Shown here piece after piece: positions 1 to 64,000 of a DNA stretch of 64,000 bases (positions are counted from its first letter, which is position 1; each line of letters begins with the position of its first letter). The translations under genes and the position numbers were made by a program. This stretch comes from Utricularia gibba (Eukaryota; Streptophyta; Magnoliopsida; Lamiales; Lentibulariaceae): the NCBI GenBank assembly GCA_002189035.1, contig NEEC01000019.1:620001-684000 (forward strand), written 5' to 3'. The notes under the pieces are model-generated. The model made no database searches and was not told where the DNA came from. It was given only the letters and a program-made list of their open reading frames with translations.

Positions 1-480
1 CATGTAAAGGTTCATCATAATCCTGAAAAATATTTTCAATTTTGCTTCGAATTTCGTTTGCTCTAGAGGTGGGAAAAAATTGATTTAAAAATGCTTTCTT
101 CATTTCCATTCAACTTCTAATACTTCCAGGTTCAAGTATATTGAACCATGTCTTGGCATATCCTTCAAAAGTAAATTAGAACACTCTGAGTAGTAAATCA
201 TCCTCAATCACGTCCTTGGGTCGCAGCACACCTCTAACAGCAATACAATCATCAATATGCATGTGAGGGTCCTCAATCTTATTCCCATAATACTTAGGAA
301 ACAGGGTAAGGGTTCCTGTCTAAACTCCAGATTAATTGTTGTTGTAGGAAAGATGATACAATGCCCTCGATATGTATGATCTGGTGACTCATACTCCCCA
401 ATGGTCTTCTCCAAAATATCCACAAGCTGCTGATTATTTGGGTGGTTGTCACCCATCTCTATGGCCCTCAAATTAGCCAA
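1..480 (-). pseudogene. Ty3/gypsy-type retrotransposon gag fragment, decayed
   Basis: The minus strand encodes a stretch typical of the plant retrotransposon gag domain: a segment reading PKYYGNKIEDPHMHIDD, then an acidic stretch, a TFEGYAKTWFNILEPGSI block (family form: AK.WL..LPPGSI) and KAFLNQFFPTSRANEIRSKI, which matches the KAFL.KFFP motif of gypsy gag. Stop codons interrupt it (one after the LLLRVF block and one after SIRS), and one part lies in another frame, so it cannot make a full capsid protein. The element runs off the left edge of the window. No LTR, primer-binding site or pol domain is visible. Assignment to gypsy gag is fairly safe; the subfamily is not known. Confidence 0.7.
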
Positions 481-776
481 ATATGATTAGTATGATAGAG
501 AATAAATTTTGAAAATATGACTATTTGTGTAAAATTTCTGAAATTATCTAAACTTCATCTCTGTTCCTAAAACACATATATATTTATAATATATCTACTA
601 ATTACATATAACTAAAAAAATCTTACAATATATTCTATAATATACTATCTAACTATCATGGCAACTTATAATTCCATGCCAAATCTGGTTTGTGAAACGC
701 CATGAATGCTCCCTCTCCATTTATGCATACTGTGTCAGGTATGAGACTTGTGAATCACTGAACAAGAGCACAACAA

Positions 777-2160
777 ATGTTGTTCCCTCAGTTCATAAGC
801 TTTGTTCTCTTTCTTATACTGTCTACTGCTCTCCTGATAACGCGCAAAACCGGGGAAAAAGCCTCGTTCTTTCAGCGGCTGGACGAGAAACAGTGCAATT
901 TGTTTTCCGGAAGATGGATTTTTGATGATGTTGATTACCCTCTGTACAGGGAGGAGGAGTGTTCTTTCCTGGAATATGATTTTACATGTAAGAAGAATGG
1001 GAGAAAGAATTTCAAGTATCAGAACTGGAGATGGCAGCCCCATGATTGTCTTCTTCCAAGGTAGACGACCTCTGGCATTCCAGTTTCCCTTTACAAATAG
1101 TTGAAATTCCGATGTGGGAGTTTGAATGTAGGTTCAATGGGAAGAGGATGCTGGAGAAACTGAGGGGAAAGAAGATGGTGTTTGTGGGAGATTCAATGAA
1201 CAAAAATCAATGGAAATCATTGCTTTGCATGATAGAGCCCTATCTCATTCCATCCTCTAACAAAACACTCATTTTGGAGGGGAACCTCAAATTCTTTCAC
1301 TCCCATGTATGTATCTCTTCCTATGGCTTCTTCAAACACATATCTTTCTCACAAGGCAATGTTCACATTTACGACAGGAATACGATGCGACGATCGGATT
1401 CTATTGGGCGCCAATGCTCGTAGAATCAAACTGTGACAACATTGAGTTACATCGATTTTCGCCAAAGAAAGTCCGTCTCAACTCGATAGAAAAGCATGGG
1501 AGGCATTGGCTGGATGCAGACATCCTCATCTTCGATTCATTTGCATGGTGGATGAGCCAAACCATGATCATGTCGTATGTCTCATAACATTACGGTTTAT
1601 CGTATGGTAAGAGTATGGCTTACCTCGATGGATGGTTTTTCAGGTGGGGAGAGATCGATAGCCCCGATGCAATATACCAACCGATGGATAACAAAGCTCG
1701 CCGATTCGAGATGGCTTTGAACTCATGGTCAGATTGGCTGGAGATTCACATAAATCGAACCAAAACGAAGATGTTTTTCATGAGCTTTTCACCTTACAGA
1801 GAGTGGACTGGGAAGAACAAAACAGTTTGGGGTACAGACTTCTTCTGTCATGGTCGAGTGGAGCCGATTTTCGACGAGGGGTATTGGCCTAGTGCTGTGC
1901 ATCCTGACATGGTGCAAGTGCTGGAATCTGCCATAGAAAAGTTGGCAACGAGAGGAGTGCAAGTGCAATACCTGAACATCACACACCTTTCTGGTTTTCG
2001 AGAAGACGCCCATCTGTCGACGGACAGAGTTATTTGGCATGAACTGTTGAAAAACTACGATAAGAAACCATTGAAGTATTCGGATTGCTTACATTGGTGT
2101 CTCCCTGGAGTTCCCGATGTCTGGAACGAGATTCTGTATGATTACATAATGAGACTTTGA
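777..2160 (+). CDS. TBL: trichome birefringence-like (TBL) polysaccharide O-acetyltransferase
   Basis: Four exons give a 390-residue protein: 777-1060, 1132-1306, 1378-1574 and 1644-2160, all with GT-AG introns of about 70 bases and consistent phase. The N-terminus has a hydrophobic signal anchor ([16 protein letters not shown]), as expected for a Golgi type II membrane protein. The TBL/PMR5N domain follows with [18 protein letters not shown] and [16 protein letters not shown]. The PC-esterase domain has the GDS motif ([12 protein letters not shown]) and, near the C-terminus, the DxxH motif ([17 protein letters not shown]), which supply the Ser and Asp-His of the catalytic triad. Characterised family members add acetyl groups to xylan or other wall polymers in the Golgi. 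The short N-terminus and sequence resemble the ESK1/TBL3/TBL31-35 group, but the exact member and substrate are inferred. The start at 777 is the first ATG before the signal anchor. The gene looks intact. Confidence 0.9.
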
Positions 2161-2674
2161 GCTTACTGGTTTCGCATACTCCCTTCTCATCGCAATGAGC
2201 TGCAATCACACAGCTGGAAAGAGTGCAGTTACATTCGCGAGCAAGTACTGAGAGGAAATAGGGGTGTAACGTATTCATTCCAAAACTGAATTTTCATGGT
2301 TAAAAATCAAAACTTTGCTAAAACTAAAGCATCTTCCTGCTTAAAAAGCTCAGCCAAGTTCTCATCGTCAACAGAATTCACCTGGGCTTCGCAAGTTTTA
2401 CAGCTGCACTATCCATCAGAGGGATGCAGCGGAGGGGATTTCTATGAACGCGTTCGGTTGGGGTCTGCGACTGTGAAAGAGGTAGAATTTTGAATTACTG
2501 TTCGCATGATTGATCCTTCAGGTTTTTTTTTTTTTTTGGGTGGAAAAGAAAATGCATTAATATTTGTTGGTGGGGAAGGAGACACAGAGGATGGTTTTTT
2601 CAAACTCCAATTGAATTTCAGTGGATGCGATGCAACATATGCTGTGAAAATATCTTCTCTAGAGAATTCAGCCG
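2161..2674. other. intergenic: TBL 3' region and DTX44 upstream region
   Basis: About 510 bases separate the TBL stop from the transporter start. It should hold the TBL 3' UTR and the promoter/5' UTR of the next gene. A poly(T) run lies at about 2522-2537. Short open frames here show no family resemblance. No clear TATA box was picked out. Confidence 0.5.
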
Positions 2675-5600
2675 ATGGCATTCACGGCTGTGCACCATCA
2701 CATTGGCAGAAGTTGCGTCTACTCAGCTCATTCGAATTTCAGGTTTCGCTTTCAGATTTGTTCGCGGAGATCAACGGTGAAGGATGGGAAAAGCGCTCGG
2801 TGTAGTAGAATTGGGTTCCGGAAGCTCCCTAAAGCTTCAGCTAACAAGAACCCCACCAACAATCCCGAGAAGCTGAAGCCGAAGCCGAGAGTATCCGATG
2901 GTAGTGTCAACCCGGATCCCGTTCCTGAGCCGAAGTCACAGGTGTCGGTGCTGCATCGCCTCCGGTAGTTTATTCTGGGAATTCTTGGCTGGTGACTTGA
3001 TTTTGTATCCAGATATGTATGATATTTATATTACATTTGGGATTGTAGGGAGACATTCCAATTGGATGGACTTGGAATGGATATTCTGTCAATTGCACTG
3101 CCAGCGGCTTTAGCTCTTGCTGCTGATCCCATCACGTCACTTGTTGACACGGCATTTGTTGGTCATATAGGTGAATTTTCTTGATTTTCGTTCTATACTC
3201 GTTATTTCTACTCTGTACTAACTGGGTGGAACATGGAATTATGGTATTTTTTTTCGTTCCATTCAATGCTTTGTTGTTTTGAAGAATATGGAAAAAAATG
3301 GATAATTTTCCACCAGCAGCATTTTATGTTTATTGAGATGTGATCTTGTAGGGTCTGCGGAACTTGCAGCAGTTGGTGTGTCTGGTGCTATATTTAACCT
3401 TGTCTCTAAATTATTTAATGTGCCATTGCTTAATGTCACAACATCTTTTGTTGCTGAGGAGCAGGCCTCTCTTCGTGAGGCCTCAGATGAGAATCAAGCC
3501 ATTGCTAAAGGTATTTTTCGTGTTCTTATTATGCCATCCTGTTAGCCTTCTGCATCAGTTTAAAGGTGTAATCCGTTTGATGTTTCAGATTCATTATTTT
3601 GCAGATCCGAAAGGCAAAATATTTCTGCCTTCAATATCGAGTGCTCTCATTCTTGCTGCAACTCTTGGCGTTTTAGAAGCTGTTGCAATTTTCGCAGGCT
3701 CCTGTAATTTGATGAATACGATGGGTATACCTGTTGTATGTCTTGTTTTTCTATTTCCCAAATTCTAGTTCTTTATTCTTAGTTCTGCAGCTCTCTGAAA
3801 CCAAACATGCTTGAAGCAGTTCTCCATAAGTGTTCTATTGCATGATTTTTTACTTGTTTTCCATGAATGCTGTTTGATATCCAAAGTGATGAATCAAAAA
3901 AGTTCGTGTACACTTTACTAAGTTTTCAGTCGACCTACTGCAGGATTCACCAATAAGGCTACCCGCTGAGCAGTTTCTTACTCTTAGGGCCATTGGTGCC
4001 CCAGCAATTGTTATAGCACTTGCGGCTCAAGGAACTTTTCGTGGATTCAAGGACACAAGGACACCATTATTTGCTGTTGGCAAGTGTTTGTTTTAGTAGC
4101 TTTTATCTGTCGTGTCTACTCTTCAATGGATGAAACAAACTCCCATTCATAGCTTTCTGAAACTGGCCTGATATGATATCCATGTTGTTCGGTTGATTTC
4201 AGCAATTTTTAACTGATAAAGATAAAACTGATGCGCTGTTTCGTTGTTCACAGCTGAATTTTGAACTAATCATGACGTTGTCCTGATTCCAGGAGCTGGC
4301 AATTTACTCAATGCGATATTGGATCCAATATTAATATTTTACTTTCATCTTGGCGTTGGTGGTGCTGCAATTTCTACTGTCATTTCTGAGTATGTCAATC
4401 ATGTGGTAAACATTTAGATGAGCTACGACAGACAAATTACATTAACAGAAGCACACCTTATGTTCTGTGAATATGTTTCAGGTACCTGATTTGTCTAATC
4501 CTTCTTCTGAAGTTGAATGACAAAGTTCAACTTATTGCTCCATCCATCGATACACAGAGGCTTTCCCAGTATCTTGTGTCAGGTGATTCCTAAACTTTCG
4601 TATCTCATTTGGGGTCTTTTTAGGAAAGGAACTGAAGCTCATCGTTCAATAACTGGGCATGTTCATGTTTTCCATTTATATATTCTACTGAGTTGGTTTA
4701 AGTTGGTTCTGCAGTAAAACTCAAATCCAACTGGTTATATTTCATGAATTTTTATAAAATTATTCATTGCTGACGGTTTCATATCACCCAGGTGCCCTCC
4801 TGACTGGACGAACAGTGGCAGTCCTTTTGACAACAACAATTGCCACATCGATGGCTGCAAGAGAGGGGCTATAAAAATGGCTGGTTATCAAATCTGTTTT
4901 CAAGTTTGGTTGGCTCTGTCTTTGCTAAATGATGCTTTAGCACTTGCTGGTCAGGTATCATTTACAAGCGTAGAAAAGCAGTGCATTTCTTATTATTGAT
5001 CTTGTGAAGCAGAACAACTGACTTCTATGAACTTTTCCACAGACGATCATTGCAAGTGACTACTCTCAAGGTAACTATGGACCCGCTGGAAAGGTGGCTT
5101 ACAAAGTCCTTCAGGTTGTAAAAAAGAAAATAATTTGAAAATTTCCTTGCATATTGCCTGACTGTGTAATCTTTACCTTAACCTATACTTCATCTGCAAC
5201 CCAAATCAAGTCAGATTGGTTTTACCATTGGGGTGGCGCTGGCAGTAATCTTATCCCTAGGCTTTGATGCCTTGTCCGGGTTATTTACTACAGATTCAGA
5301 AGCTCTCGAAGTAGCAAGATCTGGAGTACTGGTAACACGATTTTCTTGGGTTGAATTTTGTATCATTTTCACTCTTCTTCTCAGTTTGGTCCTAATTTGA
5401 CATAATGTTGTTGTACATCTCAGTTTGTTGCTGGGTCTCAACCTGTGAATGCCATTGCTTTTGTCCTCGATGGGCTTTATTATGGGGTTTCAGATTTTGG
5501 ATTTGCTGCATGCTCCATGGTTACTACCCATACCTTGATTCTATCTGTTTTGTTGTTTTCCTCATAAATTAAGATGGTTGGTTAATTTTTTTATGTTGTT

Positions 5601-5942
5601 TTCTAGGTGATAGTCGGGCTCATTTCTTCCTTATTCTTAGCCTTGGCTGCTCCACAATTTGGCCTTGCTGGAGTATGGGGTGGTCTCTTTCTCTTTATGA
5701 CATTGCGAGTTGTTGCTGGAGCCATTAGGTAAATGAAAACATCACAAGCACTGTTTCTCTATGATCTTATTCTCCGTATCTCCACCTAGATCAAGGCCAT
5801 TATGTAGCTTCTTGTTTACTACTACTTCAAAATCATTCCCTTAGCTCACAGAGCAACATGAATACTTCTCCTGTTCAGGTTAGGCACCAGAAGTGGACCA
5901 TGGAGGTTTCTCTGGCTGGACACAGAAAAGGAGTTTGACTGA
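2675..5942 (+). CDS. DTX44: MATE efflux transporter, DETOXIFICATION 44-like, chloroplast-targeted
   Basis: Thirteen exons: 2675-2964, 3049-3170, 3352-3510, 3605-3735, 3944-4079, 4293-4389, 4482-4582, 4792-4954, 5043-5114, 5215-5331, 5424-5519, 5607-5728, 5879-5942. The first exon is rich in Ser and Arg, like a plastid transit peptide. The rest is a MATE core with GMDILSIALPAALALAADP, DTAFVGHIGSAELAAVGV, LFNVPLLNVTTSFVAEE, QGTFRGFKDT, FVAGSQPVNAIAFVLDGLYY and a C-terminal LGTRSGPWRFLW. These match the DTX44 branch better than DTX45. The family exports small solutes using an ion gradient; the substrate here is unknown. Intron 5 uses a GC donor at 4080. Exon 8 carries an apparent one-base loss in a G run at 4865-4868, giving an in-frame TAA at 4872-4874; with one base added the reading frame runs through to TGA at 5940-5942 (556 residues). 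I read this as a probable sequence error, though a null allele is possible. Confidence 0.88.
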
Positions 5943-6469
5943 TTCACTATGGAGAACTACCCAGAAACCCTTCACCTCTGCAGAGTTTCATTTCATATTG
6001 AGAACTCGCATTGGGAAAGTTGTATATAGCTTTTGTTCCTGCTACTTAACTGCCAGCGAAGATGGCACAGAATGGTAGTTGATTCTAGATCTCCAAATCA
6101 TTGTTGCCTAGAATTATTTTCTAGTTCAAGTTCATTGAAATCTCAATGTGGAAATAGGCAGCAGGTATGGTTCAAAGTGTCCGCAGTGATTAACATACAC
6201 CTACTTTCTTCCACATTTCATCATTGGGCATGGTGTGTGATCAACAAAATGCACTTCATACAAGAAGCCTTGCACTTCATACAGTCTTTGCAACGCAGAA
6301 AATCGGTCTGGTCTAGTCCAGACCAGCAACCTTGCACCTCTGCTTCAAATTGCGATTCTCCTGCACAAGATATGTATGATCAATGCTCAAGTGGAAAGAC
6401 GCACTTCCATCTTGACACCTACCCAGTGATGAACTTATCACAATGAAAACCACCAACTCCCATCAAGGT
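5943..6469. other. convergent intergenic region / 3' UTRs
   Basis: This lies between two convergent genes and should contain the 3' UTR of the DTX44-like gene and perhaps the last non-coding part of the BRISC-like gene. Open frames here (for example 6033-6446) show no recognisable protein features. Confidence 0.5.
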
Positions 6470-7558
6470 CTAAAACACAAAGAAACCTGAAAAAGTAGGC
6501 ATCACAAGTGCGCAAAAATCTTTGTTGCAATCACAACTCCATAGAGTTCTGATTTTTGTTCGACGCGAACAAGCTAATGTAGCAACCAATGAAGATTCAT
6601 AGTCTGACATTACCAATATCAACAATTTAAATATTGTAAGCCACACCCAACAGCATTCAACACACCCCAAAATCCAGTTATCAGAGCTGATGGAGTTCAG
6701 GAATGTTGGAAGGTTTGGATCAATGCAGATTACCTGTTCTAGAACTCTGGCATTTGTCTGCTCCACCATCCTTGACAAACTATCTATCTTGGCGAGCATT
6801 TTATCATACAAATCCTCGATCGTCAGAGTATCAGCAGCCTCAGAATGTATCAATCGACCAAGGTCTGCAACATCAAAGCCCTCGGTACACTTAGTGAGTT
6901 GAGTTTGATCACTCAGGCGCTTCTTCTGGGAAGCCAAGCTTTGCCTATAGTCTTCATTTTCCTCCATCCTGTTTTTCCCCAAATCAATCATGGGCAATTG
7001 GACGCTAGGGCTAAACGAGTCGTACTGAGATCGGAATGAGGGCCCGATGTTCACGATGCTTAAACTCTTGGCCTCAAATCTGCTTCCCCTGTACTGAAAC
7101 GCCTTGTACTCATGGGTATGAATAATCTGATCTTGGAACGGCGTCGTGATGAGGAGAAGGAGAGAAGGAGAAAATTCCAAGTCTGAATATTGTGGGGTGA
7201 ATTTTAGAGAGGGGGAAGAGACGAGCGAAGAAGTCATGGAGGAGTCCTTCAAGGAAGGGCGGAGGGGAGTTTTCCGGCGTGCGGAGAACCAGCCGAGGAG
7301 CACTCCGGAGTCGATGAGTGAGGCGGGTGGGGGGAGAGAGAGATGAGAGGGAATGGCGAGGAATGAGGTGATTGTAGCAGTGAGAATCGAAGAGACTGCT
7401 GCAGCGGTGGAATGATCGGAAAGGATATTGGGAGTGGAAACCGCGGCGCGGCCAAAAAGGTAGCCATGGATATCGCCGGCAGCGGCGGAGGATCGATGGA
7501 GAAGAGACGCGAGAGTGGCGCCGGATATCTGAATCTTGCCTATTGGGAAATCTTCCAT
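6470..7558 (-). CDS. BRISC complex subunit, Abraxas/FAM175-like (catalytically inactive MPN protein)
   Basis: The protein starts MEDFPIGKIQISGATLASLLHR at 7558; an upstream in-frame ATG at 7612 is less likely because family members begin at this point. Features are a pseudo-MPN domain (GDIHGYLFGR, LLGWFSARRKTPLRPSLKD, SLLLLITTPFQDQIIHTHEYKAFQYR, KSLSIVNIGPSF) followed by a helical, probably coiled-coil tail (LYDKMLAKIDSLSRMVEQTNARVLEQ). No JAMM metal-binding HxH motif is present, as in Abraxas/ABRO1, which scaffold the K63-specific deubiquitinase BRCC36. A good splice donor (CAG|GTAATC) occurs at 6733-6732, just after VLEQ. The reading frame stays open to 6470, but the residues after this donor look intronic. 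The true C-terminus is therefore uncertain and probably uses another small exon. Confidence 0.8.
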   Translation of the reverse strand: MEDFPIGKIQISGATLASLLHRSSAAAGDIHGYLFGRAAVSTPNILSDHSTAAAVSSILTATITSFLAIPSHLSLPPPASLIDSGVLLGWFSARRKTPLRPSLKDSSMTSSLVSSPSLKFTPQYSDLEFSPSLLLLITTPFQDQIIHTHEYKAFQYRGSRFEAKSLSIVNIGPSFRSQYDSFSPSVQLPMIDLGKNRMEENEDYRQSLASQKKRLSDQTQLTKCTEGFDVADLGRLIHSEAADTLTIEDLYDKMLAKIDSLSRMVEQTNARVLEQVICIDPNLPTFLNSISSDNWILGCVECCWVWLTIFKLLILVMSDYESSLVATLACSRRTKIRTLWSCDCNKDFCALVMPTFSGFFVF

Positions 7559-7699
7559 CCTTCCCCTCTCACCGTTCCTGGCTTCTGGCCCGAACCCCCT
7601 TTTAACTTCCAACGGTTTTTGTTTTGGTCTGCACCTCAGGCACCGGCCGGCTTTTCCTCCTGGCTTCGGACAAGACGAAGAAGAAACTCTTGATTTTTT

Positions 7700-8449
7700 A
7701 ATTTGGGCTTCAGGCCCATCAAGTTTAATAAATTATATTATTTAATATACAAACATAATTATATCAATTTGATATAACTATACTCACATATTATATGTAC
7801 ACCTAAGCGATGTATGAGTATTTTTATAGCTAAATATTTGAGTTTATCTAAACTCATAAAAATCTAAATTAACTAACCAAACAAAGGTTTAGTGGCTACA
7901 TCTTCCATAAAAATTAAAAACAATATTGAAAATACCATTATTATAGCACATAGAAAATAGTATTTTAAAAACCACTTTGGTTTACTATAAATTTTATTAA
8001 ATTCAAAAAAATAAATTTTGGATCATAAATCACTCATAGAAATGGTTCATGGTTTTATTAATCCATTTATAAGCTAAAATTAAAATATAATATATTTATT
8101 ATGTAAATAGAAAAAATGCAATGTTTATAGAAAAAAAAAATTAAATTAACACACACACACTTCCGCTGTATTCGCTTACTCGATCCAGAAACCAGAATCT
8201 GTGGTTCGTATGGGATGGAATGGGAGGCCCCATGGCCATTAGTTCCATCAGGATGTAGTGATAAGATTATCTGCTGCATTTCTTTTTGATATTTGGCTTA
8301 TCCTTCTGAAGAAAGGCTAGATTTTGTTCTACGCAGACGCAAACAGCTCGCCACCGAGCATTAGAATCTGATACCAAATCGGATGAATTATGTGATGGTG
8401 ATCACTTCGGTTTCGCATCGGAAAAACCTGGGGGCGGCGAGGCTCAACT
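7700..8449. other. AT-rich intergenic region downstream of MIR164
   Basis: AT-rich sequence with a short (AC)n tract near 8150. It would carry the 3' part of the minus-strand primary MIR164 transcript. No coding region was recognised. Confidence 0.4.
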
Positions 8450-8572
8450 GAGAAAAGTGGTCGAGGTGGGGAAGAAGGGCACATGAACCACTTGCTCAGG
8501 AATCGAATCGTTGCATCTGGTGCATGAGTTAGCAGTGCACGTGCCCTGCTTCTCCACCACGCCCACCGCTCA
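8450..8572 (-). ncRNA. MIR164: MIR164 precursor hairpin
   Basis: The minus strand at 8556-8536 reads as the 21-nt miR164 (begins TGGAGAAGCAGGGCACG and ends TGCA), identical to the conserved plant miRNA as I know it. The opposite arm, at 8485-8465 on the minus strand, begins CATGTGCCCTTCTTCCCC, very like known miR164b-type star strands. The duplex has 17 of 19 positions paired (one G-U) with two mismatches and 2-nt 3' overhangs. The loop is 50 nt, and a further stem of about 15 nt with small mismatches continues below the duplex. miR164 guides cleavage of mRNAs for NAC factors of the CUC1/CUC2/NAC1/ORE1 group, which control organ boundaries, lateral roots and ageing. An open frame over the hairpin (8329-8631) is a by-product. 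Confidence 0.95.
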
Positions 8573-8654
8573 TGCCCAAGATCAGCTCTTCTTTTGGAGA
8601 AGAAGAAGAGGAGGAGGAGGAGGAGAGGCACTGTTTTTAGTGTTTCGTCTCGGG

Positions 8655-8664
8655 TATTTATAAA
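8655..8664 (-). promoter_or_regulatory. TATA box of the primary MIR164 transcript
   Basis: On the minus strand this reads TTTATAAATA, a strong plant TATA box. Transcription would start about 25-32 bases further along, near 8625-8632, placing the hairpin about 55-60 nt into the transcript. A CT-rich tract typical of plant leaders follows (8590-8625, minus strand). Confidence 0.65.
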
Positions 8665-8699
8665 CCTGGGGTGGCTGAATCAAGGGAATGTGTCCAAAG

Positions 8700-11180
8700 C
8701 TTCCCACAAATACCCCTTTCATCCTGAACTATATTCGAAAAAACCCACCAAAAAAGATTCACCATTTAACAAACACAGTTTTGGGTTGGATTATGAACTT
8801 ACCGCTTGATCCCCGTAAAAACACGGAGTTACTTTGGTTGGTGTATGTCTGCAAGGACAGTCCAAATTTATGCATCTGCAGAAAAAAGCGGAAGCCCATG
8901 CGGATTCCTCATATTTGTGGCATGATTAGCTGATCATGGGACCCCATTTCGAAAAGAGGGCGACTTTGGATTGTGTTTTAAGCACAAGAATTCGGAGAGC
9001 ATGATTGATGTCCTCTAGTTGATGAAATCCTCAACACTGTAATCCGAAACAGACCCCAGCGCCGCCCCAATCTGGTGTCCGATACGCGGTTGTTGTGCTG
9101 TCTCCGGTGGTGCGTGAGCTCGAAGAGAGGAGGTTTTAGTTGCATGTGGGAGGATCAGGGTGATGGTGAATCCAGCTGATCCATCGCTTTATGGGAGTGG
9201 ATTGCTTGCTGTGCAAAAACAAACATACAGAGTTAAAGGAGAGGATCAAAGAATTTGCGTCACATCCACACGATCTATGAATCGCACAAGTAAACTTGAA
9301 ATCTAATTATACATTCAATTAATTATTAGTAATTTATAATTTTTTATATATTACTATTTCATTTTCAAATTTAGGATATGATATTATTTGTTCTAATACA
9401 AACTTTATCATATTTTCCCATGGAATGTGTATAATCATCATAAACGCAACCCATGGTTGAAGAGGAATCCGGAATTTTTTTTTTTTTTACAAAAAAAAAT
9501 GTAAAATTCAATTTTTTTTAAAAAAAAAAAGACAAGAAGGTTCGATAATTCCAAAATTTTTAGGGAATGGAATCAAAATTGAGTGGGTTTGGATAAGACG
9601 TGAAATGGGCGCAGTGACTGGTTTGATGGGCATCAAGAAACACAAGAAATGAATGGATCATGTTTTTATTTATTTCGGCTACGGAGCAGCCGTGTCAAAG
9701 ATGGCCAATGGATACGTACATCAATTGTGGGCTCCATTCATTTCTTTTTTTTTTTTTTAATATTTTGAAATCTCAACCGTCGTCACTGGGCCCCCTCCCA
9801 AAAAATAAAAAGAAAAGTTAGCACTAATTACGTACATTATTCGAAGGTCTCCTCCACTTTTCGAAAACCCTCCTGCTGCCACGTGTTCCACCACAAGCCA
9901 ATCACACATTTCTACAGCGATGCACTGTTCAAAAAGGCTATGAAAGTAAGGTATTTATGGGGCATGATTTTAAAAAACGGATTATCTCCTATATATTAAA
10001 TTAAAAAATTAATATTTGACTTGATAATTTCTCTCTCATATTCGGACGATAAAGGTAACCATTTTAATAAATAAATCCATTTATTGAAGGACCCAATACA
10101 AGGCATATGTTAAAGGTATGATTAGACCTACGTTTTCAACCTATCCGTTAACCGCCCCCATTCAATCGAGTGAACCAATAACAAAAAAACGGTTAGGGTG
10201 ACATATAAAATTTTTAAATCATTTTCATTATGTGTTTTATTTGTCTTTAATGTCATTTTTATCATTTTATTTATTATGATTATTTCATTTTGATTAATTT
10301 TATGTTAGAGTTATTTCAAATTTTATTCTTACATGTTGGTTTTTATTAAAAAAAATAATTTATATTATATTTTTTAGCAAATGATTGAATCGGTTGGGTG
10401 ACCGGTTGAGTTAAAGGCGTAGGATAAGACTTAACATGAATTTAATATTTTTGGATTTGGTTTAATAATTTTTATAAGAACTTTGAAAATTATTAAATTT
10501 TTATGATTAACCGACTCGATTTTAAAACACCGCATACCATCACATGTTGCAATCTCGTTCTCAAAACGTGTACGTAGCATATAAAAGGATGAAGTAGGCT
10601 TGTCACAATACCTTATATTGGTTATGGATAAAAAAAGATGATGTAAATTGAAAAAAATTTCTAATCTTATATGAGACATTTTTTCTTGAAATATAGTGAC
10701 ATAAAACTGTACGAGTTAAAGTGACTAAATCGGATAAAGTCACCAACCATACCTCTATGGAATCGATAGAGTAGGTGAATGAGATGATGTAATATGAGGA
10801 GGAGGATTGATTTGGATGGGGTGGGAGTAAAAGAGGAGTAGGATGCCATCGTGTTATGCCATCGACTCGCGATCTTGGGTGATAAACCCTAGAAACACGT
10901 AGCACTTTGTTGGCAGGGTCGAGGACAAAGTTTGTTGTGGTGGAGCAGGGCATGGCATGGCATGGTGGAAATGAGGTGGATTCTTGTGACGCCAACCACT
11001 TCCGCCACCCACATCGACCACAAACGAATCAACCTACTCCTCGTCTTCCTATAAACTCCCTCATTGCAGACTCCATCCAACAACCCATGACCGAACCTCG
11101 CGCGCCACTATCATCGCTACCAGTGGCGGAATGTGACAGCCCACAAATTGAAGTGTTAGTTCAGCCTACTTACCTTACAG
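8700..11180. other. gene-poor region upstream of MIR164
   Basis: Contains the distal MIR164 promoter, several poly(A)/poly(T) tracts (9477-9530, 9745-9759) and AT-rich DNA. Open frames at 10431-11083 (-) and 10907-11287 (+) lack conserved motifs and lie on opposite strands of the same DNA. I see no gene here. Confidence 0.4.
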
Positions 11181-11183
11181 GTG

Positions 11184-11322
11184 GCGCAAGGATCGGTTGG
11201 ATTGGAGTGAACCGTGTCGCCGTTGCCTCGCACCGCGGAGCGCCCCGGGAGGGTTTTTGTTCGAAAAGAAGGTTTCGGTTGAGCTAAGTTCACCCCGGTT
11301 CACTCCATCACCGATCCTTGTG
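11184..11322 (+). repeat. imperfect inverted repeat with 81-base GC-rich loop
   Basis: Left arm 11187-11214 (CAAGGATCGGT..TGGAGTGAACCG) and right arm 11296-11320 are reverse complements except for a small asymmetric internal loop: 11 pairs, mismatch, then 12 pairs. An RNA copy would fold into a stem of about 25 pairs. It matches no miRNA that I recognise. It could be a small transposon remnant, a non-conserved miRNA-like hairpin, or chance. Confidence 0.45.
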
Positions 11323-11329
11323 TTGGAAT

Positions 11330-12840
11330 AAATGTATTGGAAAATTGAGTGATATCTCATATTAGTAGTTAAAATACTAGTTTATATGGGATGTCAATTC
11401 TTTGATGTGCTTGAAATTGAGTTGAGGTTCGCACGTAATAATATTCTAATTTATTAGATCGAATTGAATTTCAGGATAACCACAAAACCCAAAATGGCTC
11501 TGCCACACGAGGGAAGCAAACTCACCCCAAAAACCACCTGTAGCGTGTGTGCGATTTACAACACCTTCTACCCAACCCGCCGTTAAACATGTAAAAGGGT
11601 TAGCCTAAACCTACAATCGAAACAACTAAAACTCGTAAGAATGGCCCCAAGGCCCTTAAGTCCATGTCTCCCGCGGCTAAGTGGCAGTTGGGTCAGGTAG
11701 GCTATTGGTTCTATAGTATTTCTTAAAATAATTGATTATTAATTAACTAATTTAAAATACTTTAATTTGTGCATTCCATCATTCTTGATCATGTTACTAC
11801 TGATCCCTAGTGGGATGGATTAAAGCGGATTTGCTAAAATACTATAGAATTTTAAGGTTGTGTTTGGTAGATAGTTTTAGGTTGGTTTTACAGATGTTGT
11901 GTTGAATATAAACATTTGGTAATAAACTTTCGACAATTTAATTTGAAACTGGTCTTAATAAATGTAATCCTTCTATACATGTTTATTAAAAATAAAGAAA
12001 AGTCAGTCGATGGGTGTCAACTAATTTCTACCCATAGCAAGTATGTCGGCTGCAGATGTGGTCCTACTTACACATAACCATCACTTGCTCTTAATTTCTG
12101 CTAATCGGCTGCTTTTTAAATTTTGTTGAAATGTCTAAGGCCTTACATTGTCCTATTATTGTCCCTACATGCGTGCGTCTGCACTATAAGTTACTCGAGA
12201 CCGATTCATGCCCCTTAATCGATTTCATCCTATAAAAACTGATTAGATGCTCTCTTCTCCGATTGATTTATGTAGTCTTACTGTGGCCTGTTAAGATTTT
12301 TCAATTTGATGATAATAAGCATTTATCTTGAGGAACGATCCTACTCCACGTGGCATAGCGATTTCTGATACCATCAATAATAAATATGCAATTTAATATA
12401 TTTATATTATTATTGTTAAGATAGACATCATTTATGTAATTAAAATAAAAATTGTATTTGATATATGAATTTTATAAATATATAATAAAAAATATATTAT
12501 TCTGAAAATTGTGTTTAGAACATAGAAAAAACAAAACAAAGCATGGTTGAATTAAGAAAAATTGCAGAGGGGATTTTTCGAAAAAAAAAACATAATTAAA
12601 TGTCTTATATAATTATTTTACAAATGTCACATTTATTGAAAAAACGATGATCCACCACGCCTTGGTCATAAAAAAGGGTAACAACACACGACCCAAGAAA
12701 ATGAGAGAATGGGATTGTCGCAGGTCAGTGAGAAACATCAAAAGTCAACAAAATGCGAGCGTGGGACAAAGAGGCAAGACGACCCACGTGGCAAAAAACA
12801 AAAAAAAAATGAAAAAATCGGGGCGCATCGACTCATTATG
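11330..12840. other. intergenic, no gene seen
   Basis: AT-rich sequence without recognisable coding content. The longest open frame (12647-13156) ends in a low-complexity, Asn/Ile/Phe-rich tail typical of AT-rich non-coding DNA. Confidence 0.4.
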
Positions 12841-12857
12841 TAACCAAAGCATGAGAC

Positions 12858-12901
12858 GTGTGCGCTTTACAATGTCATCACACTCTCTAAAGCGCACACA
12901 C
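12858..12901. repeat. short perfect palindrome next to a TATA-like sequence
   Basis: GTGTGCGCTTTA is followed after 18-19 bases by its exact reverse complement TAAAGCGCACAC, and then by CTATAAAATGG. The stem is 12 base pairs. No coding sequence follows, so a promoter role is not shown; it may be an edge of an old element. Confidence 0.4.
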
Positions 12902-13149
12902 TATAAAATGGCTAACCGAATATATAAAAGAATATTCACATTTTTAAATAATAACATTTTGTGCTTTAATCCCATGCACCATTATTTTTTTATGTATTCC
13001 AACAAAAAAAATTGTGATGATGTATCATACCATATTATTAGTTTTTATTATTCAAACTTTCATTACTCTATACTTTTTTTCAAATTTTCAATCAATATCT
13101 TCTCAAATGATCATTCATCCTACATATACCGTAAAATAAATAATGTACC

Positions 13150-14820
13150 TTTGTAGTTTTTACAAGCAAGTTCCATCCCACTTGGAAGAAGGTATTGTGT
13201 ATAATTATTCTACATATCTTTTTTTTTTCGATATGAAATAATTATTACTTTTTTTCTGGACATGGGCTGGTTTATTGGGAGGGTATTCATAGATTCACTA
13301 AACCATGAATGCAAAAGGGCCCATAGCAGGCTCCAGTGGGCTGGGCTTCCTACAGCAGTCAGTTGCAATGGATTCTTAGGTCAACTTCTGGAGGGTTAAT
13401 AATATAGCGGGCGACTAGGATTAATTACCACGTCAACTTCTGGAGGGTTGACGTTGCGACTGGCCCACCCCAAGTTATTGACATTGTTTTAAAATAAAAA
13501 AATTAGTTTTTTTTAATTTTTTTTAAAAATAAAATTATAATATATACAATAAAAATTAATGAATTCCATTCCATCTTTTATAAAAATAACTTAAATTCAA
13601 AATGGTAATTAAATCCGAGAATCTATTGAATTCGTTTTTCAAACAGTAATTCTACATGTTTTTACCACATGCAGTGTTTGAAAAATCATGGTTAGTTAAA
13701 CTTATGAATTGTAAATATTCTAATGGCTTTTTTTAGGGTTTTAAAATTGAAATTACCATGTGTTATGTGGGGATAGGGTTGAGGGTGGGGGTAGGTTAGT
13801 TCATCATTATAAAATGAATTGTCTTCGTTACCATTTTGACCTGACAATTGTCTCTTTTAGAGGGTCTCCGTCCATGCCCATTGTGGTAAATTACTATGTA
13901 GCATGTGTTCACATGTGGAAGCATGTGGAATGTCGTGGGTGTGCGCTCCTATGGGATCCTTGAGTTCAGCTGGCATGGATGCTGGATCTTGCACTTCTTC
14001 CACATGAGGTGACGTGAGTAGTGTTACGATCGATAATTAAATTGATTTCAATATAATTGAATAAACTTATATAAAAAGCGATCAAAAACAAAGTTAAAAT
14101 ATAGACACAATGTCATAAATATAAATAGTAGAAAAATATAGAAATGAAGTTATCTATCAAAAATATATATGTTTTCAATAGACTCTGTTCATCCAAAATA
14201 TACTTGTGTTGTCCACATGTGCACACCTCAAATCATGAAAGATTTCATTATAAATAGTTGAATTTATATGAATTTTGAAAATGTACTCATTATTAAATAT
14301 GATTTGAATAAAAAAATTGATATTTAATATATCATTTTATATGTTTGAACTTTTCAAATAACTCATTAGTATGACTTTTTGTGTGACGATCCACACTAGT
14401 ATAATTTATTTTACATATATACCTCTTACGATTTTATATTTTTTTTTCTGAAAAAAAAAACTTCATGTAAAATTAGAAAAATCTTTATATTTAATCATAT
14501 TTCATTCTTCATTTGTAACTAATATAAAATATCATTCCTAGGTTTCTGGCTGGATTGTACCTTGGCTATAGTAAACTTTTCCCTCATGGAATTTGTTTTG
14601 CATAAGTGTGCTCGTCCAAGATTTGTGCACCCCCCCTAGGATTGGTGTAAGCAAACAACCCTTTTGCATGTCATTTCAACGTTGTCTTGCCTCTGTCGTT
14701 CTAAATTGATTCGTTTTGTTTTTCAATTTGGGTTCTGGTGTTTAGGGATATCCAGGTGACACCCGAATCCAAATCAACCGGAGATTTGCACACAAATGAG
14801 TTCACATGTATAGAGATCGC
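13150..14820. other. intergenic with a 20-base direct repeat
   Basis: The block GTCAACTTCTGGAGGGTT occurs at about 13380-13397 and again at about 13434-13451, a 54-base offset, in otherwise non-coding DNA. Nothing else was recognised in this interval. Confidence 0.4.
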
Positions 14821-14851
14821 ATTTGCAGATAAATAATCACTCGAATGGAGT

Positions 14852-15598
14852 TCAGATATACAAGCGATCGGAGATCTTGTATCCAGAAATGACGGCAGAC
14901 ACCGCCAGTGCGAAGAATGCGAGGAACTCCATGGCGATCGCCGACGCGGATGTATCGGTAAATATGTTATCGCCGCCTTCTCGCCATCGGTTCGTTAGAG
15001 GTACCGCTGACGACGCCGCTGATATCAGCAAGTAGGCCACAATCTGCCATCCAGATAAGATTGCCTTCGGTTGGATTCCCCTTTCACGAAAAAGGGGAAA
15101 CAAGGAGAGAACAGGGGATAGAAAAAGGTACCTGATCTAAAGCGAAATCAGCTATAGAAGAGGACTTCCATGGGATGACCTGCTTGCTGGTGTAGAGCTC
15201 GTAAATTTGCCTGAATGATTGTACTCCTGCGTACACGGTTGACAGAATCGCTATCGCTAATACATACCTAGGGATGCAGAAATCGAGTCGATTCAATCGA
15301 GGATTCGAGAAATTGAAATCGATTTTAATAACAGTTACCTGTACTCCTCGTATCTGGCGAAATTCAAATCACCGCCATGGTTGTTACTGGCCATGAGAAC
15401 GAAGGCGACGAAGGAGAAAAGGAAGGACAGCCCTCTAGCAGCCAGCGAGCCTCTTCTCACGAAATCCTCTCTCTTCCATCTTCGCACAATGCTTGAAATT
15501 CCGTTGCCGTCGCTGGCTCCGCGGTCCGCTACGTTTTCGATATCGGCGGTCGCCGGAGGCGTCACCTTGGGCGGATTGGAATCGTCAGTATCAGCCAT
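14852..15598 (-). CDS. CASPL4A: CASP-like membrane protein, subfamily 4A
   Basis: Three exons on the minus strand: 15598-15339, 15267-15132 and 15043-14852, giving 195 residues in one consistent frame. The N-terminus is hydrophilic, with a WKREDFVRRGSLAARG segment. Four membrane spans follow: LSFLFSFVAFVLMAS, RYVLAIAILSTVYAGVQ, VAYLLISAASSAVPL and AIAMEFLAFFALAVSAVISG, forming the MARVEL-like DUF588 fold. Casparian-strip CASPs organise membrane domains and guide local wall modification in the endodermis. CASP-like proteins of group 4A are found in other tissues and their function is mostly unknown. The start at 15598 is the only sensible one and the gene looks intact. Confidence 0.9.
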
Positions 15599-15739
15599 GG
15601 CTCTTTTTGCGTAGATCTATACGAAGAGTGCGATGATCGGTGAAGAAACTTAAGGATTCCTCGGCGTTTTGTAGAATCGGATGTCGCCTGACGCAAAAGC
15701 GACGCGGAAATTGACGAGAACGAAAAGCAGTTAGTTCTG

Positions 15740-17177
15740 TGTGATACCAGAGGGTTGCTTACCGCTGTCTAGTACAATGGACACTAAACAAAACAGCTCA
15801 CTCTGGATGGCTATGGCGAATGGGGTGGGGCCCGCTGCTTCCATCCGCTGTGTCATGAATCATGACGCACTTAATCTTGTCTCAACGTTTGCAGTCGGGG
15901 AACGGGTCGGGTCGGGTCCTGAAGAAGACATCCCCCATCCAAGGGATCGGATGCTATGGTACGTGTATACACAAGAAAATTAAGTCAAGTAATTTTTGGA
16001 AATCACTAAAATCAATTATATTATGTATTTTTCAAATGTATTCAAATTTTATTATACGAGAATTAAATTTTGAAAATCAATTCAATTTTATTAAAACCAT
16101 AAGATGGGAACTTTTTTTTTTATAAGAATTGATTTTAAAATTATAATTATAAATATCTATCTTTATAAATAATTATAATTAATTCGATTACAAATAATTG
16201 AGTAAATTTTAAATTAAATTAATTACATAAAGTATAATTAAAAATCATATAATATTTTTATAATAAAAATGATATACAAAATATATTTTTAAATTTATAA
16301 ATTTATAAAATAAAATTATTAAAAAATATGAATAAATATGCCATTAAATTATTAAAATTAATTATCACTTTTTATACTCCAAACATGAATTTATTTTATG
16401 TTAATTATTCTAAAAAAATTTAAAATATATATCAATTCCAATTCTATCAAAATTTTCAAGTCCATTCAAATGAATTATGAAATGATTTCTCTAAACGTAG
16501 CTTAAGTTTGGATAAAGGACAAATGAAATTTCTCTTTAGTAGGAAAATTGGGATTTACGGCACATTATTTATAAGAAATTTGAATTATCATAAAAATGGG
16601 GATTTCATTCTCATTCACAATATAATAATAAAGAATTTTATTTAGACTTTTAGTCAAATACTAAAATCTCATCCCATTTTTCATTTGAAACCATTTATAA
16701 TATTTGAAGGTCATAGAACATAATATATATACATAATAAAATTAAATGAGCATTAATACTATGATAAGTAAATTTCAAAAATTAATGAAGCGAATGGACA
16801 GAGCAAGCGACCTACGTGGATGGTCGGGTAATTGACTATTGTCTTTTTCTCCTTCATTGATTCCTATTCATTTCCTTTTTAAAAAAAAGGATATAAAATG
16901 TAAATATCAAGAATTTAATTTTATTCCCTGGCTAGTTGTCCTATGATAGCAAGAATGGATGACGATATTAGCTTTATATGCATGTCCGATTACGATGATA
17001 AAACCCTTTATCTTCACGTTGGTCATTAACAATTAATATCCTATTTCAGAATTTGATTTATATTTATAAGATATATATATATATCACATTAATAAGTATG
17101 ATATGTTATTTAATGGGGTGTTTTGTATTGCTTAAAACTTACATTAATTAATTATAAGTTGTTTATAATTTATATAA
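15740..17177. other. CASP-like upstream region and AT-rich intergenic DNA
   Basis: Very AT-rich after about 15980. No coding region or RNA gene was recognised. Confidence 0.4.
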
Positions 17178-17187
17178 GTGTTTCGTT

Positions 17188-18333
17188 GGCCAATTTTTTA
17201 AAATGCCTGTGTCAGATTAAAAAATTTGTGAAAATACCTATGGTTTTTTTATCCTTACCCAAATACCTGTAGTTTTATATTTTCTTGTCAAAATACCTGT
17301 GTTTTTATTATTTTTTTACATAAATGTGTTATTATTAAAAATATATGTAGTTTTTTAAATTGAAAACAAATTTTAACCACTTTCACTTTCTTTTTATATT
17401 TACTCAATAAAAATTTAGGAATTTGACTAAATATTGTAATTGCACATTATATATATATTTTTTGTTTAGTGATAAAATACATTTGAAAAAATATTCGAAT
17501 TTGTACTGATTTCGAGTTATATATTTATTTTTGTAGCATTTAAAAATTTATGATATATTAGATTAGTTGTATACTAAATTTGATAATATTTTGATTTATT
17601 AAGAGTTTTTACATATAAATACTTTTCGATATATTAACTTTTATTTTTTCAAAATACAATAGTTTAAAAACCATACTTTTTTGTTTTGTTGTTACTAGGT
17701 AATTAAAAATGTAATCAGATTTACATTAATAAATTTTTAATATTCATCTAAATTTTAGATTTTTTATTTCTTTAATCATTATTTTTTCTTTATTAACAAA
17801 ATTCATCCATTTAAATATTCTTTTAGACAAATAATTCAGCCCTTTTATTAAAATAAAATTTTTTATAAAATTATCTATTAATATTTAGTTATTATGAAAA
17901 GAATTATATTATTTTCATCTTTTTTAACATAAATTCATTGTTATACTTGTAATTTTTATTGAAATTAAAAAATAAATTTAAAAGATCAACAATTTACTTT
18001 TGTATATTAATTCATGAAAATTTAACTATTACTCTATTAATGTTTTATATTACAATTTTTGTTTTCTATTTTTTAGTTATTATTTTTTGTCATTAAGAGT
18101 AATCCATCAAAATAATTTTTTGATTAATAATAACTTTGAAATAAACTAACGTGTCTTAATATATGATTGTATACATTTCAATAAAAATTAAAATGGGTAT
18201 TAAAACATTAATTTCGAAATGATAGGCATTTTTAAAAGAAAAAATTGAATCACAGGTATTATGATGAAATCAAAAAAACAACAGGTATTTTGAAAAGAAA
18301 ATTTTCTGACACAGTCATTTAAGTAAATACCTG
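17188..18333. mobile_element. non-autonomous Mutator-type TIR element (MULE-MITE)
   Basis: The 10-base sequence GTGTTTCGTT occurs exactly at 17178-17187 and 18334-18343, as a target-site duplication of Mutator length. The ends of the bounded segment are inverted copies of each other: the left end contains AAATGCCTGTGTCAG and the right end, read on the minus strand, AAATGACTGTGTCAG. Inside each end the motif AAATACCTGTG/TAG recurs two or three times as subterminal repeats. The interior is AT-rich and has no transposase. The size is 1,146 bases. The element sits in DNA rich in TTATAAGT motifs. Confidence 0.75.
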
Positions 18334-18343
18334 GTGTTTCGTT

Positions 18344-20020
18344 TACTACTTATAATTGATTTTAAAATAATATTTTTAAATTATTTATAAGTTAATTTTA
18401 TAAGTAAAAAATTAATTTTTTATAAGTTTAATTACTTATAAGTCATTATATAGTTATAATTGACTCATAAATTCATTAACTTAAAAATTGGTAGGGGACA
18501 AATCGGTATGTGCCTCCCGAAAGATGAAATCAGGCGGGAGAAAGTATTAGGCCTGTTCTGACAACCTGAGATGGGACGATAGACCGAAGAGTACCAAAAT
18601 TGGACAAATCGGTATGTGCATGGTACCATTGTTTATCAATTTTAAAAGTAGTCCAATTATATAGATGTTAAACCAACCCACATTTATCTGTCAACAAGAT
18701 CGCAGTACGAATAATAGTCACAAAAAGTAGACGACACGTGCATAATTCAGAATTCATTCGTTTCAATCTTTTCTATAAATATAAGAAAATTTGAAAAAGA
18801 AATAGTTGAATCTCTAGACTTTGAATTTGTATTCCTCTTTTTCTTTGTTAGTGAAATCTTCATTTCCAACGAGTTCCAACAGTTCAGTGATTTTTTTGTC
18901 TTATAATAGTTTCTACATAAAAATCTTTACATCTCTTTATTTCTTTCATTCTCAACAACAACATAAAATCAAGACATCATATATCAGGTATACAAAAAAT
19001 CCTAATATTAGGATTATAAATTATATTGTACTTATTTTAAAAATTTAAATACACTCAAAATTGAATGATTTTTACTTAATCATATAGAAACAAGTTTATT
19101 TAATTTTATGCTACTTCATTCCTTTCCTTAATCCCAAATTTTTTTATCTATTACTTAAACATTATATAAAAATTAATCTAATTCAAATTAATGAAATCAT
19201 TAGATAACCCATTATCCCTATTGACATTGGTTTCTTCAAAAATGCAGGGATAATTCAGAGAAAGTGAGAATATTACGTGTTCCTAATCTCCTGGTAGAAG
19301 AAAGGAGATTATAAGTAGCTTTTTCAGTCGGAGAAACAACGGTGCCATCAAATGGCGAAGATAGACAAAGTATTCTAATACTCGATAATGGTTAGTGACT
19401 TTTGTATTATAAATATTTTTTGATTTTTTGAATCATAAATTATAGTATTTATTAATTCCAATTAATTACCACACAGTAAAAAAGAAATAAAGAGTGAGGA
19501 ATGCGAATATGGTATGCCGTGGGAATCTTGTCAACTAGTTAGGAATTGAGACTGGGCAGTGTTATCAATCAATTCGAGTATTAAAATATCTGGAATTATC
19601 CTTCTCATGTCCCACATCCAGTTAAGCTGATATGTATAATATGGTTGGTTACCATTAATACAGAAAATCACGTGTTTAATTATATAAGAATATAATGGAG
19701 CTGGATTGTGCCCCTATTTTAAAAATGCTTTGAATTCGCATTTTTATAATAAATTTTAATTATATTTCAATAAAATGAAAATTATTTCTCGGTTTCTTAA
19801 TAGGTTTAGATTGAATCATATTTAATTTTGAATTTAATTAAAAGCTTTTCATGGAATTTATATTTATTATGAATATACTTAATTATTATTAAACCGCTGG
19901 CAGGAAAAGAGAAGATCGATGGCTTAGATTTGATCTGATATGGAAGGACGACTAGGAAAAAAAGAAATTATAAATTCGCACCGAATACTGCTGCAGTGAC
20001 CCAGTCTGAGTCGGCACTCG
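18344..20020. other. AT-rich intergenic region
   Basis: Holds an 18-base direct repeat (GGACAAATCGGTATGTGC at 18496-18513 and 18602-18619). No gene was recognised. Confidence 0.4.
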
Positions 20021-20514
20021 GCGCGTGCCCTACAGCTCAGTTCACACGCGACGCGGTCTCCTTCTAAACCTGCCCTTTTTAACTGGTTTTCCTTTTTCTT
20101 TCTGTTTCATTGCTGGAAGAGTTCCGACTTCCGATTCTGTTCACGAAGGAGAAAAAAATCTCGGGCCTCGGTTGATGATTCAAACGAGTATGCCCGCGAA
20201 TCTGATCGTCCCGGAGGTTTGATTTCCGGAACCGTCGCCGGGAGATTTGGTTAAGAGAATGTTACCCCATTTTGCGTTGTACCCTAACTTCAGCACTTCG
20301 TTTTCTTCCCTAAATCGCCCTCTCGTCGGTGCCAATCACACATCTGCGCGATTCTGCTCGCGATAGTTGACCAGATTTCTTGAATTTCATTTTGGAGGTG
20401 TACTGCCTTTGTTTATAAGAAAAAATTGGTCGGTTCTTGTAAATGTGGATTTGTGATCTGATAAAAATGACGATTATTTGATTCTTTTGGGGGGTAGGAT
20501 CGAGTTTTTTTGCG

Positions 20515-22089
20515 ATGGAACCCGGCGGAGCGAAGCAAGGGTTTCTGAGGAATACTCTGGTTCGAGTTTTCTTGTTCTGCATGCTGGTGATTGCTTTAAG
20601 ATTTGCGTATTTAGTGGTAATCCGGGGGGAGACTTGTGATGATGTCGGTGGTTTCTGTTTCCTTTCATTGCCGGAGAATTTGGATATCATTTCCGGCGCA
20701 GGGAAGTTCGCGAAATCGTCTTCATCGGCCATCATTTCTTCATCTGGAGGGAAGGCTCCTTCTAGGCCTGATAAAATCCCTGATCCGTGGGCTGCGGACG
20801 GTTTTCAGAAAGCCGTGCGCTTTTACACTTCTGTATTTGAGGATCTGATTTCAGAATCAGTTTTAAAACCCAGTTTTAAATCTCTGTGTGTTGATACTGA
20901 GGATGGGGCGGATGTATATGCTTTGCGTGAGTTGGGCGTAAAGGATTCCGTTGGTATTTCTAGAAAGGCATTTAAGCCACTGGTGGTTTCAGGCCAAGGT
21001 TTTAAGCAGCCGTTCAAGGATGGAATTTTCGATTTCACTTTCTGTGGAGGTGGGGTGGTTGAAAAATCAGTAAAACTTGGTGAATTCGCTGCAGAGATAC
21101 GGCGGACACTGAAACCCGAAGGGTTTCTTGTCATCCATACCGGTGCAAATGATCCTTACAGCTTTGAATCTTTGCTTGGCTTGTTCAGTTATTGTAGATT
21201 GGTGATGTTTAGGGATATAGATGGATTTGATCGGAAAATGCCGGTGATTCGGACTGTTGTTCTGCAGAAGTTAAGCGTGGAAGAGAATAGAAATCAAGTT
21301 ACTAAAGCTTCTGGCAGTGATTTTCACAATGGATGCTCAGTTCATGGTTATACGCAGGATTTGATAACAAAGGCTGAGCCTTTGATAGAGGAGGAACCGC
21401 CGAAGCCATGGATTACACTTAAAAAGAATGTCCAGAAGATCAAGTACTTGTCTTCCTTGGTTGACATTAGCTTCAAGCCAAGATATGTTTACATTGACGT
21501 CGGTGCCAGGAGCTACGGATCAAGCATCGTGAGTTGGTTTAAGAAGCAATACCCAAAGCAGAACAAGACATTCGAGATATATGCCATCGAAGCTGACAGA
21601 ACATTTCATGAAGAATACAAGTACAAGAAGGGGGTTACATTACTGCCGTATGCTGCTTGGGTGAAAAATGAGACCCTGTTCTTTGAGATAAACGAGGATC
21701 CGGGTCACAAGAATGTGGTGAAGGGTAGAGGAATGGGCAGGATCCAACCTGGCCAATCATCAGCTAGTGGCTCTTCTTCATCTCTGAGCAACGTGGATCA
21801 GATTCAGGGATTCGACTTTGCCATGTGGTTGAAGAACACAGTATCGCCCTGGGACTATCTTGTGATGAAGATGGACGTGGAAGGCACAGAATTCGACCTG
21901 ATTCCCCGGTTGTTCGAAACAGGAGCCATTTGCCTGATCGATGAGCTCTTTCTGGAGTGCCATTACAATAGATGGCAAAAGTGTTGCCCCGGTGAGAGGA
22001 CCAAAAAGTATGAAAAAACATATGGACAGTGCCTGGATTTGTTTACCTCTCTCAGAAAAAGTGGAGTTCATGTCCATCAATGGTGGTGA
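20515..22089 (+). CDS. FkbM-type methyltransferase-like protein with DUF7870, single exon
   Basis: One uninterrupted 524-residue frame. A signal anchor lies near residues 13-35 (VRVFLFCMLVIALRFAYLVV), so a Golgi or endomembrane type II topology is likely. The first half has a degenerate SAM-methyltransferase look (KSLCVDTEDGADVYALRELG, FKDGIFDFTFCGGGVVEK, RRTLKPEGFLVIHTG). The second half has a second module of FkbM type: YVYIDVGARSYGSSIVSWF, IYAIEADRTFHEEYK, WDYLVMKMDVEGTEFDLIPR and a Cys-rich tail ending HQWW. This is a conserved plant family without established biochemical function that I know of. The start is the first ATG before the membrane anchor. The frame is intact. Confidence 0.85.
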   Translation: MEPGGAKQGFLRNTLVRVFLFCMLVIALRFAYLVVIRGETCDDVGGFCFLSLPENLDIISGAGKFAKSSSSAIISSSGGKAPSRPDKIPDPWAADGFQKAVRFYTSVFEDLISESVLKPSFKSLCVDTEDGADVYALRELGVKDSVGISRKAFKPLVVSGQGFKQPFKDGIFDFTFCGGGVVEKSVKLGEFAAEIRRTLKPEGFLVIHTGANDPYSFESLLGLFSYCRLVMFRDIDGFDRKMPVIRTVVLQKLSVEENRNQVTKASGSDFHNGCSVHGYTQDLITKAEPLIEEEPPKPWITLKKNVQKIKYLSSLVDISFKPRYVYIDVGARSYGSSIVSWFKKQYPKQNKTFEIYAIEADRTFHEEYKYKKGVTLLPYAAWVKNETLFFEINEDPGHKNVVKGRGMGRIQPGQSSASGSSSSLSNVDQIQGFDFAMWLKNTVSPWDYLVMKMDVEGTEFDLIPRLFETGAICLIDELFLECHYNRWQKCCPGERTKKYEKTYGQCLDLFTSLRKSGVHVHQWW

Positions 22090-22959
22090 ACTGCTGCAAA
22101 GCGTAGTACGCCCTTGTTATAATTCTTTCTTCCCCCGCTTCCCTCAGAGCAGCAGAAGGAGAAAACACTATAGATGATCAAGCCCCATTTGTTTCCCTCG
22201 CCTTCTTACAGTGAATTCGCTTCCCCCAAAAGCTGTAGCTCCTTATCTTAAGAAAATGAAATGACAACATGATTGTGTAGAGGTCGCTCGCTATGATCAA
22301 GCCTTTAACATGGATGTATAATACATGGTGGATATACGCGATTTGAAATTAAGGATTTATATCATGTTGATATATATATATATATAATTTAAATACACAA
22401 AAAATATGAATCATGTTTGAAAAATATGAATCATGTTTGATATAAAATTTTTTGTTTTAATATTTGTCTCAATTCGAATTAATTTTTTTATATGGTTAAT
22501 TTTTTTTTTGTAATTGCGTTTATTGTTCGAATCGTAAAGCCATTTAATTTTTGTTATCTAAGTTCCATATGAGTGTTTTAATATCATATTGAAATTATAA
22601 TTATTGTAATAATAGTTATTATTCAAGTTATAAATTATTTTAATTTTTATTGTCTAACTTAAATTTATCTTTTTTAATATCATGTTAAAAATAATTATTC
22701 CATGAATTAGATGAACATATATTAATCATATCACTTTAATTTTGTGATGTGAGATTGTTAATTTTGATATGAATAAACTTGTTTTGATCAATGTGAGTTT
22801 GATTCAAAATTAGGGTTGTTAATTTTGATTCCATGAATACGAACACCCATCTCATGCTTATGTTTATTTATTTAATTTTATTGAATTTTTGTTCATATTC
22901 ATTTATTTAAAGTTTAAGATCATTTAAGAATGTTCATAAATAAATAAATAAATAAATAA

Positions 22960-22994
<35 letters not shown>

Positions 22995-24237
22995 TAATTA
23001 TATTTATTTGTATATTAAATTAATTAATAAAAATAAAATACATCTATTTAATTCAAAATCTAAATAATTTTTTTTATATTAATAGGTTTATAATGATAAA
23101 TATAAGAAACAAAATAATTAATATTAATTTTAGAACTCAAAATATATCAATTGCTCTAACAATTATTGTTTTATTATTACAATTTTTATTTTACAGTTAA
23201 AATTTGGTGTTGTTAAACATAAATATAATATTTTCAGTATAAATTAGTATTTCATATGTTTTATTCAAGAAAATTGAAAATCATTGGTAACTAGATTACC
23301 AATATTAAAAATAATTTATATTGTAACATATATTATAATTATAGTCATAATTTAAAAATAATATTGATTAAAATAATATTTTATATATATCAATATAAAA
23401 TAATAAATTTTGATGTGATATTAATATTATAATAAAATAATATTAAGTATAATTGAACATCGATATTTGTTCATTAAATTAGTCAAATATAGATTTTATT
23501 TATATTCGTTTATTTATATTATTCAAAAAAAATTTTAATCGAAATAAACACAAGTTGTTTATTGGTTATAATAACGCTACTCAAAATATAAATTTAGGAT
23601 AAATTTCATTGAAATTTTATAAACACTTCATCGAAATTAATAAAATTTGAAATTTAAATTATTGATTTGATACTGTGTACGTGAGGCCAGCCCAAAATTG
23701 ACTTCTTAATGGTCCCACTGGCCCAATAAACATAATCTGTTTTCAAGTTTGGGGAATTTTGTTGCCATTGAAAAAACAAAAGTTTGGGGAATTTTGTCAA
23801 AATTGGACATTTTATCCTTATATAAAAAAAGCACACAAATGGCAGGAAATTAGGTTAAATAAGAGCCGTTGGATGACTGAAGAAGCACTCCCACTCATGA
23901 GCATAAATTCCAGCGGTCAGTTAAAACAGCGAGGATGATCTGTACGGCGGAGAATGCGACACGGCGGGAATAATGAACGCGTGGGGGCACGCGCAAAATT
24001 GGGGGATAAAAAAGGAAAAAAAGAAAAATAGCGAGGGGAGGGAGGGAAGGAGAGAGAGAGAGGGTATTCATTTCTTTGGAGCTTTAAAGGTGTTGCTTCT
24101 CTTTCTTCGCGACGTAAGCAAAAGGGGGAGGAAGAAAACAAATGCAAGTTGCCTAGAAGTTCTATGGTCAAAGGGCAAAATTTCCTGAATAGATAACCGA
24201 GAGAGAGGTGTAGGGATAGAGATAGAGATTGGGAGAG
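22090..24237. other. intergenic, AT-rich with microsatellites
   Basis: A tandem duplication of about 20 bases (AAAAATATGAATCATGTTTG) lies near 22400-22440. An (AAAT)n tract at 22936-22964 runs directly into an (AT)n tract at 22964-22991. The right end (about 23900-24237) is the TOL promoter and leader, with a GA repeat near 24051-24062. Confidence 0.5.
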
Positions 24238-27193
24238 ATGATTCCGTCCATGGCTTCGGTTTCGCAGTCCTCGGCGGCCGTCAGAGTTGACAAGGCGACC
24301 AGCGATTTCTTGATCGGACCTGATTGGGCGCTCAACATGGATATCTGCGATATGATCAATTCGAATAACATGTATGCTTTACCGTGATTTTTTTTTCATT
24401 TTTTTATGGTTCTTGGATTCGTTTTGCTTTTTGTTGGGTTTGTGGTTTCAGTTAGGGCTGTGTTTGCTTATTGCTCTTGTTGGTATGAGTTAGAAACCAT
24501 TTATCCCCGTTTCTGAGATTACAAATGGAGATTTGATTGCTGTTGCTGTGGAGGATTAAGGATTTTTTTTTTTCTGTTAGGTTGTTTCGTTTCAGCATCC
24601 TTCTGGTTTGAACATGTTGGCAAATTTTTCTTTTTTGGAAAAAAAAATAATTAAAACTGAGTTTTTTTAATAGAAAAATATAAAAATGTTATGTATTCAA
24701 AATTGGTACTATTTTTTGTGTATGCGTGTCTAGGCTAGCGAAGGATGTAGTTAAGGCAGTGAAGAAGCGGCTGCAGCACAAGAACCCCAGAGTGCAGTTA
24801 CTTGCTTTGACGGTGGGTGTGATTTCATTGACGTCTATTGTCCCATCGGTATGGAGATGTATATGAAATTATTGTGATGCTGCCTTATGATTGATATTTC
24901 AGCTTTTGGAGATGATGGTGAAGAATTGTGGTGATTATGTGCATTTTCAAATTGCAGAGCGGGATATATTACCGGAGATGGTCAAGATTGTGAGGAAAAA
25001 GGTATGATTATGATATGTTTTAAGGTGTCGGAGGCTTGTGCGTGGAGTGATGGGGGTAGTGGCTATGTGCGTTTACGTGGAGGTGATCTTTATTGAATGA
25101 GTGGTTTTCCTATGCAGGGCTATCAGACTGATTTTCAGGTAACGGATAAGATTTTGACCCTTATTGGTGCTTGGAGTGATGCACTTGGCGGGGGTTCTAA
25201 TGGAAAATATCCACAGTATCGTATGGCGTATGAAGAACTGAGGGTGATTCTTTTCATCATGGCATCTTTTATTTTGTGTTTAGATGAGTTCGTGCTGTGA
25301 TCCTTCATCTCACAAAACTGTCGATTTTGCCTTTAAGCTTTGAGATGCACACTTTTCTTGAAGAAGCGTGGTGTTCACTCTCATGTTAAATGCTCCGTGT
25401 GTTCTGTGGCAGCGTTCTGGTATACAATTTCCTCAGCGTTCAGCTGATTCTGCTCTGATTTTTACCCCGCCAGTTGTCCATCCAGCGCCAAGATACCCAC
25501 CACCAGGTCATGGAATGCCAAGCAGTTCCACTACAAGGCTTGATCAAGCCATGGCCGCAGAAGCAAATATAAGGTATCTTGACTTTTTGACATCTCATTC
25601 GTTATTTATGAAATCTTCTAATGTTTCTCAATCTTGCAGTTTGTTCACTATAACCACCATGCGTGAGGTTCATGACCTCTTGGCTGATATGCTGACAGCT
25701 GTTGATGCAAGAGATCGTTCAGTAAGTGAAATGTTCACCTAACGAATCTCTCCCTTTTCGTGATGTTGGTGAACACCTTTTTCATCATTCTTATTTTCTT
25801 GTAGTCCATCAAAGACGAAGTGATTGTGGATCTTGTTGAGCAATGCCGAGTCAACCAGAGGAAGTTGATGCAGTGTTTAGAGACGACTGGGTATGATCTC
25901 CTCAAGTCTCTTTGTTGTTGGTGTAAAACGGTTTTACATCAGTTCTACTATATGATGCAAACTGTTGTAGGGCAAATCGAGTTAATTCATTAGCTAAAAG
26001 TTATTGGCTGCTTCTTTTGCATTCCCCTGCTTCATTTCATTTTTCTGTGTAAATTGAACTCTGTGATTTCCTGAAAACCCGTAGGGATGAGGAGCTTCTT
26101 AGACAAGGTCTTGATTTAAATGATCACCTGCAAAATGTGCTTGCCAAACATGATGCCATTGCGTCGGGTGCTCCTCTGCCACTAGAAATGGCAACCAAAA
26201 CATCAAAACCATTGGAGAAGCATGATGCACCACCACCTGCCCAAGTCAATCCTCCTAGTGAGGCATCGGAAAATCCCAGCAATTCTCTATCCATTGTTCC
26301 TGTAGATGTGCATCACACAGATGATGAAGAGGAAGACGAGTTTGCAAAGCTTGCCCGAAGGTGAGTTAATGAATTACATTCCAGCATCCTGTCAATATTT
26401 ATAAGCAAGTGTAAACATGAAACACTTGAGACACTGGATCTTCCTGTGCAGACACTCAACGACCAGCGGTGGTGCGTTCACAGAGAAAAATGAGGCAACG
26501 CCCTCTGGCATTAGCAGTGCTCTGGTTCCAGTGTCTTCAGAGGCTGTGCAGTCCAAGGACCAAGATATCATGGGCCTTCTTAGCCTCACCTTGACAACAC
26601 CAGCAACCACATCCTCCAGTGACCAAACACCTCAGGCTCCTCCTCCTAGTAGTAGTACCCATGATAGCAACCATTTCCCTACCCCTGACATGAGATTTTC
26701 TTCCGAGGCAACCCCTGGGCACCCTGGTTTCGCCTTCAACAGCTATGTAGCTCCCTGGGCTCAGCCTCAGATACAAACCCCACCTCCTCCTCAGTTTTGG
26801 CAACCTTACACTCCCTTTCAGCCTCAAAACTTCTCAATACCTCAAGTGCCATCTCAACCTCAATTCCCAGTTCAAGTTGAACAAAAGCCACAGCATGAGT
26901 TCCAAACTTCTAGTCCAACATCGTACCCACCTCCGCCCTGGGCATATACCCCGAGTAATTATTCTAGCAGTCAAACTTCCGTGTCGGGCCAGCAAGCAAC
27001 GGGAGCAACACCCTCGTCTGCAGTCGGCCAGCTCAACTCCAGCCCCAGGTCGCAGAATGGACAGAAGCCCTTCATTCCTTCATACAAGCTGTTCGATGAT
27101 CTTGATGTGTTCAGCACCACCGGGGGACGGTTCAAGCCAACCACGAACAGCATACTAGGATCTAGCAACAACATGGTTGGGGGAAGGAAATGA
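24238..27193 (+). CDS. TOL: TOM1-like protein (TOL), ESCRT-0-type ubiquitin adaptor
   Basis: Nine exons: 24238-24371, 24734-24812, 24903-25001, 25127-25243, 25413-25573, 25640-25721, 25805-25890, 26085-26360, 26452-27193, giving 591 residues. The N-terminal VHS domain spans about residues 10-150 (KATSDFLIGPDWALNMDICD, KNPRVQLLALTLLEMMVKNC, ILPEMVKIVRKK, YPQYRMAYEELR). A GAT domain follows (REVHDLLADMLTAVDARDRS, VIVDLVEQCRVNQRKLMQ, EELLRQGLDLNDHLQNVLAKH). The C-terminal half is long, disordered and Pro/Gln/Ser-rich, as in TOL6/TOL9. In plants, which lack classical ESCRT-0, TOLs bind ubiquitinated membrane cargo and start its sorting to the vacuole. Exon 4 has two acceptors nine bases apart (25118 or 25127), both in frame; the second fits the family better. 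Confidence 0.92.
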
Positions 27194-27866
27194 TGACTGC
27201 TAGTGTGTGTTTTGCGTGTGTATATGGACACTGCACGTCCCCTAGCCCTGTAGTCAGTCGATTGTTACTGTACATCTCTCGTTGTGTCCTTCAGTCATTT
27301 TCTCAGGTTGCAGGTGTAATTAATATAAACCATCAACAATGTTTCTATGTGAGAATCGAGACATGAGTTGGCCGAGTTGGGTAAAAATCAGGCAACAGGG
27401 AAATAATGTGCTAAAACGGGCTACACTGGAACTGAAACATGCAGTACAATCTCTTGAGGCAGGCAATGTTACCAGAAATAAAATATATTGATCAAAACTA
27501 TGTTAACTGTACAAATTGGACACAGAGCAGGGAGCTGTAGAAAGCAAGAGAGAAGAAGGAAGAGGCAATAAGCATACCCAAAGAAAAAATGGACCAGGCA
27601 GATTTACACAACCTATCAACAATTCCAGTGAAGGCAGGCTTGACTAACAATATCATGTCTATTTATATTTATATACGCATATGATATATCACACACCTTC
27701 AGATGCAGCTTTTCCTTCAAGCACCGCAGCTCCTAGGAGTTTTCATGTTGGTTGAACCGGAGCAGGCCAATGCGGTTGCGAGCAGAACCTGTATGTGTGT
27801 GTGCGTGATTTCTTCTTCCTCCTTTTTTTTACTGAAGCTCCAGATGATCAGCCAGTAGCAAGCTCA
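27194..27866. other. convergent 3' region between TOL and RAPTOR
   Basis: The two genes converge here. It should contain both 3' UTRs; no further gene was recognised. Confidence 0.6.
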
Positions 27867-30800
27867 TCAGGGTGGTGAGATTTCATCAGCATATATCGAG
27901 ACGCATGCATCGGCAGCACCGGCAGCGAGCAGGAGTTGGTATGGATGAAAGGTGAGGCAGGTGACTGGTCCTATCTTCTGAGCCATGAAATTTGGATAAT
28001 ACCTGATCGTGCCTAATGGATCCCCTTCTAAATTGAAAATTTTGATAAGCTGCTTCGCTGAACCACTGGCAATGAGAGGTGCATGCCGATGGACAGCCAT
28101 GGCTGTGAGCGACCCCCTGAACGCATCAATTGTAAGGTATGTTTCCTTTTCCTTGGTACGCCTCATATCCAGGAACTGAATATTTCCGGCTTGTGAAGCA
28201 CTGACGATCTACAGTGAGAGAATTCCAACAGTAGGTCAACAATATTTACTAGGGGAAAGATGGGGAGTCGGGAGGAAGACAGTTCATCACCTTTGCTGGT
28301 TCCAGTCCAGGTTGGAAAGCAAGGTCCACAACACGTTGAGTGTGAGGTTTGGTTGAGCACACAACTCTAAGGCAGAGGAAAACATATACATTATGCTTGA
28401 TGAAGGGGACGGCCATTAAAAATATATGCCCTTACTTTTCTGGAGTGCGTATATCAAACATTTTGACATAGCCATCTACAAAACCGGCAGCAAATTGGCC
28501 TCCATGAACTTGAGAAGCAGCCTACGACGCAGCACAGACAATCAAATTGGATACTAGGGTACAACTGTCAGCCAATCATCTCAGTAGGCGAATATGAATA
28601 TAACAGTATAGCTGGGTAAGCAGCAACCACTGGAACATTCTCACGCAGGACCCAGCTCATACACAATGAGAGTTATTTAAATTCACTAATCACTTTTGCA
28701 CTCATTCCAAAACCAAATCTAGCTACACAAGAGAAGAAACATACTAGTGGGAAAACCCAAGAAACCTGATGCAAGAAACTTACCAGTCCGGAGATAGTAG
28801 AACCTGACCCCAAGGGTATGCTGGTGGCAAGTTGCTCTTTGTCAAGATCCCAAGCCATTATTGACGATATTTCACTAGACGTGAACTGGTAAACAAAGAA
28901 AGGACGAGAAGGATTAAAAGAATCCAAATAAGAGAGTAAATGAAGGAAACCCAAAGTGTAAATAATATGAATTTGAGGGCAAAACAGAAAACATAAAAGG
29001 AAATATATATGCACTATCCTATGAATTTGAAAATTAATGCATTCCAGAGGATAAGGGTTGCGAAAATAAAAAAAATAAAAAAAGTAAATGACGGGCAACA
29101 TATATATGCATTCAGATGCGAATTTCAACATCTGAAGGAATACAGACAATCCAAATATGAAAATGTAAAAACACAAAAAGGAAAATTTGGGTATGAATCT
29201 GAGGGCGTACAAGATATCCAGACTGCTGCTGCCAATCCACCACAGCATTCATACAGCGCCCCCAGGTCTGAGACCCTGAGTTGAAGCAAATGCAGTCACC
29301 AATTTCTGTTGCTCTGTCAAAGTGTAATCTTTCCAAATCCGAATACTCCCATCATCTGCAGTCAGATAAAAAGAATGTAGGTTAGTTATCCACTAGATGG
29401 ATTGTTAAATCCTTTCAAACTTGAGTCCAGATATTTACTTGAAGCAACAAGAAGCAAATTTTCATCGAGTTCATTGACAAGGCATAACTTGGAAATCCCC
29501 TTCTCAGGGTAATCATGGTTATTGAAGCTGTTGAGCAATACCGCCTCTTCATAATTCCAAACCCTAAAAAATTATCAAAAAATACTTAGAATATGATACA
29601 GCTACATAAAAGTTAGTGGGCATCGAAGTTCGCTCAGATTTTCCTACCTGATCCTTTCATTTTCATCTGATGCAATCACAATGGGTGAAAAAGGTTGGAG
29701 CAAAGCTGTCCTTGAGCCAGTTTCAAACTTCGTATCCCAACCAGCAATTTGATTATGTAGTTTACTCACAGCTGCTAACAGAATACACGATTAAAAAGAG
29801 GTCCTAGTGCGGAAAACAGTCACAAGAAACACTTACATGAGTGTTGGCATTTAACTATATGCTCTAGGGCTTGTTTCTCCCTTTCTTCCCGTCTAAAATT
29901 TACATCTTCATTATCATCAACAGAAGTAAGAAGCGGCTTTGAAAAGTGACCGCAGCTCCAATTATAAATCATTGACTGTGGGAGCAAACTACGTTCCAAA
30001 GCAGCAGAAGTTGAAGGGGAACCTAAAAGTGGATCAGCTAGTCCAGAGTCTGGGGAATTCAGGAGATGTGGCCGAAATTCTAAGGAGGAGCAAACTCTTC
30101 GGATTCCAGTTATGTAGCTTGGTCTGGGAGGGCTCACAGGAGGGGTTCTGAAAGTCAATGGCATATGACCCCTACACATCACAAGTTAACAAATAACTAG
30201 TTAAACACAATTCCACCAATAAGAAAAATGAGTAAGAGGTAAGAGAATCTAAATGAATCCATCACAACATGTGCAGTTGAAGAGAGAGAATATGTTACCG
30301 CTTAATTCAAACCAAGATGATGACCGAACTAATCCGGCAAGACTGGCACTAGATGCTACAGCTGATTCACTAGGACGAGCATTTCCACCAATGAACTTAA
30401 CTGGCTTTGTAACTACTTGCTCAATCCCAATGATGGCCAGTACTTTTCGTCCAAGATTTGCAACACGTGGAGACGGGTCCTTGGCAAGACTGCACATAGC
30501 TATTACACTTTGTGAATATAAGGCATTCTCAAGTGGCTTTGGCCTGCCATGATTGAGAACACCATTGCTAGCACAATCATTCACAGCTCCAGAGTCCGAA
30601 TGCAGAGAAGAGTCATCAGAAAGCGGTGACCCATGAATCATTCCAGCAGTGCCAACAGGGCTGCTGGTGGAAACTCTCCCATCACGACTAACCGCTGGGG
30701 TCTCGTTACCAACTTGTAACATTGGGGCAATGGATTGAACTGCACTTCCTGGTGGCATATAGTGTGGAGTTGCATAGCCAGAACCTGAACCAAAAGTTGC

Positions 30801-33800
30801 CAAAGCTGGAATTGACGTAAAAACAGAAGTAGGTTGAGATTTCTTCCCATATGCAGCAGAGGCAACTGATTTCAAGTGCTTTTTATGACCAAAAGCAAAC
30901 CGAGATAGCGCTGCACAGAAAAGTTTGATTCAAAACAGATTATTTAAGACAAAAGAATGCAAAAATAATGAAAAACCCAAATAATTAGCTGAGATATCTT
31001 TACAAACGACTGCACACTGCACATGACAGTTAAATCTCATACCCACGGCAACTTCAGCTCGCACCAATGGGCTCCCATCAGAGACCATATTTAGAAGATT
31101 CTTAATGATAATTCCTTCGGCTCTAGTTTTTTCATCATCATCACCTTCTTCATCTCCATGCACTTCTCTCAATGTGTCAAACCCAACATCAAGCAAGGTT
31201 CCAAGGGCAAACACCGAACCAGCACGAACCTTCAGAAACATTCACTTCAGTTTCCATACAAAAAAATCATGTTCAGATGTACTGTAATTTCATTGGGTGA
31301 TATTAGAAGCAAGCCAACACGTGATATACTGTAATGGAAAAAAATAGCATAAAGTCTGCATGAGACAAACCTCAGGCTGAGGCTCGGAAAGTAAGGGTGC
31401 AAGAATAGCAGGCGCATCAGCATGAAAAGCTATCATTTGCGCCTCAAAGAAGTCCTCCCACAGCTTTCCGACACACAGACATATCCACTGAAGAAACAGA
31501 GGCTCTGTTTGTGCATCATTAGGAGATGAACCCTGAAGATGCCTCATGCAGACATCAATAAGACCTGCTTCAATGCAGGCTTCTTGACCACGCCTGTGAC
31601 TGTCCACAATGACAGCCAAGACAAAAGCAGCCATTGCACGCTGCTCTGGGTAGGCTTCAACATTGTCCAGGAACCTGATGAAATATGTGTGTCCGCCATC
31701 CTTCACAAGATCAACCTGACAGGACTACAGAAGTATAGAGTTCACTACTCTGAAAATACCTCCAATTTACAGAACAAGAGGAACATATCAAATTAAAGCA
31801 GGAAGCATCAGACTAAACCAGGCTAAAATAAATATTTGAGTACGGAAAAAGCAGAGTACCGGATCATATATATCAATGCATTCAACCTCAAACAAGGAAA
31901 TAATGAGTATTCATACTACCTTATCTAAAGCCAGAATTTTTGTCCATATGAATACAAGAATTTGGCGAAGTTCAGGGGTAGTTGTCTGAAGAAGCTTCAA
32001 AACATAAGGGAATATTCCAACGGACAATGCCTGCAAATGGGAGTGACCAGTGAGTTGAACCGAAAAAAGAGATGTAGGTTCAGTCAAAAGTAAATCAATA
32101 AACGGTACCAAATCCACGGCCCAAGGTCCCATGTCTAGGAATCTGCCAAGTAGCACCAAAGCACGAAACCTATGGCATTGGCTAAGTAAAACCTATTATG
32201 TAAAAAAAAAATTGAATTGAGCAGTCTAGAATTCCAGTGCATAATACTAAATGTAATTTCAATACCTCAAGGTCCATATCTGACAAGTATTAGGATGTTG
32301 TAATTACCTGAAGAACAATTGGCAACTGCTCTGGTGGCTTTTTATGTTCTGATCCATGATCAAGCCACACCTCAAACGCCGTTAACTGTTCTGTAAAAAA
32401 TAGGCTTGGCTGCAAAACAAAATGAATGGGATGTATTAACTCAGGAGGCTGAAAGGCTTGTGTTTTTTGCATACAGTTGTCCATCCAATGAACAGAACAG
32501 TTTAATATGGAAACCTAGATAGACAAACAATAAACATGAAAGACCTGGAACTCATTATTTGGGTCCTCGACCAACTTGGGAAGCTGAGAAAGGCATATCT
32601 CAGCAGCCATATCCCATGCATCCCTAAAACAAATATAGAACTAAATATCATGGATGAGCATAAAAAAAAAAAAAGCATTGAGTTCTTGGGATATTAACCC
32701 ACCACATGTGGTGCTGGTGCGTTGGTGGCAACTTAGGATATGAAATTGGTGAACAATTAGCAGACCGCATAATCCTTTCAGCAAGCAAAAAGTTTCGAAA
32801 GAGGCTGGCAACCAAAAGGTCTTGCCTGAACAACCTCTGGAATAAGTCTGTAAATTTGAGATAGAAGCTTAGATAACCAGCAAATGATTCCTAACACAAG
32901 CCATCAGAAAAATTGGGCAAAAGCAATAATTCATTTGCTTTTTAATTACCATGCGGGAGCACATTCCAAGCAATGGTATCGGTAACAGCTGTGAATATCC
33001 AATTCAACTCCCCAAGAAGACTTTTACGGTCAGTTTGGCGTCCCGGAATTCTATCAATAAGACTATAATCAAAGGACTCGTGCAGCAGTGAGCGGGTGCA
33101 GAACCTATGGCAAAGCATTTAAACAAAATTTTTTAGTTTAGTAGCTAACAGAAGCATATGGATCCTTCACGGATTACAATCACGAACAACTCAGATAATT
33201 ATTGGAGAACAATCAATTTATTTATCACAAATGGAAACAGGATTACCATCGCAATGCCATTTTTATCGGCGTTGTGAGGCAGGACGTGAAGACATCAGCA
33301 GGGTACTCAGCACTCTGAGGTAGAGTTTCATGAGCTTCACAAGCTGCAAGTAAAATGTGGTCCTGCATAGACGGCGTAGCACTTGATGCAGAAACCTCCT
33401 GCAGCTGGCATAAACCAAGTTTTTTTTTTCATGACGCCACACTTCAAATGTATTTCAACTATCTTGAATCAGTACCTCAGTAAAGGCTTTAACAATCAAC
33501 CCAGCAGCAGAACAATCGAAAACATAGATTGATGGAGTTTTCAGCCATGAATCGAGATCACTGACTGGCAACGGAATATATTGTGTGTAACTCTACATGG
33601 AAAGGTATATTAGATAAGTTAACTGGCTCAGAAGGGAAAAAAGTTAGAAGACGCATGTGCACTGCACTGAAAAGATTTTGATGGGGGGTATACCCTGTTG
33701 AATACCCAAATTTCACCATTAAGGGTTGGCTTAGGAACACCATGCCCATTATAGTGAAATAGGACTCTTTCAGATTTGGCAGATTTTCGGCACGATGCAC

Positions 33801-34962
33801 ATAATTTCTTGACTTCTTCCACAGTTGGATCTAATGAGTACTTGTAACGCGCCTACACAAGTCCCAGAGAGTTTAAGTTGGTTTGTGCTTTAAATAAAAA
33901 CTGAGTCAGGAATTCTACATCCTTCATGTTGCTCTTCCGAGTCAAGACAACCCTATGTTACTAATAAAGGTCTATAGCTGATGAGAATAAATTTAATGAT
34001 GCCACAGGTTGCTACCTTCCTTCAGGTTGTTCTTTCCATTCAAGGTAGGTTACATAAATGTATAAGAAATATATTGATACCTTGGGTTGCCACCTCTCGT
34101 ACTGTTGACTCAGGGTTCTTCCCACCGTTTCAAGAGCTTTTTGGGGTGCCATGGAGAATGGGTCTGTAGCAATTATAATGAAAAAAAGGTTTACAGATAA
34201 CGAATAAATTTTAGGTGTCAGAACAAAGTTATCACGCACTCATCATGAAAGCACAAAAATCTATTAAGAGAACGAAATAATCTTACCAATCCAACACTCC
34301 ATCCTGGCACACGGAGATATCTTTATTACATCAGGTGGATCAACACCGATGTTTAAACATAACACAAGGGCCACACATCCTGTCTTCATCTGCCAGAAAA
34401 GACAGCACAGCATACTCAATCACATAATATCTAGTAGATGGACAAATATAACTACCAAATCAGGGATACAGAACAACAAGCTGGTTTAATAACAAATGGA
34501 GGGGGAGGGGGAGGCACGGGTGCGTTGAAACCAAGAAAACTAACATATAACACGTTTCTTTAGATTATGATTGAAACCAGGCAGAAAACAGGATCTTCTG
34601 TGTAATTTGAACAGCCAGGCAGCATTTTTTGAACTTACTCTATCACGAGGACGCCATTTTGAGACTATCCCCGTGTCTGACGGTCCAGATGGAGCACATT
34701 CCTCGAACCCATTATGCCGAAGCTCACACAACACAACCGTCTGCGGCAAATATGCAATACTCGTGGTAGTAGTCATTTCTGCGTAGCTACTACTAGCAGT
34801 ATCAGATAGATCCCGATAACTAGCACTATTCACATTGTAAACACTCCTGGCTCCATCTTCCTCCCCTACATTCCCATTCGCTGAAAACTCCTGTAAATGA
34901 TTGGTAACCACAACCGTAGACTGCGAAAACCTTGACGCCGCCATTAAATCCCCCAATGCCAT
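27867..34962 (-). CDS. RAPTOR1: RAPTOR, regulatory-associated protein of TOR
   Basis: A long gene with more than twenty exons on the minus strand. It starts [15 protein letters not shown] at 34962 (first exon 34962-34639) and ends [11 protein letters not shown], stop at 27867. A further in-frame ATG at 35025 is less likely from family comparison. Domains in order: the caspase-like RNC domain ([50 protein letters not shown]), HEAT-type repeats ([67 protein letters not shown]), and C-terminal WD40 repeats ([44 protein letters not shown]). RAPTOR is the scaffold that presents substrates to TOR kinase in TORC1, linking nutrients to growth. One apparent base is missing in a C run at 29259-29263 (a G run in the coding strand), which breaks the frame before [13 protein letters not shown]. 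In an essential gene this suggests a sequence error. Confidence 0.95.
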
Positions 34963-35025
34963 ACACAGAACAACCTTCCAATAAAGTTTCAGCCTTGCCC
35001 TAGCCGAAACGATCTCGGAAAGCAA

Positions 35026-37660
35026 CTCATTATAAGAACCCTAATTACAATTAATCTAAAAACCCAACGGCCCTACATAACCATCACTTCATTCTCCAGA
35101 GAAGACAGCAAAACTCCCAGCAGAACGCGCTGAAACTTACAGGTATATGAATTAATCAATAAAATCGGTGACAGTGCAGCCCAAATACACTGGCAGAGTC
35201 GACGAATGAAGATTCCAGGTCCGCCCCGGCGACAGCTGAAACCGCGGCTGCTTCAGTTGCTGGGAAGCCGATGGTGCCCCTGATACACCCTATACTTACG
35301 TGTAAAAAGTCTATGTGCATACAGGCTCCGAGCAAGAAGGGAGGCAGAGCCGATAGAGCGAGAGATGAAAGAGGATGCTGGTAAAAGCGTCACTCTGGTG
35401 GGATTAACCTTTTATATTCACTCCTTTATTACTCACGACTATATAATATTTCACCTCCACAAAGTATTCTTCTTTACCCTAACCCTAATTTCGCATTCTT
35501 TTTAACCTACACCCAAATTATTTAACTCTTTCAAAATTACTTTGCAACAAAAGTTTTTATTAAAATGAAAGCTAATGTTAGGTCATTTTCTAATTTTTTT
35601 ATCTTTGAAATATAAATATTTTATAATAAAACTACTTGTAAAACAAAATAGGACAATGCTCGTTTGCCAAACCAGTCACCATTTGATTGGAATCCCTATA
35701 ATGCTAAGTAATTGGTTGATGACATTAAATGGATTTAAAAGTAGTATTATAAATTATAAATTAATAGATTTAAATAAGTGAGATTCTATACATTTTTTAA
35801 CTTCATATATCGTAGTTTATTTATTACAATCACTAAATTAGATTTCTAATCTTGGTAATTAAATACTATCTAAAAAATTAATCTTTCAACATAATATTTA
35901 GTTAAATCAGGCAAATTAAACTCATTTTATTTCATTTGCATCCATGAAATAGTGACCAAGTAAAAGTAATTATGAAAGGATGGGGTCCTTTTATCCCCTC
36001 TTTATAAATTCAATGTTATCGTTGAAATCTATTGATTATAGGTCTAGATTTGGTTTTCATATCAAATGTAACGATTTACTATTTACTTAGATGATATTAT
36101 TCATTTTAATCATTTAAATCTTATGATTTTACGTTCTTATCTTTTGAATAAAAGAATACATGCAAGATTAGAGAATAAAAACCCCAAGCGGGCAACAATT
36201 CCATTGAAATTCTATGTTTTGTATAAGTATGTGGTAGAACTTGTCATATTTATTGCATAGCACAGGAGGGGGGGGGGGTGGGTTTTGTGAGTAAGTGCAT
36301 TAGATGCTTTATTATGATTATCTTTCCCTAAGTAAGCACAATAATTGTGTGGGGGGCGCATTTATGAGAAATTCTATTTCTACCCCTCCACAAAAGCATA
36401 TTACATAATTCAAACATAAACGAATATAGAATGGCTGAAAAGACGGTTGAGCCCAGGAGAGCCACATGAACTCCCCACGTTTAATTAGGGTTTTGAATTT
36501 CCTACAAATAATTAAAAAAAGAAAGCAGAGGCGGGCGGGCAGGCGGTTGTAATAATTAATTTGTAAAAGTTAATTGTGGGCTGGTCTGATTGCGGGCTCC
36601 CGAAGGGGAAGCCCAGAAACGCATGAGCTGCTGCTCTTGTCTGCGCCCCTGCTGTCATTCGTACGGACCATTAGACTTTACAGCTGGGTGTGTGTGTTGG
36701 TACAAACGCTTTATTGACGGGCCCGTCATTTATTTATTATATTTAACTTCGATTACTTTGTTTAATCAAAAAATACTTGTGTGGGCTGGGATGGGCCGGA
36801 CCCAACGATTATGGGCCTGGGGTCATTTTAGGAAGAAAAGTGATTAGCTGGGTTGTCAGTGGGGTGGCCCACCAAGTGCACCGCGCGCGTTTACATGTAT
36901 TTATGACGAGAGCAACACCACAAGCGCGCACAATTGACGTAAAACCACAACTCCCTCAATCTATTTATTGCCCTTCTGCAACTATTTTTTTTAAATATAT
37001 ATTTTTAAAATATTACATACGTTAAAATTTGGAGATTAAATATGTCTAATGTGTCAAAATTTATAGACTAAATATGCTCATAGTGACTACTTCGATCATT
37101 TTCATTAAGAATTAGGAATCAATAGTTCCAATTTTTAAGAACTTTAGGGATTCATACTGTCCACTTCCCGAATTGGAACATGTTGATGCAATACGCCTCC
37201 AAATATTTTAAAAATAAATTTATTATTAAATATGAAAAATTTATATTAAAAAGATTAAAAGTTTAAAAATATTTCTTGTTATAATAAGATTAAAAGTATA
37301 TCTTAATATACATTTGGTTGAAGGGATTAATAAGATTTAATATCAAAATTACAAATTATGATGTATTAACTTTCCAAGTTTATATAAATTTAAATAACTT
37401 AAGCCTTTTTATATTAATGATGTGGACCAAACATATGCTTAATGCTTCTCTATTTTGGTAACCAGACAATAATTTAATATACTTTTTAGACATTGATGGA
37501 TGTTCAATTATGAGAAAATGGATGAATTTTGAATATTTAATCCAATATGAATTGTTTAATTGGGTTTTATTTGCATATGAAATCATTGGCATCATACTTG
37601 TGATATACAGACATTCAGACTGGATGAAGAAGGAACAGAGCATGGAGATTGGAGAGTGAG
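35026..37660. other. RAPTOR upstream region and intergenic DNA
   Basis: 35026-35400 should hold the RAPTOR leader and promoter. Two adjoining telobox-like units (CCCTAACCCTAA within 35475-35488) lie just upstream, an element common in promoters of plant growth and ribosome genes. Further on there is an 11-base G run at 36268-36278 and AT-rich DNA. Open frames near 36590-37025 show no family features. Confidence 0.45.
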
Positions 37661-38191
37661 TTATTCAAGACAAAGGTAACGGCATCGCATGTACGTCATC
37701 GCTGTTACTGTGACCCTTATCACCTCCCCCATCTCAGTCGCGGCCCCACCACCGCCCTCCTCCCCAGCGACACACATTCTCCAGGACACCCAGTTCCTCG
37801 GTCGCCGCCGCGGGGCGTCGGTGAACATGGAGCGCGACGCGGGCAGTTCATCTTTTCTGGAGCTGAGTCTCCTCTGGAGGGCGCGGAGCAGGGGATTAGA
37901 GCTCGAGGCCTTCTGGTTGTTTCTCAGTTTGGACGCCGCGGAGCAGTAGGAGGAGGGCGGGGGCGAGAGCGGGCGGACGTGGGAATCTGCGGCGGAGACG
38001 GAGGGGTGCTTGGGAGTTCCGGGACATGTCTCCCATCCGAAAGGGACGCCGGAGGGGACAGATCTCTGGCATTGGAATCGGAAGGAAGGAGCGGTTTCCT
38101 TGGAAAGGAGACGGCGGACGAATCTGTAGTCCTCGTGGTTGATTCTGAAGGACTTTTCATGGAACTCGCCGGGCATCTTCTTCATCTTCAT
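37661..38191 (-). CDS. DUF688-like small basic plant protein
   Basis: A single exon encodes 176 residues. The N-terminus has a conserved KSFRINHEDYRFVRRLLSKE segment, followed by a VPFGWETCPGTPKHP motif. This [VT]PF.WE..PG.P motif is the hallmark of a plant-only group often labelled DUF688. The sequence continues with a Pro/Ser-rich segment (PLSPPPSSY) and a basic stretch (RALQRRLSSRKDE). Its function is unknown. Several ATG codons lie close together at the start; 38191 is the first. It is much richer in G+C than the surrounding DNA, which supports real coding. A second frame on the opposite strand (37649-38371) is a shadow of this gene. Confidence 0.75.
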   Translation of the reverse strand: MKMKKMPGEFHEKSFRINHEDYRFVRRLLSKETAPSFRFQCQRSVPSGVPFGWETCPGTPKHPSVSAADSHVRPLSPPPSSYCSAASKLRNNQKASSSNPLLRALQRRLSSRKDELPASRSMFTDAPRRRPRNWVSWRMCVAGEEGGGGAATEMGEVIRVTVTAMTYMRCRYLCLE

Positions 38192-39560
38192 TCATGCCCG
38201 GTCGGTCGGTTTCCTGGGAACTTGATGGGAAGTGGGCATCACACACAACTACAATATATAATAATAAATGAAGAAATATTTCCATATTGTCCCTCTCTAG
38301 TCTCTACACAAAAAACTTTCCAAAATAGATCACAAAACTACCAAAAAAATACTCTTTTTATTATTTTTTAAAAATATCTATTCTATTTCTGTTCATTTTA
38401 CAAAGCATTATTTTTAACTAAATAAAATAAATGCAATATATTACAGAGGAGAGAAGTGGAATTTACTATTTTTTTTGGGCCGAGCGAGAGTGGGCATGTT
38501 TTCCAGCAACGGGCTCCAGATAGGGCTTCCAGGTAGTTTACGTGTTGGCCCATAATACTTTCCCCATTTATTTTTGAATTCATCTATTTGTAGGCGGGCT
38601 TTCTTTTCTTGGAAATAAATAATACATTGTGGTGGGTAGAATTTAATGCATGTCCATATTTTACAATTCGGTCCAAATTTGTCGGTGTACTAGGGTTTGG
38701 TCCAGCATTGGATTCAACCAATTAAATTTGGGTTAATTGCTCCATTATTTTTTATTTTTTTTGTTAATAGAAAAATCCAGGATCATCTCTGATTGGCTCA
38801 GTGCATTAAAAATGATTTTCATCCATTTTTTTATTTACTCCGAGAATATTTTTATTTACAATAGTTTTTTGAACTAGATTAATTATTTTCATTATATTTT
38901 ATGAAGGTCCTGTTCTAAATTATTAATTTTCTGAAGTGATTATGTTTAATTTTTTCAAATCATAATATTTAGCCGTTTTATAGTAAAATCATAAATTCAA
39001 ACTCTGAAGTTAATTTCAAAAATTATTGAATTTATTGAATATATGCTTCAAAAATTAAATAATAAATTAATTAAAAAATTATGCTATTTATTTTTTATTT
39101 ATTCTAGAAAAACATATTTATATCATATATTAAATTATACAATAAATTAATATATTAAAATTTACAATATATATTTTATTTTATTAAATTGGATAATCTA
39201 ATTTTATATTATTCCATAAAACGTTTTCAATCTCAAACCAATTATATTCACATAATATTAAAATTAATTCTATTATGCATAAGAATATTTTTCAATTTTT
39301 TGAATTTTTTGAATGATCAAAATATACATTATGTTAATTTTTTTATTAATATATATTATAGCATAAAATTTTGAGTAATCTTTAATTCATCGATGGACTA
39401 TAAAACAAATTTACAGATTGAAATCAAATAAATGTGTTAAAATATATTCAAAGTATACATTTGTTTTGGAAAATCTTCTTGAAAATTAAAATTCATGATT
39501 AGGGCAGGCATTAGCTAAACAAGTTAATCGTCTTCCAGAAGAAGACAAAAACCGATGGTG
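38192..39560. other. AT-rich intergenic region with one copy of a dispersed repeat
   Basis: About 38925-39305 resembles segments near 48525-48835 (opposite orientation) and 55445-55730 (same orientation), sharing blocks such as ATAGTAAAATCATAAATT and TTATTGAATATA. No gene was recognised. Confidence 0.45.
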
Positions 39561-40241
39561 TCGTGAACGTCCGGATTTCCTTGTTTCTTTTTTTAGAATA
39601 AATTTAGGCTTGTAGAGAGTCTGTTGGGTTAACGAATCATCGTTCCTCCGGGGTTGGATAAGCATCGTTCTTATTTTCGGAAGTCCTACACTTGCACTAG
39701 GTAAGAAGAATCACTTTTGAACAGCTTGTTTTCAGATGATTATGTGGGTAGTTGTTGCGATCAACGCTAGTTTTTGATCTTGGTGTTTTGGATCAGTTAA
39801 AACAATTAAAGATTACGAATTTCCATAGATCCACTTGTTGCTCTTCAACCGGAGATACAAGTTTCTAATTCGTGTTCTTCTTTATTTTTTTGTGGGTGTC
39901 CGTTTGTTTTGCTTGTTGTAGGATTTTTCAATTTGATGATTATTTCTGTGCAAGAACTTCGTATGATGAATTGCTCTGTTGTGAAGTTTTATTTTTTGTG
40001 AATTGCGATTGTATGATCTTAAAATCTGACACGGTTTCAGAGTAGGGTGCCACTTGTCTTCCAGGATTCCAGTTTTCTTTGTAAACTTGTTTTCGAATGA
40101 CTCTAACTTGTTCCGTACTTGCTTATACCAGTTGTTAAAGGCTAAGTTAGTTTAAATCGAGTGCCTTGTGTTTGTCTTTATGGACACTAATTTTAAATTG
40201 GTATACATTCATTCATGTATGTTCCGACGTCTTTGTCCAGA

Positions 40242-41714
40242 ATGGATAAAAAGGTGCTCTTTGTTCTGGCAATCACGGGTTTCTTCTTGCTCTGTAAGGC
40301 AAGAGACTTGGAAACCGCTCGTGTCTTTGTAGGTGCGTACTTCCAAGCGTGCAGTGTGATGTTTTTTTACTGTTGACATAGATATTTTTTTTGTCTATGT
40401 TGCTGTTTAACCATGCTTAATTTGTGAAAACCCTTCTGCTAGCAGAAGTCCTCCCAAGTAATGATCTTCCCACGGAGGAATCTCAACATGTCGAAACTGT
40501 GAATGATGGAGAGTTGTGTTTGGCATGTGAGGAATTTGCTTCAGATGCGCTTTATCACCTCTCCGATAACAAAACTCAGACAACAATACTTGGCAGATTC
40601 CATAAATACTGTTCTATAATACCTTCATTTAAGGAACAGGTATTAACATCAGCCTTTGTTTCTTGGACTTCCCAGCTGAAAATGGGAAAGCTTCTTTACG
40701 GTTAAATGATACAATATTGAAAAGGGCTGAAGTAAAGCTATAGAGGAAACATTTGACATTCACTCTGAACTTAGACCAGGCAGGCTGCAAAACAAAATCT
40801 CTTATTGTCTACAGAGGATGATGTTGTGTATATTTCTATCAATGCTTGAATCAAACTGCTGAAAATCTTATTGTTTACAGTGCGTCCTACTGGTGAACTA
40901 TTACGGGGATCTATTTTTCTCAACTCTCGATTCAGTACAGCCAGCAGAGTTCTGCCGAAAGTTCGGGCTTTGTGAAGGAGGCATTCCCATTTCTTCACGC
41001 ATTTCGAAAACCAAGTGTGATGTATGCCATGATTTTGTTACAGAAGCCTTACTTAAGTTGAAAGATCCTGATACTGAGGTAATCACTTGTCTACTTTCAC
41101 TGTGCCTTAAAACAACCAAAATTATCATATACATTTTTTTTTTCGAATCAAAAATATTCATATGAGGGGAGATGGGTGCAGGGAAGTTTTCAAGAGTAAG
41201 GTGAAAATAGTATAATTGAAATATTAAAGGCTGCCAAGAGTAATATTTCTCTGTGGAGCTTGTTTTTCATTCTATTTTGAACAGTTTGTGCAATCTTTAT
41301 TTAAAATACAGATTGGGAAACTCGGCAATAGCCATTCTGAACTTCATGGTTAAAAAGTTCTTAATCAACTGATTGAACATTGATCTTGTTTCAGCTGGAA
41401 GTTGTCAAGGTGCTTCTGAAAGCATGCGACTCGATTGGAAAAAGTGTTTCCAGGGTAAGTCTTTTAAAAAGCAATAATCGATACCAAGTACGATGTGCCC
41501 CTTCTGTCATTTGTACTTATTGTTCGAATCATCTTGCCGTTGCATGATTATTTAGTGTAAGAAGCTAGTCTTGGAGTACGCACCTCTCATTCTCATCAAT
41601 GCCGAGGAGTTCCTCGAGAAAAAAGATGTGTGCATCCTCCTCCATGCTTGCAACTCAACTGGAGCTCATGAGATTTCGATCTCAGAGAAAACTTTGCTGT
41701 TCAGTGCATCATAA
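40242..41714 (+). CDS. secreted saposin-like protein (two saposin B domains)
   Basis: Five coding exons: 40242-40332, 40443-40639, 40881-41078, 41395-41454, 41556-41714, giving 234 residues. A non-coding first exon probably ends at about 39701 (CTAG|GTAAGAAG), with the coding part starting just after the acceptor at 40240. The N-terminus is a signal peptide (KVLFVLAITGFFLLCKA). Two saposin B domains follow, each with six cysteines: CLACEEF to CRKFGLC and CDVCHDF to CILLHAC. Saposins are small helical proteins that bind or disturb lipid membranes and assist lipid hydrolases in the vacuole or lysosome. Unlike plant phytepsins, no aspartic protease domain is attached. The second exon starts at a TAGCAG tandem acceptor, so one Ala may be included or skipped. 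Confidence 0.87.
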
Positions 41715-42129
41715 TGGATGAGCAGTCAGCCTACTGCGGGCTTATCAAGTATATTGTGAACTACTGAACCAGGATTCACACTAGTTGCTTGACATGGTCT
41801 TGTAAATTATGTAACGGTATGCCATCATGTAAATAAAGGTGTTTGATTGAAAATGGACCACACTGGAAGAGAGTTTGGTTTCCAAAAATGTTATTGTAAC
41901 TGTGCAGTAGTCCCTTTAGTGTTGGATACAGATTTCAATGTTCATGTAGTGTTGGATGAAACTTTCAAGAGTATCTCGAACCTGTTTCTATGCGATGCTG
42001 GACTAATCTCCCATACAAGGGAAAAAGAAGGAAGATAGCATAGCAACTGAGGTGCAGTGCATCTGATACTAACAACTACCTCTTTCCTTCCTCACAAAAC
42101 TACTCAAATGACCAAAGAGACTGTAAATC
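41715..42129. other. 3' region of the saposin-like gene
   Basis: Should contain the 3' UTR (a possible polyadenylation area near 41815-41840, AATAAAGG). No other gene was seen. Confidence 0.5.
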
Positions 42130-44983
42130 TGGGGGTGAGTACAGGCCTCCGATGGGGGATTGACTGATCGTTAAGCTTCCAATATCATCTAGAGGAGGCT
42201 TCCCATTCCTGCTGGAGAGAAATCCCACCAGCAACCAAAGTAAAAGGACTTAATGAGACACAAGGCATCCTCATTCGGAAGGTTCAACGTGAAGGCTAAA
42301 GAAATGTTGATACTTGGTTCAGGGCACCTCTGGCTAACGGTTAACCGAGCCTCCGGGATCCCCATGCATGAGACTGTGGTCAGCAGCTTTATCTCCGGGC
42401 TTCACCAGAGTTTGCTTTTCAGGTCCAGGCAAAATATGAGGCATCCATGGAAAATCATCAACTGCAGGAGCATGATTACTAAATGTTACACCATTTTGGA
42501 AACGTCCAATCATCACATTCTGAGGATGTTGAATGCGTAACAGCTGCTTGCCGTTCTTGAATATGGAAGCAATTTTTTATTAGGCAACGGATGGACCACT
42601 TCCGGAATGATCGGCGGATTATTCCACATCTGCCAGCTCTCAGTTCACTTGAGCTAATCAAGTTATCCTGAGCCGTCAGAGTAGCAGAAAACAGAAAAGA
42701 ATTGCTACTCCATTCTACTGATATACGTGTCCTCAATGATGGAGATTCAATGGGGGATGGCTCCATGACTTCAGGAGTTCCGGACTGTCTTCACATGATA
42801 AGGTTTTTGTAGACCCTTATCAGTTAAAGAGCTTACATCCATCTGAAAGTTATCCAGTAATTCAGAAACAGGTCCAAGTAAGTATTTTGCATCTGGTACA
42901 TAACAAGGGTCTCCATAAATCTCAGAATCCTCAGGTAAAAAACTTGGAGGATCTCTGGTTGCAGGAAGAGCATATTCATTTGGTACTGAAACAGCTGGAT
43001 TGTGATCAACTAAATGGAGAGGAAAAGAAGGTAAATGAAATATAGAAGGCTGCCCAGAGTTAAAAGAGTTGTTAAACGACTCTGTTAAGTTGCATGATCA
43101 TTGAAGGCGCAATGGGCGGATGATCGGCAAAATAAATGAATCCAATGACTGTTTTGTGGGTATAAAAGTCTGTGGCGCAATGGGCTCCTGCACCAAAATC
43201 ATTATAAAATTCGTCAACCTATCACTGAATACTCATTATAAAAACATTATAAATACTCAGTTCATAGACCAGCATCGCAACCACAATGACCCACAGGCTT
43301 CCATATGACTGGACATGGATAGCATAAGCATGAAAATCTACATATTCCAAATGCAAAAAGGTAAATACAGAACTTTCGTAGGCTATTGGAAGCAAGTTTT
43401 ATGTGTAGGCTGGTGAGCATGATGTAACCATACCGAAGGTTTAGTGTGGACAATTTTTCACATCAATAAACACTCCAGAAGATAAACAGGAGTCTCCTTT
43501 AGCTATCTTATCATCACACTCAATATATAACCAAATGAGTGAAATGAAGCGCAATGAATGCAGATGTCAACGAAAGAAAACTTACACTGCAATTTGCACT
43601 TTTATAGTCAATGCTATAGCTTTGTCCGGCACGATAGTCATGTTGCATTATTTCCTTCCTGCATATAGCATTGTGGGAATTTTCTACCGTAGTACCTAAT
43701 GCTTCATCTGAACATTAGATCTACTGATACTTTTACCAGAAAAAAACATTTCTTGTGAAGGCTCGGGAAGATGACAAAAATGTACCCTTCATTTGGTCCA
43801 AGTACCTGGTTCCAGCATCTCCTCTGCTTTGCATGTTTGCAGCAGCAGTGTTACCTGGTTCCGCATGGCTAGTCTTAGAACGTTCTGGTGTATCTCTTCC
43901 GATCCCTTTTATAAGGCTCTTTTATCTTGTTTTGAGCATTTTCTTTACTGGCTCTCTTTTCCATTTCTTCGACATCTGAGTTGCTTTACTAGAACCCTGT
44001 ATCCTTTCCCTTTTTTGTCCTTGAGCTTCGTATCAGATTCCATTCTACAACTTTCTTCTTTCTTCTACTAATCTAGCAACCTCTTCCCTCTGCTATCTTT
44101 CCTACTCCTCCAATAACTCTTTCTCTAGTGTAGCTAAACTTTTCTCAGTTTTTCCACCAGCTGTTTTCCCTCTACTCTGTTGAAATCCTACTCCACTTTC
44201 GCATCTACTTTCCATCATTTCTCTTCGATCTGCATCATCACCTAATGCGTCATCTCTGGAACAAGTAACCCTGAAAATATGTCTAAAGAGCCACGTGATG
44301 CATGGGAAAAATACAGTTAGTATTTTGTAAGCAAAAGTCCAAACATGCGAATAAGACTTTTCCGTGGGGCAGGGGCCTTCATCGGAATGAAATTAGTCAC
44401 CAAAATACTGGCCTACAATTATTTGACTTTCTAGAAAAAGTTGCAACCCAATTCCCATTGTCCAGCGAATCCTGCCCACACATCCACCCACTCCGAGACC
44501 AAGTTTGACCATTTGGAATCCCGCCGCCTTCAACCATTAGATCTTTGAAAATTCCTGAATTACCAGCTTCAGGGGGCACAGGCAAATCAAGAACAGGCTT
44601 CAAAGAAATGTGCCCGCAGTAAGAACACAGAAACTTGCCACCACCAGATTATGATCTCTACACGCAGTCAAGCAGCTCCTGCACTTCATAGAGGCAGTTT
44701 TCCTCAATTTCCGCCATTCAATAGCTTCAAATCTCATCCTCTCTCGATGCAACGTATTCCTCTTAGCTCTCCATGCCGATAAATGCGGCATCAAAGTCTC
44801 ATGCCAAAACAGTGTCACCTGTAGAACCATTACACGAGAGAGCCTGGGTGGCCTGATTTCCAACCTGAATGCTGGCAGCAACTGCTGCGACATAGCCCAT
44901 AACCCAATCACTAGAATCACTAGCCACGGCAACATGGTAGCCATCTTCCTTGAGCACCTCTGCATTACACAGAGAATGCAAAT
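42130..44983 (-). pseudogene. pseudogene of a plant NST1-like (stress response protein NST1-like) gene
   Basis: The minus strand retains order and sequence of a conserved plant family: CILCVMQRCSRKMATMLP, LLPAFRLEI, LFWHETLMPHLSAWRAKRN, MRFEAIEWRKLRKTA, then in another frame FLCSYCGHISLKPVLDLPVP and NGNWVATFSRKSN, further EKELLEE, EEVARLVEERRKL, GTRYLDQMKGTFLSSSRAF (about 43812-43752) and, near 42760, PSPIESPSLRTRISVEW. Damage is extensive: the family start Met is replaced by Ile near 44983, there is a frameshift near 44647, a TAG at 44104-44102 inside the acidic coiled coil, and more stops soon after. Possible splice-site remnants (near 43585) suggest a duplicated gene copy, not a processed one. 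Family members carry an N-terminal membrane segment and a long Glu/Lys/Arg coiled coil; their role is poorly known. Confidence 0.75.
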
Positions 44984-47900
44984 TATCTTCCGTACCCCGC
45001 ACCACCCCATGCCCATTAATAAACAATGAAATTCAGAAAATCCGCACAAACTTTCGAGGCGCGATTTGCTCGGAAACAACCTAATTCCGAAAAGCATTCG
45101 AAAAACATCCATCAGTTGATCAATAGAGGCCAAAAACAGTGATGTCTGGTTTGAAAGCATCATCCAGACGCTCCGACAACAGATACTGCAATAAACGACG
45201 GATTCCATTTCAACAAATTACAACGAAAAAGAAAAATAACGACTGAGGAAATTACACATGCACCACTTTTTTCACGCATAAAAAAACAGAGAGTGGCGGA
45301 GGCGGAGCTCCGACGCGACGATTAGCTGACCGGAAGGAAAAATTACTTCACAATAAAACGAGAAATAAACAAAAGCACAAAAAGATTTTTGTAATGATCC
45401 TATGCCCTCAATAAGGAAATGCCACGTCTGTTCATAAATCTAATTACAAAATATTCAAAATATAATTAATTACTCATTCAGTACATTTCACATGGATTTT
45501 GGCGATTAGCATGACCCAAACATTAAAAAAAAAAATCTTCTTTTAGAATTATAAAAATCATTCCATGTATCATATTAGACTATTTGAAATCAATAGCACA
45601 ATACCTGCAAAGCGTGGATAAGTATGTTTTGTGCTTTTGGCATATAAGGTATGAATATATTGTTATTATTAAAAAAAAAATTAAATCATTTCTATTGTTT
45701 CTGTAATTAATCTGACAACCGTCTAATAATTTTAGGATTACATTTTAATTAAATATAATTTATCTAATTTATTAATTATTGATTTTACTAAGATTTTATT
45801 TTTCACATTAATAAAATAATAAACACAATAAATTTTAAATAAATGTATTTTAACAGTATCCTAATAAGATAATTTCAAATTTATCATATCTATATCTCTG
45901 TGTTTGTATCTGGACTGATGATGTATTTGTACCCGTGCTTTGTAGCATAATACACGATCAAATAAGTTGAATATTTAAAAATATTAGAAAATATATAATT
46001 TATAAATTATCAGTAGATACAACTACACATAATTAATATATTTAATAAGTTAAATTGATACGGATGAATAACTAGTACATTTAATGTTTTGAAAAAATTA
46101 TATAACATACATATTTTTAAATTTTATAATTTGAATTAAATCTTTATAATTTCTTTTATTCTCAAAATTTTTTAAAAAACTTCACATATATAAAAAAAAT
46201 CAAAAAACCTCTAAATCAAATTATATTATATTTATAAATAAATATAAATTAAATCCAATTTAATTCCATTTTTTTATTTAGAATCAAAGACATTCTCATT
46301 AAAAAAAAAACCAAAAAAGTACTTATTTCTATTTTTTGCAACTGGCATTTAATGCCCATGATTTAATAGTGAGCAGGGCAAGTGATGGCGGCCTGTGGTA
46401 ATGGCTGTGGAACGCACCACCTCACACAAAAATTGAATCATGTTAATATTTTTTAACTAAATTGCATATTTTTTATAATAAATAGAATCGTGTTAATACT
46501 TATTGCATATTTATTATTTTATGAAATATAATTATTTTTAATATCAGAATCCAAAAATATTATTGCATCGGATCCAATCCGGGTTCGCCCGAGATTTTAA
46601 AGTGGTGCCCGAGAATTATTGAGTTATGGCCACTGGGCAATCGCTTTGAAGTTGGAATCCATCATTGGATCAATTATTTTATTCTCTGTAATCTGCTTCT
46701 AAATATTTAATACCGCTTTAATTACGAAAATAATATTTTCATAATTAATAATTCCAAATTCCTCTACTTGAGGATCGGAAATCATTTCGAATATTGAGAA
46801 TTATTGCAATTATTCAACCAAAATCATGAAATCATAGTTTCGTAAATAAATTTACATTATGCAAAAAATAAATTAAATTATCGAGAATGAAGGGGAGTCA
46901 TATGTGGACCCCACGGGATCGTATTCCTTTTCTTTTTTTTTCTCAATAATGAAATAATAATTAAAAGAAAAAAAAGAATCCAGTCATGCCACCGATATAA
47001 AAGAGACAATCGATGGGGACACCCGAGCAAGATGTTCGATTTGAATTAAAGTTGGCATTTAAGACAAATAAATATTGACGCGATCCAAAAACACCTGTCT
47101 GCACTAATAATACTTTAGGATCATTTGTTTGTTTTTAGCTCTAGATTCATCTTATTTTTTTGTAATAAATTAATGATGAAAGTAACCTCTTTATTTTCCT
47201 AAATAAATGCTCTTTTTTAAATAATAGGAGGAGAGGAAAAAAAACACATAAAGTATAAAGTTTTGATGACTATAAAGAATTTAACTTTAAAATTTCAAAA
47301 TTGTAATAAAAATATATTAAGTTGTTAAAACCATTTAATAAAAATCCAAAAAATTTTCAAAATTTTTAAAAATTCAAACTATTCATGGCATCATGAATTG
47401 ACTCTGGTTTCAAATATAATAAAATTTCATATAAGGGTTTTTTAAATTAACATTCGAAGTTTGATGAATCGAATAATACTCTGTTAAAATTATATCGTAT
47501 TTATATTTCATATACTTCAAAGTGATAATGATTATATCATGTTCATATTTACGTTTTATATGATACATCGTTATAATAGCATAAATATAAAAAATAGTTA
47601 TTATTAATAACATGATAAGTTAAATATATAATTTTATATATTTAGGAGCAATTTTAAAAAAAATAAGTTAAGGTTTATATAATGTAATTTTAAAACTTAA
47701 AATTTAAAATATATATACTGATTGTAATTTGAAATGTCGCTTAAAACTCTACCCAGGCAAAAAAAAAAAAAAATTCAGTTATCCCATGAGGTAATCGAAA
47801 TTAGAACTATAAAATAAATATTTATATGGTAAAGCGAAAAGCATTCTCAAAATAATTTATTAATTCTTTTTACTTGGGTGTAAGAAGGGGCCACAACCCC

Positions 47901-49169
47901 CATCCTTGCTGCGCCCCTACTAACGTGTGTAATCTTTTAATGTATGATGCGTCCTAATTCAATGCAAAGCCATCGTGTTTATCCTCGTAATTTTAAAAAC
48001 ATAAAGGGGTGCGAATCTCAAACCCTATCCATCGCGTTGTGTTCTTTATCCACGTGACGTGTCGAGATTGGGTGTCCGAATGAGACACATTTTGATAAAG
48101 CTTTGCCGATGTCGTCGAATGAAATCTGTGCTGCTTCTGTGGCGGAGTTGTTCCAATCCGGCACGCGATTGGACTTGATCAAGCCCGCCCGCCCGCCCGC
48201 CCCTTGACCAATCACCACTGCCGTTGCGTTACCTAAAGTTGAATACCGGGTTGACATTTTCGCTCTTGATTTAGAAAAGTTGCACACCATTTTTCCATTC
48301 CCGCGCATCTCATATACCAATCCCACGTTCCACATCTGTGTTCTCCTTTTGTCCGTTTCTCTCTAGCAACTCGCGTGGGCCCCGCCTCATGAAAAATTGC
48401 AGTTTTTACTTTTAAAATTAGGCTATTTCATGGCTCTTTCTATTTAGATTTAAATGCTATAATATATATAATTAAAAATTAATAAGTTTTATTTAATTCC
48501 AACCAATCCAAAACAATAATGGTGTGTTATGTAATTTGAAACTGTGAATTTGTAGAATAAAATCAATTTTAAGATTATATAAATAAAATCAATTTGATAT
48601 TATAAAACTATTTTGTGAGATAACATAAAATTATATTATAAAATATATATTATATAATGTATTGTTATGATATAAATATATTTTTGAATAAATAAAAAAT
48701 GAGTAATATATTTTTTCTAATTAACTCTAAAACCGAAATTCAATAATTTTTGAAGTTAATTACATAATCTAAATTTATAATTTACTATAGAACGAATAAA
48801 GATTTGAATTTTCAAAATATAGAGCATACCCTAATTAAGTTGAAGAGCGGATTAAATCCATTTTTGAATTTCTATTATTTTTAGAATATAAATTGATAAT
48901 AAAACTAATTTTAATTTTTAGAAGAATCAATAGGAGTAGTTATCTTGGTAATATGGCGGTGTCAACATTTGTAGTTGTAATAAATGTTTTGTTGTTATTT
49001 TTGTAAATAGCGAATTGGAAGAAACCGAATTTTTTACTTTTGGTGGGGTGGGGGTGCAAGTTTGGTCCAAAGTCGCCCGCCGCACCATGGTATGGTAATG
49101 CTGGTCATATTATGGAATTAAAAAATGAATTTGAGGAAATTTAAAAACGAGTTGTGATCCACGCCTCTT
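44984..49169. other. intergenic, mostly AT-rich
   Basis: No gene was recognised. The 105-residue open frame at 48335-48018 (-) has no recognisable motif. A (CCCG)n run lies at 48184-48203. A copy of the dispersed AT-rich repeat lies near 48525-48835. 49000-49274 is the PUB16 promoter and leader. Confidence 0.45.
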
Positions 49170-49274
49170 TCACAGCTCATTCATAGCCTGTTCAACTTCA
49201 ATACGACTTTCTTCACATCCCAACTTTCTTCTCTCACGATTTCGATCTTCTTCTCTTTGCGTCGGAGTTCCTGG

Positions 49275-51324
49275 ATGCCGGTGAAACACGCCGCTTTGCT
49301 GGGGAGAAGTCGCCGCCAGCCGGTCGGGCGACCTGAAAGGAGGAATGTTTATGACCGGAGGCTCTTGAAATCTTTGTTGGATCATTCCGAGGCGGTGGCT
49401 TCGATGGAGCCGATGAGTGTTCTGTTGAGGAAGACATCGGCGTCTGTAATTAGAAAAGCTCTGATGATCTCGGTTGTGGTGGAGGAGCTTGCTCGGGATC
49501 CTCCGGTAAACGGCTTTTCTACTTGTGCGATTTTATGTTTCGAGGAATTATGCGTGGTTCTGCAAAGAATTAGGGCACTGATTGAAGACTGTGCCGCCGG
49601 TAGTAGAATGTGGCGTTTGGTTCAAATTCCTTTCATTTTGGATTCTTTTCATCAATTGGTTGGGGAATTGGCGATGGTGCTTGATATTCTTCCGGTGGAT
49701 GAGGTTAATTTGAATGAAGATTTGAGGGAATTGGTGAATCTGGTCCGAAAGCAGTGTTATGAGAAACCTCCATATGGTTGGGATTCAGATGATGTTACCC
49801 TCAGAAACGAAGTTCTGAGAATGCTGGAGAATATCAAAAGAGAGATTGTCCAGATCGAACCATGCTCTCCGAGATATTTACGAGATTGAGATTGACCGAC
49901 TCCGCAAGCTGCAGCAACGAAATTCAGAATCTTGAAAACGAGGTCAGAAGTCAAAACGATGAATCCAGAGCCGAGGAAGCCATCGCCCTGATTGGGCTCG
50001 TCCGCTACTCCAAATGCGTCCTCTACGGCGCTTCGACTCCCAGAATCGCCCCACGGCGGCAGAAATCGGCGTCGGAGCTCACCGTTCCGGCAGATTTCCG
50101 TTGCCCTGTAACCCTCGATCTGATGATGGATCCCGTCACCGTAGCAACGGGGCAAACTTACGATCGCTCGTCGATAACCATGTGGATTGACTCCGGGCAT
50201 GCCACGTGTCCCAAAACAGGGCAGCGCCTGGCTCACACGCATCTGATCCCCAATCTGGCGTTGAAAAACCTGATTGCCTTGTGGTGCAGGGATCAGGGGA
50301 TTCCGTTAGATTCAACGGAGTCTCATGTCAAACATAACGGCGTACACTCCAACAAGGCGTCGTTAGAGGCCACCAGGATGACGGCGTCCTTTCTCGTTAG
50401 TCAACTATCGGCGGCGTTACACTCGCTGGAGGAGACGGATCGCGTGGTTTACGAGCTCCGTGTGTTGGCGAAGACGGATTCCGATAGCCGAGCCTGCATC
50501 GCCGAAGCTGGAGCCTTACCTTTGCTGCTCAAATTCCTAGGCTCGGAGCACCCGAGCCTGCAAATCAACGCCGTCACCACCATCCTCAACCTCTCAATAC
50601 TCGAAGCCAACAAGACCAGGATCATGGAGACCGAAGGAGTTCTTAACGGCGTTATCGAGGTTCTTAGGTCAGGATCAACATGGGAAGCGAAGGGGAACGC
50701 AGCAGCGACGATATTCAGCTTATCCTGGCCACACGCCTATAGGAAGATGCTGGGGAAGACGCGTATTATCAGGGCATTGGTCGATTTAGCAAAGATGGGA
50801 CCTATGAGTGCTCAGAGGGATGCTCTGACGGCGATCACGAACTTGGCCGGTAACAAGGAAACGGTGGGGAAGTTGTTGGACGCTGGCATCGTGGGGTTGA
50901 TCGGTGATCTCATGGACGTCCTCCCGAGGAGGCGGTGTCCATTCTCGAATCAGTGGTGAAACGCGGCGGCCTGCCGGCCATTTCAGCCGTCCACGAATGT
51001 AAAATGATGGAAAAGTTGATCAAGGTGATGAGAAACGGCACTGATAAAGCTAAGGAGAGAGCAACGGCCACGCTGGTGGACATTTGCCGTAAAGGGGGAT
51101 CCGAGATGGCGGCGGAGCTGGCGGAGGTGGCAGGAGTGGAGAGGATAATCTGGGATGTAATGGGAACGGGATCGGGGAGGGCGAGGAGGAAGGCAGCCTC
51201 TCTGTTGAGGATTCTTAGAAGATTCGCAGCGGACACGGTTATGGACAACCTAAGTATGGCGCTCGGTGAATCAACAACTCTGGGTAACGTTTTAGCCTCT
51301 ACACGGATAATACTGCCAGCATAA
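49275..51324 (+). CDS. PUB16: U-box E3 ubiquitin ligase, PUB16-like, with ARM repeats
   Basis: Intronless gene. The U-box N-terminal domain is seen first (LCFEELCVVLQRIRALIEDC, LDILPVDEVNLNEDLRELV). The U-box is PADFRCPVTLDLMMDPVTVA..TYDRSSITMWID..ATCPKTGQ..LIPNLALKNLI, which binds the E2 enzyme. Armadillo repeats follow for substrate binding (SRACIAEAGALPLLLKFL, INAVTTILNLSILEANK, WEAKGNAAATIFSLS) and a C-terminal GRARRKAASLLRILRRFA. The reading frame shifts twice, near 49850 (GTCCAG, where the family has IVPD) and near 50923-50926 (before EEAVSILE). Each is a one-base loss in a C or G run; with both restored the frame is 684 codons long. I favour sequence error over pseudogene because the whole protein is otherwise well conserved. 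The start is the ATG at 49275. Confidence 0.85.
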
Positions 51325-53495
51325 AATGCTTCTTTTTTTTTTTTTTTTGGTCTTTTGAGGAAAGTCATTCTTACTTGTAGCATTACCATATTCATTTGTA
51401 AAGTCATCGGTGATGGAAAAAAAGAACAGTAACCAGCTGATTCGGGTCACTGTGCCTAAGTACAGCTCCTTTGGAAAAAAATGGTTAAACCCATCCAAAA
51501 GTTTAGAAATCCTTTCTGATGCAAGAGACGAGAAAACGCAACCAAAACAAGGGTTCTAACAATGCAGAGAAAACAACAAGGTTTCTCTGCAACACTCCAG
51601 CAAGCTTAATAGAAGAGTCAAATGAAACAATGCAGTGTTTACTTCGGACACAGAGTGCTGAACTGATGCTACCACCCGATAGAACATAAAGTGGAGTTGG
51701 AGTTGCAGAGAACGTACATGAAGAAGAGAAGCAGCCAAAAACAATCATTTTCCATGATCTTGTTATCTCTCTGTGTAGCATGAGTAATGAGCTAATGTCT
51801 ACTGTCTAGTATGTAAGAATACTTGTTCGGGTTTGCAACCTCCTTTGCACGTGCGTCATATCCTCTTAAGGGCTTGTTCAATAAGACATAAAATATTACT
51901 TCACGTCAAATAACACATGTTAATCACATATTTGATAAGTAGTGATATCTAATACCATGAATTAGACAAGAAACACAAACTCGTCTATTAGGTAGGTTTA
52001 ATTAATTTTATTGTGTTAAATTACAGTATTACCTTTAGGGCCATGTTTGGTTCAAAGAAGAGAATGAAGTGATTTTTTTAATTAAGGATTATGTGCAAGT
52101 TTAGTTGAAATTAAATATTTTTACTCAACTTTCACTATTTTTTACTGTATTAGAAAATCTCATGCTTTTTTGTTTTTTTCATAGGTTTAAGAAACCTTGG
52201 TATCACAAACATACAAAATATAATGTATACTCATTCAAATTTGGCCCAACTCATCAACCAAGCATGGCTTTATTATTTTTAAAGGGTTTCTATTTCACTT
52301 ATATATTATTAGCATGTTAATAATATCTTTTTATATATAAATCTAATTAATACCAAACACACTCATGTTCTCAAATCATTCATTTATGTAAATCAATATT
52401 TTTCATATGTAACAAACACCGAGTAAATTAAAACATTCTATCAAACAAATCTTAAAATTTAAGTATCTACCTCACAATTCGATGCACCATCTGATTAATA
52501 TAAGGGGAAATATGTCAGACATTGAAAAGATTAGGAGTGAAAAAAAAATAAACATGGGTTAGCTTCACTTCATACTTTCAATAAATCATACTTTCTTGTT
52601 GGCAAGCTAATGGTGGAGATGCGCTAAGTAACTCTACTTGGAGATGAAAATTCAAATCAAATCATCAACCTAAAACTCTTTAAGGTGCCTTTTTTAGTCA
52701 CCAATGACTTATAAATGCTCTTTGACTTATAAGTGGGGATGATCACTTTTCAAAATGTCACATGCATCTATTGCTTCCTTGCTCAGTTACCTGAAAAATT
52801 CATCTTTTTTCAACCATCTTGTTTACTCTTAATATTGTTTCTCGTACTAGAAATTGAAATGGACAAGCAGACATGTGATCTTGTTTGCTTCTATGTTATT
52901 ACACAATGGATATGATGAGATATGGAATGCTGCACTTTAGTAAAAGATGACAACTTGATCAATCTCCATCTCATTCGTCAAGTAATTTTTAGAAAAAAAA
53001 TGGACCCTAACTCCATGGATGAGCGCATCATGTAAAATCAAGAAAATGAATTGAGGGTTTTGGATACGGTCCATTCCAATAAGACAAAATAAAAGGTAAA
53101 TCTAAAATGTTAATGGGATCTACAAAGGTATAAGTTCAAATCAATCTTGAAAAAAGAGCACCAAATCAATGAAACAATTTGGAATTTGTGTTTATACAAT
53201 GACTAATTAGAAAATTCATTATAAGAATTTGTAACAATATCATAAAAAGAAATACTCTTTATATCACCTTGTAAAAGTTTCAAATCAATTTTTGAAACAT
53301 AAAATCTAGAACAAATTCCCTTGCTAATATTCCCTGTGATCAAGAATTCTGTTTTTTCCAGTCCCATTTTGAAATTGGTTGAGTTAGAGGATGGCTTTCC
53401 ATTGAAGCAGGGAGCCCAAATTCATAACAAAATGGAGGCAAAATCCCTCTTTTTATAAAGTTGCTGTGACTTTACAGCCCTATACATGTTTCATT
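51325..53495. other. intergenic, no gene seen
   Basis: Begins with the PUB16 3' region (a poly(T) tract at about 51330-51347). 52030-52330 starts with GGGCCATGTTTGGTTC, a common opening of plant MITEs, but no matching right end was found. Open frames here are not convincing. Confidence 0.4.
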
Positions 53496-53499
53496 CTGT

Positions 53500-53507
53500 C
53501 TATAAAA
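53500..53507 (+). promoter_or_regulatory. TATA box of the OVATE family gene
   Basis: CTATAAAAG here is a good TATA box. The expected transcription start near 53530 lies downstream of the first in-frame ATG (53466) and upstream of the ATG at 53568, supporting the latter as the start. Confidence 0.5.
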
Positions 53508-53567
53508 GCAGTGAGAATCATTGCGGTCTGCGCCTCAAAGTCGTTGAGAAGAGAAGCATCTAACGCC

Positions 53568-54166
53568 ATGCCGCAATCATCGGCACTTGGTCGACGGTGG
53601 CTTTGCTGCTTCGCTCCCTCTTCTTCTTCTTCTTCTTCTGCAACTCCCAATCGCAAGCTCAGACTCTCACACGTAGAGAACACCGCCAACAATCCCTCAT
53701 CTTTTCCTTCTTCCGTTATCTCTCACTCTCACAGAAAATCCAGCTACTTCACTAGACAGCCGCCGCGGGGGGCGCCGTCTCTGACACCGTTCTCGAGCTC
53801 CGGAAGTCGTTGCGCCCGATCGTCACTAAGGAGAAGGACGCAGTAACCCCCAATAGGCGAAGCAAAGTGGGTGTCTCCCCACGTGGTGGTGTGAGGCTCC
53901 GACCGAACACGCCCCGACTGTGGCGGAAGAGGGAGACCCAGCGGCGGCGGCGACGGCAGGGAGTCGCGGTGGTGAAATGCTCGAGAGATCCCCGGAGAGA
54001 CTTTCGGGATTCGATGGTGGAGATGATACTAGAAAATGGTTTAACGCAGAACAATGAGCTGGAGGAGCTTCTCGCTTGCTACCTTTCACTCAACTCCCAG
54101 GAATACCACGATGTCATCATCACTGTCTTCAGACAACTGTGGTTTGACTTCGTTGCTCCATTGTAA
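53568..54166 (+). CDS. OFP: OVATE family protein (transcriptional repressor)
   Basis: Begins MPQSSALGRRWLCCFAPSS with a Ser-rich N-terminal half, passes through DTVLELRKSLRPIVTKEKD, and ends in a complete OVATE domain: VAVVKCSRDPRRDFRDSMVE, MILENGLTQNNELEELLACY, LSLNSQEYHDVIITVFRQLW. OVATE proteins repress transcription and interact with TALE homeodomain and TRM proteins, shaping organs such as fruit and leaf. The N-terminal and C-terminal halves lie in different frames. Both join if one base is added to the run of six G at 53767-53772, giving a 200-codon frame. This is probably a sequencing deletion. No intron is needed, as usual in this family. Confidence 0.82.
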
Positions 54167-56516
54167 TTTCCTCTGCTTTTCACATATTTAAAAATATAAA
54201 AAAATGCCTCAAATCCCAATAATTTAATTTATTCAAAATATTTTGCAATATTAAATCATTATATTACCCCACATCCAATTTTAAATTTCAGTATAAAGTT
54301 AGAGTATATGATCAATTGATTAAATAAATATTTAATTACTAAATGTGCAGAGTAGAAACCAATGTATTAAAAAAAACCCTAAATTTTTATATACTTTGCA
54401 AAATACCCTCTTTCTTTCTTTTACTTTGTGAAATACCCTTTTCAAAGAATGAATTTTGCAATATTGAAACTTCATAGCTTATCGAATTTCTAGTAATATG
54501 ATGATGCTTCTTTTCTTTGTGTCCATTTCTACAAAAAAATATGACAATAAAATCATGAAAAAATGAAGTAGCTTTTGTGAAATGCATGATTAGTTGGATT
54601 CTAAGTTTTAAACCCTAGTTTAAAACTAGATCTCTATAACGCCGGTTCGGTTCATCTAAAAATATTAAAATATAAACATCAAATACTAACAAAATAACAC
54701 TAAATAGATTTAATAATATGTATCTTGTATATTTTCATTACTAAAAATGTAAAAATTGAAGTATTATACGAATATATTCACTTTAAAATTGAAACTTCTG
54801 AAAACCTATTAATCATTTCCATTGTTTCATTTTAAATAAATTAAAACTTGAAGTTAAAAAAATTTTAAGTCCAAACCAATAATCGAAATTCTAGTTAATC
54901 CATTCGACTCAACGATTAACCAGTAGGATTAACTAGTCGAGTTGAAATGTCATACTAATAAATAAATAAATTGTGAGAAAGGGTTATTTACCTAATTAAT
55001 TAACCCTAAAATCCATGGAAATCGTGAAGCATGCTCTTGGGAACCAAAGGCTGCTGCGGCGCACAAGACTAACATGCTCTCCTCCTGTGTTCAATGTACA
55101 ATCCACACACTCCTTAATTATTGTATTTATTGTTATTGCAGTCGTGGCAGAAAGGGATTGGCTGGTGAAGGGGATGGGCCTGGGCCGTCGCAGATGAAGG
55201 AATGTGCATTGTAGGCCTAGGCCCACTTTGTCGGGCAAGTGGGTGCGACACAAAAAGCCGCATTTTGTAGTCTCCAGGTACTATCTCTTCAGCTTTCACT
55301 CAAACCCCTGTAAAAAACCTTGCTTAAAAAGCTGCATCAAATTCAAATTCATTTCCAGTAACAACACCCCAGTAGCTTCATTTTTTTTAGCAAAAGATAA
55401 AGTTTTCTAAAGAGTCTATGTATGCCAGTGTTCTGTTTTCATAATTTCCTGAAATGATTCTATTTAATTTTTAAGTATACTCATATTTAATTATTCTATA
55501 GTAAAATCATAAATTTAGATTATATGATTAATTTCAAACATTATTAAATTTATTGAATATTAAATAAAAAATTACAATACTTTTAATATATTAAATTTTA
55601 TAATATAATTTTATATTATCTCACAAAACATTTTTACAATCTCAAATTGATTCTATTTAACTAATTTTAAAGCTAATTCTATTTTACATAATATCATGCA
55701 CAACTTCAAATTACAAAGCATACCCTATATCTCTCTATGTTCTTGGAGCAAAACCCAATTGAGCAATAAGTGCTTCTAATCCTTTCTGAATATCCAAGAT
55801 CATGGAGTATAACTCTTCAAGTGTTATAAAGCTGCACATACATATAAGAATGATGTATTTGTACTTAGTCTTATTATTTTTTGTGAAAAAGCTGCAAATA
55901 TTATTATTCTCCCTTTTTCAAATTTATGGGATGTCCCCAAGGGACGAATATTATTCTCCCTGTTGTGTAGGATAACTGGGCACTCGGCACCCACAAGCAA
56001 ATTATCAGTCAGATTGTGACTTCAATACTAATTTTTTGTATTAATATATGAAATATGAACTATAAATTACCATTTGTTTATAAATGATTGGAGTAACTAA
56101 CCTGAACAATTTAACTTTTACTAAAACCCATGTCTAATCAGACAATAGACATGTGTAATAAAAAGGATAGGATAAAAAGTGGGATTGTTTTCTTGTTTCA
56201 GATTTATGGGGAATTTTTAAATTTAAATTTATGATTTTGATCAAAAGATAAATTAACAATATCGCTAAAAAAATGTAATTTTATAATCAATTTTTATGAT
56301 AATAAATTAATTCGATACGTTTTAAAATAATTTCTATTTGTGGAAGTAGTAGTAATTATTATAAAATGATTTTTAAGAGAGCAAGGAGACGAATAAATTT
56401 TGTGGGCCGTTTCAAGCATTAAACATGATATGGGCTACAGGTTTATTGCTGTATTGTAACGGGCCGTTACTAACGGCCCAGAAGAATATATACCGATTAT
56501 TAAATTTAATTAGAGT
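54167..56516. other. intergenic, AT-rich
   Basis: Includes a copy of the dispersed AT-rich repeat at about 55445-55730. A short open frame at 55015-55197 has a hydrophobic stretch but no conserved features. No gene was recognised. Confidence 0.4.
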
Positions 56517-56525
56517 GTTTGGTAT

Positions 56526-56604
56526 AGAAAAATTAATATAAATAATATTGATTAATAAATACAATATATTAATAATAGTATACGCAATTAGTAATAACGC
56601 TTTG
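56526..56604. repeat. left terminal inverted repeat of the MULE
   Basis: 79 bases, the inverted partner of 60179-60257. The outermost 25 bases differ at a single position between the two ends; the inner part is more diverged. Confidence 0.85.
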
Positions 56605-56725
56605 TCTATCACGTCATTATTGATGACGCTTTAGAAATACACGTCATCAACGATAGCGCTTTAAAACTATATGGTGGTGACTTGGAGTGCACACACCATG
56701 ACACCATCATTGATGACGCTTTGCT

Positions 56726-57417
56726 TAGGGTTGTAAACGAGTCAAGCTGGCTCGCGAGCTTTTTCCAATTGGCTAGAGCTCAACTCGACTACAACTCGGC
56801 TCAATCGAGCTCGAGCCGAGCCAATATTGAGTACGAGCCAGTTGTCAAGCCGAGCTCGAGCTTAAAATTCAAAGGTTCGAGGCTCGCAAGTTGGCTCGCA
56901 AGTTTTTTTATAAAAGTTTTTTAATAATATAAAATTAATTAAAATACTGTCAAATAAATATATTCAATATGAAAAATGAATTATACAATAAAAATACATA
57001 ATATTTTATTGTTTAAGAAATTAAATCAATTACTATATTAAAAAATGATCTAATAATATAAAATTGAATCTCAACCATACATATTATGTTATTCAAAATA
57101 AATATATGATATAATTAAATATTTTTTGTGGTTTGTTTTTATTTTGATAGTATTGTATTTTTAAATAATTATAATTAAAAATAATATTTTAGATATTAAT
57201 TTTATAAAGTAATTTTGAATTAAAAATTATATAAATAAAAAAATTAATAAAAAAATTCAAGTTGACTCGAGTTGGGCTCGAGCTTGAATCGAGCTCGAGC
57301 TCAAGCCAAGTTTTCCTAGGCTTGACGAGCTTGAGCCTAAAAATGTGTGATTGAGCTAGAGCTCGAGCTCCAAATTTCCTAGAAAGCTCGGCTCGACTCG
57401 ACTCATTTCCAACCCTA
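56726..57417. mobile_element. hAT-type MITE nested in the MULE
   Basis: Begins TAGGGTTGTAAACGAGTC and ends with the inverted form (minus strand TAGGGTTGGAAATGAGTC). It is flanked by 8-base sequences GCTTTGCT (56718-56725) and GCCTTGTT (57418-57425), identical at six positions, with the other two differing by transitions. Eight bases and a TAGGG end are typical of hAT elements. Both arms are packed with GAGCTCGAGC-type repeats, while the middle is AT-rich; the arms could fold into a large stem. There is no transposase. The sequence type is common in plant genomes. Confidence 0.78.
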
Positions 57418-57751
57418 GCCTTGTTACATGGCACCATCAATGATGATGCCTCGGTGCTCGCAATAAGCTATTTTTTTGAAAGTAGTTTGAAAACAATCAT
57501 AAATAAAATATCCAAAATAAATAACTCTAACTTGCAATTAATCAAAGTTCAAACCAGAAAAAACCAAATTTATCAGACTATTTTGCTGGTGGAGGATTCA
57601 CTCCTCAATCCATCTCGTTGTGTATTCTTGTGCGATGCTATCTGCCAACAATAGTCCGACGGCGTGTAGGATCATGGTATAGGGTCCAGCTCGGGTAAAG
57701 GATATAGGTATCAAAGTCAAGAGGGTTGAAAACCTCTTCACTATACGTTTG

Positions 57752-59630
57752 TTACAACACATACAATATATCGAGACTAATCATGAGATCGTCGGCACTT
57801 ACCTTCACCTTTTCAACAGCAGCAATAGCATGAGAGCATGAAACACCATACTTAGTCCACTTTCCACAACTACAAGTCTGATTACAAAACATCACTCTAT
57901 AATGATAACGTCTCTCTTTCCCACGGCTGACGACTTCAATCTTAAATGACATATTTGCCGTCTTGAGTTGACGCACCTTGTGTGTCTTAGCTCGTTCACG
58001 TGTTTTGCCTCATCCGAGAGCGCATGCATACATAGATAACAAGTGTTATACATAAAGTAAAATAATAAAACATTACAAATACTCAAAATTAAGTAACCTC
58101 AAACATAATACCCGATGGTTTTCTATCATCGAGGTGATCTCCTCTTTATGCTCGCGAAGGATGCTAGCTGACTTGTACAACGTAGTCTCAACAATTGTAT
58201 TTGAGGGAAATTGACGGCAAACCTTGAGAATGTTGTTCATGATCTCTCTTGCATTAGAAGTTAGATTCCTGTAGCATATGCCTGAATCATATGAGAGTGT
58301 CCATCTCTCATATGGATCATTTTCCCGCTCAAAGAACCATGCATAAGCCATCGGATTTTTCTTTTGAATCTTTTTGAGGTACATCATCATCTTTTTTGAA
58401 TCACAGGTTGCTCCGGCGTTGTAAGCCATTTGCTTAAATATTTTGCTTCCAAACTTCTTGTTGAAGTTGGAAACATAATGACGCAAACACCAAAGTGGGT
58501 CAGAAGGCCTTTTTGAAACCTAGCGTAATTTCTCACAGCTGCAAGCGAGCCAACAGCTCTGTCCGAGATTATACTACCCTAGCCTCGACAAAAAAAATGT
58601 TCATCTAGCAAATCCATAAACCAAAGATATGTATCTCTACTCTCCTTGTCGATGAATGCATAGGCTAACGGTAGGATGTGACCACCTCAATCCTTGGTAG
58701 TGGCCACGAGCAACTTGTGGTCATAACGTCCATATAAAAAGGTGACATCGATCATAACAATAGGCCTGCAAAACATGAATGCTCAAATAAAGGGACCATA
58801 GGCCCAAAAAACATAGTGCATGATTTTATGATCATCTCCTGCAATAGTGGGAAAGCAGTCCCACGAGATCACTGTACTTGGATTGGTTTGCGTGATTGCT
58901 AGAAATAATACAGTTAGCTTTTGCACTGATAATTCTCATGTTCCATAGACCCACTCAAAAGCAAGTTGAGCACCGTACCATGCACATTCATAAGTAATCT
59001 TCTTTTGATATTTTTCAAAAATGCATTTTCGAACATCTGCAACCTTAATCTCTACAAAAAAGAAAAGTTATTAAAAATATAAACTATGTAAAAAAAAATT
59101 AAGAAATATTTAAACTATACCTTCTTCTCTATGTGAAGTATGCATAAGTTCATATCCAATGAATAAACTAGAAAGGTTGCGATGTTGCGCTCCATCCATA
59201 TATGTCATGCAAGTATGTGAAAAGTCACAGACCGATATTTTCCAAACTCCATCACGTGCAGATCGCATAATCCGTATGCGCCTCATATCCTCGTTTTATA
59301 TGATAGTGGGCAACACAATATTGAGGATGAACTTTACTAGCAAATGCAATTTCCTTATTCAGCATGTACCTTCTCATCGTATCGCCTATATTTGCCACCA
59401 TATTTAAATTCTTCGAATATGAAAGTGTTTACTAGATTGTTTTGGATAGAGGGTATTCCTCTCTCACGAAACACCCCGGAGAATCGTCGAGAACGAGATC
59501 CGGGCAATTGTACTGCACAAGGTGCCTCAATTCCGGTCTCTGGTTCTTCGTCCACACAAACATTTGTTGGTGGGGCTTTAGAATCCTCACTTGAGTCGAT
59601 GTCTCCACCGTCATCATCAAAGACGTCCAT
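57752..59630 (-). pseudogene. MuDR-type transposase, broken
   Basis: Read on the minus strand from 59630: an acidic N-terminal region (MDVFDDDGGDIDSSEDSK), a MuDR DNA-binding-like segment (59460-59355), a MULE catalytic segment with PIVMIDVTFLYGRYDHKLL and GGHILPLAYAFIDKESRD, in which an Asp of the DDE triad sits in IDVTFL, then WFMDLLDEHFFC and SIISDRAVGSLAA. A helical part follows (58486-58073), then a SWIM zinc finger CSCGKWTKYGVSCSHA with C-x-C-x10-C-x-H (57870-57825). In-frame stops (for example inside the catalytic segment near 58698) and frame changes make it non-functional. The enzyme family cuts and pastes elements with long TIRs. Confidence 0.85.
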
Positions 59631-60178
59631 ATCTTAAAAAAACAATTAATGATAATAATTTCATATATTAAGACTTAATCTCACTAAAATTAACTTCTAT
59701 GGGGAATACTTCAACCACATTCACACTTGGATTGTTATCATGGTTTAAAGATAATGATAATTGAAGACTCGGAAATGCATCTACAATACAATTAATTATT
59801 ACAAATATAAAAAAATGGATGCCTTAACATATGTAATAAAATAAGTACTTCCATAATTGACATTTGGCATAGTGGTGCAAGGTCATGAAGGAGTATGTGA
59901 ACTTTCAACTTCATTGTAGGGCAAATCAGATGACATTCCCAAAAAATCAAAAAAATCGCTAGTGTATTTATCCATTTTGAAATGGTAAAACAAATATATG
60001 TAATCAATTATTGTATAATTATTATGAAATATAAAAATTTAAATAAATAATACTATAAAATGAAAAAACGATATTACCAAAATTTTCTTCAACTCCGATT
60101 CTACTCAACTTTGAAGATGAATGAAAAAAATTGTGAAGATGTAAGATATATGTTGATGCCACTACTCATTGCGGATAT

Positions 60179-60257
60179 CAAAGCACCACTATTAGTGGCA
60201 CATAATATTATTAATATAATGATTTTAGTGAACAATATTATTTATATTGATTTTTCT
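60179..60257. repeat. right terminal inverted repeat of the MULE
   Basis: 79 bases, the inverted partner of 56526-56604, next to the 9-base target duplication at 60258-60266. Confidence 0.85.
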
Positions 60258-60266
60258 GTTTGGTAC

Positions 60267-60590
60267 ATGGATTTTCAGGTGGGTTTGGTAATATACCCAT
60301 TATTGGTGCATGGGTTGCAGGACACCATTATTCAATTTACTTAAAGTTTTTGGATTACATTTTTTTTACGGGTTCAACTTTATTATAAAAATAAAATGAT
60401 TATCTCAATTTATTATATCTAATTTCAAATTTTTTTTATGAAAATTATAAATTTTTTCCAAATAGATCATGGATTGAAATTGTGGCGTAACCTCACAGTC
60501 ATTCCTAGGGTTTACTAGGCTCCATCTTCCAACTACCCATGAGCTACAGCTGTGCCTATCAATGCATCGTGCTTGTAAACACCGCCAATT
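60267..60590. other. upstream region of the first lipid-transfer gene
   Basis: AT-rich to about 60480, then a more balanced promoter with a TATA box at its end. No gene was seen. Confidence 0.5.
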
Positions 60591-60596
60591 CTACCC

Positions 60597-60603
60597 TATA
60601 TAA
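60597..60603 (+). promoter_or_regulatory. TATA box of the first nsLTP gene
   Basis: CCTATATAAACTC is a strong TATA box. The start of transcription near 60627 lies after the ATG at 60616 and before the ATG at 60655, so it selects the latter as the start codon. Confidence 0.7.
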
Positions 60604-60654
60604 ACTCGGACTCCATTGAAGCATCAAGTAAACGCTTTTTTGCACGAGACATCC

Positions 60655-61095
60655 ATGGCCGCCGTGTTGAACCTCCTCCTCCTAGCTCTCATCGCCACCG
60701 CGGCGCATTACTCTGCGCCGGCGTCAGCCTTCACCTGCGGCGATGTCGATAAAAACTTGTCCCCATGCATCAGCTACACTCTCGGTTCAGGAACCACTGT
60801 CCCGAAGCCTTGCTGCGACGGAGTCCGGGCGGTGAACTCGCTCGCCACCACCACTGCAGATCGCCGTACCATTTGCAACTGCGTGAAGAGTGCCGCCGCC
60901 GGTTACGCCAACAACCCCCGCGCCATCGCCAAGGTTTCCGGAATTCCAGCCGCCTGCGGCGTTTCTGTTGGCTTCTCCATCACCACCAACGTCAACTGCA
61001 ACACGTACGTGTTACAGAAGTGATTATTATTACCTATTTATTGTAACAGAGAAGAACTGAGGACTAACTCATCTGCTTCCTGCAGCATTCGTTGA
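60655..61095 (+). CDS. LTP: non-specific lipid transfer protein, type 1
   Basis: Two exons, 60655-61004 and 61086-61095, give 119 residues. A signal peptide (MAAVLNLLLLALIATAAHYS to about residue 27) is followed by a mature protein with the eight-cysteine pattern C-x9-C-xn-CC-xn-CxC-xn-C-xn-C: TCGDVDKNLSPC, PCCDGV, CNCVKS, AACGV, VNCNT. nsLTPs are secreted, bind lipids in a hydrophobic tunnel, and serve in cuticle building and defence. I chose splicing at AC|GTACGT because the second exon then gives NCNTIR and a stop, the usual nsLTP ending, with an intron two codons before the stop. If the intron is kept, the tail would read NCNTYVLQK and stop at 61021-61023. Confidence 0.9.
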
Positions 61096-62325
61096 TCGAA
61101 GAAGGAGGCAGAGCCGCTGGCATCTCCAGGCCAACGATGAAACCAGTAGGAGTAGTAGTGAAAAAGGCGCCATGGATCCATCTGCATGATCTGAGATGGA
61201 CGGAGTATTTGTTTTAGTTTTTCTAAGGTGATCATCGTTCTCCAGTTTAGGTTTCCAGCAAGCTAGCGCTTTCATTCATCTCATGTCCCGGCTCCAAAGA
61301 TCAGTCAGGAAGTTAGTGAGAATATTGGTCATTCTATCTGTTTGATTTTAATTGAAAGTGATATGTTTGTTTCAGAAAATGATCTCATCAATCAAATGGA
61401 ACGAATCAAAATAAGTAATCTTTATTGAAATTAAGAATCCGATAAATCAAATAAAATCACATTAAAATCAAGTATAAAATAAATATTAGATACAATCTAT
61501 TACAAATTATTTATACTATTTTATATAATTTAACGTATCATATTAATTTTTCAATATAAAATTATTTGTTCTAGTTCTAAATCACACGTTCATTCATTCT
61601 ATCTAAATTCTAGATTATCTCATTTCTTAAAATATTTTTAAAATTTAACTAAAAATTATTAAATCCAATTGAATTCATTAAAAAAATAGTTCAACTAAAA
61701 TCCATGACTAAATCGAATAAACAATTTTAAAACAATTGTACTTCCAACAATGACCCAAATAAGATCCTCTCACCATTATTAATTTGTGTCATGACGTCAT
61801 TTTTATCTACTTCAGCTTATTTAAAAAATAATACCTGACTTTTTCTTATTATTTCTAAAATATAAATGACATTAATTCGATATTATTTTTTAAAAATATA
61901 ATATTTATATACCATTTTAAAATGTGGTCATGACACTCTTAAATATTATGAAAGAAAAGTATCTATTTTGTTATGATGAGGATTCGATTTCCAGATCTGG
62001 AGGCAACGAGGCCACGTTGGTGGTAATTAATGGGGTTAGTTGGGATTAACTCTTAATTAATCACGCAGCAGTAAACGTCGTCGTCTTCCCACCGGAGGAC
62101 TGCCTTGCCCTTGCCTACTGGTGAATAATTGGGTACCTCATTTTCATGCATTTACTTCATTTCACCAGCCTACCTTCCTGCAACGCAACGGATCCCGATT
62201 CCCAATCACTGTTGCGTTTTGATGTGCATTCATTGCGCATTTGGCTCCAACTTGAAAAGATTCTATCAAAAATTGATGATCTTTTCTTTTTTTCTGGTGC
62301 GAACGGAGATTGGGATGCACGCCTC
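61096..62325. other. intergenic region between the two nsLTP genes
   Basis: Starts with the 3' UTR of the first gene, then AT-rich DNA (61330-61970). No gene was seen. Confidence 0.5.
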
Positions 62326-62327
62326 TA

Positions 62328-62336
62328 TCTATATAA
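62328..62336 (+). promoter_or_regulatory. TATA box of the second nsLTP gene
   Basis: CTATATAATG lies about 40 bases before the ATG at 62374, suitable for a transcription start just before the coding region. Confidence 0.5.
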
Positions 62337-62373
62337 TGGGGGTCTGGTGGATCGCAGGACGCACTCGAGTTTA

Positions 62374-62818
62374 ATGGCTGCGGGTTCAAAGGTTTTGCTT
62401 TTGTCGCTTATCGCGGCGGCGCTGTTTTCCGGTCATGGGGTGACGGCGGGGGTTACCTGCGACGTGGTGATCTCCGGATAGCGAGATGCATCCCCTACGC
62501 TTCCAACCCGAGTAACTCATCTCCCACGGTGGACTGCTGCAAGGGGTAAGGAATCTGAACTCCATCGCCAAGACTACCACCGACCGTCAGAGCGTTTGCA
62601 AATGCCTCAAAAGCCTCGCCTCCGTCTACCCTCCGAGCACCGCCATCAGAGCCGCCACGATTCCCGGGAAATGCGGCCTTTCCATTCCATACAAGTTTGA
62701 TGCCAGCATCAACTGTGCCACGTAAAATGCTCTGAATTCTAAGATCTGACAATGTTGCTGATTTGTAACATCGCACCATTTTACAGCTTGATTTGTTTGA
62801 ATTTTCAGGGTGCGGTAA
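62374..62818 (+). CDS. LTP: non-specific lipid transfer protein, type 1, frame broken by two one-base gaps
   Basis: A signal peptide (MAAGSKVLLLSLIAAALFSG) and a mature nsLTP start (VTCDVVIS) read in one frame. The rest (IARCIPYASNPS, DCCKG, RNLNSIAKTTTDRQSVC, CLKSLASVYPPSTA, IPGKCGLSIPYKF, INCAT) reads in two other frames. One base is missing at about 62475-62477, causing TAG at 62479-62481, and another in the run GGGG at 62543-62546. Exons are 62374-62721 and 62809-62818, ending NCATVR like the neighbour. With both bases added the length is 119 residues, the same as the gene at 60655. This and the intact eight cysteines argue for sequence errors. The pair is a tandem duplication, though fairly diverged. 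Confidence 0.82.
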
Positions 62819-63626
62819 ATGCTCGGTGGCATGGCGATGGTGCCTGCAGGAGAAGAAGACACCGCTATTAAAATAAACCTCTGTCTTCTTTCATGTGGAT
62901 GGATGTCTGTCTGAGTACAGAGAGGGATCTCTTCTCTTGCAGTCATGTAACCCTGTTCTTTTTCAGAAGTCATCACTTTCACCTTGAAATTTGGAGACCC
63001 AACAGCTCCAGAGAATGCATAACCTCCCAAATAAGAAACGCAAAACACTTCTCAACAATTCATAATCTTGGTCAGTTTATATCTCATAAACCAGTTGCCT
63101 TTACCATCAAACAGAGGCACTGCAAATCTCCTCTTCTAGAAGTGGAAATCAACTGATGTTTTAGATTCTTCTCTTCACAATTTTAGGAACTTTCTAGAAT
63201 ACATTCATTGCCACTTTGGACATGAAATTCTGTGCTGCTTCAATCCAATCAATTCACTCTTCCTTCTAGAAACGTGTCACCTGCATGCACATTCACCGTC
63301 CACATCTATGCAGGTCATGGCCCTGTGGATGAGATTCTCGTTCACCCATGTGCAGGATACGGGAATCATTTCATCGTATCCAGGCCGGGTCGAACCGGAT
63401 CTCTAGGTCGAGAAAACCCCGAACCGAGGGACCGGTTCACTACTTCGGTTCGCGGGGTTTCCGACCCTTGTGCCGTGTCCACGTATCAGAGTTTGTGTCT
63501 TTCTAAATTACATGCATGATGTGATAAAAAGGGAAAAGCAATGTTACCGCAATGGATGTTTTGGTGGGATGCACCGAAACCCTAAGTGGGAATCTACTCC
63601 CAGTCCATCTCTGGTCCAAAGCCCCA
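62819..63626. other. intergenic between nsLTP and DUF599 genes
   Basis: No gene was recognised. A GC-rich patch at about 63380-63475 contains short inverted motifs (GGTCGAACCGG, CGAACCGAGGGACCGGTTC) without a clear single hairpin. Confidence 0.4.
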
Positions 63627-63656
63627 ATATAAATAACGTTCTGCACATGCAATTGA

Positions 63657-64000
63657 ATGAGTGGCGAGATGATGTACACTGACAGCCTTCTTGTCCCTTT
63701 AAGCATATTGTTGATGATAGGATACCACGGCCGTGTTTGGTACCGCTTGAAGCACGCGCCGTCGGTCTCCGCCGTCAGCCGGAAAGCCTGGATCCGGGAA
63801 CTCCACCAGGTTGTATCTCAAACACCCAAAACTCCTAACCGTAAAAAAAGTACATTTTTATTGTGATTTTTTTACCAGGTGGAAGCTTGAACTTGTGTTG
63901 TCCAGGGAGATGACAAGAAGGCTATGCTTGTGGTTCAAAGCTTGAGAAACACCCTCATGGGCGCCATCCTGACGGCCTCCGTCACCGGCCTCGCTCTCGC
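63657..64000 (+). CDS. DUF599 membrane protein, 5' part only
   Basis: Exon 1 (63657-63809) encodes MSGEMMYTDSLLVPLSILLM and GYHGRVWYRLKHAP. Exon 2 starts at 63906 with GDDKKAMLVVQSLRNTLMG and continues past the window edge. Both parts match the plant DUF599 family, small multi-pass membrane proteins (LVPL....YH...W and ..VQ.LRN..MG motifs) whose role is not established. The first ATG gives the usual distance to the LVPL motif; ATGs at 63669 and 63672 are alternatives. A TATA-like AATATAAAT lies at 63626-63634. The end of the gene is not in the window. Confidence 0.8.

Follow-up and report, generated by a model that had tools for sequence, protein, structure and literature searches.

Single-base frame breaks in five genes of the window

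The window, the 64,000-nucleotide stretch of Utricularia gibba DNA analysed here (C142:620001-684000), carries five genes with interrupted reading frames, which code for a DTX44-like MATE transporter, RAPTOR, a PUB16-like U-box/ARM protein, a member of the OVATE family and the second of two nsLTPs; the first nsLTP gene and an NST1-like pseudogene are listed with them for comparison (Table 1). An earlier note had reported seven frame breaks in these genes, all of them deletions, and had held that adding one base at each restores the family protein. When the window sequence was read directly on both strands, all seven breaks were present; each amounts to a one-base loss, with no convincing insertion among them, and reading past each break restored the family protein. 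No frame break was noticed in a TBL-like gene (0.9-2.2 kb) or in the gene at 20.5-22.1 kb of the window. Five of the seven breaks fall inside 12.7 kb (49800-62550), a denser spacing than in the conserved families sampled elsewhere.

Table 1. Genes with frame breaks in the window and the two loci used for comparison; positions are those of the window.
Feature	Position	Strand	Site or state
DTX44-like MATE transporter exon, break 1	4792..4954	+	GGGG 4865-4868; 163 bases
RAPTOR WD40-region exon, break 2	29211..29355	-	CCCCC on + at 29259-29263
PUB16-like U-box/ARM gene, breaks 3 and 4	49275..51324	+	49848-49862; CCC 50923-50925
OVATE family gene, break 5	53568..54166	+	GGGGGG 53767-53772
Second nsLTP gene exon 1, breaks 6 and 7	62374..62721	+	GG 62476-62477; GGGG 62543-62546
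First nsLTP gene exon 1, intact comparison neighbour	60655..61004	+	open frame
NST1-like true pseudogene, control, not among the seven	41900..45300	-	mixed lesions vs homeologue

The DTX44 exon is one base short for the phases of its flanking introns, and its two frames meet as ...SMAAREG / IKMAGYQICFQVWLALS. Since the relatives of DTX44 elsewhere in the assembly are only 44-62% identical, the gene is, as judged from sequence, probably single-copy. The two halves of RAPTOR lie in different frames, the first ending in ...TQGLRPGG; the exon phases fit a one-base loss, and the product aligns with Arabidopsis RAPTOR1 (5wbi) both before and after the break, with 1170 bits in all. This is the sole Raptor_N locus of the assembly, that is, RAPTOR is single-copy. 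The OVATE gene has its start ATG in the first frame and the Ovate domain in the second, downstream of the break (Pfam, E=1.1e-25). In DTX44, RAPTOR and the OVATE gene the loss lies within a G/C tract, and the protein is compatible with more than one choice of missing base. Joining the three frames of the second nsLTP gene gave a match to PF00234 (E=9.9e-12), with the Pfam domain flanking the breaks on both sides. Read past its breaks and spliced, the gene codes for 119 residues, and so does its neighbour, just as had been claimed. The first of its losses (CCGG|ATA) is beside a run of two, and the lost base is as possibly T or C as G; T or C in place gives Leu, which is usual in the family.

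Two copies of PUB16 bear on its breaks

The frames of PUB16 meet as ...NIKREIV / PDRTMLSEIF... at break 3 and as ...DLMDVLP / PEEAVSILE... at break 4, and the Pfam U-box, Arm and ARM_PUB domains lie on either side of the breaks. A paralogue at C375:2073300-2075700, 82% identical, is open through both sites (open frame C375:2074549-2075592). Only two non-triplet gaps separate it from the window gene, and they are exactly at breaks 3 and 4. By alignment with the paralogue, the first loss is at about 49848, in a stretch (TTG|TCC) that has no G/C run of three bases or longer.

A second copy, at C3:4957000-4959700, is 98.5% identical to the 3' half of PUB16 and matches from window position 50082 on. 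Over 1,250 bases, 18 substitutions and a single gap separate it from the window; the gap falls at break 4, where the copy reads CCCC and holds the very C predicted to be missing from the window. This recent copy has an open U-box/ARM frame of 417 residues without the N-terminal domain.

Like losses occur on other contigs

When the whole assembly (100,091,633 bases in 516 contigs) was searched with HSP70, several contigs gave neighbouring matches whose frames differ by the absence of one base. With a frameshift-aware aligner, breaks were confirmed within long conserved HSP70 exons at C451:3343878, C496:433406, C255:2810218 and C255:2810099, and at C1:2261331 in a BiP gene; none of these HSP70 and BiP alignments showed a convincing insertion. 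EFL1 on C151 has a like one-base break at GGGG, and the retained NST1-like homeologue lacks one G at C375:1517847, reading GG where the window copy reads GGG. All breaks accepted outside the window, in HSP70, BiP, EFL1 and NST1-like genes, are minus-one breaks in genes that are otherwise intact. The aligner models introns only approximately, and frame changes that it set next to an intron were discounted as artefacts of that model; histones, tubulins and RPB2, surveyed in the same assembly, gave no acceptable frame break. Thus, the one-base-loss signature is not confined to the window; it is spread over the assembly and includes essential genes. The window has seven breaks in roughly 14 kb of coding sequence and the family surveys about seven in roughly 87 kb, the latter figure being a rough sum from surveys that are poor in power for short exons.

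One further HSP70 break, at C304:2236277 and identical at C241:17783, may be a real mutation, because it lies in an A/T context and both contigs have it. The HSP70 copies concerned (C241:15098-19294 and C304:2234766-2238962) are nearly identical over about 3.2 kb and diverged beyond by substitutions; since they are not a clean pair, their use as a direct meter of error was dropped. Other candidates were rejected: the CCT frame change at C412 turned out to be an intron, while two odd tubulin matches at C1:5059605-5059932 and C413:5267839-5268186 have many lesions and are apparently real pseudogenes.

The breaks are enriched at G/C runs

The earlier note had placed all seven breaks in or beside G/C runs. 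This held for five sites; the first break of PUB16 and the first of the second nsLTP gene have no G/C run of at least three bases, and the lost base is not fixed there. Moreover, for several of the window and HSP70 sites, the paralogue check indicated that the lost base is possibly one that interrupted a run and not a base of the run itself. A table of loss against run length was striking, but it took every lost base to belong to the run, which the same check showed to be unsafe. Because the lost base may interrupt a run, a random-deletion test was used in its place: bases picked at random were removed from intact coding sequence, and each junction was scored by its longest G/C run, a scoring that allows for runs made by the deletion itself. 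Against this null, G/C runs were longer both at the seven window sites (P <=5e-6 to 1.9e-4, by the width allowed) and at eight outside sites (P 3e-5 to 3.3e-4, likewise by width). Conversely, A/T runs at the break sites were shorter than expected from random deletion. Long G/C runs are not always collapsed, since the window keeps a run of 11 G (C on the minus strand) at 36268-36278.

A true pseudogene in the same window looks different

The gene at 41.9-45.3 kb, on the minus strand, which we take to be NST1-like, was compared with its retained homeologue at C375:1517601-1521800 (71% amino-acid identity). The window copy is interrupted by four in-frame stops and has large deletions, and its frame changes are of both signs. 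Such mixed lesions (nonsense codons, indels of both signs and of various sizes) were not seen in the five broken genes. Within these 64 kb, real decay thus has another appearance than the seven breaks. The stretch of C375 that retains the NST1-like homeologue also holds a PUB16 remnant, near 1514.9-1515.1 kb; with NST1-like kept and PUB16 reduced on C375, the two blocks have lost opposite copies after duplication.

Consensus error as the probable source of the breaks

We conclude, with a probability of roughly 0.9, that the seven breaks are long-read consensus errors and not true mutations. The like losses on other contigs and the G/C enrichment over the null speak for this reading, which the earlier note had preferred, and so do the C3 copy of PUB16, which keeps the missing base at one site, the conservation of single-copy RAPTOR through its break, and the different lesion spectrum of the true pseudogene. 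Some doubt comes from the two sites without a G/C run of at least three bases and from the HSP70 break shared by C241 and C304. The broken-looking genes of the window are probably alive. Consensus error of this sort is a well-known artefact. For U. gibba, PacBio reads were assembled with HGAP, a procedure that ends with Quiver polishing, and the contig N50 is 3.4 Mb (PMC5793159). The consensus had been described as unpolished, a wording that, taken literally, probably does not fit, as HGAP assemblies receive Quiver polishing (PMC5793159); probably, it was not corrected with accurate short reads. The present assembly would very probably derive from PacBio continuous long reads, assembled by HGAP and polished with Quiver only. 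Single-molecule reads would often drop a base in a run of G or C, and the consensus caller could then settle on a run that is one base too short; where the short run falls in an exon the frame would break and a working gene would look dead, the true DNA presumably having the missing base.

Comparable errors have been described. In Streptomyces albus SM254, assembled from P6-C4 data with HGAP v3 and Quiver, 205 indels remained, and "nearly all" of them were in homopolymers of G or C (PMC4832174). The likeness is that of G/C-run indels in a PacBio assembly polished with Quiver, as was presumably the case here; the Streptomyces errors, however, were found only with Illumina reads, which proved and corrected them, whereas the window breaks were read in the assembly sequence, and that genome has 73% G+C against 37% in the window. 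In Xanthomonas genomes, a nine-G run was the site of Quiver frameshifts (PMC4853030), again artificial and again in a PacBio consensus, but there one long run in one gene family is concerned, while the window has mostly short runs (2-6 observed bases) and its genes are unrelated. Two other papers deal more generally with errors that fragment genes in long-read assemblies, run-length errors that mimic pseudogenes among them (PMC12007338, PMC8812927); unlike the genome studied here, the genomes they treat are small or bacterial.

That the five genes are instead young pseudogenes, with real and recent mutations in redundant copies decaying after the genome duplications of the lineage, seems very unlikely to us. 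Real decay does occur nearby, in the NST1-like copy and in the PUB16 remnant on C375, and PUB16 has an intact paralogue (C375:2074549); but the stops, insertions and large deletions of the true pseudogene are missing from the five genes, all seven breaks are minus-one and G/C-run-enriched, and coding sequence is conserved on both sides of the breaks. RAPTOR, moreover, is without a second copy, and plants that lack RAPTOR are badly impaired; the earlier note, too, had judged independent pseudogenisation of this central growth gene unlikely.

We rate about as low the proposal that the assembly took up real slippage alleles, that is, G/C-run alleles shortened in the sequenced clone, heterozygous or somatic. 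G/C runs are natural slippage sites and some contigs (C241, C304) look like alternative copies, yet slippage would be expected to yield gains too, and also to affect A/T runs of at least three bases, which are commoner than G/C runs in this coding DNA; neither was seen in the window. Were the losses real, a flowering plant would be surviving with its only RAPTOR gene out of frame, and this would belong to a burst of gene losses at G/C runs; to this we give hardly any chance. Finally, programmed frameshifting or RNA editing that restores the proteins is scarcely credible, as nothing more than the conserved frames after each break speaks for it and the genes are unrelated, share no slippery motif, have breaks of one sign in all seven cases and, at one site (PUB16 break 4), have an intact copy.

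If consensus error is the source of the breaks, the length of G/C runs should be checked before gene counts, pseudogene calls or claims of gene loss are drawn from this assembly. The contrast between the five broken genes and the NST1-like true pseudogene suggests a simple triage: lone minus-one breaks at G/C runs in a gene that is otherwise conserved are suspect, and nonsense codons with mixed indels mark a gene that has truly decayed. Such errors were also weighed as a possible cause of the DCL3 truncation published for U. gibba, an idea that was dropped because the authors of that work had confirmed the truncation by 5' RACE. Several contigs are of round size (C1, 8,500,000; C2, 6,192,500; C409, 2,492,500; C505, 3,452,500), which suggests chunked processing or trimming.
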